DNA of 64,000 nt, from NCBI GenBank assembly GCA_905250025.1, contig CAJNOJ010000263.1, forward strand, positions 1 through 64,000, given 5' to 3'. Shown piece by piece: positions 1 to 64,000 of the stretch; the stretch's first letter is position 1; every line of letters starts with the position of its first letter. The translations under genes and the position numbers were made by a program. This DNA is from Adineta ricciae. Lineage: Eukaryota; Rotifera; Eurotatoria; Adinetida; Adinetidae. Under the pieces are notes generated by a model that had not been told where the DNA came from, searched no databases, and saw only the letters and a program-made list of their open reading frames with translations.

Positions 1-785
1 GTGAGAATCGATAAGGATAAAATTTACAATGGATAGAAATAGGAAAATCAAATTGATTCAAGCAAAGGAAATAACAATGGATGGATAAATTATCGAAGGG
101 AATTCTTTTCTTATTGAAAAGGTGTTTCTAATAGCGAAACAATCGAAATGACCATTCAATGTTCACCACATACGATGACATCCATCTATCACATTATGCG
201 AATTTCGTTTACAATCATGATGACCACTGGTCATTGATTGAAAATTTTGACCAATCAAAGATCATCCATTGTGCATCATTCTTTATGACTGGGGAAATCA
301 ATAGAATGTTTATTGAAGAGAATTTGTTGTTTATTAACTATGAACTGATTCTGACAGAATCGGTTCTTTACCTTTATTTGGATAATTTTCGATTCGTTTA
401 TCTATTTGTATTTATGCCCATTAGCATGCACATCTGTTTGTTTAGATTATCTCAATTCCCTGCTTCATCATTCAAATCGTTTAGTTAACATTTGTTAATT
501 TAGTGACATTTATTCAAGTGACATTGTTACTGTGATTAGTGTTTATTCATTGGATCAGAAATCTGCATTTACATTCGCATTGGTATCTGTGGATTGACTC
601 GTACTCGCTGGTGTACATATATCTGTTGGCTTGTGTTGGTCTGTTGGTGTTTAACCGTCGTATTTATGTTATGACTAGTGCTTCATACACCGATTTCACT
701 GTTGATTTATTTATGCTTGATGATTGTGATTCGTTCAAGGTTTTAGTCGTTAATCTTGTCCGGAAAAATCATTGAATTAATTATT
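1..785. other. No recognisable gene
   Basis: AT-rich sequence. Open frames of 78-109 codons occur but show no domain, no splice continuity and low-complexity hydrophobic composition. I see nothing here that I can name. Confidence 0.5.
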
Positions 786-2009
786 ATGTCAAGAAAAGGT
801 GGTCAATTCTATTCACGTGATTTCAACGCACCATCACATCGATGTCGTCGAGCTGATGCAGCAGGAGATGTTAACAGATATCTAGAATTTCATATACACT
901 CGTCTAGATACGAATTAGTATTTATGAATGAGAACACACCGATGGATTTGTTAAATCAAATATTACATCACGTTGATCTTTGCAAACAGTATTCGGTAGA
1001 TACTGAATCTGAATGCGACAATAATCAATTGTCACTGATCCAAGTAAATTCAATTCCAGACACACCACCGTCACTCGTTATGTTATTTGAATTACAACAC
1101 TTCCCCAGTCGACATGAGCGAAAGTATGGAATGTTCCTCGAAATTTTCCAATCGATATTTAGGTCCAGTAATGAAATATTCTCCTGAGGCCAAATGTCAA
1201 AGGAGCTTGAGCCAGTAAAAAGCTTACTTATTTGGCCGATTCGAGCAACACTCATCAACATTCAACCGCATTTTTCTACTTGGTATGAATGGGCTCGGAC
1301 CCGATGTGGGATCCTGAGCTCGTCGGAGAAAGATGGACAACCACAACGTCAACATCAACCCTGCAAATGTCATCGGGCATCAGTATACAAAAATACTGAA
1401 TTATGGTCCCTACAAAACGCGTTCAAGTTTGGGTGTGAATTATATATCAGCAAATCATGTACGCTGAGTCACTGGTCTCAACCACTATCGTCCAGCAAAT
1501 CAACATTATCATACCACAAACGGAAAGAAATGATCAGTTATGCGGTGCATGATGTTATTGCCGTGACTTACTTGATTCGACCGATCAGTGAACATTGGAC
1601 ATTTGACCAAATTAAACACCGAAATATGGATGAACTGTTTAAGGCATTCGAATTAATCCAATTACCATTAACACCAAAGCCACTGAACAAAAAGAAAAAA
1701 GCTAAAAACATTAATGTGAACAAAATTGCCAAGATATTACAATGTAATCAATCAGACATTGAATCAATATCTGACGAAGAAATTTATTTGCACCAGTTAA
1801 TTCCACCAGCATTCGATGGTGTTATTCCACCAGAACCCGTTGATGGAGAGATATCGTTACAAGGAACATCATCCACCCGTCACGATCGAGAATCGATCGA
1901 AAATATTCGACCAGATCTTGCAACAGTTGAAAGTGAAAAAGCACGGACAATTGTGGGAAAAGATTGTCGGGTGGTTAGAGTGGATCGAGTTCAAGAGGAT
2001 ATAACATAG
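786..2009 (+). pseudogene. 3'-5' exonuclease-like protein, interrupted by a stop codon
   Basis: From ATG 786 the frame stays open to 2009 except for one TGA at 1185-1187, just before Gly-Gln and in a context (EIFS-stop-GQ) where a Trp codon would fit. The second part holds INIQPHFSTWYEW and, further on, YAVHDVIAVTYLIRP. The latter has the Tyr-x3-Asp spacing of the last motif of DEDDy-type 3'-5' exonucleases. I could not identify the earlier DEDD motifs with certainty, so the family is a guess. After 2009 similar-looking coding sequence continues in other frames to about 2332, so the gene also has a frameshift or lost exon. It is probably a dead member of a rotifer multigene family. Confidence 0.35.
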
Positions 2010-2554
2010 AGCAGAACGAATCGATCAAAGCATCAGCAAAGAAGTCACGAGGCAAGACACCGAAAGAACCAGAAACACAACAAACAACGCCGCAAATACC
2101 GATATCGATATTCAATCATTAGGAGAAGATACAAGCGATTTACGTTATGCCTGATCCGCCGCATCCTTCGTCTATACCAAGTCAAATTCGTACACGTGAA
2201 AGAACTTAGTGATGATCGAATACTTATTGGCTTGAAGAACATAGAAGAACAGTATGAAGCTGAACACGTATTAAGCATGGACATCTTCAATCATCGAGGA
2301 TATTATCATTATCGACGAAAATTCAGTCATTAACACCCAGTCTTTTACTTTCCTTTTTCTCTCTCGTTCATTATTTGTTGTCTTTCTTTTTCTCTCTCTT
2401 CAAAGTATTTTGTGAACAAAACACTTTTCTGCTTGGGGAAGGATGTTATGGCCTATATAGCCGGGACATCTATTTACTTCATGTTTAAGTCTTTCGTGTT
2501 TTCCTTTTCTTTGTTCTTATTGCTATATATGTTGTTACATTCAATAAAAACAGG

Positions 2555-2622
2555 CAGTTATGCTTCGATAGAAACATCGAACACACGCCACTTTCTTTTC
2601 GCTCTCGAGCATCGAACATAAC
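2555..2622. repeat. 68-bp foldback-like repeat, copy 1
   Basis: Starts CAGTTATGCTTCGAT and ends ATCGAACATAAC, so its ends are imperfect inverted repeats. A closely similar unit lies at 2740-2807 on the other side of the N at 2691. Both are preceded by a similar ATATATGTTGT stretch. Confidence 0.6.
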
Positions 2623-2690
2623 AACTGGTTATCGTTCATTTCCATATTCACTTACCATTGGTGATATAAATAAAGATAATTTCACGGATA

Positions 2691-2691
2691 N
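2691..2691. other. Assembly gap or unresolved base
   Basis: Single N between two copies of the 68-bp repeat. This is probably a scaffold join at a repeat, so continuity across it is uncertain. Confidence 0.8.
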
Positions 2692-2739
2692 TTTCTTTGT
2701 TGCCGGTTCTATATATGTTGTGAAATAAATCGAACTAGT

Positions 2740-2807
2740 CAGTTATGCTTCGATAGTAACATCGAACACACGTCTCTTTCTTTTCACTCTCGAACATCGA
2801 GCATAAC
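2740..2807. repeat. 68-bp foldback-like repeat, copy 2
   Basis: Second copy of the unit at 2555-2622, starting CAGTTATGCTTCGAT and ending ATCGAGCATAAC. The two halves are partly complementary, so the unit could fold on itself. It lies just upstream of the duplicated BCS1-like segment, whose homology with the second copy starts at about 2812. Confidence 0.6.
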
Positions 2808-3071
2808 AAATATATCGAAATAAATCTTTCAAAATATATATGAATGTCTAACAACGCTTCACTGAGAAACTTTGAGCTATTCGAACAAAAATTCTATTGA
2901 GTGTACATATCTTTATCACATAATTGACCTATACAGCCAAACGAATTGCATCGCCAAAATATTTATTCGATTGACTGGGAAAAGACAAATCTATACATTG
3001 GCCGATCGGTATATCCTATAAATAGAGCGCATTGCACACATTGCGTTATTCAGAAAAGAAATTTTTCAAGC

Positions 3072-4226
3072 ATGGTGGACCTTTCGTATTACGTTCTACA
3101 CCCTTTAATCTCTAGTATCAAGACAGGAAATATTTGGCATGATTGTTTAATCATTATGCTCAGTGTGTTTTGTTTATCATTTATCAGTAAAATATGTACA
3201 TCTGTAATGGAATCATCGCAATCGTTCATTACATCCATTAGTTGGCGTCGGATCAAAGCTCGATATTCGATAGATATTTCCACTACTTCGTCTGATAATT
3301 TAGATACTCGAATGGAGGTAAACATTTCGTTTCGAGATTTCATCTTCACTATAGAAATGATTATTACAGGTTCCCGAAGAATATTTGGGTCTTATTCATT
3401 ATCTTCACTCATCGGATATCAACATATGTTCTGCGAAACTAATTCCTACTTACACCAATAAGTATACGACAAAAAGTGATGCAGCTCTAGACGAACTAGT
3501 CAACTACTTGATCACATCGACTGGCAAAGAAGATATTCTAATTGCTCCGACCATTTATCTTCATATCGAAAAAGAAAAGCCGCCAACTACAAACACATAT
3601 TCATATCGCGTTCCTTCGCAGAAATATACGATTACTCTATATTCATATAAACTAACGTTAAGACAACTGAAGACACAAGTGAACGAATGGACTGTGCAAT
3701 ATCGCGAGTATATCAAAGGCAAAAATAAAGGTGAGACGAGAAGATAATTCTCAACTTGTAAATTGTGTTCTATCCTTCGAAGGAAACTTCTATCGATTTA
3801 CGTTCGTGTCGGCACCTGTGAATTCAGAAGGAAAAACTACTGTTACATTTCATAAGAATCTTTTCGTCACAACGAAATCGTTCGATAATATTTTCTTTAA
3901 CGGCAAAGAAGAATTAATCAAACGCTTGGACTTTTTTCTCAATAATCCCAGCTTTTATCAAAAGCGCGGTATTGCACATTCACTTGGCCTGCTCTTCTAC
4001 GGTTCACCTGGTATGTATCATTGATTTCGATAAACTTCTTTTCCGAACCATTCACTTCATGTACAGGTTGTGGTAAAACATCTATGGTTAAAGCCATAGC
4101 TGCTTATACAAAGCGTCATCTTGTTGAAATTCCACTCTCACGTATTCGCACATGTACTGAACTTCAACAAGCTTTGTTCTTGAATTCATACGACATGGTC
4201 GACTTGGATTTCGATAAAAAAATCAT
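3072..4226 (+). CDS. BCS1-like AAA ATPase, copy A (3' part missing)
   Basis: Near-identical to the complete copy at 8747-10601, including the introns. Exons read 3072-3317, 3370-3730, 3783-4010 and 4067 to the N at 4227. Exon 3 has the BCS1-like lead-in FFLNNPSFYQKRGIAHSLG, and Walker A (GSPGCGKTS) is split by the third intron. The predicted N-terminal segment is hydrophobic, as expected for a membrane-anchored AAA protein. Walker B, sensor 1 and the arginine finger would lie beyond the gap. The missing 3' end matches the sequence starting at 62728, which overlaps this end by 47 bases. The apparent frameshift near 3731 is a 52-nt intron (GTGAGA...TTCGAAG). Function unknown; BCS1 itself is a mitochondrial inner-membrane translocase of the Rieske protein. 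Confidence 0.75.
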
Positions 4227-4227
4227 N
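4227..4227. other. Assembly gap joining unrelated coding regions
   Basis: N inside BCS1-like copy A. The sequence to the right belongs to a minus-strand NACHT gene, so two truncated genes meet here. The last 47 bases before it reappear, with one mismatch, right after the N at 62727. Confidence 0.85.
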
Positions 4228-6691
4228 CGTCGATATCCTTTTCAACCAAATATTTATGCATATCATTTCGAATACGAATCCACAGATTCGATGGTAAACG
4301 AAACGATTCTAACGGTGGCAAATAATGCGCAAAAACTGATTGTAGAATGACATCATCTAACGAAAGAATGTCTTCGATCTCGACTTCACTCAAACCACCG
4401 GACAATTGAAGATAATGTATAGCACGATGAAATAAGATTTGTCCATGTTTTGCACCTAACTGATTGTACAAGTATTCAATGGCATCACCTGTATACTCAA
4501 TAGATAAAAATTTCGCGTCGGGAGTTTGATTGTACGAATGCCAGGTTAATGTTTGATCGTAGAGAAGCGAAAGGAAAAGTGGATCGATCTGATGTCGCCG
4601 AGTTAGTTTCGGTTTGATCCATTCGTATTGAACTGGTGTTAAACAACGTCGGTCTTGTTGCAGCCAAGATCGTAAGACTTCTTCAGCTGTATTTTCATCG
4701 AATGGTTTGATTTCTATCTCGAATAAATTGTCCGGATAGATTGCTTTCAGTTGGAGGTAAATCTCGATTTTCGTTCGTTCTAACCCAATTTCTATATCCG
4801 GAATTGTTGAGTAGATACATTTGACATTCGACGGGAAGCTTTCCGGTAACCAATCGGATAAATGCATTACATCAACTTTCTGTAATTGATCGAGCGAATC
4901 AAGAAGAAGAACGAGATTTTCTTCTTTCGGAACACGTGTCAAAGTACTCGTAAAGATTTCTTTAACATTTTCGAAACTCGATGGGACACTCAAATGATAA
5001 ATATGACATATTTGTTGAATAATCGATATGAGTGGACGGCGAATATCGCTGGATGATGGAGTGGCACCCAGAAATCGAACGACAACAGAAACATGATTCG
5101 GTTTGGGATACCAATTGGGAATCTATACTCATAATTATATCAACCTTCGAGTAAAGAACAACTTGTCGACTTACTTCATTAACGACTTTTGCCATAATTG
5201 ATGATTTACCGATTCCGGAGTGTCCAAATAATACACAAGCAGATTTTGTCGATGCTGTAATATACGTTTTGATCTAATAGTGAAGATTTACTAGAAGGTA
5301 TGAGAAAATATCTGTTTACTTGATGGAAAACATCCGGTCGAGGAAAAAAGCGTTGTGTTAATAGATTACATTGAATTGCATGTTCTAAAACTTGATTAAA
5401 TAATAAATCTTCGCGTTTACTCTCGTAGATTTTCATATGGTAATCAATTTGCGATCGGACAGCATGGTAAAAATCATCGTAGAATTTCGATAGATAGTTC
5501 TTTCGATCGTTGCCATCGCTCCATCGTAACTGAACAAACAAAATGATATCTTTTAGACAGAATCAAGACTTACTTTGTAGGTATAGATTTGTGAAGGATC
5601 CATCGATTGACGAAGCAATTGTTTGACATCGTCCAGCATTTGTTGAGACTGGGCTTTATCATCATTGTCGTGAAACATCGGTTCGAGTCCGTCGATATCA
5701 ATTAATTCTCGAAAGAAACAAAGTATTCGCTGTGGTTTCTGTTTATTATGCTCCAAAGCACGATAAATTTCCTGTGCGGTGACTAGAATGAACAGCTATG
5801 ATATGAAATACTCCCAAAGACCAACTACCTGAGATGTGAAACTCATCCCGTTCGTCTTTGCTGATCAGTTTTTGCTCATAACATTGGTTCGATGCTTTCC
5901 GTAAAATTGCTTGCAATTTTTTCTCTGATTCATTCCACTGTTGATTATCATCAATCGGCCGAAGAAAGTACTTTTGATCTGAATAATTCTCATCTAATTG
6001 GTACATTTCATTCAGAAAGCTCTTCTCTTCAGTATTCGATAGAAGATGTTGAAATATCCGCGAAGAGATACATGCCGGAGCAAAACGACTTCCATATTTG
6101 TGACTCAACAAAATCTTGAAATTCAAAAATAGATGTAAATTAGACAAAGTCGACATTTTACCACACAATTCGTTGCCATCGATAAGCGATAGGAAATATC
6201 AAGTTCTTGCAAACACATGTCAACGGTTGCATGAGTATTTGCTGCAGTGGATTGAATACCCCAACGCATATCAGAATACTACAAGAATCAAGATAAAAAT
6301 GTAGAGATTAGAAAAGGAATTACTTGAAATTGAATATCATATTTCGAAGCACAATATTCACGTAGCCGAGGATAAACTCTCTCAATAAGTCCATTTCGTT
6401 CATTGGTGGTATCTAATGACGCAAATATTCGATACTTCAAAATTAGTTTATCTAATGACTAACCAGTGAATGTTGAACTGACAAATATACGAACTGAATT
6501 GAATTTTCGATCTCCAACATGATCGAACCGACCCCGATACAATGAATTGTCTTCCATAGTCGTCTGAAAAGAAAATTTACTTTAAGTACAAAATAAATTT
6601 GACGGCTGTGGTCGATAACTCGCACCTTTCTCTCCTTATGTTGACGGGTGTCGTGTGCTTCGCTCAATTTCTTTTTCTTTCTTTCTGTCAT
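4228..6691 (-). CDS. NWD1/NWD2-like NACHT-domain protein (C-terminus cut by gap)
   Basis: Multi-exon minus-strand gene read from ATG 6691. The first exon (charged, ending KERK) joins through a GTGCGA...TTTTCTTTTCAG intron to a segment containing RIFVSSTFT. This continues through the next intron to DTTNERNGLIERVYP, then to DMRWGIQST and HKYGSRFAP. That series matches the N-terminal DUF4062-like region of NWD/TANC/NPHP3-type STAND proteins. Later exons give the NACHT P-loop GHSGIGKSS (about 5200-5225), a Walker-B-like LVLLLDSLDQ and helical winged-helix sequence up to the gap. WD40 repeats, usual at the C-terminus of NWD proteins, would lie beyond the gap. Such proteins are cytoplasmic NTP-driven signalling scaffolds. 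The exact function is unknown and I did not fix every exon border. Confidence 0.7.
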
Positions 6692-7149
6692 TAGACGATT
6701 TCATGCCAATGGTAACCAAGAGACCATGATGTCAGCGACATAAACAAGAAAATGTTTTCTTTGAGTTTTGAAAGTGACTTAAATCCACAGAAATCGCACC
6801 GAAGGAGTTGCCATGGAACGATTATCGTTTCTGTTTGTGAAGAATCTAGCTATTTTCATATATGACATGTGTTTATATGTGGTCAATAACTACAAGGAAA
6901 AGAACGAGAAAGTATAAGGATAACAAATACAGCAGATTATTCATCTCACACATAATGTTATAATGATTCATATATCAGCTCCTATCAAGATTTTCGACCT
7001 ACATAGAACAAATATTGATTATATATATATATATATATATGTGATGTGATAAGAGTACATTTAGTCACATGTAGAACAATGAAGTAGTGTTTTATAAAAA
7101 AAACAAGTTCTACCTGTGATTACTATATTGTTATAAATCAATTGCAATA
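6692..7149. other. Intergenic, divergent promoters, AT microsatellite
   Basis: Lies between the 5' ends of the minus-strand NACHT gene and the plus-strand astacin gene, so it should hold both promoters. The only clear feature is an (AT)n run of about 20 bases near 7020-7040. Confidence 0.5.
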
Positions 7150-8481
7150 ATGAATTGGATTTGCGATATTTTGATAGTATGGTTCTGTTTGATGTACAAA
7201 TCATATGGAATGCCATTGGTAGATGAGCGCGATTGGTAAGAGAATTTTCTCGTATGTTCTTTCAGCGATCTATCTTCTAACAATTTTGTAGGAGGGTATT
7301 TATACAATCAGATCTAGTAATTATCGCTCTTTTTCATGAACATTTTCGTTCATTGTTCACCTAGGATGTTGAAGACGATACAGTCTTTATACAACAACAA
7401 AAGATAAAATCAAGTTCGTGTAATCATCTTTTCTTAAAAATCCATGTGTAATATTTTACCTGTATAATTTAGACGAAATTATGATCGTATGTATTCATTG
7501 TATATGATATAAGGCACTTCTTTGTCGTTGCATAGCAAAGTCGAGGAGTGGCAGTGCAAATAAATCCAAGATGGCCTGCTGGCGTCATACCTTATTACAT
7601 CGAACCAAGTTTTTGTTTGTATCCAAAACTTGAAATCAATCAAAAGTACGTTTTATTTTTGTTTATAGCTGATGCTCACAGGCATCTGATTGAATTAGCA
7701 ATGAAACAAATCGAAGAAAATACGAAAGTAGATGATAAATCCTGCATTCAATTTAAACGTCAGTCACAATACGAACTCCCTTATGTTCATATAGTAAATG
7801 GAACCGGATGTTCATCAACCGTACGTAGATACATAATAGATTTTGCTTGAAACAACGGTAATTAGTTTGGTGTAGATTGGACAGGGATGGGGATATAAGA
7901 GAGTAATGCTGGAGCATTCGTCGACGAGTAGTTGTATGGATATTGGAATTATTTTACATGAATTACTTCACACGTTAGGTAACTTGTGTTTGTTTCTCAA
8001 GATAAATATCATGAATTTCACTGTTAAGGATTTGGTCATGAACAGTTGAGGCCTGATCGCGATTCATATCTTCAAATTCGATGGGAAAATATCCAAGAAG
8101 GTTATTAAGAAACACAATTGACTATGAAATCGTTCGCTTTCGTTCTTATTAGATAAATTCGCTAAATTCAAGCGATATGAAGCACAACAAGCTTACGACC
8201 TTGACACGCCATATGACTACGGATCAGTTATGCATTATCCACTTGACGCGTACAGCAAAAACGGATCTTTAACAATGGTTCCAACAAAAAACATCAGTGT
8301 CATCGTTGGTCAACCGTTCAATTTAACTTCTATAGATATTCTTGAAATCCAACGGTATTATCAATGCGTTCCTTTCGGATCAACAACTACAACAACTCCA
8401 AAATCTTGTGCAATCACATGCTCAACGCCTTGCTTTTTCATTTTCACTCTAGTCCTATCAATCTTAGAGATGCAATTGTGA
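7150..8481 (+). CDS. Astacin-family zinc metalloprotease (M12A)
   Basis: Multi-exon secreted endopeptidase. Exon 1 (ATG 7150) encodes a signal peptide. Short exons follow for the prodomain, then a catalytic domain starting RGVAVQINPRWPAGVIPYYI (exon from about 7538). The zinc motif is assembled across an intron: exon ...HELLHTLG (ends about 7979) joins to FGHEQLRPDRD (from about 8030), giving the HExxHxxGxxHEQ signature with its conserved RPDRD extension. The Met-turn is SVMHYP near 8230. The C-terminus has a Thr-rich spacer, a short Cys-containing stretch and a final hydrophobic segment, which suggests a GPI signal or membrane anchor. I read about eight introns, mostly 50-70 nt. All catalytic residues are present, so it is probably active. 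Confidence 0.85.
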
Positions 8482-8746
8482 TGAATATATCGAAATAATT
8501 CTTTCAAGATATATGTAAATATCTAACAAAGCTTCATTGAGAAACTTTGAGCTATTCGAACAAAGATACTATTGAGTGTACATATCTTTATCACATAATT
8601 GACCTATACAGCTAAACGAATTGCATCGGCAAAATATTTTTTCGATCGACCGGGAAAAGACAAATCTATACATTGGCCGATCGTTATATCCTATAAATAG
8701 AGAGCATTGCACACATTGCGTCATTCAGAAAAGAAATTTTTCAATC

Positions 8747-10601
8747 ATGGTGGACCTTTCGTATTACGTTCTACAGCCTTTAATCTCTAGTATCAAGACA
8801 GGAAACATTTGGCATGATTGTTTAATCATTATGCTCAGTGTATTTTGTTTAACATTTATCAGTAAAATGTGTACATCTGTAATGGAATCATGGCAATCGT
8901 TCATTACATCCATTAGTTGGCGTCGGATCAAAGCTCGATATTCGATAGATATTTCCACTACTTCGTCTGATATTTTTGATACTCGAATAGAGGTAAACAT
9001 TTCGTTTTCGAGATTTCTTCTCCACTGAAGAAATGCTTATTACAGGTTCCCGAAGAATATTTGGGTCTTATTCATTACCTTCACTCATCGGATATCAACA
9101 TATGTTCTGCGAAACTAATTCCTACTTACACCAACAGGTATAAGACAAAAAGTGATACATCTCTAGACGAACTAGTCAACTACTTGATCACATCGACTGG
9201 CAAAGAAGATATTCTAATTGCTCCGACTATTTATCTTCATATCGAAAAAGAAAACCCGTCAACTACAAACACATATTCATATCGCATTCCTTCGCAGAAG
9301 TATACGATTACTCTATATTCATATAAACTAACGTTAAGACAACTGAAGACACAAGTGAACGAATGGACTGTGCAATATCGCGAGTATATTAAAGGCAAAA
9401 ATAAAGGTGAGATGAGAAGATAATTCTCAACTTCTAAATTGTGTTCTTTCCTTCGAAGGAAACTTCTATCGATTTACGTTCGTGTCGGCACCTGTAAATT
9501 CAGAAGGAAAAACTACTATTACATTTTATAAGGATCTTTTCGTCACAACGAAATCGTTCGATAATATTTTCTTTAACGGCAAAGAAGAATTAATCAAACG
9601 CTTAGACTTTTTTCTTAATAATCCCAGTTTTTATCAAAAGCGTGGTATTGCACATTCACTTGGCCTGCTCTTCTACGGTTCACCTGGTATGTATCGTTGA
9701 TTTCGATAAACTTCTTTTCCGAACCATTCACTTCATGTACAGGTTGTGGTAAAACATCTATGGTTAAAGCCATAGCTGCTTATACAAAGCGTCATCTCGT
9801 TGAAATTCCACTCTCACGTATTCGCACATGTGCTGAACTTCAACAAGCTTTGTTCTTGAATTCATACGACATGGTCGACTTGGATTTCGATAAAAAAATC
9901 ATCATTTTCGAAGATATCGACTGCAGTAAGTGTTAAGATTTTTGCGAGAGAGAGAGTTTTTCGATCAGAGATTTATTAACAGTGTCGCAAATCGTTCAAC
10001 AGCGATTGATACCGGGATCTATATGTCCAACAACGTCGGATGTCGAAGTACCATCGATCGAAAAAGATGATATTATTTTTCATCTCGAAGATAGCGATAT
10101 CAAAGCGAGAAAAAAGAAAATATCCAAACAAACATTGAGAAATATGTTAGGTAAGTTGTGCAATCACAAAAATGACCGAAGTTTTGATTCGTTGGAATTC
10201 TAGGTGATACTCCAAACGCTCCGAAAGATCCGTTAACGCTGTCATTTCTTTTGAATCTGATCGACGGAATTATTGAACAACCATCGCGTATACTAATCAT
10301 GACTACGAATCATCCTGAACAAATCGATCCTGCTCTTCTTCGACCAGGCCGCGTCGATATTAAACAAGAATTTAAACGATGTACGAAACCGATCGTGAAA
10401 ACAATCATCGAATACTTCTTCGAGGAAGAAAACGATATTGATGTCTCTCAATTGGCTGATTCTGTTCATTCGCCAGCTGAAGTCATTGCAGCATGTATGT
10501 CGTCATCAGATGGAAAAAATGCTGTGCAATTGCTGTCGGAACAAGCATTACCCAATGTCATTGTCGAGGCACGAAACTTCACCGGATCGGACAAAGAATA
10601 A
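8747..10601 (+). CDS. BCS1-like AAA ATPase, copy B (complete)
   Basis: Six exons (8747-8992, 9046-9406, 9459-9686, 9743-9925, 9983-10150, 10204-10601) with GT-AG introns of 50-60 nt join to a 527-residue protein. It has an N-terminal hydrophobic segment, a middle region ending in FFLNNPSFYQKRGIAHSLG, Walker A GSPGCGKTS, Walker B IIIFEDIDCS and sensor 1 RILIMTTNHPEQIDPALL, followed by RPGRVD with the arginine finger. These are hallmarks of the BCS1 branch of AAA ATPases. An insertion of about 60 charged residues after Walker B (KARKKK) is also seen in plant-type BCS1 paralogues. The BCS1-specific N-terminal domain is not clearly recognisable, so a role in Rieske protein insertion is unproven. 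The same module occurs at 3072-4226 and 62728-63473. Confidence 0.8.
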
Positions 10602-10836
10602 TAATGTGAGATAAAATTTCGTGATTGTATTGACTTTATTCATCAAATACACACATAGAAAATATTCTAAGCGAATAATATAAAATTCTTTTCGTATTCG
10701 AAGTGATGAAAGTAGTGAAGGCGTGCAAAGATTATATTATCGAATGAAAAATACGTACAGGAAAGAAAAAAAGAAATATTTCTAGACGTGTGTGGAGAAA
10801 CGAAACGCGAATATATTCGAGTCATTTCGAGAAAGA

Positions 10837-11292
10837 ATGACGAACGAGCCGGTTCACTTCTACGGTCGGAATAAACCATTTAGTGAATTTAGTAATTTTC
10901 ACGAAGCTCCCATCGAATTGGATGGGTACACATGGCCAACAACTGAACATTATTTCCAAGCACAGAAGTTTGTTGATGATCAAGAACATTATCTACATGT
11001 CTTGAACTTACCTGCTCCACGTGCGGCATTTAATTACGTACGAACATATAAATCTTTCGTTCGACCTGATTGGACAGATGTAAAAGATGAAGTTATGCTT
11101 AAAGCTTGCATGGCTAAGTTTGAACAGCATAAAGATCTGAAAGACTTATTATTGTCAACTGGTGATCGACTTTTAGTCGAACATACGGAAAATGATTCTT
11201 ATTGGGGAGACGGTGGCGATGGAAGCGGAAGAAATCAATTGGGCATTACTTTAATGAAAGTTCGAGATGCTCTTCGAAAACAAGAGAATTAA
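10837..11292 (+). CDS. NADAR-domain protein (YbiA/DUF1768 family)
   Basis: Single-exon protein of 151 residues, starting at the first ATG (10837); an upstream GTG frame extends 45 nt further but is unlikely to be used. Motifs: FYGRNKPFSEFSNFH, then WPTTEHYFQAQKF, and at the C-terminus SYWGDGGDGSGRNQLG. This is the full NADAR signature. Family members are N-glycosidases: YbiA hydrolyses riboflavin-pathway intermediates, and other NADAR domains remove ADP-ribose from modified guanine. The substrate cannot be told from sequence. It lies 235 bp downstream of the BCS1-like gene in the same orientation. The pairing is kept in the copy at 63707-64000, so both genes were duplicated as one unit. Confidence 0.85.
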   Translation: MTNEPVHFYGRNKPFSEFSNFHEAPIELDGYTWPTTEHYFQAQKFVDDQEHYLHVLNLPAPRAAFNYVRTYKSFVRPDWTDVKDEVMLKACMAKFEQHKDLKDLLLSTGDRLLVEHTENDSYWGDGGDGSGRNQLGITLMKVRDALRKQEN

Positions 11293-11481
11293 TTTTTCGT
11301 TTTTATTGCTTTTGTTTTTATTTCTTTACATCATAAACCAGTGCGTGTCTTTTCGTTGAAATATAGTTGCGGGAGACATCTAACTAGTGAAGGAATATGA
11401 TACTAACAACGAAAACTGACAAGCTGTTATCATTTACCAATCAGAAATAAAGATTAGAAGAAACGAAAATTTGTGTAGATT

Positions 11482-12430
11482 GTGATATTAGATGGAAAAG
11501 TAATTGCTGTCGGCCGTTCAGTTGCTGGTGCACTTACCGCTCTGTTTCTTAAGCAGAACGGATTTTCAACAGAAATTTACGAACGTGTGGCAGCTTTTGG
11601 TGACGCTGGAGTAAGTACAAACACGACTAATATGATTTTTCTTATTCAGGGTTCATTCGCATTATAACTTCCAATGGTATTAAAGTGTCGATGCAAATAC
11701 CTGGTTTGACTGGGAAGTTTGTAGAAAACGGATGTGCATTGAATTATCTTTCCCATCGAACATCAGATGGTGCTATCATCAATGAATATTCAATTGAAGA
11801 TATCTTGTTGCATTTCGGGCATCCTTTTGCTAGGTATGAAACGTACGGTTACGTTACGTTTGTTACAGGTGAACTGAATTGTCAAAGAATACCAGTACAC
11901 TTTAACAAACCGCTATGCGGAATAACTCATTTGGATGATCATGTCGTAGCTCAGTTTAAGGATGGATCGGAAATTACAGGTGATTTTCTAATCGGTGCTG
12001 ATGGACTTTGTTCAAGCGTTCGACAGATTCTATTTGGAGTTGATCAATCTACTTACACCGGTCTTACTCAAAACCAGTGATGTTACTGTTCATGTAGATG
12101 AATCAGCTCGATAGGCAATATAGGAAAACATTTTATAATCTATCCCTTCAATGCAGAACAGGTATGCTTCGCGTACACATTTCGTGAACCGATGGCGGAC
12201 GGTGAATTCTGGCGAACGTTAACTAATGATCAGGCATTAGATTTTATTCGAGAATGCGGCTTTACGCAATAGGCGTCACCTATTAACACATTCATTTCAA
12301 ATACTTCTCGATAGATGAAAGTTGATTTGTACAATCGGTCAGAACTATCAACATGGTATGAGCATCGCGTTGTCTTAGTGGTCGATGCCGCACATCCAAG
12401 GAACAAATCAAGCAATGGAAGATAGCTAGT
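11482..12430 (+). pseudogene. Broken FAD-dependent aromatic-ring monooxygenase
   Basis: Pieces of one flavoprotein hydroxylase lie in order but in different frames. 11482-11610 gives a dinucleotide-binding N-terminus (VIAVGRSVAGALTA, with the usual GxGxxG degraded, then EIYER). 11650-12080 gives the middle with the conserved DFLIGADGLCSSVRQ motif. About 12120-12270 gives FREPMADGEFWRTL, and about 12315-12410 gives WYEHRVVLVVDAAHP, where the usual GDAAHP has become VDAAHP. Stops and frame changes that I could not explain by introns separate the pieces. The family includes salicylate, 4-hydroxybenzoate and kynurenine hydroxylases; the substrate is unknown. Probably non-functional. Confidence 0.7.
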
Positions 12431-12767
12431 ATGTCGTGAAATCGTGGAAACTATATACAACAACGCAAGGTGGGAACATCATTCCCTGTCAACGCAGCCA
12501 GACGTCAAGGTGAAGCACAAGTATGCACAGAACCGGATGCATGTCAACAACAAAATGAAGTGTTACGGAAAGGTGCTAGCATCGATGTCCTTCATTGAAT
12601 TTATGACATTCAATTATAGAGATTTGTTCCGTTTATTTCTAAGATAAAAATAACTCGTATAGATTACACACTCGAGTGTTGAAAGCTAATCTCTCGTTCG
12701 GAAATATTCGTTTATCAAGTGATACAAACTTACTCACAAATATAGGTCTAAAAACAGAAAAAGAGAA

Positions 12768-13990
12768 TCAAACAAGAGGATAGCTCGCCATCGTAGCTAT
12801 TCCACATTGGTTGTTTTTGTTTCGACTCATCCATACATATCCATTTTGGCCCCAAGTGGTGCCCCATGAGTTCTTCACAATATAATAAAGTTGATTATCC
12901 GTTGCATTGAAACCAACCGCTAGAGCGCAATGATCAACTTGAGTTGATGAACACTTTGGTTCATCATAAACACCGGATTTATAAAATTGAAATGACGGTT
13001 GCGATGCATCAATAGTCACTGCTATTGGGCCAATAATTGCAACAGCGTATGTCAACGCATTTTCGTCGTTGACTTTCACATCCCGAAAACCCTAGAAGAA
13101 GAAGAAGAAAAACCAAATAGTTTTCTTTGACAAAGATCACGATTCATACAGTCGAATTGGCACCAATATTTGTACGATTAAATCGGCAATTACCATTGCG
13201 TGCTTCGTACGGATAACTTTCTTCCGTATCGATTCCACCATTGACTTTGATATATTGAAAAGCAAAATCATTCAATCCACCATTACAGCCGGCATTTCCG
13301 AAACTGTCCGAGCAATCAATCAAGTTTTGGGCAGACAGTGATACAAGTTTTCTTGTTTGATGAAAATGTTGTCCTTCAAGAGAGCCAGTCGCTGAAAAGG
13401 CCCAACTTGAACCACATTTTCCTTGATCTTTAACTGGCGTAACCGCACCTTCATTACGCCAATCTAGAAGACAATACCATTGTATCAATTTGCACATCAA
13501 GGTGGAATACAGCATAGCGATGAATCATACCAACAGCATGTGGAACATTCACATGACGTCGAGTCGGTTTCAATTCTCCAGTACTTTTCGGTATTTTCAT
13601 GGGAGTTAGTTTGGTTTGAAATTCTTTATGCGTCTAATCGAATAGTGAAAACTGTAATTATGAAATTTCTACTGAAAGTCTATACCATATCACCAAATTG
13701 ATTCATTCCCAAGCGATAAGTGTAGTGACCTCGGGCAGCTTTATGATTATGTTCATGGATTTTAGCTAGGTTCGTTTCCCAAACATTTCGTCTGTTCGAA
13801 AAGCGAAAGTAAGAGTTGCAGGAAAGACAAATCTTTATATTTACCGCATTACTTCTTCTTCCATCGAGTTATATTGTTTTTCATAAGTGTGCTTGAAAAG
13901 ATTCCATTCATCATCAAGATATTGGTCGGGTATCGATGCACAATGAGTATTAACAAGCAAAAAACAGAGAATAACAATCGACTTCATCAT
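12768..13990 (-). CDS. Cathepsin L-like protein with catalytic Cys replaced by Ser
   Basis: Five exons on the minus strand (13845-13990, 13686-13791, 13531-13633, 13150-13463, 12768-13091) splice in frame to 330 residues: signal peptide, I29 inhibitor-type propeptide (ERFNIN-like region [16 protein letters not shown], then LGMNQFGDM) and a C1A papain domain. The active-site loop reads [12 protein letters not shown] where cathepsins have CGSCW: codon AGT replaces the Cys codon. The His ([10 protein letters not shown]) and Asn ([10 protein letters not shown]) regions are kept, as is the C-terminal SYPLV. This gives a Ser-His-Asn triad like that of sponge silicateins, or simply a dead pseudoprotease. 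Everything else about the gene is intact, which argues against random decay. Confidence 0.88.
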
Positions 13991-14556
13991 AGATAAGTAC
14001 TCAGTGAGTCTTTTCGTTTTGTGTTTATATATGACATCTTGCTTTTTTCATGTCATCATTACGTTCTGCAAAGATAAGAAGAGAGATTTAAATAACTGCC
14101 TTCATGTGCGTACCTTTGCCATTCATTCCGATAGGCGTATAATAAAAAGGTTCGTCAAAAATACTTGTAGATCGATATTTCGATGAGCAATAACTCAGCA
14201 AGTCTTCGTACGGAAGTGTACACTCTTTGAAAACATAAAATATTTTTTACCACATTGCGTCAACATGTATGACGTCATTACCAAGAAGGTTTTTTCCGCC
14301 AGATGTCTCATGTATCTTATTTGATTTTCGCGTGGGAATATATTATATATATTCATCTACTTCATCGTCACATTTTCACTCGTATTCACTTCCTAGCATG
14401 ACGCAGATTGTGTGCGATCATCGTGCAAGTCATGATCGTTTTCAAATACGAAAACACCACGATATCAATTTGAGGCGCAAGCAATACCAACACACGCAAA
14501 GAAAAACATCACATGGCAGTTAGCCGAAAAAAACATCAATTCTTTTCGATACACAT
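13991..14556. other. Intergenic, divergent promoters
   Basis: Between the 5' ends of the cathepsin L-like and FEM1-like genes. No ORF with recognisable similarity. Regulatory sites are expected but none stands out. Confidence 0.4.
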
Positions 14557-16671
14557 ATGCTGTCAGACTCAACCAATGAATCAAAATATGATAGAGATCA
14601 AATCGATCTCGAAGTTCTTGTTTTCTACTCAGTTCCTAAATCACTCAAAATCTTGTTCAATATTTTTCAAACTTCATGCACATTTAGATCGTTCTATCCC
14701 ATCGAAACACTATTGTTCGTGGGTGTGCACGAAGAACATGTACCACTGATTGACATGTGTCTCGCACAGCCTGGCAGCTTTGATGTAGATACACAATTAA
14801 ATGACGGTATTATCAATCAAATGAAGGATGATCTGGTGCAAAATTATCGATTTGATCAGAATACCGGAACAGCGCTATGGTTTGCGTGTTACTACGGTCA
14901 TTTAAATATTGTTCGTGCATTGATTGAACATGGGCATGCAGATGTTGATCTTCCAAATTGTAAATATCAATCACCTCTTCATGCAGCTATAGCTCGACAA
15001 CACATGGATATAGTCAGATACTTAGTCGAACAAGCACATGCAAGTATTGACGATACTCGACATTTAATGATTGCGCTCAAAACGGAAAATCGCGATATGA
15101 TTGATTATTTGTTAGATCAAGGATGTGATCCAAATACGCATTTGCTCGATGAACCAGTCGATCGAACCTATTTTGCACTGCATTATGCTATTAGTCAGAT
15201 CCCTTCAAATATATCAATTGTTCAAACTCTCTTAGACAAAGGTGCTAATCCAACGATCCAAGATGAAAACAATCGAACCGCTTTACACGTGGCTGTTCAA
15301 TGTAGAGATGAACAAAAAGTTAAAGAGATCTTACGTTGTGATTTTCACCATAGACAAAGAGATAACAATGGCGATACGCCATTAATGTTAGCTATGACAC
15401 TGGAATCTAGAAATGTGATTGACGTCTTTTACAAACTCTATCCTCGACAAGACTATATTGATGAATTGATGTTAACAGCTTGTAAATTGGCATTTCATGA
15501 GCGATTTGCCTTTTTTGAAGATACGTCCATTGCGTATATATTCTTTGAGCAAGCGCTACGATTACAAGAACCGAATGTTAGTGCTATACCAGCATGTGAT
15601 ATTTATCTTTTTCGAACAGAATGTCAAACAATCGATGAATTAATGCTGATTCGGGACGTTCCTGAGCTGATGTACATCCAAGCCTTTTTAGTTTGTGAAC
15701 GGCTACTTCCACAACGCGACGAAATTCATCTTCTCATTCCGGAATTGTTCAGGCTCTATGATATTTATCATCAAGCTACGGAATATGATCGTTGCATCTT
15801 ATTGTTAATGCACATGTTTCCATTGATTTTATCATCGAGAGAAAACTCATTCCGTTTTTGGCGTACAGATTGTTTAGCACTGTTCGTGGAATTGTTGGGG
15901 ACACTTATTGTGGAGGATAATATACGGCTCATTGATGAGATTGTGAAAGCGTTCGGATTCGTTTACCGTATGACAGATAATCTTTCCGAGTTAGTTTACC
16001 CGTGTCTATATGTTGCTTATGTAAGTTGTAAATAATTCAAATAGCTATAAGAAATGTTCGTTGTGATTTAAGGCGATAGAAAACGATCAATTTAGTCTAA
16101 AGAACAGACATCAATTACTACAATATGTAAAGGAAGCTGTGCATCGACAATTGGAAATTGGCTTTAGACATCTCTTGGAAAGCGTTTCGCGACAATGTGT
16201 TTTTGGGTCTGATGATCCATTTTTCCGAAGGTAGTGACTTTCTTTCTATTAGTCTCCGGTTGTCTAATTAAGTGTTATTTTTCGTAAAGGATTACCCCTG
16301 TGAATGTGATTCGAATGCTGATTCATTGTGGAGCAGATGTTAATATACTAGTGTTTGGAGACGATACGTACAATCGAGGAAACAGCACCCTATTACACCT
16401 CATTGCACACAGTGATGACATTGCTCTTGTTCAGCCCATTGTGGAATTACTCGTGGCAGCTGGTATTCATACTGATCGTCTCGATACTCACGGACACTTA
16501 CCAGAACAATGTGCAACAAATACTGAAATAAGACAGTTATTACATTCAAAACGATCGTTGTTACTCAAATGTCAATGTGCTCATTTGATTCTTGCTGAGC
16601 AGATATCATATGAGTCATATTTATCGAACAGCTTGAAGAGCTTCGTCCGTATGCATCGAATTCAGAACTAG
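14557..16671 (+). CDS. FEM1-like ankyrin-repeat protein
   Basis: Three exons (14557-16020, 16073-16230, 16290-16671) join in frame to 667 residues, close to the usual 600-670 of FEM1 proteins. At least five N-terminal ankyrin repeats are visible (for example TALWFACYYGHLNIVRALIE, SPLHAAIARQHMDIVRYLVE, TALHVAVQCRDEQKV). A helical TPR-like middle follows, then C-terminal ankyrin repeats (VIRMLIHCGADVN, STLLHLIAH) and an end (LLLKCQCAHLILAEQISY...LKSFVRMH) that matches the FEM1 C-terminal box. FEM1 proteins are substrate receptors of CUL2-RING ubiquitin ligases that read C-terminal degrons. The substrate here is unknown. Start chosen at the first ATG of the frame. Confidence 0.75.
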
Positions 16672-16846
16672 ATCGCAAGTGCCGTTTCAATTTTACCGAA
16701 TGCGATCCGAAAGACAATGATGGCGAGAGGAACTTCAATTGTTCTCGAGAATGTACGATTTTGAAACAATACAGAACCGAATATTTATTTTCTTAGTGGA
16801 CAAGTTTGTTTCATCGTTCTTCTTTCATCAACGTATTTCTATACGA

Positions 16847-17935
16847 TTAATTGCGTTGACACATCAGTTTTCGAATAAATGCTTCCAGCAAATTGAGTAA
16901 TGTTCGCCGAAATACTTGTCCTCCAGTTAGCGTATAGATATAAAATGGCATTCCCGAAGCAATGTAAAGAAAGAGCAGAAACAAGTTGAAAACGAAGCTT
17001 TCGATAGTATTTTGTAATGCTGACTTTACATTGCTTCTGGTTATCGTTGTATAAAGTTTCGAAACAGCCATTGGCATAGTGAATATAAGAAGAACTATGA
17101 CTTGAACAAAGAGCATGATCAATAAATGACGATCCATTCGTTTTTGTTGACTTTGGCTGTCGCTGCCAGTCATTGTTATATTTTGCATTACACAGCTATC
17201 CACTGTCACAGATGTCGGTTGTAAACGAGCTCGCGATTGACGCAGGTTCGATATGATCATCAATCCAAATATAAGCATCAGAAATAACGGACATGCAATG
17301 GTGATCAAAGCAAAACATAAATCTGATATGATGCCACACATCACTGTTTTTGTGTAGCATTTTAATGGTGTATTAGTGAGATTTGCTTCGAAACAAAACA
17401 GTTGTTGTATTTGCAAAAGTGATGAGAGTATGAGAACAAGAATTGCACCACGTTGTGCTCTCTTCAATGTACTCAATCGTCGTCGATTGGTGTTGATACT
17501 TGATGAAAGCCACCGGTCAACTGTGGCAAGCATGATAAGCCAAAATCCAGCTGTCATTGAGCCAAAAACAAGAAAGATGCGCAGTTTGCACAGAAACTGA
17601 TTGGTATTAGTTAGATCAGCTCCCCATGTGGACAAAAATCGTGAGATGGTACCGGCAAGAGTGCTAACTAGAAAAGCAATCGATGACATGAGAAAAAGCC
17701 ATGTACATGGATTTGACCGCAGCGGTTTTTGCGCGAGTACGAGAATGTTGAAAGTATTGCCGATAACTCCGAAGAGAAAGATGAAAATGGCAAAGTAACG
17801 ATTGATTTGCGCTGAAGCATTGTTCAACAAGGCGATAATGTCTGCATCTGTTGATGGCATGGCTGTGCTCAATGAATAGATTTTCAAGTAAAGAATGAAG
17901 TTAAATTTATTTAGAAACGATGGAACCTGCGTCAT
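16847..17935 (-). CDS. Rhodopsin-type G-protein-coupled receptor
   Basis: Intronless 362-residue protein with seven hydrophobic segments. TM1 contains GVIGNTFNILVL (conserved GN), TM3 ends in DRW in place of DRY, and the TM2-TM3 extracellular loop has a Cys (FLCKLRIF). TM7 carries GMPFYIYTL in the position of NPxxY. The N-terminus has an NAS glycosylation site. An inner ATG at 17860 could also be the start. Such divergent peptide-receptor-like GPCRs are a large expansion in bdelloids; the ligand is unknown. The altered DRY and NPxxY motifs leave G-protein coupling uncertain. Confidence 0.8.
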   Translation of the reverse strand: MTQVPSFLNKFNFILYLKIYSLSTAMPSTDADIIALLNNASAQINRYFAIFIFLFGVIGNTFNILVLAQKPLRSNPCTWLFLMSSIAFLVSTLAGTISRFLSTWGADLTNTNQFLCKLRIFLVFGSMTAGFWLIMLATVDRWLSSSINTNRRRLSTLKRAQRGAILVLILSSLLQIQQLFCFEANLTNTPLKCYTKTVMCGIISDLCFALITIACPLFLMLIFGLMIISNLRQSRARLQPTSVTVDSCVMQNITMTGSDSQSQQKRMDRHLLIMLFVQVIVLLIFTMPMAVSKLYTTITRSNVKSALQNTIESFVFNLFLLFLYIASGMPFYIYTLTGGQVFRRTLLNLLEAFIRKLMCQRN

Positions 17936-18620
17936 TCTATTTTAAATACTTAATCAGAATTGCAATTTAACAGAGTGAAAAGGTAATTAACAACAAAATT
18001 CTATTGACGTCATAAGGATTAAACCAATTCATAAGAAGGAAATACTAATGCATGGATTATTTCTATGAATAAAAGTGTTTGAAGAATATTAGTAATTATG
18101 AGGATTTTCACAAAAATAGCCTCTCTTACAGGCGGCCGGTTACAACCCAATTATCATACTATTCCTACATTTGTGTTATTTTCTGATAAGGTTCGTGGAG
18201 AACTCTCCTTTGTCTATCATTTTAACGTAAACAGGAAACTATACTGCAAATGAGCATTCATGAAAACCAGCAATCGAGGATAAGAAAGACATGAAGATAT
18301 CATGATTGCAGCTATTGTATGTTATTTGTTTCCTGTTGCTTTGACGGCAAATATGAAACGAGAAACAAAATCTTTTATGTGCAAAATGTGAGGTAAGCCA
18401 TACATAATTATACGATTTCAGTTTTGTGTAGCAGACAAAAAGTATTTCTGAACAGATTTATCTATGAGATCGAATTACCTTTATCTTTCACAAGGTATAC
18501 AACAAATCTCCTTTGATATTGCAATGCTCAGAGGATGGAAAGCTCAATCTATGTTCCGCTCTCTTGTATTTATTGGTTATATCTCAAAACATGGGTCTTG
18601 AATGAAAAATGGCCAAGTCA
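17936..18620. other. Intergenic
   Basis: No ORF above 60 codons and no repeat or RNA gene that I can recognise. Confidence 0.5.
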
Positions 18621-18854
18621 TCAGATAAAAATTTGATAAGGCGACGTGTAGACCACTTTGCGTGTTGTTGTAACGACTCGTGTTTTGACAATCGGACAGG
18701 CATCAATAGTCACCACTTGAACTGGCTCTTCACACTCACTGACTGTATAAACACAGTGTGGAGTACGATGAAGTGGCGGCGCTTGAACTTCACTCTTGTC
18801 GTAATAAGATTCGAAAATAGAGTCCGAATAAGCAGAGTAAGGATACATGTTCAT
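18621..18854 (-). CDS. Small hypothetical protein, Tyr/Thr/Val-rich
   Basis: Intronless 77-residue frame from ATG 18854. The N-terminus is Tyr/Ser-rich (YPYSAYSDS), followed by ECEEPVQVV and a Thr/Val-rich tail (RVVTTTRKVVYTSPY). No domain recognised and no signal peptide. The sequence just upstream has a TATATATA box at about 18905, compatible with a compact promoter. I give it modest confidence as a real gene. Confidence 0.35.
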   Translation of the reverse strand: MNMYPYSAYSDSIFESYYDKSEVQAPPLHRTPHCVYTVSECEEPVQVVTIDACPIVKTRVVTTTRKVVYTSPYQIFI

Positions 18855-19533
18855 TTTGCTACGACGGCTGGTTGAGTAATGAGAGAACGCGCAGATGTTT
18901 TCGCATATATATACCCAGGACGACTACGCGCTGAGAGGAAATAGGCATCGGCAAGTTATTTGAGAAAAACAAACAATTAACGGCACTTGAATGGTGTGAC
19001 GACGTATATCATATACTAACTAAATATGGTGACACGCATTGCTATTTATTTATTTATGTATTTTCGTACACATTCTATTATGTGAAGACAGTGCGTGTAG
19101 AGAAAAATTACTCGATATGATATATAGGCATGAACAGATCGATCGATGAAAAATAAACTTGTTGTGCGTGTATATATTTATAGAAATGCAGCATGAAAAT
19201 AAGTTCTCGGCTGAACCATCTGAAAACTATTGATACTCCTTCACGAAATATCGATACTGTTTTTGTCATGCACATACCTCCCGTTAATCATTCGATGAAG
19301 AAGCTTTCGTCTCTCGTTAATCACACTCTTAACTCTGTCCGATCCAAGTGATTTTTAATAATGACATGTACTAGTTGTTATAGTACCAATGAAATTGTAG
19401 TTGATTGACACGATCACCTGAACGTCCAGTAACATATCCTACTGTACATTTTCCCAAGATCATCGATTGATTTACTTGTTCTTCCATGAGTGGTGAAGAA
19501 TCGTATATCATTGTTGTGAGGATCCGTTGTGGA

Positions 19534-20388
19534 TCAGATGGAGATGACTATAGAAACGAGCATGCTGTTAAACGATCTCCCGAACGATAAATATGTATTC
19601 CACGAAGATAATTTGGACTTGGTCGTCCTTTTTCGTATAGATTTTACATGAAACTCGTATTTCTGCTTACCACATGAACTTCGACTTAGACTAAATCTTT
19701 GAATTCTACCGTTATTCATATCCGCTACGAAGATATTCTCATATATTTTAAAAGCCATCATGTGCGAGCTGTTCAGCTGACCAGCCGTTGATCCCGATTC
19801 GCCTGAACAAGCAGAAATACCTTTGAATACATTCGGCGTCCCAAGTAACACTCGTAGGTCTTTTAAGTATAAAATCTACGTCTGCGCCGAAACCTGCAAA
19901 AGTCACTGCGACCTGTTGATCGATTGCAAAACGCTGCATTCGATTGTTGTTTGTGTCCGCAACAAATAGATTGAAATGACCATCTACAAAGATTCCATGA
20001 GGATGATCAAGCATATTTAATGTTGGTCCTGGACAACCAGTGCCAGCTATAACACTCAGTTGCGTTTCAGGCATGTCATAGACCATTTTGAAAATACGGT
20101 TTTCGTTTGTCAGAGAACAGTACAAGTTCTGCTGAACATCTACAAAAAATCCTCTACATGAACTATTAATAATGAATACACGTTCAAATCCCATCTTTCG
20201 ATTCGACGCTTTGAATAACCATTATCAACATAAATATAGTTAGTAGCGACAAAAATACTTTTTGGTCGATCGAAATTTCCAACAGTAGTGCTCATTACTG
20301 TAAATAGTTGATCCAACAACACTGAATTGCCGTTAATACCGTTCTCCCAAGTAACTACATGAGAACGATTTTGGCCATCAATACACAC
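19534..20388 (-). pseudogene. NHL-repeat protein, frameshifted
   Basis: Successive minus-strand frames encode NHL beta-propeller blades: GNFDRPKSIFVATNYIYV, LDHPHGIFVDGHFNLFVADT followed by NNNRMQRF, and ENIFVADMNNGRIQRFSL. They lie in three overlapping frames (20140-20388, 19748-20194, 19534-19851) with no good splice sites between them, so at least two frameshifts are needed. No signal peptide or N-terminal exon is present. Related to the intact PAN-NHL gene at 56015-57567. Probably a decayed paralogue. Confidence 0.65.
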
Positions 20389-20639
20389 ATCAGCTGGCTA
20401 TGTGAACCAACTATAGTTGTATTGGCAAATGTTGTTGCTTGACTCTCCCACGATGCACAAAAGCTCTCATTTCATGATCTGTTGTATTCAACAACAAAAA
20501 TTTACCCGTAGCACTATTCTTAGACAGCACCAAAAGAATGGACCAAACTATAAACATCGTTATATGAAAGCACCTCTGCTACATACTCTCTTCTCGCACA
20601 CCGACTGTTCTGATGAAAAGAACATATATTAGAACTCTA

Positions 20640-22390
20640 ACAATATTGACTATGTCTGTGTAACTTAATACTTAAACTATATTTGTTACATTCTTTTGAA
20701 AATAAACTAGAGTAGAAGATCGTAGGTACGCCATAGCTTCATCATCAGGATTTATATACAACTGTACGTCAATACTTTAAATGTACGTGGGTTTAACGTT
20801 AGTTTATGAAATTCTTTGAATAAATTCAATTTTGGTAGTCCTTTCGTTTTCATCACTTATTATATTAACAAAGGTAGAGTCAACATGTTTCATAAAATCA
20901 AACTGAATTGAATGAGAGTTAAAGTAAAGTAATATCAGACTTCATAATAAATCACATAAGTATTTGCACAGCAAATATGACGAGCTATTCCAAGCACTAA
21001 TTCTCAACGAAAACAATATACTGGTGAATAACGATCATCGTTTGGATTTCTTTTGATTTCAAGCGCCGTGAGTAAAATCGAAGTTCATCGGCGCCTATCG
21101 AACTTTCGGGTGGGATAGATTGTTGTTAACACCGCTGTTGGATGATACCAAGCAAACTGTAGCATTGAAATGTTTAGCTGAAAGTGTATGTGGATATGAA
21201 TAATTATGAGTGTAAAGAAGAATAAAATCTTATGATTGAAAATAAGATGATGAAGAGTCATCGAGAAGAAAAGAACCTCCTCTGATTTCCACATTAACAG
21301 AGCCATTCACAAGGTTTTCGTCCTGTGCATGAATTGAATTTGTACTTGATTCAGTTGATAAACTACGATTCCTCTCAGAAATATCATCACAATGATAGTA
21401 AACAAGAAGGATTACTTCATGAAGTAATTCCATAAGTTGTATTTGTAACGCTATACGTTACGAAAAGCTGAGCGACTAGACTATTATATCGATTGTTGTT
21501 GTTTTTAATATAAAATTCACCATACTTAGGAGAGACAGTCTCATCTACGCGAATAACCATCGATAAATCGCTTTGATCGAAAACATACGTTACATATTGC
21601 TATTGAAAGTTTCACAGTTGTACTGATGCATTCGCGGACGACCGTGAACAATTTTGAGGAAAACGTTAGCACCATCTTTATATTTATACTTTTGAGCGAA
21701 TACCGCAGCGTTCGAGTGTGTAAAAGATTGGATTTAAGCCGTGCACTGACTGTAAATGATAAGGAACGGACGAGTCTAGTTGATCAGAATGATATGCTTT
21801 GTAATATTTCATTCTAGACAGTTTAGCTATTTATTATGTATTCAAAACATAACGCTCACGTCGAAATCAGTGTCGGATAACAATACAGCAGGATAATCGT
21901 TGTATGGTCCGGTAACATCGTCGGTGACGTTTAAATGATCGAATGCTTCTCCTTTGAAAAGCTTCTCGAAGTCTCTGTTTTTTTATGATATTCGAGTGCT
22001 AGCGGACGACAGCCTCTGATTACACAACTATCTTTCCTGAGAGAATTTGATCTCCATCGTCACAACAGCTTATCTTTAGTTTATTTAACGATGAAGATAA
22101 CAAAACAGTCATTTTTTGTTAGTTCTAAAGACGTGACAATTTGAATGAATTTTCATAGGTGAAGTCATCTACTAGTATAACGATATTATATATATGCAAA
22201 TGAGCTCCATTTTTGCTTGACTAAAGTGAGAGAATCGATTTAGAAGTGCTCGGTTTCGTTTTGCAAATACGGATTACACTCGATGTATTCAGATGCAAAA
22301 ATGACATTTTTTTTGTAATCCGATATTTATTTTGATATATTCTCTGCTATTAACAGTATTTTGACATTGCTTCATTTTTGTAGGATTGAT
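20640..22390. other. Intergenic
   Basis: Short frames on both strands (for example 21230-21433 minus, Ser/Asn-rich) lack recognisable domains. No RNA gene or repeat family seen. Confidence 0.45.
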
Positions 22391-22392
22391 TG

Positions 22393-22749
22393 ATGGATCA
22401 GAATACTCTCCGACAATACGAACATCGCGTCGGATGCGTTCTAACCGGTGAAGCATTCTGTGATGGCTGCAATCATCGATTTGGGGAAGGTGAGATGGCA
22501 TTTCGATGTTTAGAATGCAGTGGTTTCACATGTCCGGGAGCTGAGAAACGTCCTATTCGACAGACAGAAATTACGACTACAACTCGAATACAAGATGGAG
22601 CGGCCATTCAACTAGCAACATCGGAAACGGCGTTATTTAGTGGCTATGACCTATGTTTGACTTGTGCGAAAAAAACTTCCGTTCATTCGCATCATCGTTT
22701 TACTTTAGCGGTTTATCGTAAAAAGAATTCAACGTATGTGTTCAGCTAA
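22393..22749 (+). CDS. Small ZZ-type zinc-finger protein
   Basis: Intronless 118-residue protein from ATG 22393. Cys/His spacing: FCDGCNHRF, FRCLECSGFTC, then after a Thr-rich insert of about 40 residues YDLCLTCA and HSHHRFTL. This follows the order of a ZZ finger (C-x2-C, C-x2-C, YDLC-x2-C, H-x-HH), with an unusual insertion in the middle. ZZ domains bind N-terminal peptides or act as protein-protein modules. No other domain is present, so the partner is unknown. Confidence 0.55.
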   Translation: MDQNTLRQYEHRVGCVLTGEAFCDGCNHRFGEGEMAFRCLECSGFTCPGAEKRPIRQTEITTTTRIQDGAAIQLATSETALFSGYDLCLTCAKKTSVHSHHRFTLAVYRKKNSTYVFS

Positions 22750-22948
22750 AAGTATTTTTCTTTGTATTTAAAGCAATTGACTTGAACTGATTGTGTATTG
22801 ACCGAATTAGGATCGATACAGTACAATCATACAATTTGATCCTGAGTTGTCGTTTCATTCCATAGCTACTTTATGCTATAACAAAATACCTCTTACGTTA
22901 AGGAGACTCTTATTGAATGACGTATTTGTTTACATAGTATTCAATCAT

Positions 22949-23895
22949 TCATGTAGATTTTCTAAGGAAGTCATATTGCTTTTTATGAACATCAGAAAAG
23001 GATAGGAAATCCGCATACGTATTCTTCGCTCTTTCTGCTAGTCGGCCCGAGAAGAAAGTGTGTTCAAATAGGCAACAACTTTCATGGTGACGCTTTGTCG
23101 GAGATGTTACTATTAGGCATGCTGTCCATGTCTGCCTAAAAGATTTTGCTTTTGCTGAAGTGCAAAGGTGCTTAGAGAATTTTATCCAGTATTGGTATAA
23201 ATAATCTCTTATAGAAAATTCACTGGTTAACACAAGAGTTACATAGTCGTCGTGTCTCTATAAGGTTTACATAAGTCTTAATCCTGGCATATATACATGT
23301 TCAATAACTTCTCTCTGTTTCTCTGTAAGAAAAAAGCCACGTGCAAAATAACCACGAAAATTAAGACAAGCAAAAAGCGCACAAGAGTTTTTTGCGTATT
23401 TTTATTTCAAATCGGGGTAAAGTTCGGAATAGTTTCATTAGATCATTATATGAATTTCTTACTTTCTTTATTCTATTCGAACTATTTGTTCCCACACCTA
23501 GTTTTGTATCAATTTCTACCCCTAGATATTTAAATGTTGTCACGTATTCAATTTCACTGCTTCTTAATGTCAATTTCGGCTTGTTAATAAGAACTGCGCT
23601 ATGAGTTATCATAGCCTTCGTTTTAGATGTATTCACCGGTAAAATATATTGCTTTGAGGAGTTTTCAAGAGATTTAAGTGCTTCTTCGACTAAGTATACC
23701 TAGATATTCTGAATTATCGGAAAGTCTTTTTTCAATTACACCTTTGACTATCATCGCGAGATCATCAACGAAAAGATGGGATCTTACTTTAGCGAAATAC
23801 GAAGGTAAAAAATGTATGTACAAACGAAATAGTAGTGCAGCCATTACACTTCCTTGTGGTGCATCTACAAATTTATTTTCTTTTACTTGCGTCAA
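22949..23895 (-). mobile_element. Decayed non-LTR retrotransposon (reverse transcriptase fragment)
   Basis: Minus-strand order: 23895-23674 has the RT motif APQGSV followed by HLFVDDLAMIVKG, where the catalytic box is FVDD in place of F/YADD. After one frameshift near 23690, the fingers/thumb part continues (VNTSKTKAMITHS, then TTFKYLGVEIDTKLG). Downstream, 23233-22949 is a probable C-terminal remnant with CLFEHTFFSGRLAERAK. There is no endonuclease domain, start or poly-A tail that I can place. A dead, 5'-truncated LINE-type insertion. Confidence 0.65.
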
Positions 23896-25532
23896 ACGAA
23901 CGCAGTACTATTGATGAGGGAATATCATATTCACAAAAAGAAATGAAAAAAGGAATATTCACAAGTGCAGGAATTTACTGGATAATAGAAGAGATACATT
24001 AAGAAACAAACTAATCAACACATAGAACAGAACAAAAGAATGAAGGAGATTAAAAAAACCAGAGAACAAAGGAACAGTAGTTAGACGATAAAGAACATGT
24101 ATAAGGCTATGGTCAGGTACTCTCCTGATACCCTCTCTCATCATTTTCGGATTCTCACATGACTTCATCGAAGCTAGATCCAAGATTGTTCTCCAAAAGT
24201 TTTCGTGAATCTCGATCGGTTTCGGCGATCTTCTACGTATTGATACGGTATGATTCATCAAACAAGGTTTTTTCAGATATTTTTGGTTCAATTCGATAAA
24301 AACAAATTTATGCTTTTTCAAAAGCCTACGTTAGTTTTCTGGAGACACGTTCTCGGTGAAATCTCACTCCCACCCACCCGGACAGCGCATATATGGTTCG
24401 ATAGATCTTCTGATGCTCTATCAAATAAGATACTCCCTGAAGTCCAGAGATATCTAATTATGGAGGTTTTGAGTCTGGAATGCTAGGATGTTGAAACGAG
24501 TTTCCAGAGGCTCGCCATTGTAGGAAGAAGCCAAAATCTTTTCAAAAGTAGTGATTCTAATAGTTCTGGCGATGAAGAATTCAAATCTATCATCAGAATC
24601 TCTATAGCGCAAAGTAGTGCAAAACCATGTGTTTTACAAAGAACAACGTACTTAAAATGAAACGCTCTAGCGCGTACTTGGCATTTGGAGTACAGCTGTT
24701 CAACAAGACGTCCTGTAACTTTCGACCAAGAGCAAAAAAGTCCTAGAATTGATTATTACGCAAGCCCTGAAAGTTTCAAACGATTTGGCGAGAGTCGGCG
24801 TAAACGTGTCACGCATGTCATGGAATCACCCTGCTTTAAACCAATGGGTGTGTACTGAAATCAGTAAACTCCCTAAAAAGCACAGAAAATTCCTGAAGCA
24901 TAAAGAAATCATCTTATTCTATGAAGTTTAAATATTTAGAAAAATTCAGATCGATTAATAAGCGTCGATTGAGAATTCAAATATTACATTTGAAATACGT
25001 GCAAGATTTGAGTCGCCGGATTTCAACTACTTTCCACCGAACAGGAAAACATTGGATATGATCCGTATAATCGGTATTTCGTAAATAAATCACGGAAACG
25101 TCATGGGAGTCCGTTTTCCGAGTCCTTCTTCAGGAATTCACGGGAACTTTTACGGATTCAGTCGGTTATCGTCGTAGAGCTTTAACATCGGACCACATTC
25201 TACGTCACAATGCTCATACCTGAAATTCAATCTGTTCTTCTTTTCTGATTTGGATAGCGTACAAGAGAGTCTTTTGATATACGTAGATCACCTAACAGGT
25301 AACGGATGAGTGTGTCTAACAGCGAGAGTAACATATTGATTCCACACTCACACTCTCTAGTTAGAAGAAAAAGAGATACATGAGTCGACTCTAAGACACA
25401 GAAACTAGAAAAATTATAGAACACTTTCTATTGTCTTCTTTCAACAGATCCTGCGCTCATTTTTGTAAACTGTATTATGAAAAGTAATTAAAACACATGT
25501 GTTGCTCTTTCATACCATAGGACTGAAAGGAG
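23896..25532. other. Intergenic, probable transposon debris
   Basis: Short frames on both strands; 23959-24321 minus contains RRVPDHSLIHVLYRL and hydrophobic sequence but no recognisable domain. Position next to the RT remnant suggests mobile-element debris. No gene supported. Confidence 0.4.
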
Positions 25533-26102
25533 TTAACTTGTAAGTTTAAATATTCCAAAGGATGTCACATTGTCATACGTGTCCGACAAATTTTCGTGAT
25601 CCATCACCAGATCATATTTCTCACCAGCTTTCGGTGGGCAAAGGACGACGGAAGAAGAATCAAGTTTCCCTGCAACAAGCATTGGTGGGCCCAAACCACT
25701 GTTTTTTATAGATATTAGTTCAGCATTAGGATAGTTCAATTCAATATTATGTTTGCATTGCCCTAAAGCCGCTTCGTGTGAGACTACGTATTTAACATTC
25801 AGACCAGAAAGATCTGAATTTAGTTTAAACGCGGAATGTTTGATAGTTAATTCGACTCTTGAAACTTCTGTCAAATCTTTGTTGCCAATGGCGTTTTTAG
25901 TTTCTGTAACCTGTCCGATAATTGAGTTTGAAACTGCCATAATGCCAAGGTCAATTTCTTTACTGAGCAAATGGTTCACCACATTTTCAGAAGTGGTTAA
26001 CGGAACTAAAACATAGTTTTCTATTTTATTTGATTCGACGAATCTTTTGGCGGCAATATAATTGTTACTGTTTTCGACACCTTGATAGCCAATTTTAATC
26101 AT
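25533..26102 (-). CDS. Prephenate dehydratase-like protein, no ACT domain
   Basis: Intronless 189-residue protein from ATG 26102. It spans one PDT domain: N-terminal IKIGYQGVENSNNYIAA, the NS-x2-G-x-V-x-ET signature (VSNSIIGQVTETKNA), the H-x-AL-x-QC motif (VSHEAALGQC) and a C-terminal NVTSF in the place of the canonical TRF. The catalytic Thr is kept; Arg has become Ser. PDT converts prephenate to phenylpyruvate. Bacterial and plant enzymes normally carry an ACT regulatory domain of about 80 residues, absent here, so Phe feedback is not expected. It is the first of the five chorismate-related genes in this region. The substrate could instead be isoprephenate if the neighbouring fusion protein makes it. 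I am fairly sure of the fold, less sure of the reaction. Confidence 0.75.
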   Translation of the reverse strand: MIKIGYQGVENSNNYIAAKRFVESNKIENYVLVPLTTSENVVNHLLSKEIDLGIMAVSNSIIGQVTETKNAIGNKDLTEVSRVELTIKHSAFKLNSDLSGLNVKYVVSHEAALGQCKHNIELNYPNAELISIKNSGLGPPMLVAGKLDSSSVVLCPPKAGEKYDLVMDHENLSDTYDNVTSFGIFKLTS

Positions 26103-27004
26103 GTTGTTTTGGAATTATTTCTACAAATTAAAGATAATCTAAAAGAATAATATGTCTCGGTCGGAGTTTACTATCTAATTAGAGTAAAACCTCTTATAAC
26201 GGACACTTTTTTTTTAATTCATACGATATTTACTGGAAAGGAGTTCTTGTTACCGAATGTTGAGTTTTAGGTATGTCAAGGATGAAAAGGTAGGGAAAGA
26301 AAAAGAACAGTCAATAGCTTAGATACATAAAGCAAACTTTTGACGATGCGCCGACAATCCTTGACTCGGCACATGCCTGGTCTGGAACGGTTTGTTCGTA
26401 CAATATATATATAACAATCAGCCAAATTGGCGATCAACAATTGAGCTGCTTCCTTGAAAGTCGACCGTGGCTTATGTGGAATGGTTCATATGTAGACATC
26501 TAGAATAATAAAGATTTATAGCTGAATGAAGATGAATACAATGAGTGAATTATATAAATGTATTTTACAATTATTTTTTGTTTGTCGGAAGTACAGGTAT
26601 GATAGTAAGAATAATAATGTGCCGAAAAAAATTGAAGTAAAGATGAATTGATATACTGATTCAAAGTAGTTCCTAGTCGATTCCATTGATATTTGTTCAA
26701 TATCATACTGTGCGCTTTGATTCATATTCAACTAATGACTCTCAATGGTAGTTTCTTAAATCTTTCTTGAAATTGTTATTCCAGTGGAATGTCAAAAGTA
26801 TGGACATATGTACACAGATACAGAATATTTTTCACATATATTTTCTATAGTAATTAAGGAAACAAATATAGCTATTCTTCGACTATTCCATATCAGAATA
26901 TACCACTAGCGAGTCAATTTGAATAATTTCTGTGTAAAATGAGACTGTAAGGATGTTATTAGTAACAGCATACAAAATAAAAGTCCTTTTTCGAACGAAT
27001 GCAT
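26103..27004. other. Intergenic between prephenate dehydratase-like and chorismate synthase genes
   Basis: Upstream of the former and downstream of the latter, so it holds the promoter of 25533-26102. Only low-complexity frames; nothing else recognised. Confidence 0.45.
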
Positions 27005-29130
27005 TCATACACTAATATTATCAGTCTTTGCTTTTTGAAGAAGTATTTGGTCAGCTAAAACCAATGCTGTCATCCCTTCGACGATCGGAACTGCTCTTGG
27101 TACAACGCATGGATCGTGGCGTCCTTTTGCATTCAACAAGCATGGTTCACCATCAAACGTACAGGTCATTTGAGTTTTGCCAATGGTAGCTGGTGGCTTA
27201 AAAGCTACACGAAACAGAATTGGTTCACCATTACTAATGCCACCTTGTATACCGCCGCTATTATTCGTTTTCGTTGTCAATTTCGTATTACAAGATGATG
27301 CGTCATTTGTGAACATATCGTTATGTTGTGAGCCTCTCATCTTCGTTCCTTCGAATCCACTTCCAATTTCGAATCCTGAAACAAAGAATGCCATTTCACT
27401 CATTCTTTCTCAGGTTAAATTTGTAGTAACCACTTTTGCAAATTCCTGAGAATGCAACAAGAGAGGATCTGCCCGCTCATGAAAAAGCCCTATAGCACAT
27501 TTAAAAGGAGAGGAACGCTTAAAAACATGTATAAATCCAGTTCTAGTTAATAGTCAACTGTCATGGACAAAACAATGCTCGTTTTACTTGATATAAATAT
27601 CATATTTGGGAACGACCAAGAAAACAAGTAAATTTGCGTATGTTCCGAACTTTTCCGCAACCTGCTGTCTATGAAAATTCAATCTATGATTTTCTCACCT
27701 ATATGCGAACAGAAGACTTAAATCCAGATCACTATTTTATTGCCTTCTCACTTACACGGTAACTTCGAGTAGCGTTTTACAAACAGAAAACTTGGTTTTA
27801 ATAACAAAAATATGACACAAAAGCGATGTAGCTGTATTTAACTTAGGATAGAGTTTCAGAACTACCTCTTATATTAAATTATGATTAATACGTAAAAAGC
27901 CAAACTTCTAAATACTTTTTTATTCATTGAAGTTCGTCTTTCTGATATAATAAGACCTATTTGATTACAACACGTCGAATTGGTGCAAACGATGATACGC
28001 TAGTCTCGTAAACTTCATTATACGTACAGTTTTCCAACGGAGAGTTACTATTATAAAGGACGTGAGTCTCAGCATGAGCAAGATCAAACTTTATAGTAAT
28101 CGTGTTCGAATTCTCAGGATACGATCTTCTTTCGTACATATGTTCGGTCTTCTCTTCAGCTTGGTGCGATGGCAAGAAGCTTTTCCTGAACAGCTGCTGA
28201 AAAATGTATTTGTATGTAATCTCTCGTAAATGCTATTGCAATCTTCGACGATTTCATCTAGGCCCACCAATCAGAAGTCAGAATCGATTCCTCTAGAACT
28301 ACAGTCTTTGAGTGGAGTTACCTTTAGTGGCTGGTATCGAGAGCATAGCATGTGCCAACATAGCTTCTAACTTATCGAATACTGGCTCACCAATACCAGC
28401 AGGAATGTTTCGACAGATACACGTTATGATTCCACCAACTGAATCTTGATCATTCAACGCTGCTTCTACTTCGTGAATCATCAATTCAGCTGTTTTCTGA
28501 TCTGGACAGCGCACTAAACTTTGATCTATTTGTGTCCGTTTTAGTGCAGACTCTTTTAGTAGCGACTCAGTTTCTGGTGGTATTTGAATTCGCCCAATGC
28601 CACTTACATAAGCAATAATTTCTATCCCATAACACTCAGATAACCATTTTTCAGCGATAGCCCCAGCTGCAACCTACAACGATGAAATCGAAAAAATCGT
28701 GTACGCGGCGCATACTGTACTACGCGAAATTTACTCTTCCTATCGTTTCTCTTGCACTCGATCGTCCTCCACCGGACGCTGCCCGAATGCCATATTTCTT
28801 CTGATAAGTGTAATCGGCATGCGATGGACGTGGTATATCGAGCATAGAGACATAATCTTCTGGTTTACAGTCTCTATTCGGAACAAAGAGACAAATTGGT
28901 GTTCCCAGTGTTGTATTCGCTTCTGTACCAGATAATATTTGAACTAAATCTGCCTCGCCACGTAATGTCGTAAGTTTTGATTGTCCTGGTTTACGACGAT
29001 CTAATTGTGCTTGTATATCGCTTTCGTTTAACTTCATTCTCGGTGGAACACCTTGGACAATGCATCCAACGCCAGCACAGTGACTTTCACCAAATGTTGT
29101 CACTTGAAATATAGTACCGAATGTCGACAT
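27005..29130 (-). CDS. aroC: Chorismate synthase, three exons
   Basis: Catalyses 5-enolpyruvylshikimate-3-phosphate to chorismate, the seventh shikimate step, using reduced FMN. Exons 28735-29130, 28322-28673 and 27005-27375 join in frame to 372 residues, the normal family length. N-terminal [19 protein letters not shown] has the active-site His; [22 protein letters not shown] and the FMN-binding [15 protein letters not shown] are complete. That last motif runs across intron 1 into [10 protein letters not shown]. Exon 2 ends in SIPATKG, completed by [10 protein letters not shown] in exon 3, and the end carries [14 protein letters not shown]. The STFGT start and SHADYTY form resemble eukaryotic (fungal-type) enzymes. 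Intron 1 is 61 nt and intron 2 is 946 nt, both GT-AG. The protein appears fully functional. Intrinsic flavin reductase activity cannot be judged. Confidence 0.93.
27376..28321 (-). other. Large intron 2 of the chorismate synthase gene
   Basis: Phase-1 intron with donor GTAACT and acceptor TTTGTTTCAG; it splits the codon for Gly in ATKGFEIG. It is 946 nt, much longer than the 50-65 nt introns elsewhere. It holds a 72-codon frame on the same strand (27957-28175) without a recognisable domain. Confidence 0.85.
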
Positions 29131-30260
29131 ATTTGGCTCTCAACAAAATGATATTGCTGTTGATCGATGATAATTAGCAAGCAAACTCTATTAGCGATTC
29201 TTTCAATCTAGAATCAAAGCAAGTAGATGAACTTTTTCCACCCCGTTGATTCTGATAGATTATCTATTAAACGAAAGACTGCACCCTCTAAAGTTCCAAT
29301 AGTTATAATTCTTTTTAAAATATACAGTACCACTATTGAATTTTTTACATCGTGCTAAACCGGCTAAGGGTCGAGTGAATGTGTATCTGATGAATTTTAT
29401 ATCCTCGAATAATACAAAAAAGATAATCGCTGTATAACCGGTCTCCGTAAAAACTGCTCTTAGTTCTACAATATTAATCGATGCACAAAAAGTTACCTGT
29501 ATGTTATTATCTCTCAACGGTCTTACTTGAGGTACCAAACCAAATTGCATTTAGGGTAATGAGGAGATTAATATTCCATTGGTATAGTTACTTATCGATG
29601 AATCTTCTACTGCTACTATGGAGATATATATATATATACATCATTTTCCACCGAAAATTGAGTGAAGGTTCCGTGCATTCAGTTTAACATAGAAACTAGA
29701 TATAAGAACGGACACAATAGTGACTGGTACTGAAAAGAAAATGCAAGTAACTACTTTGCACCGACCATATGTACCTCCGTTGCCCTCACTTTTAGCGCGT
29801 GATTTGTGTCCTTTGATAAAAAATACACGTCTCACCTGTCCATTGCGCTCTTCGCTTTTGTAATAGGCCGATACAAGCGATATTCATCAGTAATGCATCA
29901 TCGGATGTACATCTTTTTTCTTTCGTTCTGCTCATTTTTCTCTCTGACGCTCTCGCTTCTATATTTGTTAGATTTCTTAGATTAATTGAAATTTGTATTG
30001 CTGGTTTTCATCCATGCACGACTTCTAACTAATTTTCTAAACATAATCGCGATATCAAGCAGGAATCCGCCGCTTTCTTTTCCATTTTCTTCGTACATTT
30101 TGCTCTTCATCGGTGGCTAATGCTCCTTCAAGAGATGAGTTCTCTTCGTCAGTGAAATGTTTTCACTTAGATTTTCTTCGTAAACCTAGATGTTCATTCG
30201 TTGTTAATGTTTCCCCAAAATCTGAATTTTCTTCAGCAGCAATCCAATCTTCGTCCGACA
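29131..30260. other. Intergenic upstream of chorismate synthase
   Basis: Should contain the chorismate synthase promoter. Contains a short (TA)n run near 29625. No gene recognised. Confidence 0.45.
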
Positions 30261-30720
30261 TAGCGGCGTAGCCACAGGTGGGCTGGGTGGGCTGAGCCCG
30301 CCCTAAAAATGTTTGAGCCCACCTAGAAACAATTTTTATGTTTTTAAGAAAACTTACCATAAGAGATAGGAAAAATGCTACATCATATTGTTTAAAAAAA
30401 GTAAAAGTTTTGAATGGAAATTCTTAATCGTTATCCATTGCTAGTTAGTCCAATTTCGTCAGTATGTGCTAATATGTGTCTTTCATAGTTCACTATATTC
30501 TTCAAGTTCTCTATGACATATTTTATTCCCTTTGTTGTTTCGCAACCTTTTTCACTCTTCCTATGTCCTTTTCTCGTATGTTCTCCATGCTCTCTTTCTG
30601 CATGATATCAGTTATCATATTCATCCACCATGGCTTTTTCGTATGACGCATCCACTAGATAGCGGCGTAGTCACAGGTGGGCTGAGCCCACCCTACCAAG
30701 AAACCCTGACTACGCCGCTA
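30261..30720. repeat. MITE-like element with TAGCGGCGTAG terminal inverted repeats
   Basis: The left end starts TAGCGGCGTAGCCACAGG and the right end closes with TGACTACGCCGCTA, its inverse. A second copy of the left end lies at 30660 (TAGCGGCGTAGTCACAGG), so the last 61 bp also form a minimal element with two inverted ends. No transposase is encoded. It lies between chorismate synthase and DAHP synthase. A non-autonomous DNA transposon, family not certain. Confidence 0.6.
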
Positions 30721-31219
30721 GTTCTTGCTGCAGCATTTTATTTCTTCTTTTATTATTTCTGATCACAAAGACAATTCGGAGGAATAACACTATCGCTATT
30801 CTTCAATGTAGAAGATCTGTCTTATACAATACAGAAAATAATCTTTATGCAGAACGGAAAAGAGTAGAGAACAAACAGTGACAGTACAAGGTAATATTCA
30901 TAATGCGAACATTAGTAACAAGATAACATTACGCAAGGATACTAACTCATAAGATACGACATCTAGATGGACGTGTCTGTTGGCATACAAGTGGCCTAAC
31001 ATCTTCAATGCTCTATCTCTGTTGATGGAACATTGGAAATTTCATTTATTCGTTGTCCAGAAAAAGAACTGCATTTTTCCTATGATTTTATTAGAGAGAA
31101 TTGATGATAAGATTGATTTACATGCATATTTTAACTTCAAAAAAAAGATCACGCCACATATTCTCAGTGGAGTGGAATAAGGAGTGATCTTTGAAAAAAA
31201 ATTGTCAGAGTTTATACGA

Positions 31220-32368
31220 TCATTGGTGATGGTTAACATTGGTGTTTGAAACGGATTCAGTACTAACAATCTTTGATTGATAGTTACGATGTCGACGATC
31301 AGCAACAGATTCTGCTAGTAATTGTAATTGCGCTGTGCTCACGTCCCAGCCTAAGCATGAGTCAGTTATCGATTGGCCGTATTTCAATAAATGTTTTTTC
31401 CCTTCGAGAAAGGTTTGACGTCCACAGACGAGATTCGATTCAATCATGACGCCCATAATTGATTGATCGCCGTTAGCTATTTGCTGGCAAATATCTTCGA
31501 TTACATGTTTTTGACGTTCGCCATCTTTCAAAGAGTTTCCATGGGAACAATCAATCATGATCTTACTCGTTACATTATTCGCTTTTAACCGTTTTTGAGT
31601 TTCCATGACGTGCTTCGATGAATAGTTAGGACCTGTCACACTGCCGCCTCGCAACACTACATGTACATCTTCGTTGCCCGATGTATAGCAGCTAACAATG
31701 TTGCCCCAATGATCGATTGACAACGAGGCATGGGCCATTCCACTCGTTACACATGCGTCTACCGCCGTTTGCACGCATCCGTTCGATCCATTCTTGAAAC
31801 CGATCGGTATATTTAAACCACTAACTAATTCCCGGTGTATTTGCGACTCGGTTGTGCGAGCACCGATTGCAGCCCAACTGACCAAGTCGGACACGTAGGG
31901 TACGATCATCGGTTGTAAAAATTCACAAGCACAAGGCAGATGGAAACTGTTAATCGTGAGTAATAATTGTCGAGACAGTTGCAAGCCGTCACTGATGTTG
32001 CTCGTGCCGTCTAAATGAGGATCGTATACGAGGCCTTTCCAACCGACTGTGGTACGTGGTTTTTCAAAATAGACTCGCATTACAATTAATAATGTTGACA
32101 CGTGTTTTTTAGCAACAATGCTCAATTTTTTTGCATACTCAATCGCTTCGGTGATATTATGTATTGAGCAAGGACCAATCACCACCAATAAGCGATCATC
32201 CTTGCCATGAATAATGTCTGATATTTCTCGACGCGTTTTAGAAATAAACCGTTCTATGTCATGTGGACATGGGTGTTTGGCGATCATGGCACCTGGATTG
32301 GTCAATATTTGTGAATGTACTACTCCTTTAAAATGAGTTTGTTCTGAATCATCGACGGTGTTAGTCAT
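31220..32368 (-). CDS. aroG: Class I DAHP synthase (AroG/ARO3/ARO4 type)
   Basis: Condenses PEP with erythrose 4-phosphate, the first committed step of the shikimate pathway. Intronless, 382 residues from ATG 32368, slightly longer than the usual 350-370 through a C-terminal tail rich in Ser, Asn and His. Signature segments are complete: VIGPCSIHN with the metal-binding Cys, MRVYFEKPRTTVGWKGL, DPHLDGTSNI, IGARTTESQIHRELVSGL, GFKNGSNG, VLRGGSVTGPNY, IDCSHGNS with the metal-binding His, and GVMIESNL. The GARTTESQ and KNGxxG motifs mark the AroG-type class Ia enzymes, which are Phe-, Tyr- or Trp-sensitive in bacteria and yeast. Which amino acid regulates this one cannot be read directly. Lies in the same direction as chorismate synthase, about 2 kb upstream of it. 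Confidence 0.93.
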   Translation of the reverse strand: MTNTVDDSEQTHFKGVVHSQILTNPGAMIAKHPCPHDIERFISKTRREISDIIHGKDDRLLVVIGPCSIHNITEAIEYAKKLSIVAKKHVSTLLIVMRVYFEKPRTTVGWKGLVYDPHLDGTSNISDGLQLSRQLLLTINSFHLPCACEFLQPMIVPYVSDLVSWAAIGARTTESQIHRELVSGLNIPIGFKNGSNGCVQTAVDACVTSGMAHASLSIDHWGNIVSCYTSGNEDVHVVLRGGSVTGPNYSSKHVMETQKRLKANNVTSKIMIDCSHGNSLKDGERQKHVIEDICQQIANGDQSIMGVMIESNLVCGRQTFLEGKKHLLKYGQSITDSCLGWDVSTAQLQLLAESVADRRHRNYQSKIVSTESVSNTNVNHHQ

Positions 32369-33960
32369 ATGTGACAGTTTTGTAATGGGTTAAATTTAGT
32401 AATCAATTTTTTATCTACAAGAGATCTACACTATTACAGAGGTGCTGAAGTTTATTGCAATGTGTTTTCAAAGAAGCATAATTATTTTTTTCTCACTTGC
32501 GCATGCATATGGTTCGCACCTAATGTGCTCAGTTGGTTTAAATTATAGAGACTCTTTGCCTGCTTTAGTTTTTGATTGATTCTCAGCCAATACGAGCGAA
32601 TAAGATATACGAATTGGGATAGAAAACGCGAGACAATGAACAGGTAGATCGACCCACTCTCAATTTCCTGACAGTAGTACATACATATATGGACACAGAT
32701 AGTTAATTTCTAATTCTTCTCAGTTTCACTAGCTCCATAGATCTGTATTCTGGCAAGAAGTTTGTTTAAAAATCCGAGAACCCGTAAAGAGTCTTATTCG
32801 AAAGAGCAAATAACACTACTACAGAAAACCGTTCGTGAACTAACTAGAAAAAGTAAATGCAAATCAGGCTTCCACATCGCTTCTAAAGCAATTCAAAATA
32901 CGCTATTTTACGTACTTAGTAGCTCGGAACTCCTTGACTAAAATGAGATAAAACGTAGCATGTAGCTCAGAACAGAACTTCATCGAATCCTTATTACGAA
33001 AGTTTGCTGTACAGTTAATTCTATATATCGCGCTAAAAGCATTACAGAAGCCTGAAATAAATTATTATTATTATCAGTGTTTTATGTAATATTTGTCCGT
33101 GGGGAATTTTCGTCAGGAGATTGGTTACAGTGATTCGATCAATACATTTACTTACTACAGTACACTCCTACTCTATTCTGGTACATAGATACAATATACT
33201 TGCGTACGTTCGAACTCGGTTAATTTGCATTTAAAGACTGGCACTAAGTACGCGTGTATTCAAGTTTTACTTGCGTACCGTATTAGGGAAAAAATTAATG
33301 TGTTGCTTTGATTAATGTTTCCTATAGCCATATCTTCTAGTTTCGTTGTTTAGTGACAGCTATAGAAAGAAAGAAAAAAAAAGGAAAAGTAGCTACAACG
33401 GAGTCGTATTTACACATAAATTGATATTATCCAATATACGTAATTTATGTTTTGTGTGAAAGATAATGCAAAAGGGACGCCCAAGGGAAGATTAAAAACC
33501 CAGCAAATCTTTCACACCTACATTAACACATTCAGCACGATGTGTTATCTAAAGTCTCGTTTTTGTTTCAATTACTTATTGCATAACGTGATGTTTCTCA
33601 GTGAAACAGTCAAGACAACAAAACTTGTTGCAATCAGAACAAAAGGTTGATATTTTCTTTGCTCTTGAATTACTTGCTTCTTTTGATTGTTCCTGTCTGT
33701 TTTTTACATAGCAGCCAGCACAGCGCCTTCGATTATCGCGGGTAGATCTTTCTCATTCCTCAAGCATGTGATTAGCAAGTTTACATTTCATCTGACCTGT
33801 GGATTATTGTCTCAGGCCAGGTTTCAGATTTTCGAATGGCATACCAACTAGTAAAGATACCACAAGGCTTCCACGAAACTTCAGACTGGTCACATCTCTT
33901 GCGGTATAGTTTTCTTTGCGTATCAAATATCAGTTCACATACCACTTTTCGATCATGAGT
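32369..33960. other. Intergenic upstream of DAHP synthase
   Basis: No recognisable gene; frames are below 70 codons. It contains an ATT-repeat tract near 33061. The promoter of DAHP synthase is expected near 32370-32500. Confidence 0.45.
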
Positions 33961-33997
33961 TGCCTAATTCGACTCAAATTATAAGTCGAATTAGGCA
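33961..33997. other. Perfect 14-bp inverted repeat (hairpin)
   Basis: TGCCTAATTCGACT, a 9-nt AT-rich loop, then its exact complement AGTCGAATTAGGCA. It lies in non-coding DNA between DAHP synthase and the lyase/isochorismate synthase fusion. It could be a foldback remnant, a cruciform-forming site or part of an RNA. No function can be assigned. Confidence 0.75.
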
Positions 33998-36324
33998 GCT
34001 ACTTTTTTCATCGGAACTTCCCGATTCAAGGCCCATTTTTATCAAGATCATCGTCTGAAGAGCTCACTTCGCTAAGTGAACTACCAATTTATTTTGTCTC
34101 TGTTTCTTCAGACGATATGTGAATTATTTTCAACTCTCAGTTGCTTTTGTATATAAAAATACAGGAAGACAAGAACAATGAATAAAAAAAACTGCGCATT
34201 CCGTTTTCTTGTCGCGCACGTACCGTCTATATAATGTAAAAGAATGAAAAAGAGACGTCCGAAATTTTTCATTCAGTTGCGAAAAATACTTCCTTAAGTG
34301 ATGATACAAAAAATGGAACGATGAATATTAATGTAGAAGACGTCGAAAGCCTCATTAAATACATTTATTAGAAGTTAACTATCTAGGAAAATGAATTTCC
34401 CCAGAAATTTAAAAAAAAAGAATCATGTTGAATGTGTTAATCAATAACACAACTGCTAGAATTATTTTTCATATTTCATGCTAGTTTAAAAAGATTATGA
34501 TTCGCGAACAAGCATTCTTCAAAATAATTTGTCATTATACACTCGTACTAAGTACAAATGTACTCAGGTATATTGTATTTACGTACCACTATTTTACTGT
34601 TGAAGCTATACTGTGTAATATAGATTCCAAGTAAAACGTGCGAAAAAGACTTTGTATTTTATACAAACTGTACTAATATCTCTCTCTTTTAGACAATGCA
34701 GTAGATAATCTGAGTTTTCTTCGCAGGCACTGCTCACGACCCAAGTCTCAGTTGCTTCGACTGAGCAGAATATTAGTAACTCAAATACCAAAGCCCTAGT
34801 TTGCGTGATTCAATTTAGTTAAGAAAATGGTAGACGCGGCTAACTTCTAAGTGCTCCTCACTCCGTACTACATACCCAGCAAAAATGTGATCGAAAAGTG
34901 AAGTTGTCTTTCTACCAGTAAACGAAATTTATGTTTTTTCAAGGATTTGAATGTACAGTGGTAGAAACTGAGCGAACGAAGCATCAAAGTACAACATATC
35001 ATGCGTTGAATGCACAGTGTACACCCAGCTGTGTGCGTGATAGCGAAAGAAATAGATGTACCAATGCGCATGCACAAAAAGTGTGTATTCGAGGACGCAT
35101 TGTATAAGTGAGGAGGATCGAACAAACGTTTGTGAGTATCTATGCACCTTTACTCAGTGATGAGTATAATGAACATCATATTCAACCACATGAGACTCTT
35201 CGATCACGTCATCTGACGATCAGTTGTAGAGAAAGAAGAGTATTAAAAAGTCGAGTATGGCGAACATTGTGTCAAATGAACGTAAGACACTAACAATCTC
35301 TATTTAGAGCTATCCCGGAATATTGCATGTAAGAGACAATTGCTTAGCGAAAAACGTTTATCTCCGTCAGCGGTTTCGATTTGGTTCAAAATTTCGCGAC
35401 ACTTAAAACTAACTGAGATAGAAAATCCCTATAAGTTTCAGCTCAAATTGACTCACTATTCCTGACAAATCGACATCGTCCTGAAAGACAGTCTGTTCAT
35501 TTCTCTATTTCTTTCAATACGGTCCAGCATAGTAGAACTCGACTTTTTTAGAAAACCTAAACGTTAAAGCCGCTTTTCTTTTGATCATAAATACTTTCTG
35601 GTATATCTATCCAATCAATTTCGAAATGAAAGGACTTGGACGTGTAAGACCTCAAATCGGCCCGTTTGTATTTTTCGCACCAAATCCTATCGAACTTTTA
35701 TATCAATGGAAAGAGAAAGTTCAGACGCTATGAACAAGATCATTGATTTGCAGCCATCAATTGAATAATTGATCTTTAAATAGTGAGCTTGATTCTATAA
35801 AAAAAAAGTATAAAACAATAGAAGTTAAATTATGATTTTAGTAGTTCTTGAATAGGGCTGTCAAATGGGCACGGGCAGCATTTCGAGTATTTCGGCTTTT
35901 AAATTAAAATATTCGTTGAAAGATAAGATTAGATAAAACATACAACAGATATGATGGTGGTATACCAGTGTATTGGATTTCTGCCTCCTTAAATCGAATA
36001 ATCAATCGATGGTACACATATAGAATTGACGGCCTATTCAAAAGCTACCAAGTTCATAATTCATGACTAAAAAATCAATGATTCTGTTTATAGCGTCTCA
36101 TCTTCAAAACTCGATCGAACCCCGATGAGTTTGGTACCAGAATGTTCGTCTGAAATTGCTCTTTCCGTTGATATAAAGTTCGATAGAGTATCGTGCGAAA
36201 AATACGAACGGGCCGATTTAGGGTCTTATACGCGCCCGTCCTTTTTCTGCCGATCAAATCAATTTGTCGTTGATAGTATACTGTTCTTCACAATTATAAA
36301 GTGTTGCATACATTTAAGATTACT
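33998..36324. other. Intergenic upstream of the lyase/isochorismate synthase gene
   Basis: Frames are short and featureless on both strands. The 5' UTR of the downstream gene may begin in an upstream exon, because TTCTTCACAATTATAAAG before 36301 resembles an acceptor, but I cannot prove it. Confidence 0.4.
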
Positions 36325-38271
36325 ATGACCAGTCAGTCGTCTGCTCTTCCGCATTACGAACCTCATACAAATTTATCTATTAATAAAAAATCTGCTAGTG
36401 AATGTCGTAATTTATCAGATATTAGATATGAAATAGACACCATTGATCATTTCATTGTAAAATTACTGCACCATCGTCTCCAATATGCTTTGGAAACATT
36501 AAAATTCAAGTTAGATGGTAAACCAATACCGGACAACAAGCGTATGATTCAACAATTAAATCAAAGAAAAGAGTGGGCGAAATCATATGGGCTAGATCCA
36601 AAATATATAGAATCTTTCTTCAAAAGAATGCTTGATTGGTATATTTCACAGCAAATTACTTATTATAAAAGTCAGAATCCGGACCAAGCAAATATTGAAA
36701 TTAAAGTTTGCTCATTGAATGAATTAAAAGCAATTGAATTTGGTTTGTCTTGGATTAATATTTCACAATATTGTCAACTGCTAAGCTCTGGCTACCGAAA
36801 AGCAAGAGAAATATCTAAGCCTGTTCTGGTCAGTTTTATCCAAAAGACATCCACATATTCAGACGACCATAGCTTAGACAATGTTCATCCACTTTATCTG
36901 TTTGAACGATCCCGGCGTCATTCTCTATCGCATAGCTTTGTCTTTGCTCAACCGTCACAACAATTTTCCATGTTGGCATTCGGAAGCGTTCAACAGTATG
37001 ATGTCAATCAAACATATTTTTCTTTTAACAAGATGAATAAGAAAATTGCCGATTGTACCTATGAAGAGTTCTATTCAGAAGTTAAAAAAATTGTCGCCGA
37101 TGGTTGGAAGCGTTTGTTAGCTGATGCAATCATTGAAAATTGTGCTCCAGAAGATTTCCCTGGCTGTGGTCCCACATTGACTGGTGGTTTATGTTATGAC
37201 CATCAGAATATCTCCCGATCTGGTAAATGGTCTAACTTTGATGAGGCATCATTTATTTTACCACGAGTTCAGTTCACTGAGAAAGGTCTGAATAGATATG
37301 CTACATTCAACACCGTCATAATGCAATGCGATAAATCGGAAAATGAAATCGAATTTATCAATGCAGAAATCATTTCGTTGTTGGAATTTTGCGGCAATTT
37401 ATTAAACGGCACAGAAGAATATTTAGAAAGTGGGGTTCACACTACATCGTTTAGTGGTGATAATGTTACCGAGCTCACTGAAGAATCAGTGGGACCTTTG
37501 GCGATTCGGAAGCAGACAATTCACGATAAGGCTGTGGAGATCATCAGTGGTGATTTTGGCAAAGTAGGTTTAGCACGTGAAGCTATAATCGAAACCGATC
37601 AAAAAGGTACTCGTTTTAATGTTGGTTGGTCATTAAAGCGCTTTAGCTTACTGCATCCGTCCTTCTATCTATTTGGCTTATCAAGACAAGGCAGCTGCTT
37701 TTTTGGTGTTGCACCCTCACAATTAGTGCGACTGCATGATAAACAAATCGAAGCAAAAATATGGAAAACCGAATTACTCAACTCTGATAAACAACGGCAT
37801 GAACACAGTTTGGTGATCGAAATGTTACGAAGTAAGTTAGAACGAAGCACAGAAGCAAACTCATTGGTAATACCAGATAATCCGGTGGCATTGGAATATA
37901 ACAATAAACAACATCTTTACACACTTGTGCAAGGCACAATTAGGAAGGAAATAACACCGTTTGACTTAGTTGAAACATTACATTCAACATCCGCTGTTGG
38001 CAGCTTTCCACAATCAGATGTATTGAAATTTATTCCTAAAGAGGAAAATTTAGACTATGGATGGTATGCTGCACCGATTGGATGGATTGATGCCAACAAC
38101 AATAGCGAATTTGTTGTAGCTTCAGAATCAGCGTTGATAAACGAAGGATCAATCTCGTTCTTTGCTGGCTGTGGTTTCGTAGCTGATTCCGATTCAGAAG
38201 ACAGGCCTCACGAAACTCGCTTAAACATGGAATCAATGCTATTTACGTTGAGCGAAAAGCAAACCTTGTAG
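36325..38271 (+). CDS. Isochorismate pyruvate lyase/isochorismate synthase fusion (PchB-PchA order)
   Basis: Intronless 648-residue protein from ATG 36325 (an upstream GTG at 36301 is in frame). Residues about 27-120 form an AroQ-type helical domain closest to PchB: CRNLSDIRYEIDTID, the active-site loop KFKLDGKPIP with Lys62, EWAKSYGLDPKYIESFF, and WYISQQITYY with Gln110. Residues about 130-648 form a chorismate-utilising domain of the EntC/MenF/PchA type: GKVGLARE (Lys413, expected general base), LHSTSAVGSFPQ, YGWYAAPIGWIDAN and CGFVADSDSE followed by ET. PchA makes isochorismate, and PchB splits it into salicylate and pyruvate, so this protein would channel chorismate to salicylate. Odd: residues 475-493 lack about 16 residues containing the usual AGT loop, which may impair or change the synthase reaction. 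Alternatives: chorismate mutase plus a dead synthase, or isoprephenate formation. Confidence 0.82.
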   Translation: MTSQSSALPHYEPHTNLSINKKSASECRNLSDIRYEIDTIDHFIVKLLHHRLQYALETLKFKLDGKPIPDNKRMIQQLNQRKEWAKSYGLDPKYIESFFKRMLDWYISQQITYYKSQNPDQANIEIKVCSLNELKAIEFGLSWINISQYCQLLSSGYRKAREISKPVLVSFIQKTSTYSDDHSLDNVHPLYLFERSRRHSLSHSFVFAQPSQQFSMLAFGSVQQYDVNQTYFSFNKMNKKIADCTYEEFYSEVKKIVADGWKRLLADAIIENCAPEDFPGCGPTLTGGLCYDHQNISRSGKWSNFDEASFILPRVQFTEKGLNRYATFNTVIMQCDKSENEIEFINAEIISLLEFCGNLLNGTEEYLESGVHTTSFSGDNVTELTEESVGPLAIRKQTIHDKAVEIISGDFGKVGLAREAIIETDQKGTRFNVGWSLKRFSLLHPSFYLFGLSRQGSCFFGVAPSQLVRLHDKQIEAKIWKTELLNSDKQRHEHSLVIEMLRSKLERSTEANSLVIPDNPVALEYNNKQHLYTLVQGTIRKEITPFDLVETLHSTSAVGSFPQSDVLKFIPKEENLDYGWYAAPIGWIDANNNSEFVVASESALINEGSISFFAGCGFVADSDSEDRPHETRLNMESMLFTLSEKQTL

Positions 38272-41200
38272 ATCAAAAGAGAAATTCAGCCCATTACAGC
38301 GAACGATAAAAGGACATTTAGATCGACGTCGCAAGTATTCATATATCAACGCTCAATTCAACAAAAACGTCTTTCGCGAAACGAGCAGAAATGACTATAG
38401 TTTTGTTGTGATATTCAGTTTACATTAAAGAAAAATAATAGTTTTGAAACTGACAAGTGACACTTCGTTTGGAGTATATATACCTGTGCCAAGATATCTT
38501 CCATAGAGTGTCAAATGACTGTGGACCAGATCTAATAAGAGCAGCGCGCCTTTTCCCAATATAGATGGAGAACATGACTACTATGCATCAAAGGATAGAG
38601 ATTATGTACATTTCAAGATCACGAGTTGTTTCCTAAGGTTCTGATTGTTTGGGTCAGTCTCCGACTGCATCAGATGAGCTGATACAAGTATTTATTTCAT
38701 ATTTTTATATGACTTGATATAAGTATTATCACTGTTTCATTACTTACAATGTTCTAGTAAATTCATTTGAAGTCGAATGAATATAACAGTAGTATGTAAA
38801 ATATGTACTACAAAAGAGTTTATATTCAAAGTTCTCAAAAATATCATCGACCTAACATCTACGTTTAAACAAATACCAAGAATTGTTATTCATCGAGTAG
38901 ATGGAAAAACTAATCGTCAGATATATCTGTCGATAGCTCAAAGAATCCATTCAGTAAAAACAAGTACTTTTCATAAAATTACTAATTCAGTGAACATGTG
39001 AATAGAGATCCATGGTGTATTAAATAATTATCTATCAACCGATTTATTTCTATTATATGCCATCTGCTCTTTCTCATTGATGAGAATAATTAAAAATAGA
39101 AACTTACACTTTATAACTTGTTATATAAGTTTACCATTTTGAACAAATTCTCGCGACATATCTTGATGAAAAATACGCTTTCGCTCTTCTATTACTGTGG
39201 GTAGATACAAGCAAGTCAATGAAGGATATAGCTGACTTTATGTACAACTTAAAGAAAGCTAATCAGCATTTATCTGAACGGTAAGACACTCGAAACTAAT
39301 ATATTAAGTATGAAATCTAAAGGTAAAGATAATCTTTGTGATTTTTAACTCAACGACAATTAGCGACCGTTCATGTCTATAAAAATCAGTAAAAGTTGAT
39401 TCCAAGTATAGTTGTCGAATGAGATTTTCCAGAAAAATACAATCGTTTTATCTGCAGAATTCTATCGAAACCGACTCAGGCGTCAGCGGAGCCAGTCACC
39501 AGAATGATCGACCTGGTAATCAACGACACCAATTTTGGACAAAAAAAGGCATGTGATTATTCAGAAAATCTCCGGTTGATGTTGCTACATTTACACTATG
39601 TGTATCGGAAATCATGATGCAGAAGTTCAATGCTCACATTTGATATTTTGCTGGATAATCATGCAGGTAGAAAAGGCATGAGGCGATCAAAACTTGCTTA
39701 GATAAATTGTGTTAAAATAAATACATAGATATAGACTACGGGTGGCATTTTTCATTTATTTTACCAGCACCTGACAAATGCTATTGCTGACTTATAAGGA
39801 TCGCAAATCTACTTAGTTCGTAGTTACGTAGCTTACATAAAGTAAATGTGCTACCCCTACTGCAAAACATATGTCTCCAGTGGTCTACTCAAGTATTAAA
39901 CAATTAGCGTCTATGACTGCTTCGCTATACAAGCGTTTTCTGCAGAAACATAGGCGGCGGAGCCATCAGGTCTGGGTAGGTTCAAATTAGGATACATTAA
40001 AGGCTTGGATAGGCTCGACTGCACGGGAAAATCAAGATCATCAGCTAACTTGCAGTTCAAAATATTTTATTTGAGGAAAATCTCTCCAAGATTTTCTCCA
40101 CTTTCGAAGGATATTTCTTCTAAATTCCTTTCCTTTCAACTTGCAAGAAAGATTCTTTTTTCTCTCCTTTGTTTTACGAATTTTTAAAAGTATCTCCCAT
40201 TTAAAAATATTTCATTATTTTTCGCTAGTATCTGAAAAAGGTTCTCGAAGATTTTAAAAAAAAATTTGAATTCGTATGATAGTTAAGAAATCTAAATAAA
40301 ATTCTAACCTCTCTCACTCCCATCAAAGGATAGGTTTGTCTATTTTTTTTTGAAAACTTTTCACGAGCTCTAGAGCTGCTAGTTTGAAGTACGAAATGGA
40401 AGGATTAGTTAGTTGCTGTTGACAACGTAGCTGTTATTAGGAGCGAAAAAACGTCGATAACTATTCTTACCATTAGCAAAAACAGAAACTCTACCGAATG
40501 GCTTTCAGAAGTCACTATTGACATTAACTAGACAGAAATAAACGCGAGGATGTCTATAGTCATTTGGTAGAAATCAATGTTATTTTTTACGTGAAAATCA
40601 AATTAAAAGCGGCAACTTATCTGCACTTTTCATCAACATAGAACAATTGAGAGTAATGTAGACCTAACTTTTATTGTTTCTGGATATTTCTCCGATTTTC
40701 TAAACTACTCTTCCCTTGTAAGATAGATTTGCTGATCAATGCACTTGTATACTATATATGAATGTATTGGACAGAGTATTAAAAAGTACAATGGGCTTAG
40801 TCATATTCTTATGCGCTTTGATCCTTTCGAATGTTTTACAATGGGAGCTGTGTTTTTTTTCTGAATATTTTCGATTGAGTTAAATGAACTAAGCCATATA
40901 AAAGGGATAGTTTCGAAAAGAAAAAATGAACAGAACGAAAAAAAGTCCTATAGAAAGAAGAAAGTGTATGCATCCGATCACGCATTGATGATAAAGATCG
41001 CTTGTACTATCACATCGCACAAACAAACAGAACGAGCGATATAATCGACAGGTGAGTTGTGTATCGAAGGATACAAGTCATGCGCTGATAGTGAGGATAA
41101 AATACGTACAGATGGTCGGTACAAAGTGGCGATAGCTACTTCCATTTCGTTGCAGCGCAAATCACTATCGATCGATTACCGGATGAACATGATGCATACA

Positions 41201-41535
41201 TCACAGAGGTTGGATACTTTTTTACTTAGAAATTTCAAGTACATAGTACATTTATTTGTACTTGCAAGGCGTAATTAAGTATCGATACCTAGGTACAATT
41301 TACCTGAGTATAATTGTTAGTCGAATATGATTGCTCAATAGTGGTCTTACTGTGTCTAAACATTGTTAAAACCACCGAGCACGGATACACTATTTTTCAG
41401 ATCTCTAATCCTCGTAACATCTAGAACAAAGTGAAGAGATTGCTTTTGATCTGTCAGACAAATTGTTTTCGTTTCTTTTAGATTGTCGAGTACCACTAGA
41501 TTTATACGTACTGTCACATTACATTACAATCTATT
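38272..41535. other. Intergenic upstream of AROM
   Basis: 3.3 kb of AT-rich sequence with no gene I can support. Segments near 39470-39540 and 39950-40000 (AGGCGGCGGAGCC) resemble transposon ends. A 74-codon frame at 38777-39001 has no domain. The AROM promoter is expected close to 41500. Confidence 0.45.
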
Positions 41536-44500
41536 ATGAATAACCAACATTCGAGCGATATACTATCAATAGATACATACAATATTCGTATTGGATATGG
41601 TTTCCTTCATGAGCTATCAGACTACGTTATTACTTTGTCACCAGTTCATGAGAAATATGTGTTGATTACCGATGAAAATTTATTCAGAGTTTATGGAAAT
41701 ACGATCGTCAACAGTTTTAAAAAGAATGCTATCGAACTACTCTGCTATGCTGTATCACCAGGTGAATGTAGCAAAAGTCGCGAGGAAAAGTCAAATATTG
41801 AGGATTTCATGCTTGCCAATAAGTGTCATATAGATACTATAATAGTAGCATTTGGAGGTGGTGTTGTAGGTGATTTAGCTGGATTTATTGCTTCAACATA
41901 TATGCGAGGTATCGATTATATCCAGATTCCCACAAGCTTTTTATCGATGATTGATAGCAGTATTGGTGCCAAAACGAGCATTAACGTAGGCAAATATGGA
42001 AAGAACCTGTTAGGATCATTTTACCGCCCGAAAGCTGTTTTAATTGATACTCAACTATTAGAAACATTGTCAGCGAGAGATTTATGCAATGGAATGGCTG
42101 AAGCAATCAAGATTGCGTTGATTATCGACAAGCATTTGTTCACATTTATTGAAGCGAATATCAATCAAATTCTTGAAAAAAATACAGAGATTATGAAGAA
42201 ACTTATTTATGAGTGCATAAAACTGAAGGCAAACATTGTTATTCAAGATGAAAAAGAAACGTCCGGATTACGTTCAATTTTAAATTTTGGACACAGCATT
42301 GGACATGGCATTGAAATATTATCTAATGGGAAGTTATTACATGGTGAATGCGTATCGATTGGTATGTTATTAGAGGCAGAATTATCTAGAGATAAAGGCT
42401 TTTTGATCAATTCAAATGCTGTAATAAGTCGTTTAAACAATATTTTGAAATCTTTCCGTTTACCAACAACAGTACCGTCTCATATGTCTTTTGAAGACAT
42501 AATTGAAAAAATGTCAGTTGATAAGAAAAATCGTAACGGTAAGAAACAGCTTGTTATACTGACAAATATTGGCTCAGTTAGAGCTTCACCACGCTATACA
42601 ACAGCCATTGACGATCAAGATCTCATTAATCTATTAGATACAAACGTGGCCTTAGTTGCAGACGCCATGAATATGAATGGAGCAACAGTAAATGTACCAG
42701 GCAGTAAAAGTATATCAAACCGAGTACTTCCACTATGTGCATTAGGTGCTGGTGAATGTCGAGTACATGGTCTACTTTATTCAGTTGATACTCAGACAAT
42801 GTTGATCTGTTTACGACAATTAGGTATACACTATCACTGGGATGACAATGAGGTCGTCGTTATACATGGAGTAAGCGGCAAACTAAATCCCGCGGATACA
42901 TTGACGCTATATTTAAACAATTCGGGCACATGTAGTCGATTTTTAACAACTTTATGCACTATTTTACCAGCTAAAACTGAAATAATTCTTACTGGAGACG
43001 ACCGTTTAAAAGAGCGCCCAATTAAAGATCTGGTTGATGCACTAGTGCAAAATGAAAACAGCATTGACTACTTGAATGAGCATGGATGTTTACCGATAAA
43101 AATCACAAGCAATGGTGGAATTAAAGGTGGAGAGATAAGAATGAATGGGGATGTATCATCACAATACATAACGAGTCTTTTGTTAATATCACCATTTGCT
43201 TTAACGCCTATGGTCTTAAAACTTAATCAAGCTAAACAAATTGTTAGTAAACCATACATCGACATGACAATTAACCTCATGAAAACTCAGTTCGGTATTC
43301 CTATTGATGACAGTGAAATGTTCTCATACACTATACCCAACTCGGGCCCATATAAAAACCCACCAAAAATACAAATCGAAGGTGATGCCTCGTCAGCAAG
43401 CTATTTTCTAGGAATAGCTGCTGTCCATCCCGGTCTAACAGTAACCGTCGCTAATATTGGTTCTAATAGTTTGCAGGGAGACAGCCGCTTTTGCAGAATA
43501 TTGGAGATGATGGGATGTCATGTTACGCAAACGGAAACAACGACAACACTAACAGGTCCAAAACAGTTGCAAGCCATTACTGAAGAGATTGATATGAATA
43601 CGATGACAGACACATTCATGACATTAGCGTGTGTTGCCGTATTTGCTCGTGGTTTAACTCAAATAAGAAATATATCAAATCAACGTCTGAAAGAATGTAA
43701 TAGAATCGAGGCTATTGTAGCCGAATTGCGAAAGTGTGGTATTAAAGCTTCAGAAACAGATACTGGCTTGGATATAGAAGGCAATAACAACGAAGATATA
43801 GAAAAATCCGCTTTAATCCACTCTTATGATGACCATCGCATTGCTATGTCATTTTCTATAGTGGCTAGTCGTGGTCGAAGACTTCGTATTAATGACAAAC
43901 GTTGTGTCGATAAAACATATCCGGAATTTTGGTTACATCTGAATAAGGTATTTGGTCTCAAAGTTATATCACCATCATTAATCTTTTATGAAACTGTAGA
44001 AAATATCAAAAGTAAGTAATATATAACGCTATTGATGTGCATATTGAGTGTGTGATAATTTCTGACACAACAGATGAGACATAATAAGTGTATGTTTTTA
44101 TCTGATTCAAAGAAATCGTACTTATACCGTATTTCCCTCGTCCTTTTATAGTTCTCGGAAAATACAGAATTACATTACAGAAAAACTTCAAGCTCTATTA
44201 TTAATATCTAAGATATAGTTCGATGTCACACCAGAGGTAGGATAAATGCAGGAAGAAAATGAGACAAACGGAGGAGGAGAAAGAAAGAAAAGAAGACAAA
44301 AGCGTACAATCATAGGCTGTCACAGTGTGTTGTTCAAAAATTCCGTTGACAAACACGAACAGTAGACTACCTCAAATACGTACATAAATAATGAGACGAA
44401 CAGATAGTCATGAAAGTTTATTCAAAAAGCGCTTGTTCCAAGTCCGAAACAGATACTTCTGAATCAAAGGAGAAACGGCATATGTAGTACTGTTCATATA

Positions 44501-46989
44501 ATTAAAAAGTACGCTTTCCATTTTCTCGTATTTCGAACCCATGCTGCTACTGGAAAAAGTTCTCAGAAAATTATGTAATTAAACGGAGAACACATATGCA
44601 GTATGGAGTCGAAAAGAAATAATACCTGACGCGTAATTCTATCGAAGCTATGTGTGAAACTAGCGTTACGGTGTCCCAAAAGGAAATATACACGGATATT
44701 ATCCATTGTGTTTTAACACATTTTGAGTACTGCATGATGCTTCACTACCCCTTCCTCCACTCAATTCTGGTGAGTGTTGAGGTGTTGTGGTTGCCTGTTG
44801 CGGTATGGTACACAAGTTCATGTTCTTTTGCTCAATAGGCATAAACTAACACTCTTACTTCTTTAGAATGCTCATCTATCAGAATATTTTTAATTGGCAT
44901 GCCATGTTCAGGCAAATCAACGATGGCTCGATTTATTGCCAACAAATTAAAATATTTGCTCATTGACATGGATGACGAAATAATTAAGGAGATCCATGAA
45001 AGTTCTATCAAAGAATATATTGCTCAAAATGGATGGCAAATGTTTCGTTCGTTAGAATTAAGAGTATTTAATCGGGTTGTAGAAATGGCATCATTGTCTA
45101 CTCAGCATGTTCTAATTTCATGTGGTGGCGGTTGTATCGAAACACCGGAAATTCGTCATAAATTATGTCAAGAATCATATGTTATCTATGTCAATCGTCA
45201 CTTAGACGACATAAAAGAAGACTATTCAAAATGTAAGATAGGTGATCGACCCTATCTAGATTTAGATAAAAAATTTCAATTGCGTAAAGTGCATTATCGT
45301 GAATGTTCAAATTACGAATTTTGTCTGTTAGTAAACGACCGTGATTGGCAAACAAATGAAGTCAATCTTCTAGAGTTTATCAAAAGAATAATCGATAAAA
45401 AGCCACAATTGCCCGTGGCTGATGATAGTTTCTTCGTATGCTCCACATACAAGAATCTATTCAATGCTACCAAAGATGAATTTCAAGCTGTAATTCGTGG
45501 ATGTGATGCAATCGAATTACGCATTGATCTCTTGGAATATCATGACGCTGATTTTATTGGTCAACAAATCGCGTATATACGAAAATACACGTCCTTACCT
45601 ATCATCTATACAGTACGAAGTCAGATAAACTACGGCACATTCCCCAACGATCAAGCGACAATTTTTGAACTCTTAAATTACGGTACCAGATTCGGATGTG
45701 AATTCATTGATATGGAAGCAAACTGGAGCGACAAAACTAAAAGACATTGGTTGAATACGATTAAGAACAAGCATCCGTATATTATCGCTAGTTTACATCT
45801 ACAATTGTCTGTATTCGATCTGAATCGAGTTATCCACCAGTGCATTAGCAGTGGTCAAGTTGACGTAGTTAAAATCGCTATAGATATCGACTATAATACG
45901 TGGCTAATCGAAGATATTCTGAATATTTTTACTCAAGCGAAAAAACTATTGAAACAATTTGGTCACCAAAAATTTATTCTAATCGCAATGGGTAATCGAG
46001 GGAAGTTGACTCGGGTACTGAATACATTTATGACACCTGTGACTCATGAGCTGTTGCCTCATTCAGCTGCCACAGGACAATTAACAGTAAAACAAATTCA
46101 AGAGGCTCGATGTACATTCGGCTTAATTGAATCGAAAAAGTTCTATCTGTTCGGATGTCCTATTCAACGCTCATTATCTCCATGTATTCATCAGACTGGT
46201 TTTGATTACTATCATTTACCCTATAAATACGAATTGTGCGAAACAAACGACTTCTCACTCGTTCAAAAGATCATGAAACAGGTGGATTTTGGTGGCGGCA
46301 GTGTATCTATTCCATTGAAACAAGATATCTATGAGTTATTGGTATCAGACACAAACAACGGAGTGAGTAACTCAGCACAAAAAATCGGTGCAGTAAATAC
46401 TGTTCGTAAACTTGAAAATGGAACGTTCTATGGTGATAATACGGATTGGATAGCTATTCATAAGCTGCTCAGTGAAAAAATATTCAATAAAGGTTCAGCA
46501 CTTATCGTTGGTGCTGGTGGGACCGCACGTGCGGCGTTGTATGCGCTGAGCCAAATTGAATACGTTCAGTGTATCTATGTGTACAATCCTCGCACTCCTG
46601 AGAAAGCAATTCATCTGACTGGTACATACAGCAATCCAAATATTTTACCTGTAACAAATGATGACGTTAATAAGTTGAAAAATATTTGCGCAGTAATTAA
46701 TACGTTACCATCATCAGTCAACTTCACATTGGGTAGGTCATTTTTCGAGAATATCTCTGCATCAAACAATTTTCCAACACTACTGGACGTGAACTATATA
46801 CCGTATCAAACAGAACTGATAAAACAAGCCCAACAATACAACTGGAGTGTTATTCATGGTATTGATATGTTAATCGAGCAAGGTTTACAACAATTTCAAA
46901 TTTGGACAGGAAAAGCGGTTGCAGTCGCTCCACTGATAACAGAAACCGTACGCCAAACCTATCATAAAACTTTCGATAAGAATGAATAA
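41536..46989 (+). CDS. ARO1: Pentafunctional AROM protein, two exons
   Basis: Carries shikimate steps 2-6 in one 1532-residue chain, near the 1550-1590 of fungal AROM proteins and in the same domain order. Exons 41536-44011 and 44867-46989 join in frame (ATC AAA A/AA TGC). Domains: 3-dehydroquinate synthase (1 to about 365; GGGVVGDLAGF, IPTSFLSMIDSSIGAKT, GHSIGHGIE, LLHGEC); EPSP synthase (about 371-820; PGSKSISNR with Lys391, NNSGTCSRFLTTL, RLKERPI); shikimate kinase (about 828-1005; P-loop GMPCSGKST at 836-844, CGGGC, GDRPYL); type I 3-dehydroquinate dehydratase (about 1011-1245; His1136 in IASLHL, Schiff-base Lys1161 in VVKIAI); shikimate dehydrogenase (about 1250-1532; SLSPCIHQTGF, SIPLK with Lys1310, GDNTDW with Asp1352, VGAGGTARA). 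All key residues are present. Together with DAHP and chorismate synthases it completes the route to chorismate. Origin probably by transfer from a eukaryotic microbe. Confidence 0.93.
44012..44866 (+). other. Intron of the AROM gene, at the EPSP synthase/shikimate kinase boundary
   Basis: Phase-1 intron of 855 nt with consensus donor GTAAGT and acceptor TTACTTCTTTAG. Exon 2 opens with codons for CSSIRIFLIGMPCSGKS, which supplies the first beta strand of the kinase missing from a start at ATG 44899. This shows that the two large frames are one gene. The intron itself holds no recognisable gene. Confidence 0.88.
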
Positions 46990-47329
46990 ATAATTTATTC
47001 ACTATTGACGCCTGTTTTCTACCCTTTCAACAAATCTAAAAGAAAAATATTAATTTAAATAACAGTCTTCACAAAAAAAGCAGTTGCTCGATAACATCAT
47101 AAGTAATCCTTTATTTTGGGTATATCCATAAGTTTCCTAAATCGGGTTTGAATATAAAAGAAGAAGCAACTACTTGATATCAATTCGAAAATGAATGAAA
47201 GAACTTGAGCTCTAGTTCTAGTGTGCAATATCAAGAAACGTTTTATGAAATCATCACCCAAACCGTCGGAATGAGCCAATCACGGCGCTAGTTCTCTTTG
47301 ATCTATTTCAGTATGTTTAAGGCCTAAAC
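46990..47329. other. Intergenic downstream of AROM
   Basis: AATAAA-like signals follow the AROM stop codon at once (GAATAAATAATTTATT). Nothing else recognised. Confidence 0.45.
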
Positions 47330-47880
47330 GAGAGAGGAAGACATAACCAGCGACAAACTACTCCAATGACTATTAATAGGCCAGTATGGTTGATTCACTA
47401 CAACTCTGCTATTCATACAGACTAAATATCTGAGAAAGTGATAGAACGTTCCAAAGTCTCCAATCGAAATATACGCTAAAATAAAGACGTCACTGAAAGC
47501 CTCAAATGGGGTACACTTGGTAACCCTGACTACAGGTAATGTATTTGTGATAGGATTGGTGCTGATATAGTCATCAGATCTGAGGTCTAAATTGAGTCGA
47601 TTGGCAAGATACCAATCACCTGATGTAGCGCGAATATAAAGACCCGTCATCTATGCATTTCCTTGATATGCAATGGTAATCGACGTCGTCAAAGGTTAAT
47701 TCAATGTATCATACCGTTCATCAGCGCGTGATTGAATTATTGGATTTTGTTGGCAATCTGTAGTTATCGTACTAGTTGAGAGTCTACTACTGCGATAAGC
47801 AGTATCCGAGCAATTTGCCAAGCAGACCGTAGAATTATAAACCGCGAATGAGCGTTTGAACAGAAACATCTGCTTCTGTG
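47330..47880 (-). pseudogene. Fragment of a large extracellular protein, broken
   Basis: The minus strand reads CSDTAYRSSRLSTSTITTDC, then after a stop ITIAYQGNA, then ATSGDWYLANRLNLDLRSDD, NTLPVVRVTKCTPFE and DVFILAYISIGD. This run resembles the repeated beta-rich modules of large rotifer secreted or membrane proteins (YxGNAW...LR.D...PP). It has internal stops and a frame change and no start or domain ends. The family link rests on my recollection of the module pattern and is weak. Confidence 0.3.
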
Positions 47881-49562
47881 CAACAAGGTGAACTACAACC
47901 AGCCTACGCTCGATTCCAAAAGTATCTCTAATGAATAAGAAAAGTGAAAGAGAATACGGACGATCAAAGTTGAGATTCTTAAAAAGAAATAATACCACCA
48001 CGAAAATGGTTTCCATTGCGTGCATATCATATATATGAGAAACAGAATAATGAAAGAAAGCCACCGAATCAGACTCATTTGATAATGGTCTAGCTGCTGT
48101 CTGTCCTTCTATGTTTGGTAAAGCTAGTCAGCAACAAAATGAGTAGAAATCAACCGCTTGTGACCTTTTCTTAAACGTAAGTTCAATTGTTTTTGAGAAC
48201 TCAACACAAAAAGTATGCATTGGTGTTCGGTCATGAAACATTTCAGTGTAGGTGTAGGGCACACGGCCCGCTTTAACTTGATGATAAGTGCGAAAGAACA
48301 AGCAACATTAAGTGCCGTTTTGCCACTTCTGCATTAAATCATTGTAAATTGCTTTTGCAAAAACAAATAAACAGACCCGACATTATAAAATCATTTTTCA
48401 GATGTCAATTCACTGCGTCGTTTTTTTGTTTTGTTTAAAGAATAGCAATGCATTTTCGGTTTGGAAGCACTGTGTTTGCTTTTCAAATGAAAAAAGTTCT
48501 AAATTTATCGACGATAAATGCGTTATGCTTTTCTTCCATTTTCAATCACACATTTTTGCCATATCCCTCCACAGAAACGTTTCATTTGTTCTTTTTATAA
48601 TGTTTTTGAAGAAAGAGTGAGTTTTACATACAGCCTTGCTCTTTCACATCGAAGTGAATACTCTTAAGAAGATATTCGTATGCATAAGCAAGTCACATTG
48701 AATGAGACCACCATCGTTCTATATTGGCACAATGCCGAAATAATTCTTGCGTCTTTCTATATTTCGGTAGAACCACCGATTTCTAGGTATGATCGTACAT
48801 TGTGGTGCAGAAGATCATTACACAAATATTTACTTTTAGCACGAACAATATTACCTGCTGCAGAACTATTTGGAGCGATGTTGAAAACTTAAATCTGATC
48901 ATCAACGACTAAATCAGTCATGACATTTCGTCAGGCTTCTCTTCTATTTTCTCGCCAAAAGGACAGAAGAAAGGAAAAAAAGAAAAACACTTTGAATAGC
49001 TCGAAGAAAAACATTCACTATTGATATAATAACAACTAGAGACAAGGAGAAGAAATATCTTATAGGCAAACAATTCACAGAATGTAATCAGCAAAATTCT
49101 GCCTTGTCAACATCGTTCTTCGTGATATAACAATGATTGTCACACTTGACATAACTGCTAAAGAGTAATTGGAACGAAGAATAGTTATCGTCATTCTACT
49201 CTCGATTTGAATATGTTATGCACTCATATAGCAGATGTGTTCACATCTTGTTTGTGTAAAACAGACGTGGGAAAATTTCATGCTAGAGGCATAAGAGCTT
49301 TACCTGTAGATTTCTCAATTTGAAATATTGCATGTCACCATATTGATGCAAGTTATGCTTGGCACACAACTGGGAAATACTTTAAAATAGAAACATTGAC
49401 ATTCTTTTCTTTTTTGCGTTCGGATTGAAAATTGTCAAAATTCTTCATAATATAAGTAGCAGGAAAAGAAAAGTAGTTTTCTTCACTATGAACGCGAGTT
49501 TTCATTTTCCTATTCCACAAGTAGAATAAAACTCGAGAACTATTCGAATAGATTCTTACATC
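47881..49562. other. Intergenic
   Basis: Only hydrophobic or low-complexity frames up to 72 codons. The promoter of the ADP-ribosyltransferase gene is expected at the right end. No repeat family or RNA gene recognised. Confidence 0.45.
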
Positions 49563-50441
49563 ATGGCTTCATCTAGTCGTACAGTCGATAAATTTGCCTG
49601 TGAAACATCGCGATATCTTCTGCCGACGTTCCGTCGTCCAGGCTATCGTGAAATAATGGACACACATGTCGAATACGATCCCGGTCATGAAGTTTTCCCC
49701 ATATGGACCAAAGAAGATGGACAATACTATCGTACCATCAACACGGCACTTCTCAATGATAACTATGACGTATTAAAAAAGAATGTCAAGTTTATCAATA
49801 GCCTACGACATGCAATTCGAGATAACAATGCAAAAGAATCGGTGAAAGTCTATCGCGGTTTGTGTATACCAAGTAAACATGTTAATCAGGAATATAAAGT
49901 AGGTTTACAGTTTCTATGGCCGACATTTACTTGCACATCGAGAAATAAGGACATGGCGCATGTTTTTGGTGAGTATACATTTGAAATTGAAACGTCAAGT
50001 CAAGATTGGACTTATCGGAGTGATATTTCGAAATATTCGATGTTTCCTGAAGAGGAAGAAGTGTTATTTTATCCATATAGTGGATTTGTTGTTCAGAATG
50101 TTATACCAGATGCGAAAATCATTCAGCTGAAATGTGTCGATACATTACACGTTGAAGAAACGTCGGAAAAACTCATACCTGAAGAAGTACAAATCTTCGA
50201 TTCATCAAGAAATATCTTTGTTTATTTTTACAAGAAAGCGTCCGAAGTGTACTGGTCTTACGCGAATAAGCCTGATCAGCGATTTCTCATTGCTGGTAAT
50301 CAGAGCGGATACTGGGATGCACCTTATCGTTATCATCATCGGAGAGGATATTTTATACATAAAGGAATGAATCTATGGGAAGAATATCAAAATGATGAAT
50401 GTTTTGCGACGTTTACTCGAATTGGTTTGGGAAATAACTAA
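49563..50441 (+). CDS. Arginine-type mono-ADP-ribosyltransferase (ARTC-like)
   Basis: Intronless, 292 residues, no signal peptide. The R-S-E triad of ARTC/clostridial-toxin-like ADP-ribosyltransferases is visible: Arg in VKVYRGLCIP, Ser in WPTFTCTSRNKDMA, and the Glu-rich EEEEVLFYPYSGF, which supplies the E-x-E catalytic pair. An N-terminal RTINTALLN region precedes YRG, as in family members. The C-terminal 80 residues (WSYANKPDQRFLIAGNQSGYW) are an extra domain I do not recognise. The reaction would be transfer of ADP-ribose from NAD to arginine of a target protein; the target is unknown. Such proteins are abundant in bdelloids. Absence of a leader suggests an intracellular role. Confidence 0.82.
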   Translation: MASSSRTVDKFACETSRYLLPTFRRPGYREIMDTHVEYDPGHEVFPIWTKEDGQYYRTINTALLNDNYDVLKKNVKFINSLRHAIRDNNAKESVKVYRGLCIPSKHVNQEYKVGLQFLWPTFTCTSRNKDMAHVFGEYTFEIETSSQDWTYRSDISKYSMFPEEEEVLFYPYSGFVVQNVIPDAKIIQLKCVDTLHVEETSEKLIPEEVQIFDSSRNIFVYFYKKASEVYWSYANKPDQRFLIAGNQSGYWDAPYRYHHRRGYFIHKGMNLWEEYQNDECFATFTRIGLGNN

Positions 50442-50781
50442 AAGGAAAATACACGTAAATTCATTTCTTTCAAGTAACATTGTTGCTATCACATTGAGTC
50501 ATTATTTTTGTTTTTATGTGATATTATGTTTTCAGAGCGGTGGCGAGGTTAGGAGACCGTATAGTATTTGTCGAAATTCTTTCCTTCTTGATGCGAAACA
50601 TGTGCGTCACTCATATCCAAAATAATAAATTTTCTCCTGTTGAAAGAAATGCCGAACAGATGAATAAACAAAAAAAGTGCAAAGTTTGCTCTGTCAACAT
50701 GCCATTTTTTTAAAGCAAGAGAATAGTATAATACATTAGCGATCGAGTCGGACTGTTGTCAGTGACAAACATAAAAACAAA

Positions 50782-53472
50782 ATGATTGTTTCAATCGTGT
50801 GTCTCTTGTTGTTTTTCATCCAAACAATCAGTAGTCAAAGTAAGGGCAGGTTGAACTGAAAGTATCGATGTAAATGTGAAATCTAGATTGCTCAACTAGC
50901 AATCCATGTGGAACATATGGTTACTGTGTTGACACTAGTAGTGGTGGTATAGAATGTGTATGCAAGTTCTGGTGGAAGGGAGACTTTTGTGATCAACGTA
51001 AGTTTTCATCTGTTGTTATCTCCTGTAGAAAAGACTGAATTATCTGTAGAATCAAGTAGTGGCATTCAAGTGATTGTTCTGGGAGTGTTATCAGGTATTC
51101 TTCTCATATTTTTCTATGCTCTTTCTATAATTTGTGGATGTCGACGACGAAAACAACAACCGAAAAAGGAGAAAAAGTGAGAAATATGAAATTCTTGACA
51201 ATTTCTTATATTTTTCATTCATAGAAAGGATGAAAATTTAAATTCAAAACTAAGTGATGTCGCGGTTGTCAATGTGAAACGATCGTTTCAGATATCATCA
51301 TGCTTAGTGTTCATTTTCATGATAATTGTCGCAACAATTGCATTAGTTATCAAATGGTTATTATTACAGCCGATACACAATGAATTAGTACAAAAATATA
51401 ACAAGAGTGAACTGTTATATTATCATCGGATATCTTTTTGTGATGTTATTGATCAAGATGGTTATGATTTGATATCTCTACCTGTGGCAGGTTTCTTTAT
51501 CATAGTTTTTGTTATTTTTTCTAAGAGAACATCATGTTTACGACAAAAACTACGAGGTTTTATTGGTCCAATTATTCCCATGGACTTTTATATTCACATC
51601 AAGCGAAAACTTGCTGCAGTTATATTTGCTATTATCGCTGATGATCTTTTGAATATTGTTATTGCAGTTCTCAATGGTGAAGCATCACAAGGGGAAGGTG
51701 AACATTTTCTATGAGGAAGAAAAGCGAATATGATTTCTTTTCTGTGTTCTTTAGGAGTTATTGTTGTTTATTTGATGCGAATAGTTCAAATTTTAGTAAT
51801 TGGCATCCATTATTATCCATTATTAGCTGCTGCTTATATAGATTCGATGTTGACATGGAGTTGTGCAACACTTTATGCTTGGTTATTTTTTAGTTTGACA
51901 ATCATTGAACAAGGTTTATGTCAAACAAGTTTTTACACATCAGACGAATATCCAGATGATATCAATAATACAGATACTGGAATATTCTTTGATTATTATG
52001 GTACAGGTTCAAATCTGCTGATAATTGAACTTATCACAGATATTCCTCGATATTTATGTTGGGCTTATATAGTTGTGAAATTTCCAATGTTATTAATTGA
52101 GAAAATCAATCAAATGATTAAAAAACGAAAAAAAGAATCTTCTTCACATATTCATTTAACAAGAGAAGAGAAAATTCTTCTACATTCATCAGCAAGTCAT
52201 TCAGTTGAAAGTTCTTATGTAAGAAATTTGTTTCGTGGAAAGAATCGATGTTTGAAGAGTCGATTATTATTTGGACGATTAATACCAACATTTATTTATC
52301 AATGGCGAGATGATTTTCGATTTTCATCACGAATATTTTGTGTTTATGCATCAGTATTTCTTCTTTTGTATTTTATTACAATTCAATCATTGATACGATT
52401 TATTCCATATTTAAATACATTTGAAAAAATTATTCAAGAATTAATGGATATTATTTCACAAATTGGCAATTCAGCAGGTATAACGAAACAATTTCCAGTT
52501 CCAAATTTGACTCGTCCATTTGTATTTGCAATCTTAACTGCATTTGTCATTATAACTCTTCAGTTATTAATTCTCTTGACAAATATTCGACGAAATTTAT
52601 TTCAAATCTATCGTGGTGATGATTCAGAGATTCCTTTGAGAACTAATTCTCGATATCTTAGTTATACTTCGGGAAATTTTCATTTTGCAGGATATTTTAT
52701 TGGTTATATCTTTTGGGGATATGTTCTAATTGCAATATTTGCATTAATTGTTTATATTTGTATTGCATCGTTCATTACATTCGGAAGTGTTCGATTTCTT
52801 GAAAAGATTCTTAAAGTGATCATTCCTGTGTTATTGATGATTATTTTCAAACTATATTTGAATAAATTATTGGCAAGATATGTGTTTTTACAAGATTATG
52901 GTGATGTTTTAGCGATTAATAATCGACGAGTATTGATGATTTTTTTATATTTTAACTTCTTTCTTGATTCATTTCTTGGTTTGATATCTTCAATTATGCG
53001 AATCATCTTAAGTGTAATTGCAGCTTTCTTTTACATGTGTCGTTTGGATTATTCACCATTAGGAAGAAAACTTGAAATATTAGATTCAGGATTTGCTGCT
53101 TATTGTGGTTTTATTCATATCGAAGCAGTACATCGAAATCCGATCATGTTGACAATGGTAAGTCATTTGTATGGAGAAATGAAAAGAAAACAACACTTAA
53201 CAACACATAATCCAATGATGATGACTTCGATTGAAAGTAAACGTCAAAAGAATTCATCAAAAGCAATTCATCGATGGCATTTAGCAGTTCTTTTGTTACG
53301 AAATCCATCATTGGTATTCTTAAGAAAAAGTGCTCTTGTTGCAAATGAAGATAAGAAAGAAAAAGAGATGTTCGAGAAGAAACAAAGAATGTCGGTGATC
53401 GAAGAGATGACTCATCGACCTAGTTTGATTTCTGAAAGTGATTTCGAACGAATGTGGCAAAAGAAATGTTGA
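50782..53472 (+). CDS. EGF-domain plus STRA6-like multipass membrane receptor
   Basis: Five exons (50782-50839, 50887-50997, 51029-51176, 51225-51697, 51755-53472) join in frame to 835 residues. Order: signal peptide, one EGF-like module (CSTSNPCGTYGYC...CVCKFWWKGDFCDQ), a first TM helix (VIVLGVLSGILLIFFYALSI) and a basic linker. A large region with about nine further hydrophobic helices follows. Its C-terminal part matches STRA6: NNRRVLMIFLYFNFFLDS, then LDSGFAAYCGFIHIEAVHRN with a following PI. STRA6 is the retinol-binding-protein receptor that mediates retinol flux across membranes. Known vertebrate STRA6 (about 670 residues) has no EGF module, so this architecture is unusual. The cytoplasmic tail is charged. 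Ligand unknown; retinoid transport is an inference from family. Confidence 0.72.
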
Positions 53473-53611
53473 TTGAATTGTTACATTCCATGAACATTAT
53501 CAATGACATTTATTTTATCTCTCTTTGGAATCATTATTCTTTCATATTTGTATTATTATTGGTCATTAAAAGTATATTTTCATATCATTCGAATACTATA
53601 GTCATTCTCTA

Positions 53612-55570
<1,959 letters not shown>

Positions 55571-56014
55571 GATTTGTATAATGAATAGTTACATCGAAAT
55601 TTTCGTTAATCCTCTTCTTTTCTGTTCTATTGAAATATGGATAAGATTGGTATAATCTGTTGACATTTGACATGTTTTGAATGATATACTTGTTGTTTCG
55701 AAAAAAAGAGAAAGAAAGAGATATAGATATTACTTGTGTGTTAATAAATGGTTTTGTGATGATGATGGAGAAAGTGTAGAAGAAAAAAGAATCACAATAT
55801 ATTCATTCATTCAGATGATGTATTTTACAATCATACGATTCGTGTCATTTAGAGAACTTCTTTGTCTCTCTCTTTCTTTCTTCGAAGATCCTGTAGAGAT
55901 TCATCATGAAAGTAGTTACCGAAAGAAACTAAGAAACAGTTTGATAGATTTATTTTGTAAATATAGATGAGATTATCTCGAACAAAGTATATTTATATGA
56001 GAGTTCGTGAAAAA

Positions 56015-57567
56015 TTATCGAAGACGAAATCGTTGAATTCGACGATTATTATAATCAGAAACATAGAGATAAGTTTCAGTTGGATCAAATGCAAGATCAG
56101 CTGGACCATTGAGAAGTTGAGCAGTTTTCCCCGGAATACCAGTAGCACTACCAGCAACAAGTGAACCTTGAGTATCTCCAATATTCCATTTCATAATTCG
56201 ATTGTTATTATAATCAGCAACATAAAGAGTTTGACCATCACGTGTTACACAAATACCAGCAGGTGAATTCAATTGATTAAAACCTGTACCTGAACCAGTA
56301 CCTCCTGCTACTGTTATTCCAGTTCCATTTCCACCAATGATAAATTTCTGAATACGATTATTTTGATAATCACTGACATAGAGTGCATTTTGATCATCAT
56401 TCACATGAATAAATTTCACATATTTTAGTTTCGTACTGGTTGATCCCGAACTTAATCTTTGTCCAGCAACAACTGTACCATTTTGAGCACCAGGTGTCCA
56501 TTTAACTACTGTATAACATAAAAATAGTGATACATAAATATTTCCATATTGATCGACAGCTACACCATAAGCAGTATAGAGTTCATTGGCTAAACAAGAA
56601 CTTGTTGATAATCCTATTGCAGGAATACTACTATTGATTTTTCCAGATCGTTGAATAAAAACAGTACCTTCATTCACTGATCCATCAACCATATATAATG
56701 TATTTGTTTTATCGACAAATATATCCAGTGGTTGAATTAAACCATTAGAAAGAACTATTCGTCCTGTACGTGAAAATGGTGAATAACTATTGAATGTTTG
56801 ACCATCACAATCAGCAACATATAATATTCCATCAATTGGAGAAATATGAATACCCCAAGGTCCTTGTAAATCTGTTGAACCAATACCAATAGTGCCATTA
56901 CAAGATCCAACTATTGTTTGACCAACACCAATTGATGAAACTAATAAAGAGAATTGATGAAAGTGAAGAGAAGATGTTTTTCAGATAAATTCAACATACT
57001 TGATGAACATCGAAAAGTTCTATCACATTGTGGTTCACAAGTCAAATTAAGATCTGTTCGACAAGCTTTAACTGTTGAACAAATTTGATTTTGAAATAAT
57101 TGTGCTGTACATATTGAACCATTCCAATATGTTTTTAAAGGACATTGACAAGTGTTCGTAGTTTGATCACATATAGAATATCGACTTTGAATACATTTGT
57201 CACATGATTGATTATAAATATTTCGATATATATTTGAAGAGAATCGAATACTACCAACAACAGATTGTGATTTAGATGAAATGAGAATTGAACCTGTTGT
57301 TATATCAGCATCCCACAAACGACATTGTGTTGTATTATAATCAAAATCGTATGTTCGACAATCAGAACGTTGATTACATAAAGAACTACAATATATGAGC
57401 TTTGTTGTTATTGTTGTTGTCAGAAGTGGAGGAATCGAATTATCGAAAGGAAGAAATTCCCATCCAGATTGAGTTATTTGAGATAACGATTGATCTTCTT
57501 TTGTGAATTGAATATAATTGAATAAATGAATAAAATAAAATAAACTTCTTTGTGTAACGATTGTCAT
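56015..57567 (-). CDS. Secreted PAN-like/NHL-repeat protein
   Basis: Two exons (57000-57567, 56015-56940) join to 497 residues. The hydrophobic N-terminus is a probable signal sequence. A PAN/Apple-like module follows (CSSLCNQRSDCRTYDFDY, then QCRLWDAD), then a Cys-rich segment (CDKCIQSRYSICD, CQCPLKTYWNGSIC). The C-terminal 300 residues form an NHL beta-propeller with blades such as LQGPWGIHISPIDGILYVAD, LNSPAGICVTRDGQTLYVAD followed by YNNNRIMKW, and NGPADLAFDPTETYLYVSD. Typical of the expanded NHL secretome of rotifers. The role is unknown, probably carbohydrate or protein binding outside the cell. The frameshifted relative at 19534-20388 is a dead paralogue. Confidence 0.78.
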
Positions 57568-58252
57568 TTTGATAGTTTGAGAAAACTAAAATGATTTGCT
57601 GCTCTCAACTTCATTTATGTACTTGTTTTCTCTATGTCATTATGAACGAATTCATTTTTATTTTGGAAAATAAGTTTTTTCTTTGTGAGAAAAATATCTC
57701 TCAAGAAAGTTAATTTGAAAAAGAAAAAGAAATGATTATTCAAAATACAATCATGTGGAAGATTGAGTATAGATAAATATCCTATGTAAAATTACATGAA
57801 GAATGTTGTCATGTAGACAAGTTAAAGTTAATTTTATATTGGAATATTCTTTCATTGTATTTGATAATTATATGAAATAGAAAAATACGAAGAGAAAAGT
57901 AACACGACTGCCATCTGTCGATAGATTTTGTAATGAATGTTGTATTATAGATGGTTGCTATGCAATGACAGTGCATCATATTATATACATTGTACTCCGT
58001 CCGATGTTCGTTCTGTGTCTTTTGATGACTAAGTAAACGCGCGATTTGTATTCTACAACACATAGTCTTAATTTCGTTAATCATAAGTAAATGATGTCAT
58101 ATTTGATAGGTAGTTATGGAATTATGACACAAAAACGATCATGTGAATGAAGAGAGAAAATAGGAAGGTAGCAATGTATAAATAGGACTGACAATCTTGC
58201 ATCAAGTATACAGATTTTTTCAACGATTAAGCAATATCCTTCTTATTGTTAA
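57568..58252. other. Intergenic, divergent promoters
   Basis: Between the 5' ends of the PAN-NHL gene and the 14-3-3 gene. Nothing else recognised. Confidence 0.45.
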
Positions 58253-59334
58253 ATGATGGCAAACAAAGATGAAAAAGTGGAACTTGCAAAATTGGCTGAA
58301 CAAGCAGAACGGTAAGATATTGATATAGATAGAAGATTGATCTATTTGAATTATATAATCTAATAAATAGATATGTTGATATGGTAAATGTTATGAAAGA
58401 AGTGGTTCAATCTAAGAATGAATTAACACTTGAAGAACGGAATTTACTTTCGATTGCATACAAAAATGTGATTGGAAGTTATCGTGAACCATATCGTATC
58501 ATATCAACTATTGAAATGCGAGTTCAAGATAATGAACATGAAAAGGAAATGGTGAAAAGATATCGAAAGAAGATTGAAAATGAATTAAAAGATGTTTGTT
58601 ATGAAATTCTGGTAATTAACTTAGTAATTGATCAACAGAAGAACTTTTGAATCAAATATTTATTTGTTTTAGGATCTACTTGATAAATATTTATTTCCAA
58701 ATGTAACATCAAATGATGAGAAAGTATTTTATTTGAAAATGAAAGGTGATTATTATCGATATTTAGCAGAAATTGGTGTAGAAAATGAAGGAAAAAGTGA
58801 GATGATGATTTAATGAGATGAAAATTGATAAATTTGATTATAGAATGGGCAGAAGAATCCAAAAATGCTTATAAAGATGGTTATGATTTGGCTCAAAATG
58901 AAATGATTGTAACTCATCCAATTCGTCTTGGACTCGCTTTGAATTTTTCTGTTTTTTATTATGAAATTGCCAATGAATTTGATGTTGCTTGTCGTTTAGC
59001 TAAAGAAGTTTGATGATATTCGATTTGTTTAGTTAATCGAAATATTTCTCTTGTTTTGTTTAGGCATTTGATAATGCTTTATCTGAATTAGATTGTATTA
59101 ATGACAAAAATGTTTATCGAGGTAAATGTGTTTATTTGAATTCTTTTGTTTTTCTTTGAATTGTTTTATTTTAGATAGTTTGATTATTATGCAATTGTTA
59201 CGTGATAATCTAAAAGTGAGTTTTTCAATTTCTTTTGTCAATTATCAATTTAAACAAAATCTTCTTAATCTTTATAGATATGGTCTGAAACCGAAATGAA
59301 GATGAACAATGAAGAAGAAGAAGAAGAATCATAA
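58253..59334 (+). CDS. Divergent 14-3-3 protein, seven exons
   Basis: Exons 58253-58311, 58371-58611, 58673-58796, 58844-59007, 59064-59121, 59175-59215 and 59278-59334 splice to 247 residues, the standard 14-3-3 length. Diagnostic segments: [62 protein letters not shown] and the end [15 protein letters not shown], then an acidic tail. The phosphopeptide pocket residues (Lys in AYKN, Arg before EPYR, Arg-Tyr in YYRY) remain. The normally near-invariant ARRSSWR stretch reads SYREPYR. 14-3-3 dimers bind phosphoserine or phosphothreonine proteins in the cytosol. This copy may have altered dimer or client preferences. Confidence 0.9.
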
Positions 59335-59482
59335 TTGTGTTTTTTATCCTTTTCTTTTATATAAATTTAATAATAAAATCACGTGTTCATATAATATAAG
59401 TCAATGTTGAAATAACATAGAAGGTTTTTTTGACATAAAATAAACAATTATATAAAGTTTTTATATAGAAAAGAAATTTGTT

Positions 59483-60916
59483 TTAGTTGATAATTGTTCC
59501 ATTAGGTAATGTGACATTAATTAAAACTTTGGCTTCTTCAATTAATTGAGTGATATTTACATGAGAATGAAGAAAAGTTGAATGAATAAATGAAGCATGT
59601 ATAAAAATAATCTTTTTCAATTGAGAATTTGTGAAATAACAAAATTTACAATAAATATAACTAAAATTGATATTTTCCATATAATTATTAATAAAATTAA
59701 CATTTTGTAATGTATTATTAAACATATCAATATCATATAAAGTTGTATTTCGAAATATTGTATCATATAATTTATTATTTGATAGAAAACAATTTTTCAT
59801 AGTTAAATAAGACAATGTATTATTTCTAAATAAAGTATAAGATGCATAAACATTTGTCCAATTGGAATTAGTAAAGTTAATTGAACCAAGTACGGCTGAA
59901 TGAATAATAACATTGTTTAATGTAGTTGAAAGAAAAAGACACATATAAATCTTATAAAATGTACTAAACATATGTAAGAAGCTTAAATCAACATGAATAA
60001 ATAAAGTTGAAATGAATTTACAATCTCTACAATAGAGATAACGCATATTTGTGAATGTTAAATTTGCATTTGAAAAATCAGCTGCAATGAAATTTGCACG
60101 ATAAAAAGTGGCATTAATTAACGATGTAGATGAAAAATCTATTTTAGTTTCTCGATCATTATCAAAACAAATTGGTGCTCTTGAAGTGGCAAAACTAAAA
60201 TCTGCAAAATCCAAATAACTGAATGAAAATACTGAACAATCCAAAAAAACAGAACGAAATGAAGCATTTGTCAATATACTTTCAGGTAACCAAAGATAAT
60301 TCCAATAATTATACATTAAATCTGATTTTTCTATTGAAGAATAAAGATTTAGATTAAAAATTGTATTTGTTAAATCGACTCTTTTAAGTTGTAAAAAAGA
60401 TTCATCAAACAATTGACTTTTTCTTTCCAAATTTATTAATCGAGCTTCTGAAAGTGATCGAAGAATAAGACTTTTACGAATAACATCTAATTGACTTAAT
60501 GCAGTTATTGTCATAAAACGTATAACAAGTCGAACATTTGTTGCTTTATTTCCAGTTGTACCAAATTCCATAAGAATTTTTGTAAGAAAATTATGATATT
60601 CGACAAGAATTGTTTGACGTTGTTGATCAAGAGAAAGTTCACGATCTTTTTCTCGACTTTTTTCAGCAATCATAATTTCATTCAAACGATTTTCTTTTGC
60701 TGTTTCAAATTCTGCAGATCGAGAAGCATCAGCAATTTCAATATCTTTGATTCGATTACTTTCTGCTATTGATTGATTACTTTGATTTTGAACAATTGTA
60801 TAAATAGCAATAATAATTGGAATACATATTGTTGAAATTAATTGAATCCATTCAAATCGACTTACACTTACTCGTTTATTCAAATCAGAAGATTTTTCCG
60901 TTTCTAATGAATTCAT
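59483..60916 (-). CDS. Membrane-anchored pentapeptide-repeat protein
   Basis: Intronless, 477 residues. One N-terminal TM helix (WIQLISTICIPIIIAIYTIV) is followed by a charged coiled-coil stretch (SRSAEFETAKENRLNEI, EKSREKDRELSLDQQ). From about residue 180 to the end run degenerate pentapeptide-like repeats of the A(D/N)LxX type (DLTNTIFNLNL, NATFYRANFIAADFSNANLT, NNTLQNVNFINNYMENINFS), which should fold into a right-handed beta-solenoid. Strongly AT-biased with many Asn and Thr codons. Such proteins are common in bdelloids and bacteria. Function unknown. Orientation suggests a short internal N-terminus and a long solenoid on one face of the membrane. Confidence 0.75.
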   Translation of the reverse strand: MNSLETEKSSDLNKRVSVSRFEWIQLISTICIPIIIAIYTIVQNQSNQSIAESNRIKDIEIADASRSAEFETAKENRLNEIMIAEKSREKDRELSLDQQRQTILVEYHNFLTKILMEFGTTGNKATNVRLVIRFMTITALSQLDVIRKSLILRSLSEARLINLERKSQLFDESFLQLKRVDLTNTIFNLNLYSSIEKSDLMYNYWNYLWLPESILTNASFRSVFLDCSVFSFSYLDFADFSFATSRAPICFDNDRETKIDFSSTSLINATFYRANFIAADFSNANLTFTNMRYLYCRDCKFISTLFIHVDLSFLHMFSTFYKIYMCLFLSTTLNNVIIHSAVLGSINFTNSNWTNVYASYTLFRNNTLSYLTMKNCFLSNNKLYDTIFRNTTLYDIDMFNNTLQNVNFINNYMENINFSYIYCKFCYFTNSQLKKIIFIHASFIHSTFLHSHVNITQLIEEAKVLINVTLPNGTIIN

Positions 60917-61912
60917 AATGTTTAATTGAAAGTTGATTTTATTCTCAAATATCTATTCGATACATTGTGAAAGAAATTCACATATTTTTATTAGTTGAAA
61001 TACAATGATTGATCTTGTCATTTTTATTAACAGATATCATTTTTGATTTGAATAATAAATTCATATAAATCTCAACTGATAAACTTGTCTGAAGATATTT
61101 ATTTCATAAAAACTTGTTCAATATGAATTTATCTTTATAATTTTTATCATTTGAATAATTTAGAAAACAATATTGATAAGACCGAAGAGATTTTATTAAA
61201 CATTACATTAACATAGTTGTGATACATTTGATTGTTTTACTTTTTGAACATTTGTTAGTCGTCGGATCACATAGATATTCTTTCGAATGACATAGAAGAG
61301 ATATTTTTGATTGATAATGCAATTTAACAAAACTAAGTTTGCTGATTGAATAATTTGTCAAATGTATTTGTTAATCATTTCAAATAATTATTTGAACTAA
61401 AGAAGAAATTCTGCTCATTTTTCTAATTTCAATATTCATTAAGATAAAAGTTTGATTTTTTCATTGGAAACTTCGAATGTTTCTTTAAATGAAATAATCT
61501 TTTGATTTTGATAACCAATGGATTATAATTTCAAAAGATCATTTGTTTAAAGTATAAAAAATCTTGAAATACAGTGAATATTTCGAATTTATCCAACTTG
61601 AATTGTAATCTCGTAAAATATTCGAGAAAAAACGAAAAGAAATGTTGTTTGTTTTTATTTCTGATGGAATATGTAACAAGAGAAATAATGAATATTTTGA
61701 TCTATCGAATGTTTTAGATATTTGTTTATCTTTACAACAAAATTTGATGTTTTCATTTTCTTTTCAGTAAAACACGTTTCAAACGTTGTCAAATATCTCA
61801 TAAATGATCAATATGGAAAGATCTGATTTGTTTTTTTTTTGTCAATAAGAAAAATGAAAATAGAAGAAATATTTAAGATTTTGAAAATATCCAAATGAAC
61901 ATAATTTGTTGA
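60917..61912. other. Intergenic
   Basis: Very AT-rich, no frames of note. Should contain the promoter of the pentapeptide-repeat gene at its left end. Confidence 0.5.
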
Positions 61913-62726
61913 TTATTTGTTAAAGAGAAATGTTCCTAATTTGACTTTATCAATCGATGTTTGTTGTTGATACAAAGCACAAATTTCAAATGGTTGTAAC
62001 CATCGTGTCCAAACAGATATATCAGCAATTTTACCAATCCATGGATTATGATGTTCATTATTCTTTGTTCCAATATACAAAATATTTGGCAAATGAATGG
62101 TTTGTTCGTACCATTGTGAAGAATTCCAAGATTGATGATAAGGTTCTCGTATTTCTGTTCGATTTTGTATGTTAGTCATGTCTACACTGCTCACTTGTTT
62201 TCCATTGACCCAAAGATCTTGGATATTTCGATTAACTCGAGCAACAACATGATACCATCGATGAGGTTCTGTCTTTTGACGATCTTCACATCCAAATGCA
62301 TATTTAGCTGATGAAATCATAATTTGATTATGAATATTTGTATTTACATGAAAACCAAGATGAAGCCAAGCATGATTAACAAGATATTGATCATTCCAAC
62401 AGCCAATCGCTGTTCGCCATCCTCCTTCTTGTTGATTTCTATTCCATGCTTTTGAATCAGCCCAAAACCAAATGGAAACTGAATAAGTAGTTGTTTGATA
62501 CTGAACTTTATCTTGAACAGGAAAATCAATAGAACATTGACCATCGAATACAACACATTTACCAAGAAAACAATCTTCGATTGTTGGTTGACCCATTAAC
62601 ATATAATTATTCGTAAGAACACCACTGGAATCGTGTCCAATATTATTAATATCATCAAACTTCCACCATCCGATGAGTTGATCTCGATTGAGACCATTTA
62701 CAAAATATTTATTGAGAAACCATTCA
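61913..62726 (-). CDS. LamG/concanavalin A-like lectin-domain protein (N-terminus cut by gap)
   Basis: Open from the N at 62727 to a stop at 61913, about 270 residues. LamG-type jelly-roll features: LIGWWKFDD, CVVFDGQCSIDFPV, YSVSIWFWAD, RWYHVVARVN with DLWVNGKQV, and WIGKIADISVWTRWLQPFEI. The match is to the LamG_3 group used in adhesion and carbohydrate-binding proteins. The 5' exons are lost at the assembly gap, so the full architecture is unknown. Confidence 0.75.
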
Positions 62727-62727
62727 N
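62727..62727. other. Assembly gap
   Basis: N joining a minus-strand LamG gene to BCS1-like copy C. The 47 bases that follow match the 47 bases before the N at 4227 except for one mismatch. Confidence 0.85.
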
Positions 62728-63473
62728 TTGAATTCATACGACATGGTCGACTTTGATTTCGATAAAAAAATCATCATTTTCGAAGATATCGACTGCAGTG
62801 AGTGTTAAGATTTTTGTGAGAGAGCAAGTTTTTCGATCAGAGATTTATTAACAGTGTCGCAAATCCTTCAACAGCGATTGACAACGGGATCTATATGTCC
62901 AACAACGTCGGATGTTGAAGTACCATCGATCGAAAAAGATGAAATTATTTTTCATCTCGAAGACAACGATATCAAAGCGAGAAAAAAGAAAATACCCAAA
63001 CAAACATTAAGAAATATGTTAGGTAAGTTGTGCAATCACAAAAATGACCGAAGTTTTGTTTCGTTGGAATTCTAGATGATACTCCAAACGCTCCGAAAGA
63101 TCCGTTAACGCTGTCATTTCTTCTAAATCTGATTGACGGAATTATTGAACAACCATCGCGTATACTAATCATGACTACGAATCATCCTGAACAAATCGAT
63201 CCTGCTCTTCTTCGACCAGGCCGCGTCGACATTAAACAAGAATTTCAACGATGTACGAAACCGATCGTGAAAACAATCATCGAATACTTCTTCGAGGAAG
63301 AAAACGATATTGATGTCTCTCAATTGACTGATTGTGTTCATTCGCCAGCTGAAGTCATTGCAGCATGTATGTCGTCATCAGATGGAAAAAATGCTGTGCA
63401 ATTGCTTTCGGAACAAACATTACCCAATGTCATTGTCGAGGCACGAAATGTCGTCGGACCTGACAAAGAATAG
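62728..63473 (+). CDS. BCS1-like AAA ATPase, copy C (5' part missing)
   Basis: Matches copy B from 9856 on. Exons 62728-62797 (partial, with Walker B IIIFEDIDCS), 62855-63022 and 63076-63473 give the C-terminal half: charged insertion (KARKKK), sensor 1 (MTTNHPEQIDPALLRPGRVD) and the same C-terminus. Amino-acid changes against copy B are few (for example RLTTGS for RLIPGS, NVVGPDKE for NFTGSDKE). The missing 5' part is probably copy A at 3072-4226. Confidence 0.8.
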
Positions 63474-63706
63474 TAGTGTGAGATAAAATTTCGTGATTGT
63501 GTTGACTTTCTTCATCAAATACATACATAGAATATACTATAAGCAAATGATGAAATTCTTACTGTATTCGAAGTGATGGAAAGTATAGTGAAGGCGTGCA
63601 AAGATATTATCGAATAAAAAAATACGTACAGGAAAGAAAAAAGAAATATTTCTACACGTGCGTGGAGAAAAGAAACTCGAATATATTCGAGTCATTTCGA
63701 GAAAGA

Positions 63707-64000
63707 ATGACGAGCGAGCCGGTTCACTTCTACGGTCGGAATAAACCGTTTAATGAATTTAGTAATTTTCACGAAGCTCCCATTGAATTGGATGGATACA
63801 CATGGCCAACGACTGAACATTATTTCCAAGCACAGAAGTTTGTTCACGATCAAGAACATTATCTACATGTCTTGAACTTACCCGCTCCACGTGCGGCATT
63901 TAATTACGTACGAACGTATAAATCTTTCGTTCGACCTGATTGGGCAGATGTAAAAGATGAAGTTATGCTTAAAGCTTGCATGGCTAAGTTTGGACAACAT
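63707..64000 (+). CDS. NADAR-domain protein, second copy (runs off the window)
   Basis: Starts at ATG 63707 and is nearly identical to 10837-11292: FYGRNKPFNEFSNFHEAP, WPTTEHYFQAQKF. The C-terminal DGGDGSG motif lies beyond the window. It sits at the same distance (about 235 bp) behind the BCS1-like gene as in copy B. It confirms that the two-gene module was duplicated as a unit. Confidence 0.85.
   Translation, partial: MTSEPVHFYGRNKPFNEFSNFHEAPIELDGYTWPTTEHYFQAQKFVHDQEHYLHVLNLPAPRAAFNYVRTYKSFVRPDWADVKDEVMLKACMAKFGQH

What the first reader, a model, noticed from the sequence alone, without database searches (positions are those of the whole stretch)
25533..46989. Complete shikimate pathway plus chorismate-consuming enzymes clustered in an animal genome
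Seen: DAHP synthase, a five-domain AROM and chorismate synthase, i.e. all seven steps to chorismate, within 21.5 kb, together with a lyase/isochorismate synthase fusion and a prephenate-dehydratase-like gene. No other type of gene lies between them. Known: animals lack the shikimate pathway. Inference: a horizontally acquired biosynthetic cluster that could supply salicylate or aryl pyruvates, for defence, chemical signalling or iron handling, or make the animal less dependent on dietary aromatics. I know of no described animal cluster of this kind.
Basis: partly seen in the sequence, partly recalled or inferred. Interest (0 to 1): 0.96.

Follow-up and report, generated by a model that had tools for sequence, protein, structure and literature searches.

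The report
Animal gene cluster for making phenylalanine
A tiny animal's genome carries, in one 25-kilobase block, intact-looking genes for the whole microbial route to chorismate plus enzymes that probably turn it into phenylalanine, an amino acid that animals are thought to need from food.

Summary
Five genes in 25,533-46,989 encode type I DAHP synthase, a pentafunctional AROM (1,532 aa over one GT-AG intron), chorismate synthase (three exons), a chorismate-mutase/isochorismate-synthase fusion and a short prephenate-dehydratase homologue. They lie on a 141-kb contig with GPCR, retinol-receptor and ankyrin genes in a 130-Mb genome: host DNA, acquired horizontally. A diverged (93-94% identical) copy of both flanks on the same contig lacks the block, so the cluster is a discrete 25.3-kb cassette with sharp edges.

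The salicylate reading is not supported. The fusion descends from bacterial isochorismate lyase plus synthase genes, but its synthase half has lost catalytic or substrate residues here (Glu to Ser, Arg to Glu, a 16-residue gap) and in 12 of 13 relatives, while the lyase/mutase half stays better conserved. Of the chorismate- or prephenate-using families searched, the genome holds only these two genes. The best-supported output is chorismate to prephenate to phenylpyruvate to phenylalanine, then tyrosine by the animal's own hydroxylase. Weak steps: the dehydratase has TxF in place of TRF, and the mutase domain resembles a lyase most. Expression and chemistry are untested; the species (bdelloid rotifer) is inferred.

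The parts
22822..48077 (.). 25,256-bp cassette holding the whole cluster, absent from the diverged second copy of its flanks (there 2,355 bp with GH3 beta-glucosidase fragments at contig 75,972-78,326)
   Evidence: Self-comparison of contig C263: 9,856-22,821 matches 62,728-75,971, and 48,078-62,726 matches 78,327-92,677, each in several pieces; global identities 94.3% and 92.8%
25533..26102 (-). Prephenate dehydratase homologue, 189 aa, no ACT domain found
   Evidence: PF00800 E 2.5e-26; 18 relatives 60-89% identical; model pLDDT 87.9 whose best PDB fold matches are prephenate dehydratases; T278, N160, S208 equivalents kept, R279 and E159 not
27005..29130 (-). Chorismate synthase, 372 aa, three exons (28,735-29,130; 28,322-28,673; 27,005-27,375)
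   Evidence: TIGR00033 458.8 bits; GT-AG introns; best PDB matches 1r52 and 7rca, 485 and 462 bits, the next 318 (1r52 as the yeast enzyme is recalled)
31220..32368 (-). Type I DAHP synthase, 382 aa, one exon
   Evidence: TIGR00034 435.7 bits; catalytic motifs present; best PDB match Phe-regulated enzyme 1gg1, 360 bits, against 317 for the tyrosine-inhibited 1og0 (organisms E. coli and yeast recalled); 46% identical to E. coli AroF; bacterial relatives up to 52%
36325..38271 (+). Fusion of a PchB-like chorismate mutase/isochorismate lyase domain and an isochorismate-synthase domain that has lost catalytic residues, 648 aa
   Evidence: PF01817 and PF00425; best PDB matches DhbC for the whole and PchB for the N-terminal part; residue mapping
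41536..46989 (+). AROM: DHQ synthase, EPSP synthase, shikimate kinase, type I DHQ dehydratase, shikimate dehydrogenase; exons 41,536-44,011 and 44,867-46,989
   Evidence: Pfam/NCBIfam; splice in frame, 1,532 aa without stop; five close full-length relatives of exon 1 at 73-94%
23364..23907 (-). Degraded reverse-transcriptase pieces near the left edge of the cassette
   Evidence: Two neighbouring ORFs match PF00078 below its cut-off, E 0.0056 and 0.0012, at profile 167-205 and 119-163

Best explanation
The block is a horizontally acquired, host-integrated pathway that makes phenylpyruvate and hence phenylalanine (and tyrosine through the animal's own phenylalanine hydroxylase) from central metabolites. 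DAHP synthase, AROM and chorismate synthase carry out seven steps to chorismate. The N-terminal domain of the fusion, descended from a bacterial isochorismate lyase of the PchB kind (which from recall also has weak mutase activity), now serves as chorismate mutase; its isochorismate-synthase half is a non-catalytic remnant. The short dehydratase homologue turns prephenate into phenylpyruvate, and an ordinary animal aminotransferase finishes phenylalanine. Shown: genes, intact frames, introns, catalytic motifs of the seven shikimate steps, loss of synthase residues, conservation in relatives, absence of the other chorismate and prephenate families searched. Inferred: that the mutase domain uses chorismate, that the altered dehydratase is a dehydratase, that an aminotransferase is at hand (not searched), that the genes are expressed together, and the physiological purpose.
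For: Complete gene set with open frames. CS, DAHPS, PDT, CM_2 and Chorismate_bind families hit only this cluster, so no separate TrpE or PabB was found; PDH_N and IGPD gave no match; Biopterin_H gave 33 matches on five contigs. Synthase half: EntC E197 equivalent kept in 3 of 14 fusion-family proteins, R347 in 2 of 14, both only in P0008. P0008 is sister to the other 13 (100/98); E197 is missing both in the window and in a separate clade of 10, while P0002 and P0003, which group with the window, keep it, so it was lost at least twice unless regained. Mutase half: mean pairwise identity 75.7% against 56.2% (middle) and 53.5% (synthase part) in 11 of 14 proteins (P0005, P0008, P0013 left out); equivalents of PchB R14, R31, K42, Q90 kept. 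An Asp at the E. coli mutase D48 position is in 12 of the 13 proteins with this domain, Ala in P0008 as in PchB. PDT is well conserved in 18 relatives; Thr of the TRF motif, whose change to Ala abolished a fungal enzyme (PMC11980547, passage), is in 19 of 19. Fusion relative P0012 and AROM relative P0039 come from contigs of the same length, 18,031 bp, in the same source, which suggests linkage in another species.
Against: The PDT homologue lacks Arg of TRF (0 of 19) and the E159 equivalent (0 of 19), no ACT domain was found, and NCBIfam dehydratase models match below cut-off; a soybean paper calls the TRF triad critical (PMC10845154, passage); its relation to prephenate decarboxylases could not be tested. 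The mutase domain is closer to isochorismate lyase (PchB, E 1.9e-17) than to chorismate mutases (0.0019 and 0.0065) in PDB, and E52 of E. coli mutase is absent in all 13. The identity contrast between the halves has no outside control. K147 (13 of 14) and E241 (11 of 14) of the synthase are mostly kept. Three of five AROM domains score below NCBIfam cut-offs. The EPSP-synthase family search of the genome did not complete. No expression data. The second flank copy lacks the block, so it may be dispensable.
Confidence: 0.5

Rival explanations
1. The pathway feeds a specialised (defensive) metabolite: prephenate is taken by the PDT homologue acting as a non-aromatising decarboxylase or another prephenate-using enzyme, or phenylpyruvate goes to secondary products, rather than to nutritional Phe.
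For: PDT homologue lacks R of TRF and E159 in 19 of 19, and no Phe-sensing ACT domain was found. Bdelloids are reported to induce foreign biosynthetic genes under fungal attack, and some induced genes match shikimate or phenylpropanoid pathway components (PMC11258130, passages and section 13). A paper notes prephenate decarboxylases in bacilysin, salinosporamide and aeruginoside pathways (PMC10157211, passage). PDB fold matches also include GqqA, an acylase, at rank 7.
Against: T278, N160, S208, F280 equivalents kept in 19 of 19; NCBIfam, plasmid and best PDB fold matches are dehydratases; no other ORF over 126 aa outside the gene spans of the cassette.
Confidence: 0.22
2. A decaying relic of an older acquisition with no present pathway function.
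For: Synthase half eroded; the second flank copy lacks the block.
Against: Other domains open after long divergence: AROM exon 1 relatives 73-94%, PDT 60-89%, mutase domain 65-93% in the relatives that have the Asp; GT-AG introns that join in frame.
Confidence: 0.12
3. The cluster supplies salicylate: the fusion makes isochorismate from chorismate and splits it to salicylate.
For: The fusion resembles adjacent bacterial isochorismate lyase and synthase genes (annotated so in Azospirillum lipoferum; two neighbouring tblastn pieces in Burkholderia). One relative, P0008, keeps E197, R347 and the other synthase residues mapped.
Against: In the window the EntC E197 equivalent is Ser, R347 is Glu, and 16 residues that hold the AGS/AGT motif are missing; 13 of 14 family proteins lack E197 or R347; of those 13, the 12 that have the N-terminal domain carry Asp where the lyases have Ala; PDT would have no role.
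Confidence: 0.06
4. Assembly artefact or microbial contamination.
Against: Metazoan genes on both sides of the block on one contig, GT-AG introns, GC 36.3% against 37.2% and 30.9% in the flanks; protein P0001 is listed on 2 contigs; relatives with the same fusion and AROM.
Confidence: 0.03

Closest known systems
AROM pentafunctional protein of fungi, oomycetes and other microbial eukaryotes
   Same: Five domains in the same order in one reading frame; catalytic motifs kept
   Different: In an animal; forms a clade with five unnamed relatives (99 SH-aLRT, one long-branch row inside), outside fungi and oomycetes (59 rows); split by an 855-bp intron
PchB/PchA salicylate genes (isochorismate lyase + synthase)
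   Same: Same two domains in the same order; the best plasmid-borne matches are such neighbouring genes
   Different: Fused in one protein; synthase residues lost; Ala to Asp in the lyase active-site region
Prephenate dehydratase (PheA dehydratase domain)
   Same: Fold, N160, S208, T278, F280 equivalents
   Different: 189 aa, no ACT found, TxF in place of TRF, mostly Ser in place of E159
Shikimate-pathway genes reported in Nematostella vectensis (Starcevic 2008, seen only as described in PMC3018139 and PMC4237138, passages)
   Same: Claim of foreign shikimate genes in an animal
   Different: As described there, transfers from bacteria and a dinoflagellate and a suspected symbiont sharing the pathway; here all seven steps plus a Phe branch sit in one host cassette
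Shikimate-pathway transcripts in the nematode Heterorhabditis indica (PMC9612587, passages)
   Same: DAHP synthase, chorismate synthase and anthranilate/tryptophan synthase transcripts reported in an animal, with HGT suggested
   Different: Transcripts only; the authors say that the presence of the genes needs revalidation and that the animal has a bacterial symbiont; no genomic cluster
Foreign biosynthetic clusters of bdelloid rotifers (NRPS/PKS; PMC11258130)
   Same: Horizontally acquired biosynthetic genes in what is probably the same kind of animal
   Different: Primary aromatic pathway, not NRPS/PKS; the main text mentions shikimate once, without a cluster

Membership tests
AROM | Five domains in the order DHQS-EPSPS-SK-DHQD-SDH in one polypeptide | tested here: met
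   TIGR01809 (AROM-type SDH) 186.6 bits, just under its cut-off of 196
AROM | Catalytic residues of each domain | tested here: met
   EPSPS 20 of 20; DHQD His and Lys, SDH K65/D102, DHQS Glu/His ligands, SK Walker A by alignment. DHQD E86 position is Asn here; nine AROM relatives have Gln there and QGG where the window has NYG. Residue lists recalled
Chorismate synthase | Passes curated equivalog cut-off; His/Arg motifs | tested here: met
   458.8 bits against 212.2; motifs
Type I DAHP synthase (AroFGH) | Passes curated equivalog cut-off; metal and substrate motifs | tested here: met
   435.7 bits against 173.2
Isochorismate synthase | Catalytic Glu (EntC E197) and substrate Arg (R347), roles recalled | tested here: not met
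   Ser and Glu in the window; TIGR00543 174 bits, below its cut-off of 224.75
Isochorismate lyase / chorismate mutase (AroQ fold, PchB-like) | R14, R31, K42, Q90 of PchB (recalled) | tested here: met
   but NF005475 96 bits against 126 and TIGR01803 50.2 against 73.35, both below cut-off
Chorismate mutase activity | Conversion of chorismate to prephenate | not testable with these tools
   D48-like Asp present, E52 absent
Prephenate dehydratase | TRF motif | tested here: not met
   T and F kept, R replaced in 19 of 19
Prephenate dehydratase | PDT fold and family profile | tested here: met
   PF00800 93 bits against 25.2; fold. NCBIfam equivalogs matched below cut-off, best 70 against 219
Prephenate decarboxylase (BacA/AerD/SalX) | Sequence grouping with BacA | not tested
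   No reference sequence was obtained

The most novel reading that the evidence does not exclude
An animal lineage has become able to make phenylalanine and tyrosine from sugar-derived precursors, with the whole nine-activity route assembled from eukaryotic and bacterial sources in one 25-kb cassette, and with a bacterial salicylate enzyme turned into its chorismate mutase while its synthase half decays.
Probability: 0.45. Interest if true: 0.95.

Novelty: new variant of a known kind. Interest (0 to 1): 0.87.

Why it matters
Loss of the shikimate pathway is treated as a fixed trait of animals; it is why phenylalanine is essential in the diet and why the pathway is a herbicide and drug target. 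An animal that regained it would show that a lost essential-amino-acid pathway can be re-acquired as one block, would make an animal a possible direct target of EPSP-synthase inhibitors, and gives a concrete feeding test. The conversion of a salicylate fusion to a mutase would be a traceable case of enzyme repurposing.

Tried and rejected
Salicylate synthesis was taken first and dropped after residue mapping. Scans of viral contigs for the fusion and AROM exon 1 found no relative. The first genome-contig scan with DAHP synthase found none; the allowed second scan with a two-sequence alignment gave 80 loci, kept from at least 592 matches, used only for identity. A telomere-repeat search found TGTGGG arrays (12 forward, 26 reverse; control 14 and 30), but the backward control is the same repeat, so it says nothing; the fetched contig has one two-unit TGTGGG stretch at 139,468 and no telomere array. 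No reference for prephenate decarboxylase BacA was found. The fusion model was poor (pLDDT 57.1) and was not used. Numbering for aroK, aroC and aroF did not fit the literature numbers, so those enzymes were judged by printed motifs. In one search the E. coli Q88 column was one off from PchB Q90 and P0008 was cut short, so Q90 was read.
Full report
Place and host. The window is bases 1-64,000 of contig C263 (141,497 bp) of a 130-Mb assembly in 1,033 contigs. On the same contig lie genes for a rhodopsin-type GPCR, an ankyrin protein, a retinol-binding-protein receptor, an ADP-ribosyltransferase-like and an NHL-repeat protein. The genome has Biopterin_H (aromatic amino acid hydroxylase family) matches on five contigs (33 matches, a lower bound) and none for IGPD of histidine synthesis or prephenate dehydrogenase. 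So this is an animal genome, not a microbial contig.

The genes. Pfam, NCBIfam and hand splicing give five genes. AROM is one gene: exon 1 ends in AAA|GTAAGT, exon 2 follows ...CTTCTTTAG, and the join is in phase, giving 1,532 codons without a stop. Chorismate synthase has introns of 61 and 946 bp. DAHP synthase, the fusion and the PDT homologue are single exons. GC of the block is 36.3% against 37.2% (left flank) and 30.9% (right flank). Family searches of the whole genome hit only this cluster for chorismate synthase, Chorismate_bind, PDT, CM_2 and DAHP synthase, and a DNA search with AROM exon 1 returned only itself. The EPSP-synthase family search did not complete. Other chorismate-using families (AroH-type mutase, chorismate lyase) and aminotransferases were not searched.

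The cassette. Self-comparison of C263 shows that both flanks exist twice on the contig, in the same order: 9,856-22,821 with 62,728-75,971 (94.3% over 12,835 aligned bases) and 48,078-62,726 with 78,327-92,677 (92.8% over 13,972). Between the first pair lie 25,256 bp with the whole cluster; between the second pair 2,355 bp with fragments of a GH3 beta-glucosidase. The match stops abruptly at both edges. The cluster therefore behaves as one block that was gained by one copy or lost from the other. The left end carries degraded reverse-transcriptase pieces (both under the Pfam cut-off), a possible hint of how it moved. The two copies may be a tandem duplication or two haplotypes joined by the assembler; I cannot tell.

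Are the enzymes intact? Against E. coli, 20 of 20 EPSP-synthase active-site residues that I recall are the same; dehydroquinase His and Lys, shikimate dehydrogenase Lys and Asp, DHQ synthase metal ligands, shikimate kinase motifs, chorismate synthase and DAHP synthase motifs are present. Points against: shikimate dehydrogenase, dehydroquinase and shikimate kinase score below their NCBIfam cut-offs, and the QGG motif of nine AROM relatives reads NYG here in dehydroquinase.

The fusion. The N-terminal domain matches PchB best, the C-terminal domain isochorismate synthases. In the plasmid collection the best matches are neighbouring lyase and synthase genes: annotated as such in Azospirillum lipoferum, two tblastn pieces in Burkholderia records without annotation there. 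So the source was probably a salicylate gene pair. Fourteen family proteins (window included; 16 hits less P0015 and P0016, which group with bacterial enzymes) were aligned with EntC. E197 is kept in 3 of 14, R347 in 2 of 14, both only in P0008. The window has Ser and Glu there and lacks 16 residues around the AGS/AGT motif. K147 is kept in 13 of 14, E241 in 11 of 14 and E376 in 11 of 14, so erosion is uneven. P0008 branches first (the other 13 form a clade at 100/98); P0002 and P0003, next to the window, still have E197, so this residue was lost at least twice unless regained. In the N-terminal domain PchB's R14, R31, K42 and Q90 equivalents are kept, and the position of E. coli mutase D48 is Asp in 12 of 13 and Ala in P0008, as in PchB and the Azospirillum lyase. 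Mean pairwise identity over 11 of the 14 proteins (P0005 and P0013 lack all or part of the N-terminal domain, and P0008 was also left out) is 75.7% for this domain, 56.2% for the middle, 53.5% for the synthase part; I have no outside control for how far these would differ in an active fusion. I read this as release of the synthase half and retention of the mutase half. Only one intact-looking family member exists, so the link between the Asp change and synthase loss rests on one branch.

The dehydratase. Eighteen relatives, 60-89% identical. E. coli PheA N160, S208, T278 and F280 equivalents are in 19 of 19, Q215 in 18; E159 and R279 in none. Mutating Thr of TRF to Ala abolished a fungal enzyme (PMC11980547, passage); a soybean paper calls the TRF triad critical (PMC10845154, passage), which speaks against an ordinary dehydratase. 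The model (pLDDT 87.9) matches prephenate dehydratases best in PDB, with a putative chorismate mutase (rank 5) and the acylase GqqA (rank 7) among the next. Whether this is a dehydratase, a decarboxylase or something else is the main open question.

Origins. AROM groups with five unnamed relatives, apart from fungi (100) and oomycetes (100), in a quick tree of 59 rows chosen from the 120 listed of 567 hits plus the window (56 inner branches, 16 open; SH-aLRT only; midpoint root). It is not fungal in this tree, and its donor is unknown. Chorismate synthase is nearer to 1r52 (yeast, recalled) than to the enzymes below the top two in PDB; DAHP synthase is nearer to 1gg1 (E. coli, recalled) than to 1og0 (yeast, recalled), with bacterial relatives up to 52% (80 of at least 592 matches kept). 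With the bacterial-type fusion, this points to a cluster assembled from more than one source; only AROM exon 1 and the synthase domain were put on trees.

Conservation. Relatives of AROM exon 1 (P0036-P0040, 73-94%; P0041 partial) have lengths of 827-867 aa, as if they ended at the same intron, and P0039 shares its contig length of 18,031 bp and its source with fusion relative P0012, which suggests, but does not prove, linkage elsewhere. These proteins carry no organism names.

Literature. Listings (titles and abstract starts) for bdelloid with shikimate (4 papers), bdelloid with chorismate (10), rotifer with shikimate (28, 20 listed), four terms on metazoan shikimate transfer (4), a wider query (14, 12 listed), Adineta with AROM (1) and Nematostella with the pathway (36, 8 listed) show no report of such a cluster. 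The nearest are one sentence in PMC11258130 (passages and section 13), nematode transcripts that their authors want revalidated (PMC9612587, passages) and the Nematostella claim as told in PMC3018139 and PMC4237138 (passages). In PMC6005172 the word shikimate is only in the reference list. Supplementary data of PMC11258130, where these genes may be listed, could not be read, so part of this may be in print there.

Verdict. A real, host-encoded, complete set of genes to chorismate with a probable Phe branch in an animal; salicylate unlikely; phenylalanine or phenylpyruvate most likely; chemistry and expression untested.

Noticed in passing
window 9,856-22,821 and 48,078-62,726 with C263 62,728-75,971 and 78,327-92,677: A 13-kb and a 15-kb segment are each present twice in the same order on one contig at 93-94% identity; tandem duplication or two haplotypes joined.
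   Followed up: partly
C263 75,972-78,326 (L009/L010): At the site without the block lie fragments that match GH3 beta-glucosidase domains in separate frames, perhaps a broken foreign gene.
   Followed up: partly
window about 30,270-30,330 and 30,655-30,720: Two similar short stretches (with GGTGGGCTGAGCCC) between chorismate synthase and DAHP synthase look like a small repeated element (seen by eye).
   Followed up: no
window 58,001-62,000: AT-rich stretch (GC 25%) with a pentapeptide-repeat ORF of 489 aa at 59,486-60,952.
   Followed up: no
P0095: A protein filed under the locust Schistocerca gregaria is an AROM; it is a long branch in the tree and may come from a parasite in the sample.
   Followed up: no
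C263 108,570-133,598: Further repeated segments (84-97% identical) on the right half of the contig.
   Followed up: no
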